The translations under genes were made by a program, and so were the position numbers. Positions 1 to 64,000 of a stretch of DNA of 64,000 bases are shown one piece after another; the first letter of the stretch is position 1, and every line of letters begins with the position of its first letter. Origin of the DNA: Terebella lapidaria (taxonomy: Eukaryota > Annelida > Polychaeta > Terebellida > Terebellidae). The notes beneath the pieces were generated by a model. It ran no database searches, was not told the origin of the DNA, and was given only the letters and a program-made list of their open reading frames with translations. The DNA lies in the NCBI GenBank assembly GCA_949152475.1, contig OX424560.1, positions 43,106,719-43,170,718 of the forward strand. Reading direction: 5' to 3'.

Positions 1-569
1 GAGGAGCAACAATTAAGTCAGCCTTTGTTACAAATCTGGGACTGCACCTGCCTCACGCTTTTTGGCTCTTTTTTTAGGACATCCAGTACCATCATTATAC
101 ATAATATTGGTTTTATCCACGAAATTTTTTTTGCAGTGTGCTTTGATATATTATGAATATACACTGTTGAATTAATATCATGTGGTACGAATATGGCGTG
201 CAAAACGGTCGTCCCCACTGTCCTGTAATACCAGTATGGCATGCCGAAATGACTATCACCATCTGCATGAAGTCATTAGATAGTTCTCCAAAGATGCAAG
301 ACCATGATAGGGAAGTTTCCACGTTGTAGTAAGGAGTATTTATAACAGTGTTATATTTTAGGGTGTTCTGATATTGCCATGATCAAAATTTTGTGCTGTT
401 AGTAGTACATATTATTTTGATACACACATTGACTAGATGTTTTGAATGAGTCAGTCTCAAATGCCGGTCTTGTTCAGGAAATGTCATTAATGTGTAAATT
501 CTGTGTGAATGTTTTACATGTAAACAGATGTGTAAATTATTTCGTCAAGTGTTGGCCTATGGCCGATTT
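1..569. repeat. Segmental repeat, near-identical to 29,152-29,720
   Basis: The window opens inside a repeat. Bases 1-569 match 29,152-29,720 at a constant offset of 29,151 with no difference noticed, until the TTTG microsatellite near 570. The right 200 bp (about 360-569) is a 5' module that recurs in diverged form at 2,701-2,900. It ends in the short hairpin TTGGCC-TAT-GGCCGA at 552-566, followed by a TTTG run. No gene is seen here. Confidence 0.9.
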
Positions 570-600
570 TCTGTTTGTTTGTTTGTTTGTGTGCACTCTA
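552..600 (+). other. Terminal-type hairpin plus (TTTG)n, array A element
   Basis: The hairpin TTGGCC-TAT-GGCCGA (552-566) follows TTTCGTCAAGTG and is followed by repeated TTTG and then GTGTGCACTCTACAGG. The same arrangement recurs at 2,883-2,935 and 29,703-29,755. At 31,855-31,900 it recurs with a changed but still paired stem (CGACC-TAT-GGTCG). It looks like the structured left end of a non-autonomous element. Confidence 0.6.
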
Positions 601-649
601 CAGGTCACAATTTTGGTCGTATCGTCATGAAACTTCACCAGAAGGTGGA

Positions 650-2010
650 CAATCAATTTCGTACCAAGTGGTAAACTTTTAGGAGGTCAAGGTCAAAAAT
701 GGAGGTCAAGGTCATAGAAAAGGTCAAAATCGAAAAATCGCAATAACTTCGCTTCTAATTGAGATTATTTTTTCTGGGTATTTTTATATTTTTCTATGGC
801 CAATTCTGCATCATCTGATGCATGTCCGATGGTCGTACGACCAAAATTCTCGATTTTCGGTCCAGGTCGAAAATTTGGGGGTCAAGAATTTAGGTTTTTC
901 CTGTCTCACAATATTCAAAACCATATTATAGAGCCAGGTTCCAATATATAATGCTGATTTTTACTCAGGAGTTGTGCCTTATCACACAGAACAAGATCCT
1001 GAAGTTTCAGAGCTCAGGGTCGAGAATTAGAGTTAAGGTCATAGTAAAGGTCAAAATCGAAAAATCGTGATAACTCTGCTTCTAATCAAGATTATTTTTT
1101 CTGTGTATTTTTATATTTTACTATGGTCAATTCCGCATCAAATGATGCATGTCTGATGGTCGTATGACCTAAACTCTCGATTTTCGGTCCAGGTCGAAAA
1201 TTTGGGGGTCATGAACTTAGGTCTTGCTTGTCTCAATTTTCAAAACCCTATTGTAGAGCCAGGTTCCAATATATGTTGCTGATTTTCACTCAGGAGTTGT
1301 GCCATATCACGCAGAACAAGATCCTGAAGTTTCAGAGCTCAGGGTCAAGGATTAGAGTTAAGGTCATAGTAAAGGTCAAAATCGAAAAATTGAGATAACT
1401 TCGCTTCTAATCAAGATTATTTTTTCTGTGTATTTTTATATTTTTCTATGGTCAATTCCGCATCACATGATGCATGTCTGATGGTCGTATGACCTGAACT
1501 CTCGATTTTCGGTCCAGGTCGAAAATTTGGGGGTCATGAACTTAGGTCTTGCTTGTCTCAATTTTCAAAACCCTATTGTAGAGCCAGCTTCCAATATATG
1601 TTTCTGATTTTTACTCAAGAGTTGTGCCATATCACGCAGAACATGACTGTGAAGTTGTAGGGCTCAAGGTCAAGAATTACAGTTAAGGTCATAATAAAGG
1701 TCAAAATTGAAAAATCGTGATAACTCCGCTTGTAATCATGATTATTTTTTCTGATTATTTTTGTATTTTTCTATGGTCAAATCCGCATCATATGATACAT
1801 GTCCGATGGTCGTATGACCAAAACTCTGGATTTTCGGTCCAGGTCGAAAATTTGGGGGTCATGAATTTAGGTTTTTCCTGTCTCACAATATACAAAACCA
1901 CATTATAGAGCCAGGTTCAAATATATATATTGCTGGATTTTACTCAGGAGTTGTGCCTGATCACGCAGAATAAGATTGTGAAGTTGTAGAACTCAAGGTC
2001 ACGAGTTTTC
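650..2010. repeat. Tandem array A, four units of about 325 bp
   Basis: The phrase TCAAAATCGAAAAATCG recurs at about 724, 1,051, 1,377 and 1,701, giving periods of 327, 326 and 324 bp. Each unit holds several AGGTCA motifs, a GGTCGTACGACC-type palindrome (some units GGTCGTATGACC) and the phrase GAAAATTTGGGGGTCA. There is no long open reading frame. A diverged version of the same unit forms array C at 32.1-32.8 kb. Confidence 0.9.
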
Positions 2011-2121
2011 CCGATCGAATTCTGCACGCTGCCAGTTCAATGTACAGCCATGGCATAATTCAGTGTTTATCCTGAGCGAAGTCTCTCCTACACACTATAC
2101 TTTACACGTGTTGAGCTTCAA

Positions 2122-2200
2122 TGAACAGAATGGCGCAGTCAGTAGAGGCGTTAGGTTTGTGTGCGAGGGGTAAGTGGTTCAATTCTCACTGTTGACTGAT
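2122..2200 (+). repeat. tRNA-derived sequence (A-box and B-box like), not a functional tRNA
   Basis: TGGCGCAGTCAGTAGAGGCG resembles a tRNA A box and D arm. GTGGTTCAATTC resembles a B box and T arm, and a run of T follows, as in a pol III terminator. The T stem is imperfect and no clean cloverleaf forms. About 120 bp upstream is shared with the opposite-strand copies near 6.0 and 10.0 kb, so this is a domain of a dispersed repeat (SINE-like) and not an isolated tRNA gene. Confidence 0.5.
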
Positions 2201-2900
2201 TTTTTTTTCTTCTAAAATTCAATTCCAAATGACTTTTTCTGTTTCTGAGTGGTCTGGTAAGCATCCCAAACCTGCCATGCTTTATGTAATTCTATTGTTT
2301 CGAATTATAATGATCACCTTTGAAGGAAAAAAAAACTGTTCCACGAATAGCGACAAACTATTTTATCGGGCTTTCTAGTGGTATCATCAAAATCTAGTTT
2401 GTTCTTTATATTTAAAGTTACAAGCCGCTTTAAATTCAGCATTACGGCCACAACTGTGAATGATCCGTGGTATTAGCTGCTAACAAATGCATGACAAAAG
2501 GCGTGTACCAGATGATATGTCTGCTTCTTATGAATCGCCACATGTCTAAGCCTCTCTATTTGTTTTGTTTACTTGTTGTCAATGTAATTTCATATTTGTG
2601 CGGGAATATTTGCTGTTTGTTATTCGCTTATTTTTAGGCTATCGATATTTGTTTTTGGATTTTTGTAATTTTGATATATTTTAGTTTTTTTAGTAGTGGC
2701 ATCATCAAAACTTTGTGCCGTTAGCATGGTTAGAGGTAATATATTATGTTGATACATACGCAAACTAGATGTTTCAAGTGGTTCAGTTTCCAATGCTATA
2801 TGTTGTCAGGGGATGCCATAAATGTGTAAATTATGAGTAAATGTTTTGAATGTAAACAAATGTATAGATTTTTCGTCAAGTGTTGGCCTATGGCCGATTT
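2201..2900. other. Non-genic interval, ends in a diverged 5' module
   Basis: No coding sequence is seen. Bases 2,240-2,440 match 12,270-12,480 closely. Bases 2,701-2,900 are a diverged copy (very roughly three quarters identical by eye) of 360-569, again ending in the TTGGCC-TAT-GGCCGA hairpin. Confidence 0.6.
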
Positions 2901-4192
2901 TTTGTATGTTTGTTTGTTTGTGTGCGCTCTACAGGCCACAGTTCTCATTGGAAATTCATGGAATTTGATAGAAAGGTTTTAGGCTGAAACAGGAAGGTCC
3001 CAGACTCTTTGTTAAGCTCAAGGTCAAATAACAAGGTCAAGGTCATGAAAACACGTAAGTGGCCACAACTCTTGTTCTAATCGTCGTAGAGACTTCAAAT
3101 CAAGTGCACATTGTAGATATACTCGAGTTCTATCTTCCGTGACCTTGACCTTGAACTTTGACCTTGACCTTGAGAAGTTCGCCTGAGGTCGAAGTCAAGG
3201 TCAAGTACGAAGGTCAGCGCAGCATATCGAGTAGTATATCGTTGGAAAGGTCTTAAGCCCCTGATTCCAGTGATATCTCATTTTTGGCGCTGCGACGTAA
3301 ACTGACGTCACAATGACGTATTAAACGTCAATAATCCGAAATTTCAAAATGTCATAACATCGTCAATAGTGTATGGAATCCCTTGAAACTTATTATGCAT
3401 TTTGACAGCATTGACCTCTACGAACTGAAGTACAAAGGTCAAAGGTCAAGGTCAAGGTCATCGAAATCCCAGAAAAACACGTTTTCTGTAATAGCATCCG
3501 TTTGAATCATCGTGGGCTCATGAAATGTGAACCATGTCATTTAGAAGGGGTATGGCAATCAGATAAATATGTCAATTCCATGATTGACCTCGAACTTTGT
3601 CTATAATCTGACAAAACTTAATCAGAATCCTATGAGTTTTTTGGATTTTACAGATATTTTTTATGTTTTCATGGCTCCAATTTTCACACATTTACTGAAC
3701 ATTAATTTTAAAGAATTTCCTTACAGTCAGTTGCAGTGTTATTTCTAGTTTATGGTCCACTTTTCACATTTGGAATAACTTGAAAACTCGCCGAGATATC
3801 AAAGTAGAAAGAGCAGTGGGGTGAATTTGATTCTCAATCCGTTCAGATGCTAATAAGCTGTAGAAACGATTACCCCCTGTGGACATGTCCCCTTCTAAAT
3901 ATACACACTCGGTTGCGAAGTAGTACAGTATATCATATATGTATCCAAGTGCACATCTCAAACAACATTTCTTTTGTTTTTTGACTCAGAGGTGTCCAAC
4001 TGGTATGATAAAGTCTAAAACTCATGTCTAAATACAGTCTGGGTCAAGCAACAGGCCACTTTATATCAGAAATTTTGGGCATGACGAACCGGGGTTTGTG
4101 AGCACCGGGTTTGTGAGCACTGTTACAGGTTCATAGTACATGTAGTGCATTGCCTAAGGCCCAATAGCTTGTATATATGCACCGGATATTAT

Positions 4193-4223
4193 TACTTGAC
4201 GAAATCAAAGATTTTGTCAAGTA
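4193..4223 (+). other. Hairpin TACTTGACGAAATC / GATTTTGTCAAGTA
   Basis: A stem of about 14 bp with a 3-nt loop, followed by TGTTGATCGG. A second hairpin of the same design with a different stem (GCCGGAAT/ATTTCGGC) lies at 4,244-4,275 and is followed by TGTTGGTCGGTTTG and TTTG repeats. Copies are at 8,186-8,216 and 8,237-8,268. Confidence 0.7.
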
Positions 4224-4243
4224 TGTTGATCGGTTCCGTTTGT

Positions 4244-4275
4244 TACTTGCCGGAATCTAAAGATTTCGGCAAGTA
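4244..4275 (+). other. Second hairpin TACTTGCCGGAATC / GATTTCGGCAAGTA plus TTTG run
   Basis: Its stem differs from the neighbour at 4,193 and from the one at 10,888, yet stays paired (GAC/GTC becomes GCC/GGC). TGTTGGTCGG and a TTTG-rich stretch follow directly. It is the probable structured left end of the array B element. Confidence 0.65.
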
Positions 4276-4599
4276 TGTTGGTCGGTTTGTTTGTTTATGG
4301 CGTTGTCTGTTTGTCCGTTTGTTTGTGCGCGCTCTAGCGTCCACAGTTTTCGAGCTAGCATTCCGAATTTTTTTTGATAGATAGGTATCCGCTCTGGGAC
4401 GGGACCGCACGTTTTTGGAAAAAATCGGTTCACTGATGACGTCACCAAAAATTCTTGAAAACTAAAAAAATCCCTATCTCTCATCATTGGCGAATTTTAA
4501 AAAATTCACACAGCAGCCACATTTAAACCGATACTTCTGAAATTCAGCACAGGGATATATAATAGTATCCTCCATCAAACTGCGAAGTTTTACTCGGAT

Positions 4600-5870
4600 T
4601 GTTTGAACGTCAATGACGTCACGACGTGAAACGTCATTTTTCAAAATGGGGCTATATATCGGATAGTATTTGTCGTACAGAGAAGCGAATTGCACCATTG
4701 GAAAGCTCGTTGAATTCTGGTTCAGAAGGGTACTGTCCGATACTTTTCCGCCATGATAGATTTTCCGCTATGACGTCATAAACGTAAGGCCTGTCATACC
4801 AATTTTTCGACTTTTCAGCAAACTTTCAAACATCCACAGTGCACTCAATTTTAAAGTTATTAGGCTGTAATTATCAGAACCTATGTGGAATAATGATACC
4901 CAGCCATATACCAAGTTTTAACACGCTACGTGTAACGTCAATGACGTCATGACGTAAAACGTCAATTTTCGAAATGGGGCTATATATCAAAAAGTATCTG
5001 TCGTACGGAGAAGCAAATTGCACCATTGGAAAATTCGTTGAATTCTGGTTCAGAAGGGTACTATCCGATACTTTTCCGCCATGATAGATTTTCCGCTATG
5101 ACGTCATAAACGTAAGGCCTGTCATACAAATTTTTCGACTTTTCAGCAAAATTTCAAACATCCACAGTGCACTCAAATTTGAAGGTTTGGAACTGTAATT
5201 ATGAGAACCTATGTGAAATATTAATATACAGGCATATACCAAGTTTCAACGCGCTACGTTCAACGTCAATGACGTCATGACGTAAAACGTCAATTTTAAA
5301 AATGGGGCTATATATCTGAAAGTATTTATCGCACAGAGAAGCGGATTGTACCACTCGAAAGCTCGTTGAATTCTCGTTTAGGAGGGTACTGTCCGATACG
5401 TTTCCGCCCTGATAGATTTTCCGTTATGACGTCATAAACGTATGGCCTGTCATACCGATATTTCGACCTTTCAGCAAACTTTCAGACATCCACAGTGCAC
5501 TCAAATTTAAAGATATTAGGCTGTAATTATCAGAACTCATGTGGAATGATACTTCCCAGCCATATACCGAGTCTCAACACGCTAGGTGAAACGTCAATGA
5601 CGTCACGACGTGAAACGTCATTTTTCGAAATGGGGCTATATATCGGAAAGTATTTGTCGTACAGAAAAGCGAATTGCACCATTGGAAAGCTCGTTGAATT
5701 CTGCTTTAGAAGGGTACTGTCTGATACTTTTCCGCCATGATAGATTTTCCGCTATGACGTCATAAACGTAAGGCCTGTCATACCAATATTTCAACTTTTC
5801 AGCAAACTCTCAAACATCCACAGTGCACTTCAATTTAAAGGTATTAGACTGTAATTATCAGAACAATAGA
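4600..5870. repeat. Tandem array B, four units of 328 bp
   Basis: AACGTCAATGACGTC recurs at about 4,606, 4,934, 5,262 and 5,589 (periods 328, 328, 327). Each unit contains CRE-like TGACGTCA palindromes, GGGGCTATATATC and the phrase TCCGATACTTTTCCGCC. No long reading frame is seen. The array is duplicated at 8,593-9,863 and has a diverged two-unit relative at 31.3-31.75 kb. Confidence 0.92.
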
Positions 5871-5962
5871 ATAGATAAAAGGGTGACTGTGGAAAACATA
5901 TCAGAATTAATACAAAAAAAACACTCAGAAAAAGTAATTTAGTTGGAATTTAAAAAAAAAAA

Positions 5963-6036
5963 GTGGCAATAGGAATCGAACTCCTGACCCCGCGCACCAA
6001 CACCTAACGCCTTTACTGACTGAGCCAAACCGTCAC
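5963..6036 (-). repeat. tRNA-like 74-mer on the minus strand
   Basis: Read on the minus strand, a 74-nt segment begins GTGACGG and ends TTGCCAC, pairing 6 of 7 positions as an acceptor stem with two G-T wobbles. It has GGCTCAGTCAGTAAAGGC at the D arm and GAGTTCGATTCC at the T arm, followed by a T-run. The D and T stems are degenerate, so a working tRNA is doubtful. A tRNA-derived, pol III-type repeat is more likely. Sequence upstream of it matches that upstream of 2,122 and 12,167. Confidence 0.55.
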
Positions 6037-6369
6037 TTGAAAGTTGTTGAGTGTGAAGCATATAGCGTACAAGAGACAGCCCTCAGAATAAATGCAGGTA
6101 TGTCTCATGGCTGCGCATTGGTGTGGCTGCTGTGGCGGCAGCGTGAGGAATTTTTTGAGATTTTTTGTGACCTCTTCACTTGACCGATTTTCACGAAAAT
6201 TGAACCGTTTCTAGCCTTCAACCTCGGTGTATGGCTGGGTATTATTATTCCACATGAGTTTCGCGATATTAAATCAAAATCAAGCCTGAAGCAGAAAGCA
6301 CAAAGAATCTACTACTTCGTGCCTTTATGGAGATAACAAAAAAGTGTTTCATGAATATGAGTGGAATAT

Positions 6370-6500
6370 TTCAGTGTGTCTTCGGATGAACTATTTGATC
6401 GAGCTACAATTTTCATTGCAAACTGTTGTATTTTACGTTTGTTTTTGGCATCATCAAACTCTGACTGCATCATACAGGTTAAATTTCCGAAATTCCAAAA
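6370..6500 (-). pseudogene. Exon-like fragment with QSEFDDAKNKRKI peptide
   Basis: On the minus strand this reads a peptide with QSEFDDA, KRKI, QFA and EDTL. The same peptide pattern (QS-DFDDAN-KKRKI, HFA, SKDTL) is encoded on the plus strand at about 61,845-61,985 and again at 62,225-62,355, at roughly 80 percent nucleotide identity by eye. I do not recognise the protein. It may be an exon fragment captured by mobile elements. The tandem duplicate is at about 10,363-10,493. Confidence 0.4.
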
Positions 6501-8592
6501 GGCCATAACAGCGTCAATACTGTATGGAATATCTTGAAACTTGATATACCCATTGATAACATTGACCTCTACGAATTGAACTACATAGGTCAAAGGCCAA
6601 GGTCAAGGTCATCAAAATCCCATTTGGACATTTGGTATTATGGATTTGTTTTTTCTGGATTTGGTATTATAGGGAGATTTATACATATCTAATGAGGAAA
6701 ATTTTCAATTCTCAGTTTGATTCTTCTATTTGTTTTGACGTAACTAACGTTTTTATCACGGAAAAATGATGAATATTCACTCTCACATTCAGAATGGCCA
6801 GGTACATGAAGATTGTAAAAAATCTAGGTTACCCAGTAGAAGGTCAAGATCACTGGCAGCACTTCCGGCAAGTTAGTCGACTATGTCGGTTCATTTGTAT
6901 GTTTGTTTGTTTGTGTGCGCTCTACAGGCCACAGTTCTCATTGGAAATTCATGGAATTTGATAGAAAGGTTTTAGGCTGAAACAGGAAGGTCCCAGACTC
7001 TTTGTTAAGCTCAAGGTCAAATAACAAGGTCAAGGTCATGAAAACACGTAAGTGGCCACAACTCTTGTTCTAATCGTCGTAGAGACTTCAAATCAAGTGC
7101 ATATTGTAGATATACTCGAGTTCTATCTTCCGTGACCTTGACCTTGAACTTTGACCTTGACCTTGAGAAGTTCGCCTGAGGTCGAAGTCAAGGTCAAGTA
7201 CGAAGGTCAGCGCAGCATATCGAGTAGTATATCGTTGGAAAGGTCTTAAGCCCCTGATTCCAGTGATATCTCATTTTTGGCGCTGCGACGTAAACTGACG
7301 TCACAATGACGTATTAAACGTCAATAATCCGAAATTTCAAAATGTCATAACATCGTCAATAGTGTATGGAATCCCTTGAAACTTATTATGCATTTTGACA
7401 GCATTGACCTCTACGAACTGAAGTACAAAGGTCAAAGGTCAAGGTCAAGGTCATCGAAATCCCAGAAAAACACGTTTTCTGTAATAGCATCCGTTTGAAT
7501 CATCGTGGGCTCATGAAATGTGAACCATGTCATTTAGAAGGGGTATGGCAATCAGATAAATATGTCAATTCCATGATTGACCTCGAACTTTGTCTATAAT
7601 CTGACAAAACTTAATCAGAATCCTATGAGTTTTTTGGATTTTACAGATATTTTTTATGTTTTCATGGCTCCAATTTTCACACATTTACTGAACATTAATT
7701 TTAAAGAATTTCCTTACAGTCAGTTGCAGTGTTATTTCTAGTTTATGGTCCACTTTTCACATTTGGAATAACTTGAAAACTCGCCGAGATATCAAAGTAG
7801 AAAGAGCAGTGGGGTGAATTTGATTCTCAATCCGTTCAGATGCTAATAAGCTGTAGAAACGATTACCCCCTGTGGACATGTCCCCTTCTAAATATACACA
7901 CTCGGTTGCGAAGTAGTACAGTATATCATATATGTATCCAAGTGCACATCTCAAACAACATTTCTTTTGTTTTTTGACTCAGAGGTGTCCAACTGGTATG
8001 ATAAAGTCTAAAACTCATGTCTAAATACAGTCTGGGTCAAGCAACAGGCCACTTTATATCAGAAATTTTGGGCATGACGAACCGGGGTTTGTGAGCACCG
8101 GGTTTGTGAGCACTGTTACAGGTTCATAGTACATGTAGTGCATTGCCTAAGGCCCAATAGCTTGTATATATGCACCGGATATTATTACTTGACGAAATCA
8201 AAGATTTTGTCAAGTATGTTGATCGGTTCCGTTTGTTACTTGCCGGAATCTAAAGATTTCGGCAAGTATGTTGGTCGGTTTGTTTGTTTATGGCGTTGTC
8301 TGTTTGTCCGATTGTTTGTGCGCGCTCTAGCGTCCACAGTTTTCGAGCTAGCATTCCGAATTTTTTTTGATAGATAGGTATCCGCTCTGGGACGGGACCG
8401 CACGTTTTTGGAAAAAATCGGTTCACTGATGACGTCACCAAAAATTCTTGAAAACTAAAAAAATCCCTATCTCTCATCATTGGCGAATTTTAAAAAATTC
8501 ACACAGCAGCCACATTTAAACCGATACTTCTGAAATTCAGCACAGGGATATATAATAGTATCCTCCATCAAACTGCGAAGTTTTACTCGGAT

Positions 8593-9863
8593 TGTTTGAA
8601 CGTCAATGACGTCACGACGTGAAACGTCATTTTTCAAAATGGGGCTATATATCGGATAGTATTTGTCGTACAGAGAAGCGAATTGCACCATTGGAAAGCT
8701 CGTTGAATTCTGGTTCAGAAGGGTACTGTCCGATACTTTTCCGCCATGATAGATTTTCCGCTATGACGTCATAAACGTAAGGCCTGTCATACCAATTTTT
8801 CGACTTTTCAGCAAACTTTCAAACATCCACAGTGCACTCAATTTTAAAGTTATTAGGCTGTAATTATCAGAACCTATGTGGAATAATGATACCCAGCCAT
8901 ATACCAAGTTTTAACACGCTACGTGTAACGTCAATGACGTCATGACGTAAAACGTCAATTTTCGAAATGGGGCTATATATCAAAAAGTATCTGTCGTACG
9001 GAGAAGCAAATTGCACCATTGGAAAATTCGTTGAATTCTGGTTCAGAAGGGTACTATCCGATACTTTTCCGCCATGATAGATTTTCCGCTATGACGTCAT
9101 AAACGTAAGGCCTGTCATACAAATTTTTCGACTTTTCAGCAAAATTTCAAACATCCACAGTGCACTCAAATTTGAAGGTTTGGAACTGTAATTATGAGAA
9201 CCTATGTGAAATATTAATATACAGGCATATACCAAGTTTCAACGCGCTACGTTCAACGTCAATGACGTCATGACGTAAAACGTCAATTTTAAAAATGGGG
9301 CTATATATCTGAAAGTATTTATCGCACAGAGAAGCGGATTGTACCACTCGAAAGCTCGTTGAATTCTCGTTTAGGAGGGTACTGTCCGATACGTTTCCGC
9401 CCTGATAGATTTTCCGTTATGACGTCATAAACGTATGGCCTGTCATACCGATATTTCGACCTTTCAGCAAACTTTCAGACATCCACAGTGCACTCAAATT
9501 TAAAGATATTAGGCTGTAATTATCAGAACTCATGTGGAATGATACTTCCCAGCCATATACCGAGTCTCAACACGCTAGGTGAAACGTCAATGACGTCACG
9601 ACGTGAAACGTCATTTTTCGAAATGGGGCTATATATCGGAAAGTATTTGTCGTACAGAAAAGCGAATTGCACCATTGGAAAGCTCGTTGAATTCTGCTTT
9701 AGAAGGGTACTGTCTGATACTTTTCCGCCATGATAGATTTTCCGCTATGACGTCATAAACGTAAGGCCTGTCATACCAATATTTCAACTTTTCAGCAAAC
9801 TCTCAAACATCCACAGTGCACTTCAATTTAAAGGTATTAGACTGTAATTATCAGAACAATAGA
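8593..9863. repeat. Tandem array B, second copy
   Basis: Four 328-bp units, the duplicate of 4,600-5,870 carried by the 3,993-bp tandem duplication. Confidence 0.9.
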
Positions 9864-9955
9864 ATAGATAAAAGGGTGACTGTGGAAAACATATCAGAAT
9901 TAATACAAAAAAAACACTCAGAAAAAGTAATTTAGTTGGAATTTAAAAAAAAAAA

Positions 9956-10029
9956 GTGGCAATAGGAATCGAACTCCTGACCCCGCGCACCAACACCTAA
10001 CGCCTTTACTGACTGAGCCAAACCGTCAC
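9956..10029 (-). repeat. tRNA-like 74-mer, duplicate
   Basis: Duplicate of the minus-strand tRNA-like sequence at 5,963-6,036, with the same box-like motifs and flanking T-run. Confidence 0.55.
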
Positions 10030-10362
10030 TTGAAAGTTGTTGAGTGTGAAGCATATAGCGTACAAGAGACAGCCCTCAGAATAAATGCAGGTATGTCTCA
10101 TGGCTGCGCATTGGTGTGGCTGCTGTGGCGGCAGCGTGAGGAATTTTTTGAGATTTTTTGTGACCTCTTCACTTGACCGATTTTCACGAAAATTGAACCG
10201 TTTCTAGCCTTCAACCTCGGTGTATGGCTGGGTATTATTATTCCACATGAGTTTCGCGATATTAAATCAAAATCAAGCCTGAAGCAGAAAGCACAAAGAA
10301 TCTACTACTTCGTGCCTTTATGGAGATAACAAAAAAGTGTTTCATGAATATGAGTGGAATAT

Positions 10363-10493
10363 TTCAGTGTGTCTTCGGATGAACTATTTGATCGAGCTAC
10401 AATTTTCATTGCAAACTGTTGTATTTTACGTTTGTTTTTGGCATCATCAAACTCTGACTGCATCATACAGGTTAAATTTCCGAAATTCCAAAA
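10363..10493 (-). pseudogene. Exon-like fragment, tandem duplicate
   Basis: Duplicate of the fragment at 6,370-6,500, carried by the 3,993-bp tandem duplication. Confidence 0.4.
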
Positions 10494-10887
10494 GGCCATA
10501 ACAGCGTCAATACTGTATGGAATATCTTGAAACTTGATATACCCATTGATAACATTGACCTCTACGAATTGAACTACATAGGTCAAAGGCCAAGGTCAAG
10601 GTCATCAAAATCCCATTTGGACATTTGGTATTATGGATTTGTTTTTTCTGGATTTGGTATTATAGGGAGATTTATACATATCTAATGAGGAAAATTTTCA
10701 ATTCTCAGTTTGATTCTTCTATTTGTTTTGACGTAACTAACGTTTTTATCACGGAAAAATGATGAATATTCACTCTCACATTCAGAATGGCCAGGTACAT
10801 GAAGATTGTAAAAAATCTAGGTTACCCAGTAGAAGGTCAAGATCACTGGCAGCACTTCCGGCAAGTTAGTCGACTATGTCGGTTCAT

Positions 10888-10916
10888 TACTTGACGAAAT
10901 TAAATTTCGTCAAGTA
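10888..10916 (+). other. Hairpin TACTTGACGAAAT / ATTTCGTCAAGTA with TTTG/TCTG run
   Basis: A 13-bp perfect stem, then TGTTGGTCAG and a mixed TCTG/TTTG microsatellite leading into the second copy of array A. It has the same position and design as the hairpins at 4,193 and 4,244. Confidence 0.7.
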
Positions 10917-10939
10917 TGTTGGTCAGTTGAGTTTGTCTG

Positions 10940-12480
10940 TTTGTCTGTTTGTTTGTTTGTGTGCACTCTACAGGTCACAATTTTCGTCGTATCGTCATGA
11001 AACTTCACCAGAAGGTGGACAATCAATTTCGTTCCAAGTGGTAAACTTTTAGGAGGTCAAGGTCAAAAATTGAGGTCAAGGTCATAAAAAAGGTCAAAAT
11101 CGAAAAATCGCGATAACTTCGCTTCTAATTGAGATTATTTTTTCTGGGTATTTTTATATTTTTCTATGGTCAATTCTGCATCATCTGATGCATGTCCGAT
11201 GGTCGTACGACCAAAATTCCCGATTTTCGGTCCAGGTCGAAAATTTGGGGGTCAATAATTTAGGTTTTTCTTGTCTCACAATATTCAAAATCATATTATA
11301 GAGCCAGGTTCCAATATATGTTGCTGATTTTTACTCAGGAGTTGTGCCTTATCACGCAGAACAAGATCCTGAAGTCTCAGAGCTCAGGGTCAAGGATTAG
11401 AGTTAAGGTCATAGTAAAGGTCAAAATCGAAAAATCGTGATAACTCCGCTTCTAATCAAGATTATTTTTTCTGTGTATTTTTATATTTTTCTATGGTCAA
11501 TTCCGCATCACATGATGCATGTCTGATGGTCGTATGACCTAAACTGTCGATTTTCGGTCCAGGTCGAATATTTGGGGGTCATGAACTTAGGTCTTGCTTC
11601 TCTCAATTTTCAAAACCCTATTGTAGAGCCAGGATCCAATATATGTTTCTGATTTTTACTCAGGAGTTGTGCCTTCTGACGCAGAACATGACTGTGAAGT
11701 TATAGGGCTCAAGGTCAAGAATTACAGTTAAGGTCATAGTAAAGGTCAAAATTGAAAAATCGTGATAACTCCGCTTGTAATGATGATTATTTTTTCTGAT
11801 TATTTTTGTATTTTTCTATGGTCAAATCCGCATCATATGATACATGTCCGATGGTCGTATTACCAAAACTCTGGATTTTCGGTCCAGGTCGAAAATTTGG
11901 GGGTCATGAATTTAGGTTTTTCCTGTCTCACAATATTCAAAACCACATTATAGAGCCAGGTGCCAATATATATTGCCGGATTTTACTCAGGAGTTGTGCC
12001 TGATCACGCAGAATAAGATTGTGAAGTTGTAGAACTCAAGGTCACGAGTTTTCCCGATCGAATTCTGCACGCTGCCAGTCCAATGTACAGCCATGGCGTA
12101 ATTCAGTGTTTATCCTGAGCGAAGTCTCTCCTACACACTATACTTTACACGAGTTGAGCTTCAATGAACAGAATGGCGCAGTCAGTAGACGCGTTAGGTG
12201 TGTGTGCAAGGGGTCAGTGGTTCGAATCTCACTGTTGACTGATCTTTTTTTCTTCTAAAATTCAATTCCAAATGACTTTTTCTGTTTCTGAGTGGTCTTG
12301 TAAGCATCCCAAACCTGCCATGCTTTATGTAATTCTATTTTTTCGAATTATAATGATCACCTTTGAAGGAAAAAACACTGTTCCACGAATAGCGACAAAC
12401 TATTTTATCGGGCTTTCTAGTGGTATCATCAAAATCTAGTTTGTTCTTTATATTTAAAGTTACAAGCCGCTTCAAATTCA
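10940..12480. repeat. Diverged copy of 575-2,440, array A with three units
   Basis: It aligns with 575-2,440 throughout but has three array units (AAAATCGAAAAATCG or similar near 11,098, 11,424 and 11,747) instead of four. Homology to 2,440 stops at 12,480/12,481. Confidence 0.9.
12167..12243 (+). repeat. tRNA-derived sequence, second plus-strand copy
   Basis: Counterpart of 2,122-2,200 with a better B box (GTGGTTCGAATCTC) and a following T-run. As there, the arms pair poorly. Confidence 0.5.
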
Positions 12481-12905
12481 GCTGAATATTCTCGTGACCA
12501 TGAACTAGACCTTTGACCATGAACTAGACCTCAGAGTACAAAACGCTTATTATCGACTTTACTGTTTATGAATCAATTGTTAACATATAGAAGTAATATA
12601 TGCTGAATATTGTCACGACCTTGAATTTAATCTTTGGGGCCTTATTTCCAAGGTCATAGGACAAATGGCCAATATTTCGTTTTCTATCAACTTTACAACT
12701 TGAAAATTAATTGTGGACATACAGCTTAGCAATAAACTGTGGACACGATATGTGCTCAACATGATATATGCTCAATGTTCTTGTGACCTTGAATTTGACC
12801 AGTGACCTTATTTTTAAGGTAGCCAGACAAAATGGTTATTATCTAAAATGAAAAACATATATTGTCCGGTATCTTAACCCTTGGGCTAATTTTTAGCACT
12901 CGAGA
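12481..12905 (-). repeat. Inverted fragment of array E (134-bp family)
   Basis: On the minus strand it reads the array E phrases (GGTCAAATTCAAGGTCA, GAATATTCAGC, GTCGATAATAAGCG-like) about three times. It ends in TTAGCCCAAGGGTTAAGATACC, which matches the unit border at 57,143 and 58,786. Confidence 0.7.
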
Positions 12906-13490
12906 TGTCACAATTTAGATCAAATCATAATATTATTATCGGTCATCAAGTGGGTAGGTCAAATAAAATCAACTGAATAACTTCTGAGAGGTCAAGGTAA
13001 AAAATGAGGTCAAGGTTTGAATTCTTAGTGATTTTCAAAATTTCAGATATAACCTGTATTGACATGAATTTGATATAGTCTTCGGTGTACCCAGATCAAT
13101 TTATGACATACCAATATCCGTAAACAAGCAGATCAAAATGATGATACTATGCACAAAAAGTGAACAAGTCAGTGCTTATTAATTTATTAATGCAATTATC
13201 ATCACAGGGAAGGTAATTCATGACAAAGACATTACAAAACTAACCATATATTCCGACATGCATATAATGAAATGATTGGTATATTTATTTTTGATATTGC
13301 CCTGCAAAGACTATTTTTCAATCACCATGATTTTTGATGTATCAGAGTCTTATTCTTATAAGCTTTCCGAATTCATGTGAAATTTCTTATTGTGTGACTT
13401 GCATTGCATTTCTTGATTTAGCCAATTTGGGACATTTCTTCTATTGTGCAACTTTCTTTGAATGATAAATCGATGACTCGATGTGATGAA
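12906..13490. other. No gene seen
   Basis: AT-rich sequence with a few AGGTCA motifs (12,955-13,015). Nothing else can be supported. Confidence 0.5.
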
Positions 13491-13496
13491 ATGATG

Positions 13497-13586
13497 CTTA
13501 CGGGCAAACTAATGCCACGCCAGAGGCAATTATGAAATGAACACATGTTGCTTACGGGCAACTTAATGCCACGCCAGAGGCAAACT
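13497..13586. repeat. Twin GC-rich palindromic motif left of the Helentron
   Basis: GCTTACGGGCAA, then TTAATGCCACGCCAGAGGCA or close to it, occurs twice about 55 bp apart in otherwise AT-rich DNA. Each copy can form TGCC-N8-GGCA, and TTGC-N6-GCAA is present in the second. It lies on the 3' side of the minus-strand Helentron and is a candidate terminal or subterminal hairpin. That role is inference. Confidence 0.4.
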
Positions 13587-14039
13587 TAATGTGGGGAAAA
13601 AAAACTTGGTACCTCCTGGTAAATCACAGTGGTTTCAGTCCCTAATAATCTGTTCACACACCACGAATAATTTCTAACACCTGGAAGCATGTCGTGGATA
13701 ATAAGATGATTTTCACATGAATTCTGAGAATGTAATTACAATTGGATCAAATACCCAGTTTACAGAGAATTAACTTTACATGCACTAGAAACAAAAGCAG
13801 CAACAAAAATAATAAAAATCATAAATTTTGTCAATCAAAATCTTGATTCACATTTGGCGTTAGGATGAAAACGCGTATAATCAACATATTATATTAATCC
13901 AATAAGTTTTAGAAAACAAATTGATGATGAATTCTGTATACAAAAAGACCGAGTAACCACTATAAAAAAATAATTCCAAATTATGAGGTCATTGAACCAA
14001 CGTTTCAGTCAACACACAGGCATTGATTACAAAGGTTTC

Positions 14040-14690
14040 GACAATTCAATGAAAAACATGACAAAAATCAGACATCATCATATGTCAAACATTTTTAAGT
14101 TACCACAGAAAAATTATTCATGCATGTTCACTTATTCAGTACAAAAACCTAAAGGAAGCATTATCGTAGTCACCAGACATACATTCGTTGCACATGTATC
14201 GATAATTCAATGATATAGCATATCAAAATTAGACATAATCATATGTCAAACATTTTTCAGTTACCACGCAATGAATCAGACATGTTCACTTTTTAGTGGA
14301 AAAAGTAAAGGAAACATTATTGTAGACATGATCTCATATCAAGCCTTTTTCATTTAACACAGAAACAATCATCAGATATGCCACAATTATTCAATGAACA
14401 GAACTAGAGAAACAATATTCTGGACATGATCACCTGTCAAACATTTTTCAGTTACCAGTGAAACATTCATCAGACATTTCACTATTATTAATTACAGAAA
14501 CAATTAACAGAAACAAACATTATTGTAGACATAATAACATGTTAAATATTTCATGGTTACCATAGAAACATTCCTCAGACATGTTACAATTATTTGATGA
14601 ATAAAACAAGAGAAAACGTTATTGCAGACATATTCGCATAAATATTTTTTAGTTACGACAGAAACATTCATCACACATGGCAAGTCACGT
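14040..14690. repeat. Degenerate tandem repeat, about six units of 100-140 bp
   Basis: The phrase CATATGTCAAACATTTTTCAG followed by TTACCACAGAAAC, ATCAGACATG and ACATTATTGTAGACAT recurs with drift about six times. It has no convincing coding potential. It is on the 3' flank of the Helentron reading frame. Confidence 0.65.
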
Positions 14691-14699
14691 GATGTCATG

Positions 14700-15716
14700 G
14701 TTGATTTTCGGTGACAATAAAAATAAACCTTGTTTAATATAAATAGAACTCCATTAAAAACTCAAATTACTCATGTATCACAAAAGGTGTAATTAATGAG
14801 CAGACGTGGAGAAAACACAAACACATATCCACAGCCACCCCCCTCCCCCCACACAGATATATAGTGTATATATACCAAACATAAGTACTCATTCAAATTG
14901 CATTTCAAACAACGCATGAATGACGTTGAATGTAAAAAAAAAATAGAAAAAAAAACATGAAAAAGGGTGGAAAAAGAACCATTCCACTATCACGCTGGCA
15001 TCAGACCACACTGTGTCATCACTATGATCACAAGGCTAGTCTTGTGAACATAAGTAGAACAACAATGACGATATTACAATGGAGTTTAAGTCAATATTGA
15101 GGAGGTAATTGCAAGAATATGTATAAAGTCAATAACAACAACCAAAATAAATCACAAACACTTATATGGTTTGTATAAATATACAAGAACAATATGTGTA
15201 CATAAAAAATCAACAGCATGAAATCTGACCATACAAAACAATTGCATGTACATCACACGTAACGATGCCAAGAACAACAGTAAACAAATCGTATGCATTT
15301 CTCTTTAGGTATATGGGCATGTATATGTCAATAACAAAATAGCATGTGTATACCAGAACAGCAAGAACAGTAATAAATAATTATTGTATAATAATAATAA
15401 TTCATAACAATAATAGTAATATAGTAATTCATAACAATAATAGTAATAATATATGGATCTTTATATACATGTACATGCAGAGAATGGCATATGTATAACA
15501 AAACGACAACAACAATAGATAATAATAATAATTTAAGATGATTAACTAAATTAAAATTTAAGATGAATAATTAAATTAATAATTAACACTATAATAATAA
15601 TAATAATTATAATAATAATAATAATAATTTAATATGAGGGGATGATGCAGATAATGTGATGATTAGGACGAGGTACTTGAGTATGTCCATATGTGTCATT
15701 TGCGTTGTCCAAACAT
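14700..15716. other. AT-rich 3' flank with AAT microsatellite
   Basis: No gene is seen. ATA/AAT-rich simple sequence occurs at about 15,375-15,455 and 15,515-15,635. It is probably the 3' untranslated part of the minus-strand Helentron. Confidence 0.6.
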
Positions 15717-18700
15717 TCAAACTTCTGTTGTTAGAAAGGTAGCATCATGGTCTGAATAATATATGTCACATACATCTACAAATGACTGAATCTTGGACGC
15801 TGGTGAATTTTTATTGTAATATATATGATCCAGAAGACTACCCGAATCTGTAGTTGGTTTGTCAACATACTGATCAAATCCATAATACTTCATCATTCTA
15901 ACAATAGACGAATCCTGACTATCAATTAAATCATCATTGAAGTCTCCGACAACTACTGTTGGAACACTGAGTGGCATCATCTGCAATAATGATTCTAGTA
16001 GTGCAACAAATCTTGACATTGGTGTCGATGGTGGCCTGTACACTACAACAACAATGAGGCGCCTACTTGTATTTTTTATCAAGACCACATTTGATTCCAA
16101 TCCTTCTACATCAAACAGAAGTTCTTCAGTGTTCAACCAGTCAGCAGTACACACCAGAAGTCCATGACTATTTCTATGCTCATCTGTGTTTTTCCTTGAT
16201 GCGACATATTTGTACTTTTCCAGAAATAAATCAATTTGATGATCTTTCGATAAGTAAGTTTCTGTAAAGCACATTATTTCACAGTGCGAGTACATGCTAT
16301 CACCTGCTAGGAAATATCTTATGTTGAGATGTCCAATTGTCAGCCATGTTGGTTTTTCCAACTTATTCATGTGTCGAACAGGCATAGGTGGTAACAGATT
16401 TTTGCGCATGTCATCCATAACAGGCAATACTTTTTTATTTGCACGAATTCCTGAAGCGTCAAAATCGGTTATGTACAAATCACAAAGTTTTTTTACACGA
16501 CTGAACGCCACATACGCTTGTCCATTTCCAAATTTCTTTGCACCTTTCATACTGACAACAATTTTCTCTAAAGTAAGACCTTGACACTTGTGAATTGTAA
16601 TTGCCCATGCTAAAGTCAAAGGAAATTGCAAACGCGTCACCTGTGTAGTCTTGTGTCCAACTTTGTCAAACATGCCCTCATGACGCTTAATTGGCACAGC
16701 TTCTGGAAATTCGTCTTTCCACTGACTAACAGCAATAGCATGTTTTCCCACATTTGGGTTGCTGAATTTCACAAACACAATGACAACATTACCGGAGTTG
16801 TTCTGTTTCATCCCTTGTACTGATCCTATGACACCATTAACAAGGCCATCTGACACATCAATGTTATATATCAGCATAACATTTGCGCCCACTGCCAATT
16901 CTAACTCTGTATGAAGTCCAGCAGTTTCTGATCTTTTTTGTCGAGTACATACATTTGTTAAATCAATCAGCCCGGTGCTATCCTTTTTGCTATCCACTGC
17001 AGGAATTGTCACTCGATCAGACTCAGGTGCAATGTCTACTAGTCTCTGTGCATTCCACGCATCGACATCAGCATTGAAAGCAAAGACATGCAAGGCATTC
17101 ATTGGATAGTCAGGATGTGTCTGATCAATGTTTCTGGACTGTAAAATTTCTATGTCTTCATCAGTTGCATTCCCAGTTCTCAGTCGGCACAATAGCTCTG
17201 CAAAGTCGGTGTCCCCTATTTGTCTCATAACTTCATCTAGCTCATGCAGCATAAAATGATCCTTCCAGAGCGAGCCACTCAAATTTGCTAATTTACTCTT
17301 GTATGGACTGTATATTTGTGACTGACGTACAGGTGGTAATTGGTATAGGTCACCAACTGCTAAGATACAAACATTTCCAAAAAGTGTGTCATCGCCTGTA
17401 TTTCCCTTGATCTCACATAGTCTTTTGTGGATACTGAGCAGCATATCAGAGCCAACCATGGAAATTTCGTCTATGACCAACACCACCACATTTTCTAGAT
17501 TGGAACGAAGTGTGTTCATCTTTTCAAATGTCAGTGCATCTGCGCTGTTTCCATACTTCAAGATTCGCAAAAGCAAAGCCGAATGAACAGTCATTCCATC
17601 GATACTGAATGCTGCTACGCCTGTGGGTGCTGTCAGTAATATGATGATGTCTGAAGGTTTTACTTTTCTCGACAAACGCAATAGCTTTTTTGTTTCTGCA
17701 TGTATCAATTTAATAACATGACTCTTACCGACACCACCAGGTCCACTCAAAAATATTCTATAAGGCTTCACAGGTCTGCCATTTTTCATGTCTAGTACAG
17801 CATCCTTACACCATTGTCTGTGAAACATCACAATTTGCTTTTGTTTGTCATTCAGGCTGCGCATCATCATTCTAATCTCTTTTGGTGACAAATCAGTTTG
17901 GTTCTTCTCTTTTTCATAACGAAGTGCAATATCAGATGTTGGAGGACACTGCGGATTTTCAAACATTGATGCATTTGCAGCTAAATCCTCATCAGCAATA
18001 TCCAAACTAATTTCAACAGGTTCGTTCCTGTCCTGTTTTTCAGCATGTTCATTGCCTGGTGCTAAGTCAGCCCATATGTGTTCTGGTGCCCCATTATGTT
18101 GATTGTGTTCCATAGCTTGTTCCATGTCAGCCACATCTGAACAATATAAACTCTCATTTGACGTTACAATGTCTACCACACTTTCGTAGCGTTCAAGGTA
18201 GTTGTCAAAATCTCCCAAGATATCAACTTGTTCTACTCGCCAAGGAAAGTACAACATTAACTTGGATCGGAAGAAATTTGATGGTTCTTTTTCCATGCTG
18301 ACTTTCCTGAATCTTATGACAGCTTCTTGTCTTCTTTTGCGCATTATTGTTTTACCATCTTTCAGTTTAATTTGCTTTGGCATATTCAGCCTTCTTGCAT
18401 CGTCAGATGGGTCTTCATTCTCTTCAAGTACTGAAGGCACACTGTCATCACTGTCATTATCGTTCTCATTGTAGTTTACTGAATAATTTGCAGCAAACAC
18501 AGCAAGGCACATAGCTTCCAATGCATCAGGTCTCAAAGCGTACCGCTCTACTACGTTGCTTTGAAAAACGTCTTCATCTCCATCGTCAGCATCTTTTAAC
18601 TGCTCTTTTGTTTTCAACACTGCAACTCGTTGGTCTACTGGGTCAGTATTGACAAACACGACCTTGCGACTCAATTTCTTCAAGGGCATTGACAATATTC

Positions 18701-21700
18701 TGTACGCTGCTTCTTGTGCACTCAGTTCTCTGTGATTCAGAAACGTAGCCCCAATATGCCTCATCATGCTCTGTACATCTTTATCATGATACTCTTTACA
18801 TGCCTGCTTCAGTAATTCTCCCATTCCACTTTCATCTTTTGTAAGATAACTAGCGATATAAGCAACACATGCCCATGGGTCTAAAATCATCTGTATGTCG
18901 ATGTTGGCTTTCCATGCTTTCATCAAAGTTGGATTGTATTGGTTGATATTTTGTTCCTTTGGCGTCCTCTCCATCACAACATTTGAACCTTTTTGAGAAA
19001 CTGACAGGGCAGACATATACTGCTGTTCTGTAATACATGCTTGATCACATAGGTCATGTAATGAAATATCACTACAGTCTTTCGCTGTCAATATGTCCTG
19101 CACATTTTTCAGAGTGTCCTTGGCAGTTATTTTCGTTTGTTGACTCAATTCGTCAGTGTCAGGTTCTCTGGCAATCATTGTTTTTGCACTGGGTGGTTTT
19201 GGGAAATGAAATCGACATGATCCTCTCTTCCGGCAGTAAGATGAATGACTGTGGCCTTGTACTTTTGTCACCAAATCTGAGAGCTCTGGGTCATCATCTG
19301 GTAAAGCACACGTGATGTACTTGTCAATGAATTCACATAACTTTTCATCCGAATCTTTGTCAATTTTAGGAGCATTCTTTATCCACAGCAAAGTGTGTGC
19401 ATGAGGTGACCCACGAGCTTGAAACTCTATTCTGATGACATAGTGCAATACTTCTCCTACTGGGCGAGCGTTTGATTTTAACACGTCTTTGAAGAATAAC
19501 TCCAGTCGGTATTGGAATTGCCTTGCAGCTGTTACAGGATTGCGTCTGAGCCAATCGCATTTTTCTTTGTACGACATTTTAGCAACTTCTTCATCAGTCA
19601 AGATCGTGCCATATTGTTGTGCAATTGTCTGAATTATATCTGGCCATTGCATGTCTGCACAAGATAAAGTCAAGAAAAATGTCGGTAAGCCAAATTGTCG
19701 GATCATTGCTAACACGTCATACAACAATGTCTGAAAGTAGCCAGGTGTACCTCGAACATTTTTTAGGATCTTGTATGCAACATCTGCTTTCAACATATCA
19801 TTTAACTTACTCACATTCTTCAGCAAGCCAACATTCAATCTTTCTCCTTGAAATTCTTTACCAGCACATCTGCGATATATGTAATGGTTTATGTCACTGT
19901 GAACTTGCTGATTCTCCACTGCATACTGTGCACTGAGCAGATACTCCACGGACTGCGCAAATCTACCGTCACGATCAAGTAGTCTTTGATTGAAGTACTT
20001 TCTTGGGGTTAAATGAACTTCTCTATCCGTAGTCATGGCATTTGTTCCATCAGGATACTTCTCTGGGTTCGAGAGTTCTTCGAAGTAAGGATCACTCAAT
20101 AACGGTATCGGTTTTTGGTCTTCGGCAGGAGCAATGTTCAGTGTTGCATTTTCAAACTGTGAAGAGTCGTTTATGACGCTAGACTCATGTGGCAATCCTC
20201 GAGTGGCTACAGCATTTTCAAAAGCTTTCCGGTCTTCTTCATCCAAGTCAGCATCTGATTCGATAGCACTCTCTTCCCCAATATCATTTTGTGATTTCAC
20301 TTCAGCAACTTCTTTCTCTTCCATTGGTACAAGTATAACATAATGGTTTTGCCCGATCAGTCCCAAGTCAAATTCGTTGTTTATATCATTCCTGGATACC
20401 ACAAGAATAGGTACATCATGGCCAGTCTGGTGAACTTTTATTTTCAATGAATAATAATCAGCAATTGCTTGCAAAGCAATGTTTTCTCCCCACTGATTAC
20501 CATAGCTCAGGTCATCTAGATATTTTATCCAGCGCACCTCTTTTCGTGATTCAAAGTCTTCAATTCTTTCTATAGCTCTGTCTACTTCAGATGGTTGCTC
20601 AGTATCTGCGTGCCCATTTCCACATCTTTCATCTACATCAATCCTCGCACATACGAAATCACGATACCACTCTGAATGTTCCCTCATGTGTTCTGCTGTT
20701 ACGTTGCGCAGATTTTCTGGCGTCACTGTGACTACACGAAGTCGTTCCAATTGGTAGCACACTGAACTGAACATGCAGTTTCCATCACCTGGTACGTCAA
20801 TCACAGTCATTTCTTTGCCATTGGCAACATCATGGATTGTGTTATTAACATTGCTGAGGACTTGCTGAATAGGTACAGGTCTTTCAAAGTTGGCCTTCAT
20901 TTCATCAGGCGATATGGTATCTGTACTAACGATCACCCTGTCATATTGTTCTTTGGTAACGTTGAGATCAACTGTGGTATCAGTAAATGTAACCTCGGAA
21001 TCATCTGATTTTGTCATAGCATGCCACAGCTCTGGACTGTCTACCTGTGCATCCTCTTCCCAGTTGTCATTTATTTTCACATCTTTGTAATGTGGGTTAT
21101 CAGCTTTCAATCGTTTCAAAGCAGCCATTACTCGTTGTGGATCAACATATTGGTACATGTAGTGGCTTTTATAAGCTTGCTTTCTTTTAAATTTCAGAGG
21201 TATCAGTTGGCTTTCGGATGGCAGTCGTGGGAACAAACTGCACACAGTCTCAATTTTAGATGGAACGTTCACTGCTGGTCCATGAATTCCATGCTGTCTG
21301 CCTCTTGGTAACCCCACCATTTTCATAAACGGGATACGTTTACAAACAAGACGTATTTCAAGACTGTTTAGTTCTTTGAGTTCAGCTGGTGGATCCACTA
21401 ACGTTAACTTGTTTGCTTTTGATTGTGCTGGAATTTTTCCACGCTTCAAGCAAGCATGACAGGTTCTGCATATCCATTCACCATCATGAGCTGATCTGAC
21501 TCTGTAGTGAAGTGCTTGTTTTATTACTGATTTTGGTGTTTTTATGTACTGGGTATCGTCAAGGTGCCGAACTGTTACTCTGTACATTAGTCGATGACAA
21601 CAACAGCAAACATAATTACAAGAATCTTTCACTTTGTCCAGAAAATTGTTTACTACACGAGTGATGCTGGGGATCGAACATTTTTTTGTGATTCTCCTGA

Positions 21701-22244
21701 TTTTCATAACATTTTTCATTTTCCCCAAGCGTTCATTTCGTTTGTGGGGTGATTCTTCCTGTCTAATACATTGTTTGGCTTCCTTGTCTTTTTGCAAACG
21801 TTCAATTCGTTTGTCGTTTGTTTCTTCTATTCTTACAGTTGTCATCCCTTTTCTCACTTTTTCCAAACGTTCACTCCTCCTTTGTGGCGATTCTTCCCGT
21901 CTAGTTCTTTGCTTGCCCTCATTGTCTTTTTGCAAACGTTTACTTCGTTTGTCCATTGTTTCTTCTGATCTTACAGTCGCCATGCGTTTTCTCACTTTTT
22001 CCAAACGTTCACTTCTTTTTTCTGTTGTTTCTTCTAATCTTACAGTCGTCATATGTTTTTTCACTTTTTCCAATCGACATCGATGTTCATCTTCGTTTTC
22101 TCTTTCACGTGCCTTTTGTGCTTGTTTTCTAACCTTTGCTAGTCGCTCTATTTCTTGTTCTTTTGTTTCATTTTTACGTTTATTTTGCATTCTAAGTCTG
22201 TTGTCTTTCGACCTTTGTTCAGCACTTTTTTTTCGGCGTGGCAT
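15717..22244 (-). CDS. Helentron replicase: OTU-Rep-helicase-endonuclease protein, 2,175 aa
   Basis: Single uninterrupted frame. In order: a Lys/Arg/Glu-rich N terminus, probably coiled coil, with a repeated KRSERLEKVRK/KRSKRLQKD pattern (about 30-185); Cys-rich zinc-binding-like region (C209, C213-C216, then CRTCHAC at 259-265); OTU cysteine-protease-like domain with D487-G-N-C490 and a distal NHYV histidine; HUH Rep domain with H948-A-H950 and the tyrosine pair in YIASYLTK (1129, 1133); SF1B PIF1-type helicase with GPGGVGKS (1501), VIDEIS (about 1592), GDLYQLPPV and HKCQGLTL (about 1886); AP-endonuclease-like domain from about 1970 with HLNIR, FTET, VYRPP, GDFND, LDHIYY and SDHD. All key residues are present, so it may be active or recently active. 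The family nicks and unwinds donor DNA for rolling-circle transposition. The role of OTU is unknown. The start is the first Met, followed by a basic MPRRKK. Confidence 0.93.
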   Translation of the reverse strand: MPRRKKSAEQRSKDNRLRMQNKRKNETKEQEIERLAKVRKQAQKARERENEDEHRCRLEKVKKHMTTVRLEETTEKRSERLEKVRKRMATVRSEETMDKRSKRLQKDNEGKQRTRREESPQRRSERLEKVRKGMTTVRIEETNDKRIERLQKDKEAKQCIRQEESPHKRNERLGKMKNVMKIRRITKKCSIPSITRVVNNFLDKVKDSCNYVCCCCHRLMYRVTVRHLDDTQYIKTPKSVIKQALHYRVRSAHDGEWICRTCHACLKRGKIPAQSKANKLTLVDPPAELKELNSLEIRLVCKRIPFMKMVGLPRGRQHGIHGPAVNVPSKIETVCSLFPRLPSESQLIPLKFKRKQAYKSHYMYQYVDPQRVMAALKRLKADNPHYKDVKINDNWEEDAQVDSPELWHAMTKSDDSEVTFTDTTVDLNVTKEQYDRVIVSTDTISPDEMKANFERPVPIQQVLSNVNNTIHDVANGKEMTVIDVPGDGNCMFSSVCYQLERLRVVTVTPENLRNVTAEHMREHSEWYRDFVCARIDVDERCGNGHADTEQPSEVDRAIERIEDFESRKEVRWIKYLDDLSYGNQWGENIALQAIADYYSLKIKVHQTGHDVPILVVSRNDINNEFDLGLIGQNHYVILVPMEEKEVAEVKSQNDIGEESAIESDADLDEEDRKAFENAVATRGLPHESSVINDSSQFENATLNIAPAEDQKPIPLLSDPYFEELSNPEKYPDGTNAMTTDREVHLTPRKYFNQRLLDRDGRFAQSVEYLLSAQYAVENQQVHSDINHYIYRRCAGKEFQGERLNVGLLKNVSKLNDMLKADVAYKILKNVRGTPGYFQTLLYDVLAMIRQFGLPTFFLTLSCADMQWPDIIQTIAQQYGTILTDEEVAKMSYKEKCDWLRRNPVTAARQFQYRLELFFKDVLKSNARPVGEVLHYVIRIEFQARGSPHAHTLLWIKNAPKIDKDSDEKLCEFIDKYITCALPDDDPELSDLVTKVQGHSHSSYCRKRGSCRFHFPKPPSAKTMIAREPDTDELSQQTKITAKDTLKNVQDILTAKDCSDISLHDLCDQACITEQQYMSALSVSQKGSNVVMERTPKEQNINQYNPTLMKAWKANIDIQMILDPWACVAYIASYLTKDESGMGELLKQACKEYHDKDVQSMMRHIGATFLNHRELSAQEAAYRILSMPLKKLSRKVVFVNTDPVDQRVAVLKTKEQLKDADDGDEDVFQSNVVERYALRPDALEAMCLAVFAANYSVNYNENDNDSDDSVPSVLEENEDPSDDARRLNMPKQIKLKDGKTIMRKRRQEAVIRFRKVSMEKEPSNFFRSKLMLYFPWRVEQVDILGDFDNYLERYESVVDIVTSNESLYCSDVADMEQAMEHNQHNGAPEHIWADLAPGNEHAEKQDRNEPVEISLDIADEDLAANASMFENPQCPPTSDIALRYEKEKNQTDLSPKEIRMMMRSLNDKQKQIVMFHRQWCKDAVLDMKNGRPVKPYRIFLSGPGGVGKSHVIKLIHAETKKLLRLSRKVKPSDIIILLTAPTGVAAFSIDGMTVHSALLLRILKYGNSADALTFEKMNTLRSNLENVVVLVIDEISMVGSDMLLSIHKRLCEIKGNTGDDTLFGNVCILAVGDLYQLPPVRQSQIYSPYKSKLANLSGSLWKDHFMLHELDEVMRQIGDTDFAELLCRLRTGNATDEDIEILQSRNIDQTHPDYPMNALHVFAFNADVDAWNAQRLVDIAPESDRVTIPAVDSKKDSTGLIDLTNVCTRQKRSETAGLHTELELAVGANVMLIYNIDVSDGLVNGVIGSVQGMKQNNSGNVVIVFVKFSNPNVGKHAIAVSQWKDEFPEAVPIKRHEGMFDKVGHKTTQVTRLQFPLTLAWAITIHKCQGLTLEKIVVSMKGAKKFGNGQAYVAFSRVKKLCDLYITDFDASGIRANKKVLPVMDDMRKNLLPPMPVRHMNKLEKPTWLTIGHLNIRYFLAGDSMYSHCEIMCFTETYLSKDHQIDLFLEKYKYVASRKNTDEHRNSHGLLVCTADWLNTEELLFDVEGLESNVVLIKNTSRRLIVVVVYRPPSTPMSRFVALLESLLQMMPLSVPTVVVGDFNDDLIDSQDSSIVRMMKYYGFDQYVDKPTTDSGSLLDHIYYNKNSPASKIQSFVDVCDIYYSDHDATFLTTEV

Positions 22245-22541
22245 TGTGACAAAATTATACTTGATACAGCTCGTATAGCAATTTACCTATATTTCACATT
22301 CAATAGTCAACCACAATATAATTCAAAGCTTATTTATACTTATCTATTATCAAGCGTTTATTCTGCTTTGTTGCGATATTTATTACACAGATAAAAAGAT
22401 GACATGTACACGGACAAATCAATTTGTGAACGTTATGATAAGCGGGGAGATACTCAAAAAGTTACTTGATTCGTTGTGATATGTTTGGAGCGTTATGATG
22501 AAGAACACCAAATATTCACATAAAATTTATTTTCAAGTGTA

Positions 22542-22631
22542 TACATGTATCAGTTCAGATAACTTCAATAATCTATTCAATCAAATTACATGTATCAGTT
22601 CAGATAACTTCAATAATCTATTCAATCAAAT
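22542..22631. repeat. Perfect 45-bp direct repeat, two units
   Basis: Units 22,542-22,586 and 22,587-22,631 contain TACATGTATCAGTTCAGATA and appear identical. They lie about 300 bp upstream of the Helentron start codon. Confidence 0.85.
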
Positions 22632-22950
22632 TTTCGTCCAAAACTTGATTGAAATCAATTGATGCAATTGATAAATTTATCAATTTGCAACAATATCACT
22701 GTTTGCATAGAAATTCAATTTTGCAATAAATTTTGTTTCTGTCAATCAAATGCAAACAGACAAATTTGTACTCAAATCAATTGCAGATTCTGTGTACACA
22801 ATGATGTCCAAACTTTGAATACACAAGAATGAATCTGTTTTCTTTTGTTATCACCACGTCAACTCCCCTGATGTGGTTAGGATCAGGATCAATGCAATAA
22901 CTTTGTCTTTGACTTTGTTTTTGTCTTTGTCAATGTTTTTTTCAAGAACA

Positions 22951-23014
22951 GGTTGTGACAAGGGAGAGCCCGTGGAAGCCTATATTAGCACTTCTAGCTC
23001 TATTTGTCACAACC
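22951..23014. other. 64-nt hairpin 1 upstream of the Helentron
   Basis: GGTTGTGACAA pairs with TTGTCACAACC, and inside it AGAGC pairs with GCTCT. The loop contains CGTGGAAGCCTATATTAGCA. A near-copy follows 11 bp later with compensating stem changes. Confidence 0.8.
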
Positions 23015-23025
23015 GAGAAATGACA

Positions 23026-23089
23026 GGTTTTGACAGGCAGGAGCCCGTGGAAGCCTATATTAGCACTTCTGGCTCAATCTGTCAAAACC
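23026..23089. other. 64-nt hairpin 2, same loop, compensated stem
   Basis: GGTTTTGACAG pairs with CTGTCAAAACC, and GAGCC with GGCTC. Relative to hairpin 1, a G-C pair became T-A and an A-T pair became G-C in the outer stem, with both sides changed each time, while the apical sequence is nearly unchanged. Confidence 0.8.
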
Positions 23090-26000
23090 AAAAAAAAAGC
23101 AAAAAAGCTGCACCAGGCTGTCGTCAGACAAAGACTCCTGCAATTAAACAAAATCAATTGTTAGCATTTGGAATTCTTTTTATCTCAATGTTTAAGAAAA
23201 CAAAATCACAAAACATTTACTTGATTTGATAGTAATTTGAGAATTGTAATTGGTACATAGTCCAGGCTAACTAACAAGATTGACTGATAAAAATCCATAA
23301 TGCCAATACAATCAGTTTTGTGGTAATAATGTGCATTTTTCCTACACGGCAAGCCCAGGAGGTGCAGGAGGCAGACAGCAGGAACACCCCAGCTCAGAAC
23401 AGCACGACAAATGACACACAGTCTGAAACAGATACAAAAAGTTCATGGTATATACATTTCAAAAAATAGTATACAATGTACATACATTGTGTCAGAAATT
23501 CAAATGTGAAAATATTTAAATCGTTGTGACAAGTATTGCGCCAACATCAATGGCGAGTATTGTTACACATACTCACCAAGCAGGCAGAACTTCAACGATC
23601 GGTGAGTCACACCTGAAAAATAAGCAAATTAAATTTCAGCATGTACAATACTCATTTACACATGTCTACTTTACTTCGCCGAGGTTTATCAAGAGATAAC
23701 CCTGACTTCATATGTACATAGTAAATGCATGCAAGATTTTCTATACTCCTATATAACTACAAGCTGCGTACGGCCGCCAATGCGTTCAAGCTGCTTATCA
23801 CGATTCTTAATCGGCTAACTACAGGTCCACTCGGTCAAGTAAGTCAAGAAAATTGATAGGGGATTTAAATTGTTACTGGTGTAAATGTGTGGCAAATCTC
23901 GTTATTTTCTTTTATATCGAAGCGCAAAGTTCGACGAGCATCGAAAGACAACCATGAAATATATAATGTTACATCTTCGAAGTAACATCAAAACATATAA
24001 GACTGCAATTAGGATACAATGAAAGCTATTGTGACATTTAGAGAGGATACGATCGTCAATTGTATCTCCTCATCACGCCCATATCACAGCTCATTAGATA
24101 TATTCAGATTTCACTCTGAATCATACTCAATTCAACTTGGATGCATTACCACATCGGCTACAGGTAAAATACAGTAAAACTACTGTTATAAGATTTGCTT
24201 TTTTTGGTTCCTCTAGTTCTTTCAAGCGTACATAATAGTGTACATAAAGTAGTTCAAACCCCCAGAAGACCTGATCTGTCAGGGTAATAATACAACACTA
24301 TTTTTTCAGGAATCAATCATCCTGGCGTGTTTGGCTACATGTACGCGTTGAAGTACTAGTATATTGCAAATATGATGTGAAGTTATATGAAAGATCTCAT
24401 TGATCTGAGCAAAATGGTCTTTACGGTATATCAATATCACTATCCGTTCGAAAGTTACAGCCATTTGAAACTGCCATCCCGGCACTACATTACAGAAGCC
24501 ACTTGAAAAGTTTTAGCAGCTCATTAGTATGCAAATTAGATGTTAATGAGAAATCATGATGGGGGACAAATGAGGGCAACACATTTTAATTAGGATATTT
24601 TAAGCCATGATATAACGATTCTTATTGAAGGATTTGACGATCTGACTAGTGCATATTATTATGTACCATGCATAGTCAATATCCACAAAACATATACTGT
24701 TGCTATGGCTACCAGTCGTTCCCTATAGCCGTAGTTATCAATTGCCGCCATAAATTGCTTCTTTCCAGTGTTCAATACTAACATAGACGCTACCTGTAAC
24801 ATTTTACGCCATACATCTATTTAAATCAGCTCAACAGTCAGTATTTCACTGATCATCCAAGGTCACAAGGCTTGTGTTTTGGACTTAATACTAGCCTTAA
24901 CAACCACGCGGCTAAATCAATCAATTGGTTACCATGGTAACCAAGATTTGCATGCATTCACTGACTATTCCTACTAGACAATATATACCGTATGTCTGTT
25001 GATGACCCAATATGAACATAAAAGGCTCAATTTTTACTCAAGACAATCTGTCAATGATGTCACTCATCTCATTTGCATACTTATTAGGTGAGAGATTGTT
25101 TCAAGACTATCAGGAGCAATTTGCTGGAGATTTTCTCTTTAAATAGCTGTAACCTTTGAACAAATTTTAATATCAACATTCTGTCAAGACTATCCTTTCA
25201 GCTCAATGGGTGGCTTCAAATGAGCTGACATCATATTTTCGTGATTTATACTCTTTAATATTAGTCAATACAAAATCAGGTCAACGTCCAACAATCCTGG
25301 ACAGGTGTCAAATGAACACGGCAATGTTGACCTTACCTTGATAACATGTCACATAACCTTAGTCAAAATTCTACAAAAATCGGGTCAACGTCCAACAGTC
25401 ATGGACATGAACACAAAATGTTGACCCTACAATAATAGCTCTACATTATAACAACAATGACAATGACAATTCTGGCGATGGTGAAAGACTCGCATCAGGT
25501 TGTCCAGGTTCTCCAGGAGACTCCACCTAGGATGCTTTGCAGCGCTCCTAGGCTCATCAGCAGCTCTTGCTCTCTGTCGACAGCCCATAGGTCAGGGGAA
25601 TCCTCTCAGACACCCTCGCGGCTTGCCTCCCTCATCACAGGCGGCCACACTCCCTAGGACACAAACAAAAAATCTCCTGTTAGCTGCTGCCATCTACTGT
25701 ACCCCAACTTTTGGCATCAAAATGTAATGGGTGCAAAAAGGCCACGTTGATGGTTCGTGATATAGTTAATTATGTCAAAAGCAGATGGTAACAACTCTTC
25801 ATGAGGATAAACAAGAAAACATTCGTTAGCACGACATGCATTTCAAGTACACAAGCAATGTAAATTTTGGTAAACTTTAACAGCAAGAAGACAAAGTAGA
25901 TCAGATCATAGTTACTGTTGATAACACAAAACTGCCGATAGACTTGATATTACTTTAAACTGTTACAATCGACAATGTATAAATTTGAATCAGTTATAAA

Positions 26001-26640
26001 CACATGAGAATTACGATACGACAAAAATCACACCTTGTCAGTCGAGACACGTCAGCTGGGAACTCCTCAATCATCATGCGAGGTAGGTCTTGGAATTGTC
26101 TAGTATGAAAAGCATTCAACATTCTATAAATCACATAGAAAATATTTATATATACGCAGAAACAAATCTATCAAAATTATTTGACTATATCTCAGTTAGC
26201 ACTTCATAAAATTGCAACTTAATCCAACATAATCATTCGAAATTGTCAGTTATACTATCTCTGAAGCCATAATACTGATACGAAAATATACTTGTTATAA
26301 ATCTATTTATCGTCTGCTAGAATAAAACAGCCAACGCTTTACTCAAAGAATGTCTATCGTAACATACAAAGCATTTAGACTTACTGCCTGACACACTAAA
26401 ATACATGAAACCATATCAAACCTTTTTAAACTTTGTTGAATGAGAACGCAGTAGAATCCATCACGTGGTCATCGATCAACTCCTGATGCAGACATGTCGG
26501 TATGCCAACCACGCACTTTCTCGTTCTCGTTGAAGGAAGAACAAGTGTGGAGAGTACATTGTGATGAATATCGGGTCAAGTGTGATCGTCGAAATAACAA
26601 CACAGCACCATGTCATACCCATATACGTTATAGCAGTGTT
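23090..26640. other. Unassigned interval with weak minus-strand exon-like signals
   Basis: No gene could be built. On the minus strand two segments have good splice-site context: 26,034-26,099 (acceptor CATACTAG, donor AAG|GTGTGA, open frame reading QFQDLPRMMIEEFPADVSR) and 23,577-23,612 (acceptor TTATTTTTCAG, donor CTTG|GTGAGT). A GC-rich patch at 25,480-25,665 also starts after a good acceptor on the minus strand, but every frame there hits a stop. It could be a non-coding or decayed transcript, or chance. Confidence 0.25.
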
Positions 26641-26651
26641 ATATACTAACA

Positions 26652-26776
26652 GGCCCAAGTATCATACACTGCGCCTTCTTCTATATTCAATAAGGATTAA
26701 AAAGGTGACAGACGGATTAAATGGCATGCATTCAGTGGACGAGTAGTATTAAGGCGCAGTGTATGATACTTGGGCC
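26652..26776. mobile_element. 125-bp TIR element (MITE), copy 1
   Basis: Terminal inverted repeats begin GGCCCAAGTATCATACACTG and run about 25 bp, perfectly matched at the other end. Flanks are TACTAACA and TACTAAGA (six identical bases, or eight with one mismatch). It is non-coding. TSD length suggests a hAT-like or another superfamily with 6-8 bp duplications; the assignment is open. Confidence 0.85.
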
Positions 26777-26784
26777 TACTAAGA

Positions 26785-27177
26785 TTATATGCTTATATAA
26801 CATTATCTGCAACGTTTAATACTCCACAACCATTTAAACAATTTTTACCATATTTACCATGAAAACATGTCTCACCCCCATGACAATCCATAGGTGTTGA
26901 GCTTTAACACAACCAAATGCACACTCAAAATAACAAAAGAATTCAAGCAAAATTGTGACCTGTAGCACAATTATGAGAAATCTCTAGGTATGTGGGCAGT
27001 TATGTTGACGTGGCGTAACATGACCAAAATCACAGTATCAATTTAAATTTCATTCGATTGAAATTGACATTTAAAAATCTGGAAGGCCTTTGAAATTTTA
27101 ATATATCAAATGAAACACACAAAACAGCTGTTTCACAGTCACAGTTTATTTCAATTTCAAACAGAATAATATTCCTT
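26785..27177. other. No gene seen
   Basis: AT-rich sequence between the two small TIR elements. Nothing else is supported. Confidence 0.5.
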
Positions 27178-27185
27178 GCATTTGG

Positions 27186-27285
27186 GGCCCAAGTATCATA
27201 TCCTGCACCTTCCTCTATACTCAATAAGAATTCAAAATGTGACAGACGGATTAAATGGCTAGGCGCAGTGTTTGATACTTGGGCC
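27186..27285. mobile_element. 100-bp TIR element (MITE), copy 2
   Basis: Same termini as the element at 26,652 but diverged and shorter (100 bp). It shares the internal phrase GTGACAGACGGATTAAATGG. Flanks are GCATTTGG and GCATTTTG, again six identical bases or eight with one mismatch. Confidence 0.82.
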
Positions 27286-27293
27286 GCATTTTG

Positions 27294-29151
27294 AATTAAA
27301 TTTTATACTCGGATTTTGTAAACCTGTTCAAATACGTATTTACCCAGATATAACGATGTCACGAGTTTTTATCGATGGCATATATATCTAAAAAACGTAA
27401 ATAGCTGGCAGATGATCTGCCTTGATGTTAAATTTCGGCACAAATTTGATCAAATTCAGCGAATTGATACGGTTATAATAATGAAAAGTAATGCCAATTA
27501 TTGTGGTATATTAGAACTAGAAAATACATTCAGAATTTGTCTACGATGGCGTGTTTTCGCATAAACAATACCCATTGTTTTCGAGTAAAGAATATAGTAC
27601 ATTGTTAACTCATAGTAAATAATTGCTTGCACGCAAACATATATTCTTTACGGAGAAACAAGTGGTATTATTTACAGGAATACAAAAGGTAATCTTTGTG
27701 CGGAGACATGTGCTATTCTTTACGCAAAAACAATGATTCTTTACACAAAAACAAATCTTTATGCGTACATAAAGGGTCACAGGGAAAAGAAAGCATGGCA
27801 GATAGAAGCCACCGTAGTATTTCATAATATGGATGTCAAAAATACTCAAACTCAGGACAAGGCAACATATGTGAACAGGTCATAGTTAAACCAAGTAGAT
27901 CTAGGCCTCGATAGGGGTTAGATCTACATGTACAATTTAGTGGGCAATCTCATTCCCAGCTGATTTCCTATGGGCCTGTTAGTTAAGATCCGTAGAGACA
28001 ATTGGTTGTGATAGGAAATTGTTACTATGACACATCATTTGTTCTTTTTATCTGTGATTATCATTTCGTGTCACTGATAAACCCATCATTACACCTATCA
28101 TTGATTATCATGGAGAAACATGATTGCCCACTAAATTTAACATGTGCTCCGAGGCCTATATGACAACAGCTGCATACATCAATGTGCCTTCAAACAAGTC
28201 TAGAAGATCTACCAATCATAAACTAAAAAACTAAAATGCCCAAGTTAATGTTGTACATGCAAGCCGCAACGGTTTCCCCACGGCCAGTAGGTGTGTGCAT
28301 CAGAGTGAGATAGGCCTAGTCATGTACCGTCCGGTATTGCTGGCATGGTGACCAGTAATCTGACACGCAGTGATGGAGGGGAAGGGGGTGGCTTGAACGC
28401 ACTGGCAGCCAAGCGGTCGCTCACGGCAAAGATTAATCACGCGTTCACGGCCAATTTGACAAAATTTCCGCACACAAGTTTGACAGGAAAATCCGCATAT
28501 TCTGCTGAAAATATACCACAAATATAGTCCTGATTTAGATGGATACCATCCTGCTGATAATATGAGCAAATAACAGCTACAAACAAATGGTAATTATCCC
28601 AATATTATGAAGATTTTCCAGAGATAAAAATCTTTCATTCGTACCGAAAGAACGCTGAAGGAGATCTAGCAATGACACGGACGGCATCATGTTTCGGGAT
28701 GTATGCTTGTCGAATGTCAGAAGCTACTCTTGACATTCTGTAGCCAGACGCCTTACTCTTGTGCCGAAAGAGCTGTATTCTATTTGTCATAATATTTTTT
28801 CACTGAATACTTATATGTTTCAAAGTGAGGCGTAACTACAGTCCGTGAACCAGCCGTGAACAGCACCTTTGAACACACACCAAGCATATTTGACGAAACA
28901 TTATACCCCCCGTGAATGAGTCGTTTAAAAAAAACGGCAGTGTTGTTGCATAATAAAACCGAGCATCGTGAAAACTACGACATGGTCTGCTTTTTCTTGT
29001 GATAAATGTGACCATGTCGGTTTTTTTCACGTGAAATATCCGAGCGACTATGTCGCTTTTTTCATGGTTGGTACATTCGGAATATGAAAATATTAAGCTG
29101 ATTAGCCCCATCAGTGGCTCTCTCCAACCTAGAAATCAGTGGGGGCGGTTG
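27294..29151. other. Unassigned non-coding interval
   Basis: No gene could be supported. Around 27,560-27,780 the phrase ATTCTTTACG-CAAAAACA recurs in degenerate form. A GC-richer patch at 28,340-28,490 has short open frames on both strands without recognisable similarity. The segment 28,960-29,070 holds CATGGTC/CATGTCG-type short repeats. Confidence 0.4.
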
Positions 29152-30912
29152 GAGGAGCAACAATTAAGTCAGCCTTTGTTACAAATCTGGGACTGCACCT
29201 GCCTCACGCTTTTTGGCTCTTTTTTTAGGACATCCAGTACCATCATTATACATAATATTGGTTTTATCCACGAAATTTTTTTTGCAGTGTGCTTTGATAT
29301 ATTATGAATATACACTGTTGAATTAATATCATGTGGTACGAATATGGCGTGCAAAACGGTCGTCCCCACTGTCCTGTAATACCAGTATGGCATGCCGAAA
29401 TGACTATCACCATCTGCATGAAGTCATTAGATAGTTCTCCAAAGATGCAAGACCATGATAGGGAAGTTTCCACGTTGTAGTAAGGAGTATTTATAACAGT
29501 GTTATATTTTAGGGTGTTCTGATATTGCCATGATCAAAATTTTGTGCTGTTAGTAGTACATATTATTTTGATACACACATTGACTAGATGTTTTGAATGA
29601 GTCAGTCTCAAATGCCGGTCTTGTTCAGGAAATGTCATTAATGTGTAAATTCTGTGTGAATGTTTTACATGTAAACAGATGTGTAAATTATTTCGTCAAG
29701 TGTTGGCCTATGGCCGATTTTTTGTATGTTTGTTTGTTTGTGTGCGCTCTACAGGCCACAGTTCTCATTGGAAATTCATGGAATTTGATAGAAAGGTTTT
29801 AGGCTGAAACAGGAAGGTCCCAGACTCTTTGTTAAGCTCAAGGTCAAATAACAAGGTCAAGGTCATGAAAACACGTAAGTGGCCACAACTCTTGTTCTAA
29901 TCGTCGTAGAGACTTCAAATCAAGTGCATATTGTAGATATACTCGAGTTCTATCTTCCGTGACCTTGACCTTGAACTTTGACCTTGACCTTGAGAAGTTC
30001 GCCTGAGGTCGAAGTCAAGGTCAAGTACGAAGGTCAGCGCAGCATATCGAGTAGTATATCGTTGGAAAGGTCTTAAGCCCCTGATTCCAGTGATATCTCA
30101 TTTTTGGCGCTGCGACGTAAACTGACGTCACAATGACGTATTAAACGTCAATAATCCGAAATTTCAAAATGTCATAACATCGTCAATAGTGTATGGAATC
30201 CCTTGAAACTTATTATGCATTTTGACAGCATTGACCTCTACGAACTGAAGTACAAAGGTCAAAGGTCAAGGTCAAGGTCATCGAAATCCCAGAAAAACAC
30301 GTTTTCTGTAATAGCATCCGTTTGAATCATCGTGGGCTCATGAAATGTGAACCATGTCATTTAGAAGGGGTATGGCAATCAGATAAATATGTCAATTCCA
30401 TGATTGACCTCGAACTTTGTCTATAATCTGACAAAACTTAATCAGAATCCTATGAGTTTTTTGGATTTTACAGATATTTTTTATGTTTTCATGGCTCCAA
30501 TTTTCACACATTTACTGAACATTAATTTTAAAGAATTTCCTTACAGTCAGTTGCAGTGTTATTTCTAGTTTATGGTCCACTTTTCACATTTGGAATAACT
30601 TGAAAACTCGCCGAGATATCAAAGTAGAAAGAGCAGTGGGGTGAATTTGATTCTCAATCCGTTCAGATGCTAATAAGCTGTAGAAACGATTACCCCCTGT
30701 GGACATGTCCCCTTCTAAATATACACACTCGGTTGCGAAGTAGTACAGTATATCATATATGTATCCAAGTGCACATCTCAAACAACATTTCTTTTGTTTT
30801 TTGACTCAGAGGTGTCCAACTGGTATGATAAAGTCTAAAACTCATGTCTAAATACAGTCTGGGTCAAGCAACAGGCCACTTTATATCAGAAATTTTGGGC
30901 ATGACGAACCGG
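29152..30912. repeat. Third copy of the opening repeats, mosaic of 1-569 and 2,900-4,092
   Basis: Bases 29,152-29,720 equal 1-569. From there it continues as 2,900-4,092 (also 6,893-8,085), nearly identical. Relative to the first locus it lacks the 2.3 kb holding array A. The similarity stops sharply after ATGACGAACCGG at 30,912. Confidence 0.92.
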
Positions 30913-31745
30913 CATAGCAACCGGCCCCATTCCCGGTTTTTAGCAGTAATCTGTCTCATGACCAAAGATCCTGTGCATGCACCAGATATGCGTGGCAACA
31001 AAATCACTCCCATCATAAGCAAAATTGCATGCTTCACTCTTTTGTCTTTTCACACTCTAGCGTCCACAATTTTTGTGCTAGCATCCCCAAACTTTTTTGA
31101 TGTACAGCTATCCGCACTGTAACGGCACTGCACGTTTTTGAAGAAAGTTACTTCATTGATAACGTCACTAAAAATTCTTGAAATCTCGTAAAATCCCTAT
31201 CTTTAACAAGGGGCAAATTTTCAAAAATTCACACATCAGTCAATTTTATAGCAGTACCTCTGAAATTCAGTTCATTGATATATGTTGATATTGTCCATGA
31301 AATTGCAAAATTTTACTTGGATCGGTTGAACGTCAATGACGTCACGACGTAAAACGTTAATGTTCTAAATAGGGCTATAAATCGGAAAGTATTTGTCGTA
31401 CAGAGAAGCGGATTGCACCTTTGGAAAGCTCGTTGAATTCTGGTTTAGGAGGGTGCTGTCCGATACTTTTCCGCCATGATAGATTTTTCGCTATGACGTC
31501 ATAAACGTAAGGCCGGTCATATCAATTTTTCGACATTTCAGCAAACATTCAAACCTACACCGTGCACTCAAATTTGAAGGTATTGGACTGTGATTATGAG
31601 AACATATGTGGAATATTAATACCCAGCCATATGCCGAGTTTCAACATGCTAGGTGCAACGTCAATGACGTCATGACGTAAAACGTCAATTTTCAAAATGG
31701 AGCTATATTATATATTGTAAAGTATTCGTCATACACAGAAGCGGA
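30913..31745. repeat. Diverged array B, two units
   Basis: AACGTCAATGACGTC occurs at about 31,329 and 31,660 with the surrounding array B phrases (TCCGATACTTTTCCGCC, GGGCTATA). The left part (31,040-31,320) is a diverged match to 4,330-4,600. No gene. Confidence 0.85.
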
Positions 31746-31851
31746 TTGTGTGGGAAGATTCATGGCTGGCAGAGGAGGATCCCGTACTCTTTATCGAGCT
31801 GAAGGTCACATCTCATAGGACAAGGTCAGGATCGGTTCAGTAAACATTTCG

Positions 31852-31905
31852 TCAAGCTTACGACCTATGGTCGCTGGTTTGTCTGTCTGTCTGTCAGCGC
31901 GCATA
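31852..31905 (+). other. Terminal-type hairpin CGACC-TAT-GGTCG plus TCTG run
   Basis: ATTTCGTCAAGCTTA precedes the hairpin at 31,861-31,873, and a TTTGTCTG-type microsatellite follows. It has the same layout as 552, 2,883 and 29,703, but the stem is CGACC/GGTCG in place of TGGCC/GGCCG. Confidence 0.65.
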
Positions 31906-32830
31906 TCTCAAAGGAGAATGGTCCGATCAACATGAAACTTATAGGGATGAAGCGGTATCTCAGTGGCTCGGTCCTCCTCAAATCTGGTCAAAATCGGACA
32001 AAAATGTAAAAATCAATAATTGACCATAACTCCGGTTCTATTCAAGATAAATTTTTCTAACTAATTTTGTATTTTTCTATGGCCAATTCCTGATCATCTG
32101 ATATATGGCCCGTGGTCGTACGACCAAAACTCTCCATTATCGCCCGATGTCGAAAAATTGGGGGTCACGGTTTCAATTTTTTTTGGCCAGCGACGTTTCA
32201 GTCCAAATGTCTGCGCTCATAACTCAAAGGCAAACGACCCGATCGATTTGAAATTTATAGGGCAAGAGTGCTATGGTGCTGGCTCATTCCCTTCAGAATT
32301 TCGGATGAAAACGGTTGCCATGGCAACGGAAAAAAGAAAATCACATAATTGGCTTTAACTCCGGTTCTACTCGATATTAATTTTTCCAACTATTTTTGTA
32401 TTTTTCTTTGGCCATTTCCCGATCGTATGGTGTACGACCGATGGTCGTACGACGAAAACTCTCCATTATCGCCCGATGTCGAAAAATTGGGGGTCACGAT
32501 TTCAGTTATTTTTGGCCAGCGACGTTTCAGTGCAAATGTCTGCGCTCATAACTCAAAGGCAAACGGTTCGATAGATTTGAAATTTATAGGGCTGGAGTGC
32601 TATGGTAATGGCTCAGTCACTTTCAAATTTTGCCAAAATCGGGTGAAAACGGTTGCCATGGCAACTGAAAAAATAAAATCACATAATTGACTATAACTCC
32701 GGTTCTAATCAATATTAAATGTTCAACCTATTTTTGTATTTTTCTTTGGCCAATTCCCAATCGTATGGCGTACAACCGATGGTCTTAAGACCAAAACTCT
32801 CAATTATCGCCTAATTTTAGTGACTAAATC
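31906..32830. repeat. Tandem array C, about three units of 329 bp
   Basis: GGGGGTCACG recurs at about 32,160 and 32,489. The units contain AACTCCGGTTCTA, GGTCGTACGACC and CGAAAAATTGGGGGTCACG, which align with the array A unit. Array C is therefore an older or separate branch of the same monomer. Confidence 0.85.
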
Positions 32831-33308
32831 TGAAGGGCGAGGGTCTGCAATCTCTGATTGTCTCGTTTGCATTTGGCCTACTGGACATACCAGCACTTGC
32901 CACAAGTTTTCAATTATTATGTTGCCGTATCAAGCGTTTTTCCATTTTTGCAATAGCTTATGTACTATCTATGTAGTGTGGAATGTTTATGCAAAATTTC
33001 GAGTGCATTTGATACAAGAAAGCCCTGTTTCAGAGAAGATCAAAACGGGAGTGGTGATGGGTGATGAAACGGTGACACACACAAAAAAAAAAAACGGTCG
33101 GAACACACGTCTCCTGTGGCTATTATTGCTTATAACTTATTACAGTAACCATACTTGGGTACACGGGTGTCATATTCTTTCCAACTGGCCCCGGGCCCTC
33201 CTAATTAGCCACAATTGAATGGTCTGCTCTGGCTCCAAGTCGGACTTTCAGAAATGTAAACAAAGCAAAATTCTCCAAAAAAAAAAAAAAAAACATCATA
33301 GAGGAAGA
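32831..33308. other. No gene seen; two A-runs
   Basis: Contains A-runs near 33,079 and 33,274. Short open frames are present, but none has recognisable similarity. Confidence 0.5.
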
Positions 33309-33313
33309 GCTCT

Positions 33314-35428
33314 CACCCCCTGTTCGCGGCACAGCGGTAAGTAAATTTTTGACGTTATCGGTTCAAAATTCTTGACGTGATGCGCAAAATTCTTGACGTT
33401 ATGCGCGAAATTCTTGACGAGATCTTTGTTTATGTTTTGTTCTATCGCGATATCAGCTTAAATTATCTAATTGTGTTCAGGTAATTAGTAACAGGGTGAC
33501 TATATATTCGATTTATGAGTTAGACGAAGCATTATGGCATCCCAATCATGCTCTGAGATATAAAAAAAGTTGAAGATCGTGCCTTGCACTTATCCGAATG
33601 TACTAAATGCATTTTATTTCCATGCAATGAATCCGCTATGTACTGGAAATGAGCTTTAGCATATTGGCAGCTCTTTTATGATTAAGCATTGAAAGGTTCG
33701 AAGCCCAGATGTTAAATTAAACATACCTGTCAGTCGTTTTCCACCAACAATGATAAGTTCGGTATTATTGACGTTAGTTCGTCATGCTTGACGTTATTGA
33801 AAGCCATGTTAGAAATTTTTGTCGTTATTTTTGACGCATGATTGCAATTTAATTAAGTAGTAAAATTGAATAAAAGAGTGGTTTCCTCTTGCAGATAAAA
33901 TACGATGCTAAATATGTAAAAACAAAACTGGAAATACTTATGACGTATTACAAAATGCAAGAAATAAATATCCTGACACATTTCAAGATGTCATATACAA
34001 CATAAAACGTGGTTACACAGTTTATTCCCATACGAAAGCGCCACACCAATGTCTATACAGTTCATATAGATCGTCATACGATCAGTCACATCAAAGTGAA
34101 TGACACGGCAAATTGTGAACACCCTCAATCAAATTATCTCCCCCAAAGTCTACTTAGACGTGCCATATCTTTGCCTGACCGCCAGTACTGGTTTCTTGGC
34201 CCTGAGCTTTCGTAGCCGTCGGCAAGTCTGTGTTTAAAAAAACATCCTACTAAATTCATGCTCAAAACCAATGTATCTCTGTCAATCGCTGCAATACAAC
34301 ACATTTCTAGTGGTAACTTTGTTGGCGTAGTTATACATGTATAACGCAAATTGATTATACTTGGAGAGGTCAGAAATAAAGAACTGGCAGGAGAATGCAT
34401 AAAGGAACTGTCGCATACCAGCCGCAAACTAATTTAAAACAGCACTTAAATTGTCACCAAATTTAAGACATTAATATTAGCAGTATATTGTATGAGATTA
34501 CCGGAATGTCTCGGCTTCTATTGCAATGTCGAGAATTCTACACCAATGTAGGCCTATGCTGAATCTAAAAGAGTCGTCAGAGAAGTCGGAAAACAAAAAG
34601 AAATACATATAGGGTGATGTCAACGACCATCGGTCAATCACATATACCCTAAAGGACTTTCTTCACGCTGGGAAAAACATTTCTGTTGCGTACATAATAG
34701 ATTTCCAGGCCATGGAATGAGCACACGGTTGTTATGTAGCACCATGACGCTTTATAACAGGTTAAACGTCAACATATACTAGCACCATGACGCCTTATAA
34801 CAAATTAAACGTCAACATATATTAAATACTTATCAATAATACATTTAATACTATTATTACATTTTTCTTTCTTTTATAAACATGTTTTTTCTTTAAATCA
34901 ATAAAAACCAATATCGTCAACTTCTCTGTGATATAACGTCAAGAATGATTAACTTGTGTAATCATAACGTCAATAATTTAACGCCGTGCTAATTGGAGAT
35001 GCGTAGGTTTCCCTATTAATAACCACTTTTTCCGTATGTAACATCATTGTACAAAATACTGATGAATCAAATAGTCATTACATATACTTATTGACCGGTT
35101 TTTGCACCTTTTCAAAAGCTAGAGAACAATATTTAGAGTTAACCATCGAACGCCCATTGTATATTACTTACAATGGTGCTTGAATCCACAGTTGGATATC
35201 AAGATATATATAGTATCTGTGTACTGTGCGCATAACTATCACGATATTAATTGTTCCATATCAGGTTTATTTCATTATTAAACGTACTCAATTGTCCTTT
35301 CTGTGGCTACACAAAAGTATATCGTCAAGAATTTCGCGCATAACGTCAAGAATTTTGCGCATCACGTCAAGAATTTAGAACCGATAACGTCAAAAATTTA
35401 CTTACCGCTGTGCCGCGAACAGGGGGTG
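33314..35428. mobile_element. 2.1-kb non-autonomous DNA transposon with about 110-bp TIRs
   Basis: The ends are inverted repeats beginning CACCCCCTGTTCGCGGCACA (33,314-33,424 and 35,318-35,428), nearly identical. A 5-bp duplication GCTCT flanks both sides (33,309-33,313; 35,429-35,433). Inside each TIR the phrase AAATTCTTGACGT repeats about three times, and further TTGACGTTA motifs lie in the interior. There is no transposase frame. CAC ends with a 5-bp duplication recall Transib; this is not proven. Confidence 0.88.
34735..34832. repeat. Short direct repeat inside the TIR element
   Basis: TAGCACCATGACGC followed by TTATAACA and TTAAACGTCAACATATA occurs twice about 54 bp apart. Confidence 0.7.
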
Positions 35429-35518
35429 GCTCTGCTCTTCCTAAAAAGGTCTGGGGGTATTAACCCAATACATATTCACACAAATTCATGGACAAATTCA
35501 TCTGCCCGAAAAAGATAA

Positions 35519-35603
35519 AAAATGACGATGTGGCGGACGACGACGACGTACGATGGACGAAAAACCATGACAATAGCTTATCGGCCCTTATGGGCCGGTA
35601 AGC
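35519..35603 (+). other. GACG-rich run and terminal-type hairpin GCTTATCGGCCC / GGGCCGGTAAGC
   Basis: A GACGACGACG-type microsatellite (35,530-35,560) leads to a hairpin at 35,576-35,603 whose 12-bp arms pair at 11 positions around TTAT. CTGA follows the stem, as at the CTRR 3' ends of Helitrons, though the next base is A and not the expected T. It is the probable structured right end of a repeat element. Confidence 0.6.
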
Positions 35604-36050
35604 TGAAAACACAGAATAATATACCCGTAGCCTTCAATCACCTTTATTATGATTCAAATACATAAATATGTGGATGGGAACACTCCAAAGACTTTATAGG
35701 AAGATATGGAATGAATTACAAGGTTATAAAAATCGAACATTTTGGGGGAAAAGAGGGGGGGGGGGGGGCGCTCTACTACTAGGGCACGTGCCACTACTAG
35801 GACCAATACGGTATGCATATGAAGTCAACGATCGAATGAATATTCAACCAGGAATCACTTTAATAATATTGCAATCAAATAACTGTTGAGACAGGGAAGA
35901 TTTTCTTTCACCCCTTTAAAGATATTCTGCATGAAGATCGGGCTCATTTGCATAACAGTGAATTAACAACATTCTTCAACAACATTCTTCGAGCCTCCAA
36001 ACCCTCCCTCAACTTTCAGGTCTCCCACAGTATCAGTTGTCAGTAGAACA
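35604..36050. other. No gene seen; G-run
   Basis: Contains a run of about 15 G near 35,755-35,769. No coding sequence is supported. The left limit of the helicase relic that follows is uncertain. Confidence 0.45.
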
Positions 36051-36059
36051 CAGCATCTT

Positions 36060-36960
36060 GGCAATCCCATAGAACCAGGCTCAAGTTCTCATGCAGTGCA
36101 TGAACAATATGCAAGGGAAAGTCTTCATTCATACTCGCTAGTGGTGCATCGATAAGATGAATGGAATATGTTTGGGGACTTTCAATATATTGATAAAGGA
36201 AAGTTTTATATCATCAAAGCTCTGATGTGTGGCTCCAACTAGCAAAGCAGCATTTACCAGCAGTGACGGAACCATGCTTCCATGCAAAGGGGTTTGGGAC
36301 AAAAGTACATACCACTCGCTGAAGAGTTCATCACTGCCCCCAAAGGTTAGGTATTAAAACCTCGAGCTGATAATCATTGATGAGGTCTCAGAAGAGGCAT
36401 GCTGAATGTCATGGAGTCGTCTGGATCAACTCAAGAGAACAAGAGTTCTTCATGATTCTGGCAGTCAGTGATTTTATCCACTGCCGCATGTAAGAGGACA
36501 AATATTGAAACCCAGCTGCCCTTGCAGAGCCTTGGGACGACTTCAAGGTTACTACTTTGACCAACATAATGACAAAAAAATGACAAATCGTTTTCGGAGA
36601 TATTGAATCATAGAGCTCTGAAAATTAGGATATGCTTAAGGATCACAGATCCAGGCAGATGTACTTCACGTGTTTCCTCTCCAAAAAGTTGCTGCTGGAC
36701 ACAATGTAAAGATCACTGATTCTTTGAACAGACAGAAATTGAAGATTGTGGCTGTGAATGTTATCGAGAAGTTACACTCTGTGAGGGCTCCATGATGACT
36801 ATGATGAACAATCCCATGTCATGGGAACGGTCTTGAGGATCATCGAAGGATCCAAACCTCTACGCCAACCACAATGTGTGTGTTAGATTTGACAATGACC
36901 AATTTGGCATCAATGCCCGTGCCTTATCACCAACAGACCTCCCGAAGAGTTGGCTCAGAA
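36060..36960 (+). pseudogene. Decayed PIF1-like helicase
   Basis: Pieces of an SF1B helicase lie in order on the plus strand in shifting frames: GKFYIIKAL (end of motif I, about 36,195), CVAPTSKAAFTSSDGT (motif Ia, about 36,220), LELIIIDEVS (motif II, 36,361-36,390), ILAVSDF (motif III, about 36,456), VAAGHNVKITDSL (about 36,690) and VMGTVLRIIEG then VCVRFDNDQFG (36,820-36,910). Several stops and frameshifts separate them, so no protein can be made. The motif Ia wording differs from that of the Helentron at 15.7-22.2 kb, so this is another lineage, from a Helitron-like element or a PIF1 gene copy. Confidence 0.75.
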
Positions 36961-37616
36961 AGTTTTTGTTTCTGTCTGATAGTGGTTGATTCTGTTGATT
37001 TTGTGCGAGTGGGTGCTATTATACGGGTTCGTTTACATGTTTCACATTAATGAATGGTTATCTTCGCCTTTGAACACCTCTAAATTGGCCAGTCACCATC
37101 TACACACAAGAGCATTTCTTCAGGTAGCACCCTCATACCCCAAAGCCCAGGACTGGCCACCAGAGTTGGCCTGTTATTGATATATATAACAGTCATTGGT
37201 GCTTATTTGCGAAATCAGGCTAAAATTTGGCAGCCATCTTGGATTCTGAGCAGCTTCAAACCATCCAATCACAAAACTGGTTATATATTTGAAATCCCCA
37301 TACCCCAAAACCCAGGGTTAGACACCAAAATTGGCTTCCTATCTCAATTTGGCAGAAAGTTATGAGCATTTGTGTAAAAATGGCGAGAATTTGGCAGCCA
37401 TCTTGGATTTTTTCCATTTTCGGGGCGTTTGAATCGGTATTATTAGTATTGTTATGAAGAATATATCTCCATATAACTAAATATCATCTTATTAGACCAA
37501 AAGCATCATGCCAGGAGGAAAATTTTAATTTTTTCCTAAAATACCAAATTTTCGATGTCGGCCATTTTGAAAAAGGCCATAAAAAAGTTAGCCCAGGAGA
37601 AAATTTTACACACCCT
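36961..37616. other. Non-genic, CATCTTGGATT-type repeats
   Basis: The phrase TTTGGCAGCCATCTTGGATT occurs twice (about 37,221 and 37,390), and CCCCAAA-CCCAGG-type phrases recur. The sequence is repetitive and non-coding. Confidence 0.5.
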
Positions 37617-37625
37617 CTGAAAAAG

Positions 37626-37775
37626 CGATGTCTTCTAAACGCTGGTACACTGGTATGCTGGTACAAGCATTGCAAGGTGCATGAACTCAACAATACTGCT
37701 CATTTCGTGTATGCCTCAATAAGCCTCACAATGTTTGTACCAGTATACCAGCGTACCAGCGTTTAGAAGACATCG
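37626..37775. mobile_element. 150-bp TIR element with 9-bp TSD (Mutator-like MITE)
   Basis: Arms beginning CGATGTCTTCTAAACGCTGG are inverted at the other end and match over about 40 bp with two differences. The flanks are perfect 9-bp duplications CTGAAAAAG (37,617-37,625; 37,776-37,784). A 9-bp TSD is the mark of Mutator-like elements. It is non-coding. Confidence 0.88.
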
Positions 37776-37944
37776 CTGAAAAAGGTTGTCTTAGACCATT
37801 ATGAAGCCATATCAATCGACAGAAAAAGTCTGTACTACGTTTCTACCTTGTGTGAAATTTCCTCCTGACTACAGTACCGAAGCCTCCGACAACTTCCAAT
37901 CCTCCCTCAATTCCAAAACCCCCCTCAGCTCTCTCTCAATTCCC

Positions 37945-40900
37945 GCTGCTCCCGAACCTCCCGCAGCTCCTAGTCCACCCTTAACTCCCAGGCCTTCTTC
38001 AGCTCTCCCAGGCCTTCTTCAGTTCCCATTCCTCTCACTGATCCTAGTCCGCCCTTCACTCCCAGACCTCCCACAGCTCCTAGTCCACCCTTCACTCCCA
38101 GACCTCCCACAGCTCCTAGTCCACACTTCACTCCCAGACCTCCCACAGCTCCTAGTCCACCCTTCACTCCCACACCTCCCACAGCTCCTAGTCCGCCCTT
38201 CACTCTCACAGCTCCTAGTCCACCCTTCACTCCCAGACCTCCCACAGCTCCTAGTCCGCCCTTCACTCCCACAGCTCCTAGTCCACCCTTCACTCCCAGA
38301 CCTCCCACAGCTCCTAGTCTGCCCTTCACTCCCAGACATCCCACAGCTCCCAGTCCGCCCTTCACTCCCATACCTCCCACAGCCCGTAGTCCGCCCTCCA
38401 CTCCCAGACCTCCCACAGCCCCTAGTCCGCCCTTCACTCCCAGACCTCCCACAGCTCCTAGTCCGCCCTTCACTCCCACAGCTCCTAGTCCACCCTTCAC
38501 TTCTAGACCTCCCACAGCTCCCAGTCCGCCCTTCACTCCCAGACCTCCCACAGCTCCTAGTCCGCCCTTCACTCCCACAGCTCCTAGTCCGCCCTTCACT
38601 CCCACAGCTCCTAGTCCACACTTCACTCCCAGACCTCCCACAGCTCCTAGTCCGCCCTTCACTCCCAGACCTCCCACAGCTCCTAGTCCGCCCTTCACTC
38701 CCACAGCTCCTAGTCCACACTTCACTCCTAGACCTCCCACAGCTCCCAGTCCGCCCTTCACTCCCAGACCTCCTACAGCTCCTAGTCCGCCCTTCACTCC
38801 CAGACCTCCCACAGCTCCTAGTCCACCCTTCACATCCACAGCTCCTAGTCCACCCTTCACTCCAGACCTCCCACAGCTCCCAGTCCGCCCTTCACTCCCA
38901 GACCGCCCACATCTCCAAGTCCACCCTTCACTCCCAGACCTCCCACATCTCCTAGTCCGCCCTTCACTCCCAGACCTACCACAGCTCCTAGTCCGCCCTC
39001 CACTCCCAGACCTCCCACAGCTCCTAGTCCGCCCTTCACTCCCAGACCTCCCACAGCTCCCAGTCCGCCCTTCACTCCCAGGCCTCCCACAGCCCCTAGT
39101 CCGCCCTCCACTCCCAGACCTCCCACAGCCCCTAGTCCGCCCTCCACTCCCAGACTTCCCACAGCTCCTAGTCCGCCCTTCACTCCCAGACCTCCCACAG
39201 CTCCTAGTCCGCCCTTCACTCCCACAGCTCCTAGTCCACCCTTCAATCCCAGACCTCCCACAGCTCCTAGTCCGCCCTCCACTCCCAGACCTCCCACAGC
39301 TCCTAGTCCGACCTTCACTCCCAGACCTCCCACAGCTCCCAGTCCGTCCTTCACTCCAGACCTCCCACAGGTCCTAGTCCACCCTTCACTCCCAGACCTC
39401 CCACAGCTCCTAGTCCGCCCTTCACTCCAGACCTCCCACAGCTCCTAGTCCATCCTTCACTCCAGACCTCCCACAGGTCCTAGTCCGCCCTTCACTCCAG
39501 ACCTCCCACAGCTCCTAGTCCGCCCTCCACTCCCAGACCTCCCACAGCTCCTAGTCCGCCCTTCACTCCCAGACCTCCCACAGCTCCCAGTCCGTCCTTC
39601 ACTCCAGACCTCCCACAGGTCCTAGTCCGCCCTTCACTCCCAAACCTCCCACAGCTCCCAGTCCGCCCTTCACTCCAGACCTCCCACAGGTCCTAGTCCG
39701 CCCTTCACTCTCAGACCTCCCACAGCTCCTAGTCCGCCCTTCACTCTCACAGCTCCTAGTCCGCCCTTCACTCCCAGACCTCCCACAGCTCCCAGTCCGT
39801 CCTTCACTCCCACAGCTCCTAGTCCACCCTTCAATCCCAGACCTCCCACAGCTCCTAGTCCGCCCTCCACTCCCAGACCTCCCACAGCTCCTAGTCCGCC
39901 CTTGACTCCCAGACCTCCCACAGCTCCCAGTCCACCCTTCACTCCAGACCTCCCACAGGTCCTAGTCCGCCCTTCACTCGCAGACCTCCCACAGCTCCCA
40001 GTCCGCCCTTCACTCCAGACCTCCCACAGGTCCTAGTCCGTCCTTCACTCCAGACCTCCCACAACCCCTAGTCCGCCCTTCACTCCCAGACCTGCCACAG
40101 CTCCCAGTCCGCCCTTCACTCCCAGCCCTGCCACAGCTCCCAGTCCGCCCTTCACTCCCAGGCCTCCCACAGCTCCTAGTCCGCCCTTCACTCCCAGACC
40201 TCCCACAGCTCCCAGTCCGCCCTTCACTCCCAGGCCTCCCACAGCTCCCAGTCCGCCCTTCACTCCCAGGCCTCCCATAGCTCCTAGTCCGCCCTTCACT
40301 CCCAGACGTCGCACAGCTCCCAGTCCGCCCTTCACTCCCAGGCCTCCCACAGCTCCTAGTCCGCCCTTCACTCCCAGACCTCCCACAGCTCCCAGTCCGC
40401 CCTTCACTCCCAGACCTCCCACAGCTCCCAGTCCACCCTTCACTCCCAGGCCTCCCACAGCTCCTAGTCCGCCCTTCACTCCCAGACCTGCCACAGCTCC
40501 CAGTCCGCCCTTCACTCCCAGGCCTCCCACAGCTCCTAGTCCGCCCTTCACTCCCAGACCTCCCACGGCTCCAAGACTGCCCTTCACTCCCACAGCTCCC
40601 AGTCCGCCCTTCACTCCCAGACCTCCCACAGCTCCTAGTCCGCCCTTCACTCCCAGACCTCCCACAGCTCCCAGTCCGCCCTTCACTCCCAGGCCTCCCA
40701 CAGCTCCTAGTCCGCCCTTCACTCCCAGACCTCCGACAGCTCCTAGTCCGCCCTTCACTCCCAGACCTCCCACAGCTCCTAGTCCGCCCTTCACTCCCAG
40801 ACTTCAAATAGCTCCTAGTCCGCCCTTCACTCCCAGACCTCCCACAGCTCCTAGTCCGCCCTTCACTCCCAGACCTCCCACAGGTCCTAGTTCACCCTTC

Positions 40901-43810
40901 ACTCCCAAGCCTCCCACAGCTCCTAGTCCGCCCTTCACTCCCTCAGCTCCTAGTCCGCCCTTCTCTCCCACAGCTCCTAGTCCGCCCTTCACTCCCTCAG
41001 CTCCTAGTCCGCCCTTCTCTCCCACAGCTCCTAGTCCGCCCTTCACTCCCTCAGCTCCTAGTCCGCACTTCACTCCCAGTCCTCCCACAGCTCCTAGTCC
41101 ACCCTTCACTCCCAGACCTGCCACAGCTCCTAGTCCGCCCTTCACTCCCAGACCTCCCACAGCTCCTAGTCCGCACTTCACTCCCATGCCTCCCACAGCT
41201 CCTAGTCCACCCTTCACTCCCAGACCTGCCACAGCTCCTAGTCTGCCCTTCACTCCCAGGCCTCCCACAGCTCCTAGTCCGCCCTTCACTCCCAGACCTC
41301 TCACAGCTCCCAGTCCGCCCTTCACTCCGAGGCCTCCCACAGCTCCTAGTCCGCCCTTCACTCCCAGACCTCCCACAGCTCCTAGTCCACCCTTCACTCC
41401 CAGACCTGCCACAGCTCCTAGTCCGCCCGTCACTCTCAGACCTGCCACAGCTCCTAGTCCACCCTTCACTCTCAGACCTCCCACAGCTCCTAGTCCGCCC
41501 TTCACTCCCAGACCTGCCACAGCTCCTAGTCCGCCCTTCACTCCCAGACCTCTCACAGCTCCCAGTCCGCCCTTCACTCCCAGGCCTCCCACAGCTCCTA
41601 GTCCGCCCTTCACTCCCAGACCTGCCACAGCTCCCAGTCCGCCCTTCACTCCCAGACCTGCCACAGCTCCCAGTCCGCCCTTCACTCCCAGGCCTCCCAC
41701 AGCTCCTAGTCCGCCCTTCACTCCCAGACCTCCCACAGCTTCCAGTCCGCCCTTCACTCCCAGGCCTCCCACAGCTCCTAGTCCGCCCTTCACTCCAAGA
41801 CCTCCCACAGCTCCTAGTCAGCCCTTCACTCCCACAGCTCCCATTCCGCCCTTCACTCCTAGACCTCCCACAGCTACCATTCCGCCCTTCACTCCCAGGC
41901 CTCCCACAGCTCCCAGTCCGCCCTTCACTCCCAGACCTCCCACAGCTCCTAGTCCGCCCTTCACTCCCACAGCTCCCAGACCTCTCAGCTCCCATTCCGC
42001 CCTTCACTCCCAGACCTCCCACAGCTCCTAGTCCGCCCTTCACTCCTAGACCTCCCACAGCTCCTAGTCCGCCCTTCACTCCCAGACCTCCCACAGCTAG
42101 TAATCCACCCTTCACTCCCAGACCTCCCACAGCTCCTATTCCGCTCTTCACTCCCAGACCTCCCACAGCTCCTAGTCTGCCCTTCACTCCCACAGCTCCC
42201 AGACCTCTCACAGCTCCCAGTCCGCCCTTCACTTCCAGACCTCCCACAGCTCCTATTCCGCCCTTCACTCCCAGACCTCTCACAGCTCCTATTCCGCCCT
42301 TCACTCCCAGACCTCCCACAGCTCCTATTCCGCCCTTCACTCCCAGACCTCCCACAGCTCCCAGTCCGCCCTTCACACCCAGACCTCTCACAGCTCCTAG
42401 TCCGCCCTTCACTCCAAGACCTCCCACAGCTCCTAGTCCGCCCTTCACTCCCACAGCTCCTAGTCCGTCCTTCACTCCCAGACCTCCCATTCCGCCCTTC
42501 ACTCCCACAGCCCCTAGTCCGCCCTCCACTCCCAGACCTCCCACAGCTCCTAGTTCGCCCTTCACTCCCAGGCCTCCCACAGCTCCTAGTCCGCCCTTCA
42601 CTCCCACAGCTCCTAGTCCGTCCTTCACTCCCAGACCTCCCACAGCTCCCAGTCCACCCTTCACTCCCAGGCCTCCCACAGCTCCTAGTCCACCCTTCAC
42701 TCCCACAGCTCCTAGTCCATCCTTCACTCCCAGACCTCCAACAGCTCATAGTCCGCCCTTCACTCCCAGTCCGCCCTTCACTCCAACAGCTTCTAGTCCG
42801 CTCTTCACTCCCAGACCTCCCACAGCTCCTAGTCCACCCTTCACTCCCAGGCCTCCCACAGCTCCTAGTCCACCCTTCACTCCCAGACCTGCCACAGCTC
42901 CTAGTCCACCCTTCACTCCCAGACCTGCCACAGCTCCTAGTCCACCCTTCACTCCCAGACCTGCCACAGCTCCTAGTCCACCCTTCACTCCCAGACCTCC
43001 CACAGCTCCTAGTCCGCCCTTCACTCCCACAGCTCCTAGTCCGCCATTGACTCCCAGACCTCCCAGTCCACCCTTCACTCCCAGACCTCCCACAGCTCCT
43101 AGTCCGCCCTTCACTCCCAGGCCTCTTACAGCTCCTAGTCCGCCCTTCACTCCCACAGCTCCTAGTCCGCCCTTCAATCCCAGGCCTCCCACAGCTCCTA
43201 GTCCACCCTTCACTCCCAGACCTGCCACAGCTCCTAGTCCACCCTTCACTCCCAGACCTGCCACAGCTCCTAGTCCGCCGTTCACTCCCAGACCTGCCAC
43301 AGCTCCTAGTCCACCCTTCACTCCCAGACCTCCCACAGCTCCTAGTCCGCCCTTCACTCCCAGGCCTCCTACAGCTCCTAGTCCGCCCTTCACTCCCACA
43401 GCTCCTAGTCCGCCCTTCACTCCCAGGCCTCCCACAGCTCCTAGTCCACCGTTCACTCCCAGACCTGCCACAGCTCCTAGTCCACCCTTCACTCCCAGAC
43501 CTGCCACAGCTCCTTGTCCGCCGTTCACTCCCAGACCTGCCACAGCTCCTAGTCCACCCTTCACTCCCAGACCTGCCACAGCTCCTAGTCCGCCGTTCAC
43601 TCCCAGACCTGCCACAGCTCCTAGTCCACCCTTCACTCCCAGACCTGCCACAGCTCCTAGTCCACCCTTCACTCCCAGACCTCCCACAGCTCCTAGTCCG
43701 CCTTTCACTCCCAGACCTCCTAGTCCGCCCTTCACTCCCAGACCTCCCACAGCTCCTAGTCCGCCCTTCACTCCCAGACCTCCCAAAGGTCATAGTCCGC
43801 CCTCAACCTC
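37945..43810. repeat. 36-bp minisatellite, about 160 units over 5.9 kb
   Basis: The basic unit is four 9-mers: CCTAGTCCG, CCCTTCACT, CCCAGACCT, CCCACAGCT. A 27-bp form lacking the third 9-mer is common, and some units lack one base in that third part. Most frames stay open on both strands because the unit lacks stops. Plus reads PSPPFTPRPPTA; minus reads GAVGGLGVKGGL, a Gly-X-Y pattern, or RSCGRSGSEGRT. Frame-changing variants interrupt every frame several times, so I call a satellite and not a gene. A host protein with a repeat domain cannot be wholly excluded. Confidence 0.93.
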
Positions 43811-44134
43811 TCTCAGCTGGTGGCCCGAAAACGTTTAGAGGTGTATTTAGCATACACAAGCTGCAGGGGGAAAGGGGAGCTTCAATCTTGGCACCAGACA
43901 GCATCACCCAACCCTTTTACACCCGTCATCAGAACATCCACATCCCAGTGAGGAGGGCTTTGTATATTTACATAGTGTACGAGATGGAGTGTAAAATGTC
44001 ACAGAGAGGATTGTTTTCTTGACTGGGATAAATAAAGAAACTCTTGATTGTACCACAAATACCTAATTCTATGACAATACCCAAGTCTAGACCTGACTAG
44101 CATGTACACAAACAGAACGAAGCGTTTTTGATAG
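43811..44134. other. Flank of the minisatellite; plus-strand AATAAA
   Basis: Non-repetitive sequence. A plus-strand AATAAA lies near 44,031-44,036. No reading frame could be tied to it. Confidence 0.4.
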
Positions 44135-44140
44135 TTTATT
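44135..44140 (-). terminator. Polyadenylation signal AATAAA of RPL37A
   Basis: TTTATT on the plus strand is AATAAA on the minus strand, 38 bases past the RPL37A stop codon, a usual spacing. Confidence 0.6.
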
Positions 44141-44178
44141 TCCACATTCGCTGCTAACACGTTTTCCACACCACACAT

Positions 44179-44787
44179 TTAGACCTCCTTCATCTCGCGC
44201 AAACGGCGAATCGTACTTCGCACAGCTACAGCGGCAGTCGAACTGTAAATAGAACGAAACATCATCAGGCTTTTCTCGTGGGACACCAGTTACAAATTCA
44301 GACACAATCTAGACACAATATTTTCTATTGAGTATTCACTGAATTTAGCAGGAAAACACTGGAAACGCTATCAGCAACTCTATAACATACAAAATCCGGT
44401 TATTCATCGGTTCATAATATCATTCTGTCAACTGAATGGTCAAGTTGAGGAAGTTTTACCTGTAGACATAAGCTCCGCCTGCGACTGTCTTACGGCAACT
44501 CTTACACCTCCAGATACCGGTGGCTCTGCGCTTCATGTTGTCCTGAACAAAATCAAGCAGGAATACATGTTCATCAGGCTGAACTGTGCAATGAATCATA
44601 CATAAACTAGTATACATGACAAGAGCACACTTCGCGGTAGTTTTCTGGTCAACTTTACCTTGCCGCAGAAGGAGCATGTGTACTTGGAGTGCTGTGTGAT
44701 CTCCATCTTCTTGATATCCTTCCTGAGGGACGCACCATAGCGGGTACCGTACTTCCCTGTAATATGGACCTTCTTCGTTCTCTTGGC
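44179..44787 (-). CDS. RPL37A: 60S ribosomal protein L37a (eL43), exons 2-4
   Basis: Structural protein of the large ribosomal subunit with a C4 zinc ribbon. Exons on the minus strand: 44,659-44,787 (starts [18 protein letters not shown], ends CSFCGK, donor GTAAAG); 44,460-44,542 ([16 protein letters not shown] to AYVY, acceptor GTTCAG, donor GTAAAA); 44,179-44,242 (acceptor [27 protein letters not shown], stop TAA). Phases join without correction to 91 residues, which with an initiator Met equals the usual 92. The zinc ligands CSFC and CKSC are present. The first exon, in other animals often only 5' UTR plus ATG, was not found upstream to about 46.4 kb. Introns show it is not a processed copy. 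A distal first exon or a 5' truncated copy are both possible. Confidence 0.93.
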
Positions 44788-44858
44788 CTGCAAAGAGCCA
44801 CCATACATTCAGATGAACTTATACTCCAATCAAGGAACCACTGGATGCTATCATTGGT

Positions 44859-44956
44859 CCAAATCCATCACGTCTGAGAGAAGGAATTACTGAGCATTTA
44901 CTCGGGACCAAATCCATCACGTCTGAGAGAAGGAATTACTGAGCATTTACTCAGGA
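44859..44956. repeat. 49-bp direct repeat, two units, upstream of RPL37A exon 2
   Basis: CCAAATCCATCACGTCTGAG starts both units at 44,859 and 44,908, differing at only one or two positions. It lies in what should be intron 1 or the promoter region of RPL37A. Confidence 0.85.
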
Positions 44957-45447
44957 CCAAGTATAAACTGGGTTATGTGTCAAATTATATTTGCGGTTAA
45001 TTTATTTTGCGTTTTTTTTTTGTAAATATGTAACAACTGTAAATATTTGTACATAATACACATAAAAACTGCAAACAAATGATAAAACATGCAATGTTGT
45101 ATATGAAATAGACGGATGCACATACAGACCAAAGGAAGATGACAAAAGAAGCGACAAAGAAGCTAAATCAACAAACAGCTGAAAGAAGGCACGAGCTGGA
45201 AGAAAAAGCGAAAGATGTGGATGAACAATTGAAGAAGACAACCAGAGATCCAAGATGGAACAGAAAGTGGTTTCAGCCATCAAAACCAACAGTGAATATT
45301 TCTATGGCTATGCCAAACAATTTAGCAAGACAAGGACACGAATACGACCACAAATCGATGACAATGACGAGATCATCTCTGAAAATAGGAAGATAACGCA
45401 GATATTGGCACAACAGTATTGATACCAGTCACTACCACTCTCAGTCG
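44957..45447. other. Unassigned interval
   Basis: A plus-strand open frame at 45,139-45,396 (85 residues, Lys/Glu-rich first half) is the only candidate. It has no recognisable domain and no supporting context, so it is not annotated as a gene. Confidence 0.3.
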
Positions 45448-45660
45448 CTCATGATGTCTATACTTCCGAAATCCAACGAAATATCCACTTGTAATTGTGT
45501 TTATCCTCACATTTTACTGTTCAGAAGACGGCAGGGATACTTTTTCAAACTAATTTCCCGACATTTCCTCGAATGCACGCGCATGTGACGTCACTTGGCA
45601 GGCAAAAACACGATAACAAGTGGATATTTCGTTGGACTTAGGAAGTATAGACATCATGAG
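45448..45660. mobile_element. 213-bp palindromic element (MITE)
   Basis: Arms of about 45 bp beginning CTCATGATGTCTATACTTCC are inverted at 45,617-45,660 with few differences. The outermost TCATGA is itself palindromic and may be the target duplication, so the precise ends are uncertain. The centre is non-coding. Confidence 0.8.
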
Positions 45661-45764
45661 CCGCCTCTGACCTAGTCGATGTTGCTCCATTTTGAATGTT
45701 TATGATCGGGCGGGACATTCAAAATGTCGCGCCGTGATCCAATGCTTAAGACCTATATTAGGTT

Positions 45765-46470
45765 CAGCGCTACAGCTTCAGCGCTACAGTCACTACCGCT
45801 CGCTACAGTCACTACCGCTCGCTACAGTCACTACCACTCGCTACAGTCTCGCTACAGTCACTACCGCTCGCTACAGTCACTACCGCTCGCTACAGTCTCG
45901 CTACAGTCACTACCACTCGCCACAGTCACTACCACTCGCTACAGTCTCGCTACAGTCACTACCGCTCGCTACAGTCACTACCACTCGCTACAGTCTCGCT
46001 ACAGTCACTACCCCATCGCTACAGTCACTACCACTCGCTACAGTCTCGCTACAGTCACTACCATCGCTACAGTCACTACCGCTCGCTACAGTCACTACCG
46101 CTCGCCACAGTCACTACCACTCGCTACAGTCACTACCACTCGCTACAGTCACTACCCCATCGCTACAGTCACTACCGCTCGCTACAGTCACTACCCCATC
46201 GCTACAGTCACTACCCCATCGCTACAGTCACTACCACTCGCTACAGTCACTACCCCATCGCTACAGTCACTACCACTCGCTACAGTCTCGCTACAGTCAC
46301 TACCACTCGCTACAGTCACTACCGCTCGCCACAGTCACTACCGCTCGCTACAGTCACTACCGCTCGCCACAGTCACTACCGCTCGCTACAGTCACTACCG
46401 CTCGCTACAGTCACTACCACTCGCTACAGTCACTACCGCTCGCCACAGTCACTACCGCTCGCCACAGTCC
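45765..46470. repeat. 19-bp minisatellite, about 37 units
   Basis: The unit is CTCGCTACAGTCACTACCG, with variants CACTCGCTACAG, CCCCATCGCTACAG and a short CTCGCTACAGT insertion. No stop occurs in the unit, so open frames across it are an artefact of the repeat. Confidence 0.92.
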
Positions 46471-46474
46471 AACA

Positions 46475-46743
46475 CTGGCATCATCACGTCAGTTAATGAC
46501 CTTGGAGTCATTATGTCCAAGGACACAACATTCAAGGAACAGATAAAGAGGGTCATCACTGCGGCAGCCAGTCTGTGTGGCTGGATCCTTAGGACCTCCA
46601 AGACCAGGAAAACCACTCTGATGCTCACCCACTACAAGCCCATGGTTCTGCCGAAGCTGGACGACTGTAGCCAGTTGTGGTCACCTTCCCTAAAAGGGGC
46701 CATCCAGGACTTAGAAAGGGTCCAGAAGTCATACGTGATAAAA
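46475..46743 (+). pseudogene. LINE relic, C-terminal reverse-transcriptase region, part 1
   Basis: The frame reads VNDLGVIMSKDTTFKEQIKR, then GWILRTSKTRKTTLM and LPKLDDCSQLWSPSL, typical of the region just after the RT domain in CR1/RTE-type LINEs. It is cut at 46,743 by the DIRS element and continues at 53,125. The upstream RT is missing. Confidence 0.85.
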
Positions 46744-46791
46744 TTCCCAAATTTTAATTGTAAATTTGCCGTTTATTGTTATTACTCACCT

Positions 46792-46959
46792 CTAAACTAC
46801 TACATGCTCCTTTTCGATCCTTTGGATCGTTCTGGATAGAAATTCGCGTACTGAAAGCAAGGCACGATCGTCTGCCTGCATGACTCGAGCGCTCCTTTTG
46901 CCGCCAAAACCGCCGCGCATATGCGCGCGCAGCTGCGCAGAAGCTTCACTTTTCTGTCC
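46792..46959. repeat. DIRS left inverted terminal repeat
   Basis: 168 bp inverted with 52,935-53,102, near-identical by eye. It includes GCGCATATGCGCG and GATCCTTTGGATC palindromes. Confidence 0.9.
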
Positions 46960-47021
46960 AAAAAACGACAAAAGGAAGCCCCTAGCACACAACTGGCGGG
47001 GATGGATGGGAGGGCCTTTAC

Positions 47022-47123
47022 TGTAGTAGTTTAGAGGTGAGTAATAACAATAAACGGCAAATTTACAATTAAAATTTGGGAAGTTTATTTTATACATCAC
47101 CAATCTAAACTACTACATGCTCC
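47022..47123. repeat. DIRS internal complementary region
   Basis: The first part is complementary to the outer left end (46,744-46,806). The second is complementary to the outer right end (53,083-53,124). Joining both ends in one internal segment is the hallmark of DIRS elements, which use it to circularise their cDNA. Confidence 0.9.
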
Positions 47124-47422
47124 TTAGAATCAAAGGATAGGCGGTGGAGCAGTAGTGCTAGAGAGTCATGAAAACAGACGATAGTCTTGATTTCAAGCGA
47201 ATCGCTAAAATGCTACATTTTCGATATATCTTTAGTAATATAATAAAGATACTCACCTAGCGGTGCGATCGCTTGCCTCCGACATGCACGAATTTCTTCT
47301 TCACCCATCGGTGGAAAACGGAACTCTACTTGAGACCGTAACATAAAGAATTCAAACACAAACACAAAGTGTTGCTTATATACACGTGCACGTTAAAACC
47401 AAGACTTTTCTGTCCAGCTGGT

Positions 47423-48720
47423 TCAAACAACAGCTTGCGCTACGACCAGCGGACCCAGTCTAAATCTGGACGACTGGTCCTGAAGTTCGGCAGCATTGGA
47501 CAGATAGAACCCGATGAATGTCGTAGAATTAGTCCACATTCCAGCCCTCACGATATATTCCAACGGAATATTCGACCTGGCCGCCAAAGACATCGAGATG
47601 TGTCGGATTTGGTGGGACGATATTTTGTAAGTGACTCGATCGTCAGCACCTGATTCCGCATAGACAGTCCTCACTACAACCTTCACCCATCGGGATAGTG
47701 TAGCTGTGGAGATATCCGTAGCCCTGTTAGGCTGATAGGAAATAAATAATCGCTTGCGATCTTTCCTGATCGATCTGGTACGATCGATGTAGATTTTCAG
47801 CGCTCTTACCGGACACAATAGAGCGTCCGGCTCATTCCGTCCTACGTAACCGCCCAGTGACGGAATTACGATAGGGGAGAACGCTTTCCCGCCCTCAACT
47901 GCAGCACGTGTTTTAGGCATAAAATCACGTACTGGGTATAAGGAAACGGACCCATCCGCGCCAAATGCGACTCGCGATACGTCGATCGCCGCGACATCTG
48001 AGCGTCTTCGACCACTTGCTAGCATAACTAGCAGGAAAGTCTTAAGAGTTAACCTCTGCAAGGAAACTTCCTTGAGAGGCTCCCAAGGTGCTTTAGTAAG
48101 ACAATATAGCACAAAAGCCATGTCCCAATCCGGTAGAGTAGGAACTCCGCGTGGCCTTTGCGTCCTAAAGGACGCCAAGAGATCAGCAAGGATACGATTA
48201 TTAGTTAAATCGATCCCCCTAGCACGGAATACAGGGCCCAGCATGGACCTGTATCCCTCGATCGTAGTAGGCTTCAAATTAAGCCTATCAAAGAGATAGC
48301 AGAGAAAGTCTAGCACTGCATTCAGAGGGGCAGAGAGCGGATCAATGCGCCTTCCGTTACACCAACGTACGAAAACTCTCCATTTAGCCTCATACGTTTT
48401 AGAGGAGGATCTCCTATTCTTTCTCGCGAGATGTACGGACACCTGCTGAGAAAATCCTGCCTCCTGGAAGGATCGCTCGATAGCCTCCACACGTGTAATT
48501 TGAGCACGTGGACGGAATCGTGAAATATATCCTGCCCCGGTTGCTTCAGCAACCTGTCCTCGATCGGGAGAACCCGTGGTACATCGATCAGGAGGGACAG
48601 TAGCAGGGGGAACCACGCCTGCATCGGCCAGCATGGCGCCACCAACAGAATCTCGCACTGAGACCTGGCTACTTTGTGCAGCACTTCTGTTAGGAACCGA
48701 GTTGGCGGGTACGCATACCC
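47423..48720 (-). CDS. DIRS tyrosine recombinase region (fossil)
   Basis: The minus-strand frame carries the recombinase signature: GRRRSD with the first Arg, HQIRH with His-x-x-Arg, then a downstream MW and GFYL with the likely Tyr. In this family it replaces an integrase. It lies at the 3' side of the element, next to the internal complementary region, as expected. Confidence 0.85.
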
Positions 48721-50919
48721 GAACATCCCGTCCCACGACTGAGACATCGCGTCCACAGCCAGTGCCTCGCTCTCTGGCAGAGGTGAGAAGTAGACCGGGA
48801 GCTTGTGATTCCGAGAGGTTGCGAACAGGTCTATGTTCGGTGTCCCGAACGCCTGACAAACGCGCCGAAACACCCCCGGATGCAGACTCCACTCCGTGCC
48901 TATGATCTTGTCCGGTCTCGACAGAGCGTCCGCTAGGACATTCCTGTGACCCGGCAGGTGCCTCGCCCTGATAAACAGACGGTACTTGAAGGCAAACCTG
49001 ATCAGACACTCGGCCTCCAAACAAAGCTGACTCGACCGAGTTCCACCTTGTTTGTTTATGTGCGCCACTACTGTGCTGTTGTCTGTGAAGACCAACCACT
49101 TCGTCCCTGGGGGACTCTGAGGCCCCCAGATCTCGAACGCACGTCTCACCGCTCGCAGCTCTAGGACATTGATGTGCAACGCCCTCTCGCTCGTGTTCCA
49201 CACAGCAGAGAGTTCGTGCTCGTCCATATGAGCTCCCCAAGCCAATTCTGACGCATCGGTGAAGAAGGTCCGATCGGGCAGATACTCCGCGAGTGGCATC
49301 CCTCGGAAAAGATTCCGATGGTCCCGCCACCAATGCATTGCTTCCCGAGCACGATCGTCCACCGATACGACTTGGTCTAGTCGATCGGTGAGGATCCGCC
49401 ATTGCAACGCTAGACACCATTGAATGGGTCTGAGGAAGCACCTGCCGAACGGCACCTGTTTCTCCATCGACGCCAACAGACCGATGATGGACAGAAACTG
49501 TCGAGCTGTGATCGACGACTGCGTCAGCGCGACCTCCATCGCCGCAATCGCCTTGAGAACTCTCTTCCGCGGAGGAAGAGCTACTCCTCGCTCTAGATCG
49601 TAATCTACCCCGACATACTCGAACCTCTGTGTCGGGGACAGATGAGACTTCGCCCAATTGGGGATCCAGCCGAGGCTGGTCGCCAACCTGAGGACGAACC
49701 CCGATTGCTCTATAGCCTGAGACGGGGAGTCGGCTATGATCAACCGATCGTCGATATAATGGTGGAATTGAATTCCAACCGATCGAAACCTGGCTGCCAT
49801 CGTCCTTACGATACGGGTGAACACGTAAGGGGCGGTGGCTACTCCAAAAGGAAGTACCCTGAACTGATACACCGAACCTTCGAAGGCGAACTTGAGGTAT
49901 CGCCGATCGGCTGGGTGTATTGGCACATGTAAGTACGCGTCCTTGACGTCGATACTGACTGCCCACTTCCCCTTGGACAGAGCTTTCTGGACGGAAAGCG
50001 CCGACTCCATCTTGAACCTGGGTATGATCAGGAATTTGTTGAGGTTTGACAGATCGAAAACGGGACGCCACCCGCCTGTCTTTTTCGGCACTAGGAAGAT
50101 GAGAGAATAGAATCCTCTCTCGTCCTTGACCACCTCGATCGCACGTTTCTCTAGCAACTGCTGCACCTCGTGCTGCAGAAGCTGAAACTTTTCCCGATCG
50201 CCGGGCACAGGGAAGAACCACGCTCTGGGTCTGATCGGTGGTTTTCCAGCCTCCCATCTGAAGGTGAGACCGAACTTCACCCATGCCACGACTGAATTGT
50301 CTGACGACGCCAGATCGCTCCAGTTCTGGACGAACTGAGCCAGGCGTCCCCCGACTGGACCAGGTTGTGGAAGATCGAATTCCGACAGAACTGAACCTTC
50401 CACAGAGCCTACGCTTTCCCGCAACGAGTCACTTCTTACCAGAAGCTTTCCCTTTGCCCTTGAAGCGTCCACCCCCTTTGCCTCCGCGCTTGCCATCCCC
50501 CTGGGGAGGGGGAGGCTGCGCCCCCCGAAAGGGCGGCTGCGTAGAAGCGGGTGCATGTGGTGCCTGAGGTTGGGCAGGCTTCTGACCCTTGGTCTTCTTG
50601 CCTGTCCCAGACCCCGCCGACTTCCCAAGCAAAGCCTTGGCCATAGCCTCATCCCGGAGATGTTCCCGCATGACGGAAATATCCGATCGAGAGAGGTTGG
50701 CGTAGGTATAGCCTGAGAAAAGCGGCCTCCCACGTAGCTCAGCGACGTCCGTAGCGGACACGTCAAGCAGACGGAGATCGGCATCACGCATGGTGAGATC
50801 CAATTGTGCGCCCAGGTGCGCACTGTCACGCTCAGCAGCATGGACCACTCCGGCCAAGACGCCGAGTGCTGCATGAATGTTGGCGCGACTCCCCTCCTCC
50901 AGATCCGCCTCGTCCACAA
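48322..50919 (-). CDS. DIRS reverse transcriptase and RNase H region (fossil)
   Basis: The RT domain carries the YIDD catalytic box near 49,741-49,765 and SIDVKDAYLHVPI upstream of it. RNase H follows with FTDAS and LADALSRPD. It overlaps the recombinase region in another frame, as is common in DIRS elements. Confidence 0.88.
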   Translation of the reverse strand: MWTRRIWRRGVAPTFMQHSASWPEWSMLLSVTVRTWAHNWISPCVMPISVCLTCPLRTSLSYVGGRFSQAIPTPTSLDRIFPSCGNISGMRLWPRLCLGSRRGLGQARRPRVRSLPNLRHHMHPLLRSRPFGGRSLPLPRGMASAEAKGVDASRAKGKLLVRSDSLRESVGSVEGSVLSEFDLPQPGPVGGRLAQFVQNWSDLASSDNSVVAWVKFGLTFRWEAGKPPIRPRAWFFPVPGDREKFQLLQHEVQQLLEKRAIEVVKDERGFYSLIFLVPKKTGGWRPVFDLSNLNKFLIIPRFKMESALSVQKALSKGKWAVSIDVKDAYLHVPIHPADRRYLKFAFEGSVYQFRVLPFGVATAPYVFTRIVRTMAARFRSVGIQFHHYIDDRLIIADSPSQAIEQSGFVLRLATSLGWIPNWAKSHLSPTQRFEYVGVDYDLERGVALPPRKRVLKAIAAMEVALTQSSITARQFLSIIGLLASMEKQVPFGRCFLRPIQWCLALQWRILTDRLDQVVSVDDRAREAMHWWRDHRNLFRGMPLAEYLPDRTFFTDASELAWGAHMDEHELSAVWNTSERALHINVLELRAVRRAFEIWGPQSPPGTKWLVFTDNSTVVAHINKQGGTRSSQLCLEAECLIRFAFKYRLFIRARHLPGHRNVLADALSRPDKIIGTEWSLHPGVFRRVCQAFGTPNIDLFATSRNHKLPVYFSPLPESEALAVDAMSQSWDGMFGYAYPPTRFLTEVLHKVARSQCEILLVAPCWPMQAWFPLLLSLLIDVPRVLPIEDRLLKQPGQDIFHDSVHVLKLHVWRLSSDPSRRQDFLSRCPYISRERIGDPPLKRMRLNGEFSYVGVTEGALIRSLPL

Positions 50920-52527
50920 ACTCCTGAACCAAAGTGGTCAGGTGATCTGTCAACGAGAGCTGCCCCATCAATTGATGAGACAGCGTCTGCCAGTGAGAAA
51001 GGCGAGCCTTTTTCACATAAGCTGACCAGACCGTACCCTGCTTCCGGGAAAGCAGGTGAAGGTTAGGGTCTTCGACCGGGACGGAAGTCTGATGTCCACC
51101 CTCGGACTCTACAGTCCGATAGGTGTCGATCGACTCAGGTCGAACACGGCTAGTCGGGAATGTCGACTCCGTACGAGCCACATCCTTCTTAGCCGTAACT
51201 CCCTTGTTGATCTTGTCGAAGCACTTGACCAACGCGGGAGCCACAGGGAGCCGGATCGGTCGACGAACTGGCGCCGACCCGAACCTACCGGTTCCCCGTG
51301 AGGGCCCTGGAGCATCGATCGGCAAGTCCATTCGCCTTGCGACCGACTCCAAAGCCCACCGGAAGTTAGAACCCCCGGCCTGATCGGAAGTCTCATCCTC
51401 CGAGGAGGACGACTCCTGATCAGCTTCCACTCGACCCCCCCGATCGTTGGACCTCACAGGTCCGATCGAAGACCTCGATGACCCCAAGGGTACATCAAAG
51501 GACGGGCGAGGGAATGCCTGCTCAGCGATCGCGCCCGTCCGGCGACTTACATCCGCGTACACAGGACTTGAGTGGCCCTGAGGAACGACCCCAGCACCAC
51601 CCGCCCGATCGTGCCCTGATCGAGGACCAGGAGCACGACCGCCAAGTGAAGACTCCCGATCGCACGAACGATCGAGAGCCTCACCCCCAAACAAAGGGAA
51701 CTCTCCCCCCTCGAACCTCGAGACCGAGGACCCGAATGAGCCATCCAAGATGCTCCGCCGATCGAAGCCTGATCGTCGCCCACCGAGAGGTCGGACGAAG
51801 CCTGAGCCACATCGAAAATCGATGTGGTCTCAGCACCACGGCGCTTAGAGGAAGCACGCTTCCTCTTCTTGGAAGGCCCCGGGGAAGAGACGACGGACCC
51901 CTCCACCTCGATCGGCCCCGACTGAGGGACGACGAAGGTGGAGTGCGGTTCCTTGGCTGCTTTCGCCTTGGCAAGAACTGAAACCTTCTTCTTAGAAGAT
52001 TTCGACTTCTTGCCAGCAGGGGGAGCAAGCTCTCCCTGCGACGAAGGGGCAGCCGAAGAACCGGCCGGGACTCCCTGTCCAAGCAGGGAAGAGAGACCCG
52101 GCAGGAGGGGACCCTGAAGGGACGATAACGACTGTGCAAAGAAAGATTGCACAGCCGCGTTGACCATGTCCTGTGTTAGCCCCAGGGGCTGGCTAACACC
52201 GGACGCAATCTGTGCCGTCACAGGCGGAGTCTCCACCTCCATGGGCGACTGGCGGACTTGCGGAGCCGAAGCTTCCGCAAGCCTCAAAGCATCCCGACGA
52301 GCCAACGAGGCTTCGGAATACTTTGCAGTCGCCTGCACGAAGGAAGAGGGACGCCAGAAACGACACAGATCACACCTCAAATCCTCCATAGATACCGGGC
52401 CATGGTCTAAACAGTCGAAACACAAACTGTGTTTCTCCCCTCCTCGGAGGGTATTGACCAGACACTTCGGGCATGGACGTTCGTCCATGGCACCGGTACC
52501 AAGGGAGGATTGTGAAGTCATGATCAC
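50429..52527 (-). CDS. DIRS gag-like region (fossil)
   Basis: 5'-most coding region of the element. The start carries a Cys cluster (CPKC, CFDC, CDLC), then Ser/Pro-rich low-complexity sequence and a basic Gly/Lys-rich tail near 50,450. Identity is inferred from position. It is less certain than the two enzymatic regions. Confidence 0.6.
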
Positions 52528-52934
52528 ACAAGGGAACTAACCACACACAGTAACAGGGCGGGCAAAATATGCAAACCTGAGACCGCGCTGAAAAAAAGAA
52601 CCCTAAGAGGACTACGAATATATAAACTACAGTATACGTATACACAATATATACAGTAGAAAATTAACGTAGAACTATTGATAGATGTAAACAACAAGTA
52701 CACTATCAAGTACGACGGATGGACGATAATAGGGTGAACTGGCTATACAAATCGCTGACGATCTAGCAAGTAACAAACTATCGACCAATACTTATCCAAA
52801 TAGACACAAAACGATGTCTATGAACGTGGCAGGTGAAATTCCGTAAGAATATATCGCAAAAGTCTAGTTTGCAGACTAAATTCTACGAATTCACCGGGAA
52901 CCAAAATCCAAAGCTGCCAAGCAAAAATGGCGGT

Positions 52935-53102
52935 GGACAGAAAAGTGAAGCTTCTGCGCAGCTGCGCGCGCATATGCGCGGCGGTTTTGGCGGCAAAAGG
53001 AGCGCTCGAGTCATGCAGGCAGACGATCGTGCCTTGCTTTCAGTACGCGAATTTCTATCCAGAACGATCCAAAGGATCGAAAAGGAGCATGTAGTAGTTT
53101 AG
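52935..53102. repeat. DIRS right inverted terminal repeat
   Basis: Inverted partner of 46,792-46,959. The element ends about 22 bp further on, at ATAAAATAAAC. Confidence 0.9.
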
Positions 53103-53124
53103 ATTGGTGATGTATAAAATAAAC

Positions 53125-53680
53125 GTCCAAGGAGTGTCCACCATGACATACTGGAAGTAGCTCAAGTATTTCGATCTGTACTCATTGGAAAGGAGACAGG
53201 AGTGTTATACCATCATATATATATATATATGTCTGGCGCATCTTAGAAAAACAAATCCCACACATATATCAGACACACAGCATGGGGGGATTGGCTCCTG
53301 TATCACTGCAGGTGTGGTCGGTCTTCCGTCGTCCCACTTGTCTCCAGCAAAGCTCCGTCGTGACACAGGTCAGGCGAATCAGATACTAGTATGACCCCCT
53401 CACGGTCAGAGGCCCTCGGCTTTTCAACATACTCCCGAGGAGCATCAGGAACCTAACCAACTGCTCAACTGATCGCTCCAACGTTCACTGGACAACTATC
53501 CGAGTACAGTGCCGGATGAACCTCAAATACCTGGGTACATGTCACAAAGGAGAGCTGCATCAAACAGCCTTGTTTACATGACCCACCTCATTGCCCCAGA
53601 TACGTCAGTATGGGAAGGAAGGGGATGAGGATGACTGGACTAACAATGTCAGCCCACAGAGAGGAGAGACTCTCTTGAAA
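53125..53680 (+). pseudogene. LINE relic, part 2 (3' tail of ORF2)
   Basis: It continues the LINE interrupted at 46,743. It reads TMTYWK, a stop, then LKYFDLYSLERRQECYTIIY, a TA microsatellite (about 53,216-53,230) and further on RLFNILPRSIRNLTNCSTD, a typical CR1/RTE ORF2 C terminus. A stop codon and frame changes show it is dead. Confidence 0.8.
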
Positions 53681-53939
53681 ACCTTCACAAGTATCACAAG
53701 TAAGTATGAACATGTTTTAATGTTACAAACAGGATGTTTGCTAATTGCAGATTTGATGGCGTCAGTATCACTACGAGCTGAGAGTCCTAACTTGGCCATT
53801 TTTTGCTACTTTTGTTGTAGCATTTCCAGATGTTTTGTTTCTTCTATTAAAGCTTACTGTTGATTAGTATAGATTCGTAAGGGTCCAATTTCCTTATTTT
53901 CCGAGAATCATCTCACAATAAGCGTTATTTATATGAATG
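53681..53939. other. No gene seen
   Basis: Unique-looking sequence between the LINE tail and array D. Confidence 0.4.
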
Positions 53940-54650
53940 AGATGCAGTCGCTACAGAAAAATGCCGACTCGGCAAAAAATTTCGGGTCAAGGTCAAAGTT
54001 CATCCATAATACCCCTTAGACATGTTTGTCTAGGTTGCCGAGTCCAAAAATGACGTCCGTTTCGCTCTATGACTCATTGTTTCCGAGATATGGACGAAAA
54101 GGAAAAATGCTGAGTCGGCAAAAAAATTTCGGGTCAAGGTCAAAGTTCATTCATAATACCCCTTAGACATGTTCGTCTAGGTCGCCGAGTCCAAAAATGA
54201 CGTCCGTTTCGCTCTACGACTCACCGTTTCCGAGATATGGACGAAAACGAAAAATGCCGACTCGGCAAAAAAATTTCGGGTCCAGGTCAAAGTTCATCCA
54301 TAATACCCCTTAGACATGTTTGTCTAGGGCGACAATTCGAAAATTAACGTCTATTTCGCTCTACGACGCACCGTTTCCGAGATATCGACGAAAACGAAAA
54401 ATGCCGACGAAAAATTTCGGGTTAAGGTCAAAGTTCATCAATAATACCCATTAGACATGTTTGTCTAGGGCGACCAGTCCGGAAATAACGTCCGTTTCGC
54501 CACGAAAAATGCCGACTCGGCAAAAAAATTTCGGGTCAAGGTCAAAGTTCATCAATAATACCCATTAGACATGTTTGTCTAGGGCGACGAGTCCGAAAAT
54601 AACGTCCGTTTCGCTCTACGACGCACCGTTTCCGAGATATGCAGGATGCC
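53940..54650. repeat. Tandem array D, first copy, about five units of up to 147 bp
   Basis: AAAATGCCGACTCGGCAAAA, GGGTCAAGGTCAAAGTTCAT and TAGACATGTTTGTCTA recur. Units are diverged and two are shortened. The monomer contains two dyads, GCCGA-C-TCGGC and TAGACA-TGTT-TGTCTA. Confidence 0.9.
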
Positions 54651-55250
54651 TCAAGGATGACTCAGCAAAAAATTATTTCGACCTCTAGGTCAAAGGTCGT
54701 TTGAGGTATCGATCCCAAAATCAATAGGGTTCTTCCCTGTTGATATATAAACCTCCGTGCAAAATTCTGCAACTATTTTTCGAGTTATCGTCCGGAAACC
54801 AAGTTTCAAGATCAGCCTCGATTTCATCCTCAAGGACCTCACGGACCTCGGAGCCGGATCAAAAAAAATAATACACCCTAGAGATGTTTGTCTAGGGCGA
54901 CGAGTCCGAAAATAACGTCCGTTTCGCTCTACGATGCACGGTTTCTGAGATATGCAGGAAGCCTCAAGGATGAATCAGCAAAAAATTATTTCGACCTCTA
55001 GGTCAAAGGTCGTTTGACGGATCGATCCCAAAATCAATAGGGTTCTTCCCTGGTGGCATATGAACCTCCATGCAGAGTTCTGCAACTATTGCGTAAATAT
55101 TTTTCCAGTTATCGTCCGGAAACCAAGTCTCAAAACTAGACGCTTCCGGTCGCCTACGACCGCTTGGGTGTATCCCCCGTAGCCCTATCATCCCTGTTGC
55201 CCCAAATATATCACTGATGTACATTGTGAGTGTGAAACCTTTCAAGCTTA
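54651..55250. repeat. Array D tail module, first copy
   Basis: Contains CCCAAAATCAATAGGGTTCT twice (about 54,716 and 55,027), with TCATCCTCAAGGACCTC between. The same tail follows the second array D at 60,950-61,560, so array plus tail move as one element. Confidence 0.85.
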
Positions 55251-56310
55251 TTGAAGGTCGAATTCAAGATCACCACTAAAATCACTGCATACGAATTTCC
55301 ATTTCGACATGTTCGATAAAATAACGAAATTACAGCCAGATAAAAGTTTTCACCCAAAGTTATAGTCGGGCATGTACGGGGGGTCCCTTTGAACCCCCCC
55401 CATGATCCTCCAAAACCAACTTTTTTCTCAAGGTTTTTTAATACTAAGAAACATTACATATGTCTCCGGTTGCGCATCCATTGCAAAAATTGGTTTTCGG
55501 GCCATTTTTCAAAATGGCCGCCCCGCGAAATCTCGAATTTTGAGATTGCTTCACTTTAAGCTGCATAGGTCTACAAAATAAAATCTTTGTTACCTTTTGC
55601 TGCTCATTGTAGGGGCCTTATACATTGTACATGAGAAAACAGTGGTTAAATAAACATTTATAATATGAATATGTCCATATATCCAAGATGGCCGCCAAAT
55701 TTAGATAATTTTTCACTAAAATGTCCATAACTTCGGACTGAGTCAACCTAGGATGTTCATTTTGGGGTCTATACCTAGGTTTTCATATACAGGGAATCCA
55801 TTTAGACCAAAATAAATACAATCAAGCTATTCCTTTTGATGCATGCATCCAAGATGGCCGCCAAAATTAGATAATTTTTCACTAAAATGTCCATAACTTC
55901 GGACTGAGTCAACCTAGGATGTTCATTTTGGGGTCTATATCTAGGTTTTCATATACAGGGAATCCATTCAGACCAAAATAAATACAATCAAGCTATTTCT
56001 TTTGATGCATGTACACCTGCACACATGGTACACGCTACACATTCATTTAGATATCTCTCGAAAATAGCCCCCTTGACACCCCTATGGTCTCAATTGTGGA
56101 TCTTGCTTGGATATTTCTGATAGAGACTTTTACTGATTTGCAATCCCAATAAATCCTTAAACAAATAGAGCTTGATTTGATTAGTTTTGTTAATTAACAG
56201 ATATCCAAGATGCCTGCTAAACACACCCCGAAAATTCAAGTTCGTAACTAATTGTGCTATAAAGATGTGTGATACTTACTTTCAAGGGTATTTTGGTATG
56301 TAGATTCCAT
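55251..56310. repeat. Non-genic; 166-bp direct repeat with AAGATGGCCGCC
   Basis: CCAAGATGGCCGCCAAA starts units at 55,683 and 55,849 (period 166), with phrases GTCAACCTAGGATGTTCATT and GGGGTCTATA shared. The rest is AT-rich and no gene is seen. Confidence 0.8.
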
Positions 56311-57142
56311 TTTTGGTGTTACTCTAGCTATATAATATCAATTTAAAGTGATAACCGCGTCTCATTGAGATGGAAAGCAAATAAAAACATATTGTTATTT
56401 GAATTTATTCATACACTTATGCATTACGCATTAGTCACCAACATGCTTGGGATACTTTTCACAAGCAGAGAACAATAATGTAGAATATCTTCATTGGCTA
56501 TCTTAACACATGAATATGATGGAACATGGTACTATGATATTGGTACTGCTATATTGGATGAATTGACATATTAGTTGATGATGTCTTCACCATTGCCCTG
56601 CATTCTCTTGCAGTACAACAACGTTGTCTTGAGCTGTCCGACATCAATTGCATTACAACTGTTCAGCCCCAGGAGAGTGGCAACCCGTACACGAAGGTGT
56701 GTCTAGATCAATGAATGAGACTAGATCAATAAATGAGACTATTGTGGCAAAAGTAATGTAGAATTTTCCAGAACTGAGATAGAGGATGTTGAGTGGTATG
56801 ATGTCGGACAGCTCAAGACAACGTTGTTGTACTGCAAGAGAATGCAGGGCAATGGTGAAGACATCATCAGTTAATAATAGGTCAATTCAGCCAATATAGC
56901 AGTACCAATATCATAGTACCATGTTCCATCATGTTCATGTGTTAAGATAGCCAATGAAGATATTCTACATTATTGTTCTCTGTTTGTGATATAAAAAGTA
57001 TCCCAAGCATGTTGGTGACTAATGCGTAATGCATAAGTGTATGAATAAATTCAAATAACAATATGTTTTTATTTGCTTTCCATCTCAATGAGATGCTGTT
57101 ATCATTTTAAATTGATATTATATAGCTAGAATAACACCAAAA
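56311..57142. mobile_element. 832-bp foldback element, arms about 340 bp
   Basis: Left arm 56,311-56,646 and right arm 56,799-57,142 are inverted copies with only scattered differences. The loop is 152 bp. Ends read TTTTGGTGTTA and TAACACCAAAA-like. No clear target duplication and no coding sequence. Transcripts would form a long hairpin. Confidence 0.9.
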
Positions 57143-59042
57143 TTAGCCCAAGGGCTAAGAAAGGTTACCGGACAATATACATTTTAGATATTAGCCTTTT
57201 GTCCAGTGACCTTGAAAATAAAGTCACTGATAAATTCAAGGCCATGAAATTTTCAACAAATATATCAATTCTAGTATGTCCACAATAAATTCCTAAGCTG
57301 TAAAGACGATAATAAGTGAGACATTAGCCATTCTGTGATGTGACCTTGAAAATGAGGTCAAAGGTCAAATTCAAGGTCATGACAATAATCTGCATATATC
57401 ATTTCCTATATGTTCATAATTGATTCCTAAGCTGTAAAGTCGATAATAAGCGAGATATTAGCTATTTCGTGGTCTGACCTTGAAACTGAGGTCAGAGGTC
57501 AAATTCAAGGTGACGAGAATATTCAGCATATATCATTTCCTATATGTCCACAATTGATTTCTAGTGTGTAATCTCAATATTGAGTGAGATATTAGGCTTA
57601 ATGTGTCCCATTATAAAGCATAGGAGAGTTTAACATGGAAAAGTCTCATTTGGGCCGAGTTTGGGCCAAAATGGCCCACTTCCAGCGATTCAAGCGCAAC
57701 GAAACTTATACACATCACAGGAGTACATATGAGGAGTGTTATTTATTAAAAAGAAACTTGAAAATGAGGCCAAAGGTCAAATTCAAAGTCACAAAAATAT
57801 TATGGATATATCATTTCCTATATGTCCACGATTGATTCCTAGGCTGTAAAATCGATAATAAGCGAGATATTAGCCATTTTGTGCTATGACCTTGAAAATA
57901 AGGTGAAAGGTCAAATTTAAGGTCATCAGAATATTCAGCGTATATCCTTTCCTATATGTCCACATTTGATTCCAAAGCTGTAAAGTCGATAATAAGCGAG
58001 ATATTAACCATTTTGTCCCGTGACCTTGAAAATGAGGTCAAAGGTCAAATTCAAGGTCACGTGAATATTCAGCATATATCATTTCCTACATGTCCACAAT
58101 TGATCCCTAAGCTATAAAATCGATAATAAGTGAGATATTAGCCATTTTGTCCTGTGACCTTGAAAATGAGGTCAAAGGTCAAATTCAAGGTTATGACAAT
58201 AATCTGCATATATCATTTCCTATGTTCATAATTGATTCCTAAGCTGTAAAGTCTATGAGAAGTGAGATATTAGCCATTTTGTCCTGTGACCTTGAAAATG
58301 AGGTCGAAGGTCAAATTCAAGGTCATTAGAATATTCGGTATATATCATTTCCTATATGTCCACAATTGATTTCTAAGCTGTAAATTCGATAATAAGCGAG
58401 ATATTAGCCATTTTGTTCTTTGACCTTGAAACTGAGGTCAGAGGTCAAATTCAAGGTTACGAGAATATTCAGCATATAACATTTCCTATATGTCCACAAT
58501 TGATTCCTAGTCTCTAATCTCAATATTAAGTGAGATATAAGGCATAATGTGTCCCATTATAAAGCATAGGAAAATTTAACATGGGAAAGTCCCATTTGGG
58601 CCAAGTTTGGCCCAAAATGGCCCACTTCGAGCGATTCAAGCGCAACGAAACTTATACACATCACAGAAGTACATATGAGGAGTGTTGTGTATCAAAAAGA
58701 AAAAAAGTTACTGAACAGTTTTTGAGAAAATGGCCGCCAAAGTCCAAAATCAGGCATTTTTCATCGAAAACGGCCGCCATTTTGAAAATTAGCCCAAGGA
58801 CTAAGAAAGGTTACCGGACAATATACATTTTAGATATTAGCCTTTTGTCCAGTGACCTTGAAAATAAAGTCACTGATAAATTCAAGGTCATGAAATTTTC
58901 AACAAATATATCACTTCTAGTATGTCCACAATAAATTCCTAAGCTGTAAAGTCGATAATAAGTGAGACATTAGCCATTCTGTGATGTGACCTTGAAAATG
59001 AGGTCAAAGTTCAAGTTCAAGGTCATGAAAATATTCAGTATA
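57143..59042. repeat. Tandem array E, 134-bp units, first copy, with interspersed module
   Basis: TGACCTTGAAAATGAGGTCA is the recurring core, spaced about 134 bp, roughly ten units. The array is interrupted near 57,590-57,760 and 58,545-58,785 by a module with AAAGTCCCATTTGGGCC and AAAATGGCCGCC. The border TTAGCCCAAG-CTAAGAAAGG at 57,143 recurs at 58,786, giving a higher-order period of 1,643 bp. Confidence 0.9.
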
Positions 59043-59709
59043 CAGGAGAACTCCAGCCTGCGGTCACTCCAGAAATGTGGTCAACCCATGCATTGTGGTC
59101 AGATGCATTGGTCCCGAACGCCAGCATAGGCATTTACATGTTAAGGTTACGCCTATAATGTGGCCACTCCCCTTATCCACAATGCGGTCAGTGTATCTGG
59201 TCACAAAAGCCCATAAAATCACACAATACGGCCACCAAGCAGCCAACGTCCCCAAAAACTCACTGATGCGGTCAATTGAACATTAGCCTCAAGCGGCCAG
59301 CCGTCTGCAAGTCTTCATTCACCGATGCGGTCAGCTGAACATTTACATTAGCCAAGAGCAGCAAGCCGACCGGCTGTCTGCGTGTCACTTCTTCACACCT
59401 TTCTTCTCTTGGCTTACCCAAACGTTGATAAACACACCTCGTACTCGCATCATGTTGATCATGATTTGGCTAAACGCCGCCAAACAACAATCACATCTTT
59501 CTTCAAAAAGTGACATTCAGTTGTTCTAAATATTCTGTTAGTAAACTGTATTGACATTTTAGTATTTGTGCTTCAAATATTACATTTATGATATAACTTG
59601 GTTCAATAAAATGCTATTCACATATAAACTACATGTACATGTTTTATTTAACTCATACACATGTACAAATTGTATAATATATGTTGATTTTCGCTTGAGT
59701 TAACATCAG

Positions 59710-60950
59710 ATAAACACTAGACGTCAAGGCCTAAAGATGCCTTGGAGGCATTTCGGTGTGATGAATAATTTATAATACTAGATATCGACAAAATGAAAAA
59801 TGTCGACAAATTTCGGGTCAAGGTCAAAGTTCATCCATAATACCCGCTAGACATGTTTGTCTAGGGCGACGAGTCCGAAAATACCATCCGTTTCGCTCTA
59901 CGACGCACCGTTTCCGAGATATCGACGAAAACAAAAACTGCCGACTCGGCAAAAAAATTTCGGGTCAAGGTCAAAGTTAATCCATAATACCCCTTAGACA
60001 TGTTTGTCTAGGGCGACGAGTCCGAAAGTAACGTCCGTTTCGCTCTACGACGCACCGTTTCCGAGATATCGACGAAAACGAAAAATGCCGACTCGGCAAA
60101 AAAATTTCGGGTCAAGGTCAAAGTTCATCCATAATACCCCTTAGACATGTTTGTCTAGTGCGACGAGTCCGAAAATAACGTCCGTTTCGCTCTACGACGC
60201 ACCGTTTCCGAGATAACGACGAAAACGAAAAATGCCGACTCGGCAAAAAAAATTTCGGGTCAAGGTCAAAGTTCATCAATAATACCCCTTAGACATGTTT
60301 GTCTAGTGCGACGAGTCCGAAAATAACGTCCGTTTCGCTCTACGACGCACCGTTTCCGAGATATCGACGAAAACGAAAAATGCCGACTCGGCAAAAAAAT
60401 TTCGGGTCAAGGTCAAAGTTCATCCATAATACCCCTTAGACATGTTTGTCTAGTGCGACGAGTCCGAAAATAACGTCCGTTTCGCTCTACGACGCACCGT
60501 TTCCGAGATATCGACGAAAACGAAAAATGCCGACTCGGCAAAAAAATTTCGGGTCAAGGTCAAAGTTCATCCATAATACCCCTTAGACATGTTTGTCTAG
60601 TGCGACGAGTCCGAAAATAACTTCCGTTTCGCTCTACGACGCACCGTTTCCGAGATATCGACGAAAACGAAAAATGCCGACTCGGCAAAAAAATTTCGGG
60701 TCAAGGTCAAAGTTCATCCATAATACCCCTTAGACATGTTTGTCTAGTGCGACGAGTCCGAAAATAACGTCCGTTTCGCTCTACGACGCACCGTTTCCGA
60801 GATATCGACGAAAACGAAAAATGCCGACTCGGCAAAAAAAATTCGGGTCAAGGTCAAAGTTCATCCATAATACCCCTTAGACATGTTTGTCTAGAGCGAC
60901 GAGTCCGAAAATAACGTCCGTTTCGCTCTACGACGCACCGTTTCCGAGAT
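59710..60950. repeat. Tandem array D, second copy, about eight 147-bp units
   Basis: ATGCCGACTCGGC starts at 60,085, 60,232, 60,380 and 60,527, period 147-148. Units in the middle are almost identical, unlike those at 53.9 kb, which points to recent homogenisation. Confidence 0.93.
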
Positions 60951-61606
60951 ATGCAGGATGAATCAAGGATGAGTCAGCAAAAAATTATTTCGACCTCTAG
61001 GTCAAAGGTCGTTTGAGGTATCGATCCCAAAATCAATAGGGTTCTTCCCTGGTGATATATAAACCTCCGTGCAAAATTCTGCAACTATTGCCTGAATATT
61101 TTTTGAGTTATCGTCCGGAAACCAAGTTCCTCGATTTCATCCTCACGGACCTCACGGACCTCGGAGCCGGATCAAAAAAAAAAAGTACACCCTAGAGATG
61201 TTTGTCTAGGGCGACGAGTCCGAAAATAACGTCCGTTTCGCTCTACGACGCACGGTTTCCGAGATATGCAGGAAGCCTCAAGGATGAATCAGCAAAAAAT
61301 TATTTTGTCCTCTAGGTCAAAGGTCGTTTGACGGATCGATCCCAAAATCAATAGGGTTCTTCCCTGGTGGCATATGAACCTCCATGCAGAGTTCTGCAAC
61401 TATTGCATAAATATTTTTCCAGTTATCGTCCGGAAACCAAGTCTTAAAATTAGCCTTGATTTCATCCTCACGGACCTCACGGACCTCCGATCCGGCTCAA
61501 AAAGAGTAGGGTTCTTCCTCATATCATTTCTGACTTGCGGTGAAAATTTGACAAGGATCCGTCAAGGCAATCTAAAGTTATCGTCCGGAAACCAAAAGTG
61601 GCGGAA
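60951..61606. repeat. Array D tail module, second copy
   Basis: Matches 54,640-55,140, including the two CCCAAAATCAATAGGGTTCT phrases and TCATCCTCACGGACCTC. Confidence 0.85.
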
Positions 61607-61610
61607 GAAG

Positions 61611-61644
<34 letters not shown>

Positions 61645-61682
61645 CTGCTAAAACCATAAAGGCATTTCTGCCGAAATGCCTT
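61607..61682 (+). other. A-run and terminal hairpin AAGGCATTTC-TGCC-GAAATGCCTT
   Basis: About 33 A residues, then a perfect 10-bp hairpin at 61,659-61,682. A related motif GCCTTGGAGGCATTTC lies at 59,746, on the other side of the array. It is the probable right end of the array D element. Confidence 0.65.
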
Positions 61683-61844
61683 AAATATGGCCGGTGCAAA
61701 ATATGGCTTGAGTCCTGTAATGTGGCCACTCCTATAATGTGGCCAAAATCACTGGTACGATGGGTGACCACATTACTGGAGTTCTACTGTATATCATTCC
61801 TCTATATTCGCAATTGATTCCTATGCTGTAAATGTAAGTATCAA

Positions 61845-61985
61845 TCTATTACCACCAATACAATCAGATTTTGATGATGCCAATAAGAAACGTAAAATAC
61901 TACATTTTGCAATAGAAACAAACAAAGCCCGACCAAATAGTTTATCCAAAGACACACTGGCGTCTTCAGGGGCAGACAATGTGTT
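61845..61985 (+). pseudogene. Exon-like fragment, copy with QSDFDDANKKRKI
   Basis: Reads QSDFDDANKKRKI, HFAIETNKARPNSLSKDTLA, then SSGADNVLNVVVSTVHNVHQ. It is preceded by ACAATCAG, a possible acceptor. It is repeated at 62,225-62,355 and related to minus-strand fragments at 6.4 and 10.4 kb. The protein is not recognised. Confidence 0.45.
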
Positions 61986-62224
61986 AAATGTAGTTGTTTC
62001 TACTGTACACAATGTACACCAGATGGAATTAGTATACAACTGCCCAACAACCTATGAAAATAATTTAGAAATCCGAATCTAACCCCATGGAATAGATACA
62101 TGACAAGTACAAAAGTACCCAATCACAAGCCCGAAGGCTACTGAGTTGATGGTATCCTCGGGGACAGATTTAACGTCCGCCAGTAGTGACACCGACTCAG
62201 TGGTACAAATGTAAGTATCAATCT

Positions 62225-62355
62225 ATTACCACCAATACAATCAAATTTTGATGATGCCAATAAGAAAGGTAAAATACAACATTTTGCAATAAAAACAAAG
62301 CCCGCCCAAATAGTTTATCCAAAGACACACTGGCGTCATCAGGGGCAGATGTAAA
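62225..62355 (+). pseudogene. Exon-like fragment, second copy
   Basis: Direct repeat of the fragment at 61,845, with the same upstream GTAAGTATCAATCTATTACC (62,211). It is frame-shifted after KTK relative to the first copy. About 380 bp separate the two. Confidence 0.45.
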
Positions 62356-62359
62356 GATG

Positions 62360-63615
62360 ATAATAAGCGACATATTAGCCATTTTGTTCTCTGACCTTGA
62401 AAATGAGATCAAAGATCAAATTCTAGAACACCAAAATATTCAGCATACATCATTTCCTATATGTTCACTATGGACCTCTAAGCTGTAAATTTGATAATAA
62501 GCGAGATATAAGCCATTTTGTATTCTGACCTTGAAAATAAAATGACTAACCTTGAAATTTAGGGCAAGGGTCAAATTCAAGGTCACTAGAATATTCAGCA
62601 TATATCATTTCCTATATGTTCACAATTGATTCCTAAGCTGCAAAGTCGCTAATAAGCAAGATATTGGCCATTTTGTCCTGTGACCTTGAAAATGAGGTCA
62701 AAGGTCAAATTCAAGGTCACGAGAATATTCAGCATATATCATTTCCTATATGTTCACAATTGATTCCTAAGCCATAAAGTCGATAATAAGCGAGATATTA
62801 GCAATTTTGTCCTGTGACCTTGGAAATGAGGTCAAAGGTCAAATTCAAGGTCACGAGAATATTCAGCATATATCATTTCCTATATGTTCACAATTGACTC
62901 CTAAGCCGTAAAGTCGATAATAAGCGAGATATTAGCAATTTTGTGCTATGACCTTGAAAATAAGGTCAAAGGTCAAATTTGAGGTCATCAGAATATTCAG
63001 CGTATATCCTTTCCTGTATGTCCATATTTGATTCCTAAGCTGTAAAGTCGATAATAAGCGAGATATTAGCCATTTTGTCCCGTGACCTTGAAAATGAGGT
63101 CAAAGGTCAAATTCAAGGTCACGTGAATATTCAGCATATATCATTTCCTACATGTCAACAATTGATCACTAAGCTGTAAAATCGATAATAAGTGAGATAT
63201 TAGCCATTTTGTCCCATGACCTTGAAAATGAGGTCGAAGGTCAAATTCAAGGTCATGACAATAATCTGCATATATCATTTCCTATATGTTCATAATTGAT
63301 TCCTAAGCTGTAAAGTCGATAAGAAGTGAGATATTAGCCATTTTGTCCTGTGACCTTGAAAATGAGGTCAAAGGTCAAATTCAAGGTCATCAGAATATTC
63401 GGTATATATCATTTCTTATATGTCCACAATTGATTTCTAAGCTGTAGAGTCGATAATAAGCGAGATATTAGCCATTTTGTTCTTTGACCTTGAAACTGAG
63501 GTCAGAGGTCAAACTCAAGGTCACGAGAATATTCAGCATATATCATTTCCTATATGTCCGCAATTGATTCCTAGTCTCTAATCTCAATATTAAGTGAGAT
63601 ATAAGGCATAATGTG
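62360..63615. repeat. Tandem array E, second copy, about nine 134-bp units
   Basis: GACCTTGAAAATGAGG-type cores start at 62,682, 62,816, 62,950, 63,084, 63,218, 63,352 and 63,486, exactly 134 bp apart. Each unit has TGACCT-N8-AGGTCA, an everted pair of half-sites. Confidence 0.94.
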
Positions 63616-64000
63616 TCCCATTATAAAGCATAGGAAAATTTAACATGGGAAAGTCCCATTTGGGCCAAGTTTGGCCCAAAATGGCCCACTTCGAGCGATT
63701 CAAGTGCAACGAAACTTATACACATCACAGGAGTACATATGAGGAGTGTTGTGTATCAAAAAGAAAAAAAGTTACTGAACAGTTTTTGAGAAAATGGCCG
63801 CCAAAGTCCAAAATCAGGCATTTTTCGTCGAAAACGGCCGCCATTTTGAAACAAATGCGAAAATCGAAAAACAAAAAAAAACCTTTCCTTGAAATATTTT
63901 TAGGTATTTTTGTGCAAAATTTCAGAAAGATTCGATCATATACTTTAAAGATAAAAATGTGAACGGACGACGGACGGACGGACGGACGGACGGACGACGG
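63616..64000 (+). repeat. Array E 3' module and GACG microsatellite at window end
   Basis: The module with AAAGTCCCATTTGGGCC and AAAATGGCCGCC matches 58,560-58,790. The window ends in a GACGGACG run (63,963-64,000), so the element's right end is cut off. Confidence 0.85.

Follow-up and report, generated by a model that had tools for sequence, protein, structure and literature searches.

Tandem-repeat arrays as probable central repeats of several, partly nested HINE families in a 64-kb window of the Terebella lapidaria genome

Arrays, tracts and hairpins

This study examined a stretch of 64,000 bp from the annelid Terebella lapidaria (GCA_949152475.1, contig OX424560.1, positions 43,106,719 to 43,170,718), referred to below as the window, which contains five families of tandem arrays, T-rich microsatellite tracts and a long Helentron ORF (Table 1). 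Arrays A to E were recovered by Tandem Repeats Finder with the places and periods given in an earlier note on this DNA. All the microsatellite tracts and GACG-type or A-runs were also present, and a partial copy of array B (83%) was seen at 31041-31748. The arrays had been described as differing in sequence and period, but two of them are related: A and C have common stretches of 117-170 bp at 72-81% (local score 131; shuffled mean 18.6). Scans of the window for tRNAs and Rfam families gave no matches. Two stretches, 2038-2241 and 5926-6120, looked tRNA-SINE-like by eye and matched each other in inverted orientation (69%).

Table 1. Coordinates of the arrays, tracts, elements and Helentron ORF in the window
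Feature	Position	Strand	Remarks
Array A	683-2001 and 11053-12044		period 325-327 bp
Array B	4606-5864 and 8599-9857		period 328 bp
Array C	32009-32811		period 329 bp
Array D	53956-54500 and 59808-60952		period 147 bp
Array E	57186-58545 and 62549-63609		period 134 bp
TTTG/TCTG-type tracts	570, 2901, 4285, 6894, 8278, 10932, 29721, 31878
A-run; ACGG run; GACG run	61611; 63963; near 35530
RF-A0, HINE tail and right end	349..568	+	remainder of element precedes window
A1	569..2899	+	TTTG tract 570-589, array A, tail, right end 2870-2899; no left hairpin
HINE a body, first copy	2899..4192	+	begins within own TTTG tract; no tandem array
LF-a	4193..4243	+	left hairpin TACTTGACGAAATC..GATTTTGTCAAGTA; HINE a TTTG tract begins here and is split by HINE b
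HINE b, complete	4244..6892	+	left hairpin 4244-4275, tract, array B, tail
3,993-bp unit, second copy	6892..10884	+	a body, LF-a at 8186, HINE b 8237-10880
A2	10887..12482	+	hairpin 10888-10916, tract 10932-10959, array A, tail broken off at 12482
E-family HINE fragment	12481..12893	+	carries right end TTAACCCTTGGGCTAATTTT
Helentron ORF	15717..22286	-	2,189 codons, no stop
Recombinant locus	29152..30912	+	1-570 fused to a body; no A1 unit
B-like element	31041..31875	+	array remnant 31041-31748; right end 31846-31872 (GACC-TAT-GGTC)
TCTG tract and array C	31878..32811	+	no own ends located
HINE left end	35530..35604	-	hairpin AGCTTACCGGCCC..GGGCCGATAAGCT, then GTCC/GTCG run
D1	53956..55139	-	array D and D-family 3' part; ends not found
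D2	59736..61682	-	left hairpin 61682-61659, T-run (A-run on plus strand), array D
E-family HINEs	57139..64000	-	GTCC-type run 63963-64000, array E, right ends 58785 and 57139

All nine hairpins named in the earlier note were found. The window contained 65 stems of at least 9 bp, compared with counts of 20, 25, 36, 28 and 23 after block-shuffling (five windows). Repeated copies and coding DNA account for part of this excess, and the scan, with its 9-bp limit, passes over short palindromes (stem about 5-6). Two kinds of end could be distinguished. The long hairpins of left ends folded as DNA with z-scores of -5.7 to -7.4 (n=5: -6.2 at 10888, -5.9 at 4193, -7.4 at 4244 and, on the minus strand, -6.3 at 35576 and -5.7 at 61659), and the short palindromes of right ends, folded for seven of ten, gave -0.4 to -3.2 (-2.1 at 552, -1.7 at 2883, -1.4 at 6884, -1.8 at 31861, -0.4 near 12.9 kb and, on the minus strand, -3.2 near 59.7 kb and -1.9 near 57.1 kb). 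Such 3'-end palindromes are present but short, D2 (59.7 kb) alone clearly exceeding the shuffles. Taken alone they are structurally weak, and for this reason the right-end class rests on position and the adjoining subterminal repeat. The plan originally proposed, with a 5' hairpin at one side and a 3' hairpin at the other, mixes these kinds of end and both strands. Four of its seven 5' hairpins (552, 2883, 29703 and 31861) are right ends, and its 3' hairpins at 35576 and 61659 belong to the left ends of elements on the minus strand. The blocks with the GACG run and the A-run, at 35.6 and 61.66 kb, read on that strand as hairpin plus microsatellite.

Structure and families of the elements

Several of the arrays are probably the central repeats of HINEs (non-autonomous Helentrons), which belong to multiple families and are in some cases nested. 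Only in HINE b and D2 do both ends occur in one copy, with subterminal inverted repeats identical at 11 of 11 bp; the 3' repeat of b is TTCCGGCAAGT at 6863-6873, followed by a palindrome up to 6887, and the D2 right end contains CCGAAATGCCT at 59756-59746. The left and right repeats of A are identical at 12 of 13 positions, a comparison made between separate copies (10888 against 539). The intact left end is that of A2; the right end is that of RF-A0, where the repeat (539-550) is followed by the palindrome GGCC-TAT-GGCC (554-564) and a T-run, and the tail (349..568) resembles 2672-2943 at 78%. An inverted copy lies beside the 5' subterminal repeat, and the left ends of a, b, A, D2 and the element at 35.6 kb fold. 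Three E-family right ends terminate at the same TTTT with differing flanks beyond it; the left end of these HINEs lies past the window edge, and other elements cut into them at 59041-61788 and at 61830-62346. Inverted subterminal repeats at both ends were not found for a, which has no right end, or for C, which has neither and is classed as a HINE solely through its tract and array. The HINE or Pearl-type assignment of the earlier note is accordingly retained for the elements around the first of the B arrays and the second of the D arrays, retained in part for A and E, and not for C.

No ORF reached 150 codons in the elements b, A and E. D2 is touched by a single one (61332-61817), which reads through the A-run, and a 169-codon ORF (32709-33218) overlaps the end of array C. 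With 11 or more identical bp of subterminal repeat as the published mark of a family (PMC4067079), D2, E and the A/a-b group would be separate families. Taken in register, the repeats of A/a and b match at 11 of 13 positions, their longest run being 6, and on a loose reading A/a and b might be counted as one family. On its own strand, a complete element would start with a 5' subterminal repeat and its inverted copy (the long hairpin), a T- or pyrimidine-rich microsatellite and a spacer, and would continue with central repeats, a tail, an inverted 3' subterminal repeat, a short palindrome and a T-rich end.

Also present in the window are elements that end in terminal inverted repeats and have target duplications (26652, 33314, 56311 and 59041). 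Their presence gives some ground for reading the array-bearing elements as MITE or foldback elements of that type, but this is very improbable, since the two ends are unlike in kind, the inverted repeats they have in common are short and subterminal, and the insertion of b shows no target duplication, the feature that had been named as a possible refutation of a Helentron origin.

Satellite-carrying HINEs are already published for the Pacific oyster, Crassostrea gigas, and the elements described here resemble Cg_HINE, as far as the accessible text goes, in the left flank with subterminal inverted repeat, inverted copy and microsatellite, in the central satellite-like arrays, in the right flank with subterminal inverted repeat and, less distinctly here, a palindrome, in the TT target, and in the presence of several families per genome with no autonomous partner found (PMC7492417). 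They differ in that the monomers of A, B and C are about 325-329 bp, against consensus lengths of 138-181 bp in oyster, and that several microsatellites are TTTG/TCTG, where several of those of Cg_HINE are GTCY, GTCC or GTCK (PMC7492417). DINE-1 and the HINEs of mites and mosquitoes, in the portions of those reports available, likewise have a subterminal inverted repeat plus inverted repeat, a GTCY-type microsatellite, central repeats, a T-rich target without target duplication and, less distinctly here, a 3' stem-loop, although the 3' subterminal repeat of mites lies 38-60 bp from the end and here at about 30 bp (PMC4067079, PMC2374699). Bivalve Pearl elements, compared by description, also have short arrays between flanking modules and a microsatellite adjoining the core, but their repeats are of about 160 bp, unlike the arrays here (PMC7492417).

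Several unlike central repeats appear to converge on transcription-factor-like motifs, which could help to open the DNA for transposition. AGGTCA occurs 3 times per monomer in A, once in D and 4 times in E (shuffled means 0.2, 0.07 and 0.06), 15 times in the a body (0.72), and the b tail has 6 motif copies (0.48); the motif of B is TGACGTCA, with 6 ACGTCA in one monomer (0.25), and C and the A tail have neither AGGTCA nor ACGTCA. A function as transcription-factor motifs was set aside and is kept as a remark, the excess being found also in the Helentron region (13 AGGTCA, mean 7.1, highest of 20 shuffles 12) and in the TIR element at 33314-35428 (13 ACGTCA against 1.1). An equally good explanation of the pattern would be a hexamer repeat that has decayed. 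Among the literature matches listed for the motif string there was no Helitron title and one on a tandem-repeat viewer.

The Helentron and the search for a partner

The intact Helentron claimed for the window was confirmed as a real ORF with DUF6570, OTU, Helitron_like_N, PIF1 helicase and Exo_endo_phos domains, Helitron_like_N, PIF1 and Exo_endo_phos passing cut-offs. It thus joins Rep, PIF1 helicase and apurinic-like endonuclease in one protein, the combination by which autonomous Helentrons are recognised. This uninterrupted ORF, located between the clusters, makes it a candidate for the mobilisation of the families, as had been proposed, but such a role is unlikely: none of five HINE subterminal repeats had a match at up to one mismatch in 12894-29151 (16.3 kb around the Helentron), and the matches at two mismatches (n=2) were at chance level. 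Its own ends were likewise not recognised among exact inverted pairs of at least 11 bp between 12894-15716 and 22287-29151, which comprised 12 distinct pairs (17 before merging), none within a left-type hairpin by eye. The best pair, 13823/28456 (12 bp), was rejected as the Helentron ends, its palindrome being one-sided and its order wrong. Mobilisation by this Helentron is therefore left unsupported, yet not refuted, as no subterminal repeat matched and the ends of the Helentron, present in one copy, were not located.

Members of the same family are expected to share at least 11 identical bp of subterminal inverted repeat and 80% identity over the last 60 bp (PMC4067079). DINE-1 and the mite and mosquito HINEs are given as 95-98% identical to a partner Helentron, whereas here no partner was identified (PMC4067079, PMC2374699). 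In the accessible oyster account, none of ten autonomous Repbase elements with a Helentron-type Rep motif 2 could be related to HINEs (PMC7492417). No relatives of the elements were found in viral contigs, in prokaryote genome contigs or by phage BLAST with the D repeats (in the viral contigs three stretches fitted a peptide pattern, none of them confirmed), and, given the viral, prokaryotic and phage nature of the collections, these scans are uninformative on the source genome. The exact end sequences from the window allow a test of which enzyme moves satellite-carrying HINEs.

Nesting and head-to-tail chains

The TTTG tract of HINE a is the insertion site of HINE b. The empty site can be reconstructed by joining 4190-4243 to 6889-6990, which aligns with the unbroken left end at 10885-10990, and no target is duplicated. 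The evidence for a TT target without duplication consists of this one empty site together with the T-runs at the three E-family right ends. In the established model, the 5' end would be nicked by a Helentron enzyme and one strand copied by rolling circle as far as the 3' palindrome, after which that strand would be joined in at a TT site with no duplication of the target.

Seven of ten right ends led on, with the orientation unchanged, into another HINE at its left part. TTTG-type tracts lie at three of eight distinct junction kinds, above a random-TT model (p 1e-5 for the window and 3e-4 for the clusters), where the probabilities were computed post hoc, with the pattern already seen, and the junctions are not independent, those at 539, 2870 and 29690 being related. 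Both junctions of an insertion are visible for b in a only. Together, the position of b in a TTTG microsatellite and the seven right ends entering another HINE suggest an oriented landing pad. It is tentatively proposed that the T-rich microsatellite of each element serves in this way and so causes the chains.

It is quite possible, on the other hand, that the head-to-tail chains derive from rolling-circle multimers with lost ends, or from unequal recombination between identical right ends and TTTG tracts of HINEs next to each other, and not from insertion into microsatellites. Two direct copies of the 3,993-bp unit are present (4 differences in 3,990 compared positions), the locus at 29 kb equals the first locus minus the A1 unit, with the exchange falling inside identical right-end sequence, and tandem truncated Helitrons are on record (PMC12628747, PMC5148889). 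Nevertheless, the two junctions of b in a are those of a plain insertion, and multimers of one element would not join different families, as is seen with b into a, B-like into C and E into E. Near-identical duplicated blocks in repeat-rich DNA also raise the matter of misassembly as the source of the nested and duplicated layout at 1-12.9 kb and 29.1-32.8 kb; this is improbable, as neither the end structures nor the empty site of b in a depend on the duplications, and a common plan recurs in b, D2 and E, which lie apart from one another.

Under the landing-pad proposal, HINEs might carry their own target: the left-end microsatellite would receive further HINEs co-oriented, serial self-targeting would build head-to-tail chains of different satellites, and these would be trimmed by recombination between right ends. 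This, too, is put forward with reserve. Composite Helitrons of Fusarium similarly have two 5' ends in series and one 3' end (compare 4193-6892), explained as one element inside another, but neither a microsatellite target nor satellites were found described in the accessible text (PMC5148889). The SaTar elements of guayule and rice are comparable in that microsatellite targeting lines up unrelated elements into arrays; according to the portion available, however, they are Mutator-like, with TIRs in flanking microsatellites and none interrupting another, whereas the microsatellite here is part of the element and is split by the insertion (PMC5907723). For Cg_HINE, no HINE-in-HINE insertion at a microsatellite was found described in the text available (PMC7492417).

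What is new here is the insertion of b in the TTTG microsatellite of another HINE, along with the co-oriented junctions from right end to left part. In a literature search largely without subscription papers, the matches listed did not name the microsatellite of a HINE as a target for other HINEs. A study by Coates from 2010 reportedly dealt with GAAA microsatellites. The proposal yields a countable prediction on the site and direction of HINE-in-HINE entry, which bears on the linkage and spread of satellites. If true, the landing pad would explain why DINE-1 and HINEs retain a microsatellite, and why unlike satellite arrays are linked.

Two classes of element end

Tandem Repeats Finder recovered arrays A to E in the window, with the periods that had been given in the earlier note. 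These families are not all independent, since sequence comparison showed that A and C are distantly related along a portion of their monomers. Folding of 12 end windows, which covered seven of the ten right ends, separated two classes of end. Five had long stems (z -5.7 to -7.4), three of them plus-strand (10888, 4193 and 4244) and two minus-strand (35604 and 61682). In each of these, a repeat of roughly 11-15 bp and its inverted copy precede a T- or pyrimidine-rich microsatellite or run on the same strand. Seven had short stems (z -0.4 to -3.2), five of them plus-strand (552, 2883, 6884, 31861 and 12.9k) and two minus-strand (57.1k and 59.7k); these were preceded by sequences such as ATTTCGTCAAG, TTCCGGCAAGT, GTCCGGTAACC or CCGAAATGCCT, and most were followed by a T-run. 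The flanks described for HINEs (non-autonomous Helentrons) in PMC7492417 and PMC4067079 correspond to the long-stem class on the left and the short-stem class on the right. Because of this match, four of the seven hairpins previously read as 5' (552, 2883, 29703 and 31861) belong to right ends, and both of those read as 3', at 35.6k (GACG-run) and 61.66k (A-run), form the left ends of elements on the minus strand. The single hairpin-capped plan proposed for most of the arrays had merged these two classes.

Both ends were present within one copy for two kinds of element, b (bearing array B) and D2 (bearing array D). For the array A element, the left end (10888) and the right-end repeats (539 and 2870) came from separate copies, agreeing at 12 of 13 and 11 of 13 positions, respectively. 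The three E-family right ends (12.9k, 57.1k and 58.8k) share a TTTT stop, beyond which their flanks differ, and the GTCC-type run of the E left flank is interrupted by the window edge. Element a, a HINE lacking a tandem array, has a left end, but a search of the window found no right end for it, and none of the ends sought there could be assigned to array C.

Features of the window and sequences following right ends
Feature	Position	Strand	Description
Element b	4244-6892	+	array B; ACTTGCCGGAA at 4245-4255, exact inverse TTCCGGCAAGT at 6863-6873
Element b, second copy	8237-10880	+	part of the 3,993-bp duplication
Element D2	61682-59736	-	array D; AGGCATTTCGG and exact inverse over 11 bp
Inverted-end element	59041-61788		in array E; 14-bp inverted ends TACAGGAGAACTCCAG / TACAGTAGAACTCCAG, TA each side; holds D2; presumably pogo-like
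Direct-repeat element	61830-62346		in array E; direct terminal repeats of ~147 bp (93%), TGTAAA each side; TRIM-like
Right end	539		leads into TTTG tract of A1 (array A element)
Right ends	2870, 29690		lead into TTTG tract of a
Right end	6863		leads into TTTG tract of a
Right end	10856		leads into complete left end of A2 (array A element)
Right end	31846		leads into TCTG tract of C, counted as a HINE by tract and array only
Right end	58785	-	leads into E element, ~115 bp from its GTCC-type run
Short element, two copies	26652-27290		GGCCCAAGTATCATA-type inverted ends; 74 bp in common at 89%
Element with 115-bp inverted ends (97%)	33314-35428		ends built of TTGACGTTATGCGCA-type repeats; ACGTCA 13 vs 1.1 expected
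36-bp minisatellite	37949-43803		~168 copies; plus strand with a strong C excess (GC 0.61-0.64, skew -0.6); long, proline-rich open frames
L37ae ribosomal protein gene	44456-44808	-	two exon-like pieces, PF01780; probable host gene amid repeats
Reverse-transcriptase element	46738-53125		RVT_1; weak Phage_integrase (tyrosine-recombinase) match, below cut-off; split inverted repeats 46770-46960/52934-53125 and 46738-46804/47022-47088; taken to be DIRS- or Ngaro-like
Foldback structure	56311-57142		arms 344 bp at 95%; adjoins E-family right end
AGGTCA/TCAAGGTCA motifs	687-714, 3018-3460, 53987, 57186-63609		common to unlike repeats; TCAAGGTCA count in window, 79

Nesting and head-to-tail junctions

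The left flank of a (4193-4243) stops within its own TTTG tract, precisely where b starts, and past the right end of b a tract restarts and is followed by the body of a. When 4190-4243 and 6889-6990 were joined, they aligned to the unbroken left end at 10885-10990 across the hairpin, the tract and GTGTGCNCTCTACAGG, and this alignment displayed no target duplication at the junctions. The arrangement reads as an insertion of b at TT within the microsatellite of another HINE, the one case where both insertion junctions are visible.

Of the ten right ends identified in the window, seven led into the left-proximal part of another HINE in the same orientation, and three (12.9k, 57.1k and D2) into other DNA; an inverted HINE was recognised after none of the ten. 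The junctions are partly dependent, 539 and 2870 being homologous over 275 bp at 78% and 29690 being their recombinant, so that eight distinct kinds are counted rather than ten. Three of the eight lie in TTTG/TCTG tracts, which in the plus orientation provide 66 of 11,434 oriented TT/AA sites in the window, or 66 of 3,539 in its two clusters. Calculated post hoc, with the pattern already seen, the binomial probability of 3/8 is 1e-5 (window) or 3e-4 (clusters), and that of 4/10 is 2e-7 or 2e-5.

Duplication, apparent recombination and other insertions

A unit beginning at 2899 is repeated 3,993 bp downstream, with four differences in 3,990 positions compared, two of them at the junction. The window start (1-570) and 29152-29721 are identical, and from 29721 the sequence is identical to the body of a in the second copy over the remainder of the 1,190 positions compared. 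Because of these identities, the locus from 29152 looks, at the sequence level, like the window start minus one right-end-to-right-end unit (A1), with exchange within identical right-end sequence, although this arrangement and the 3,993-bp duplication might instead reflect misassembly of the repeat cluster. A2 switches at 12482 to an E fragment bearing an E right end, and is a mosaic with the left end of A and the right end of E. Array E is interrupted twice, by the inverted-end and direct-repeat elements.

Array B carries TGACGTCA, which, like the AGGTCA/TCAAGGTCA motifs, is possibly a transcription-factor site or a decayed hexamer repeat.

The Helentron and the subterminal repeat families

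A minus-strand ORF of 2,189 codons specifies DUF6570, OTU, Helitron_like_N, PIF1 and Exo_endo_phos domains. This set is consistent with an autonomous Helentron and bears out the earlier report of one in the window; a search for its own ends found none. This ORF, the L37ae gene pieces and the reverse-transcriptase element indicate that the DNA is eukaryotic, and the character of its repeats would suit a marine invertebrate, a mollusc for example. For A/a, b, D2, E and the left end at 35.6k, the subterminal inverted repeats (subTIRs) had no match at one mismatch or fewer in 12894-29151, and at two mismatches A/a and E had one match each (shuffled means 0.87 and 0.80). Between families, 11 of 13 positions are shared by A/a and b (longest run 6) and 10 of 13 by 35.6k and E (longest run 7), while the remaining pairs match at no more than 5 of 13 in register, the E repeat in these comparisons being inferred from right ends only. 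Given such low cross-pair identity, there are at least three subTIR groups unlike each other at the sequence level. The proposal that the enzyme of this Helentron seeded all the arrays is unsupported. Oyster HINEs likewise showed no link to 10 autonomous elements in PMC7492417.

It is already published that HINEs bear satellites, with several families in one genome (PMC7492417), that Helitron loci are nested and shuffled (PMC12628747), that Helitron self-insertion gives several 5' ends (PMC5148889), and that element arrays arise via microsatellite targeting in plants (PMC5907723). Among the matches listed, none described a HINE's own microsatellite as an oriented target for other HINEs, and this possible mechanism forms the testable part of the present findings.
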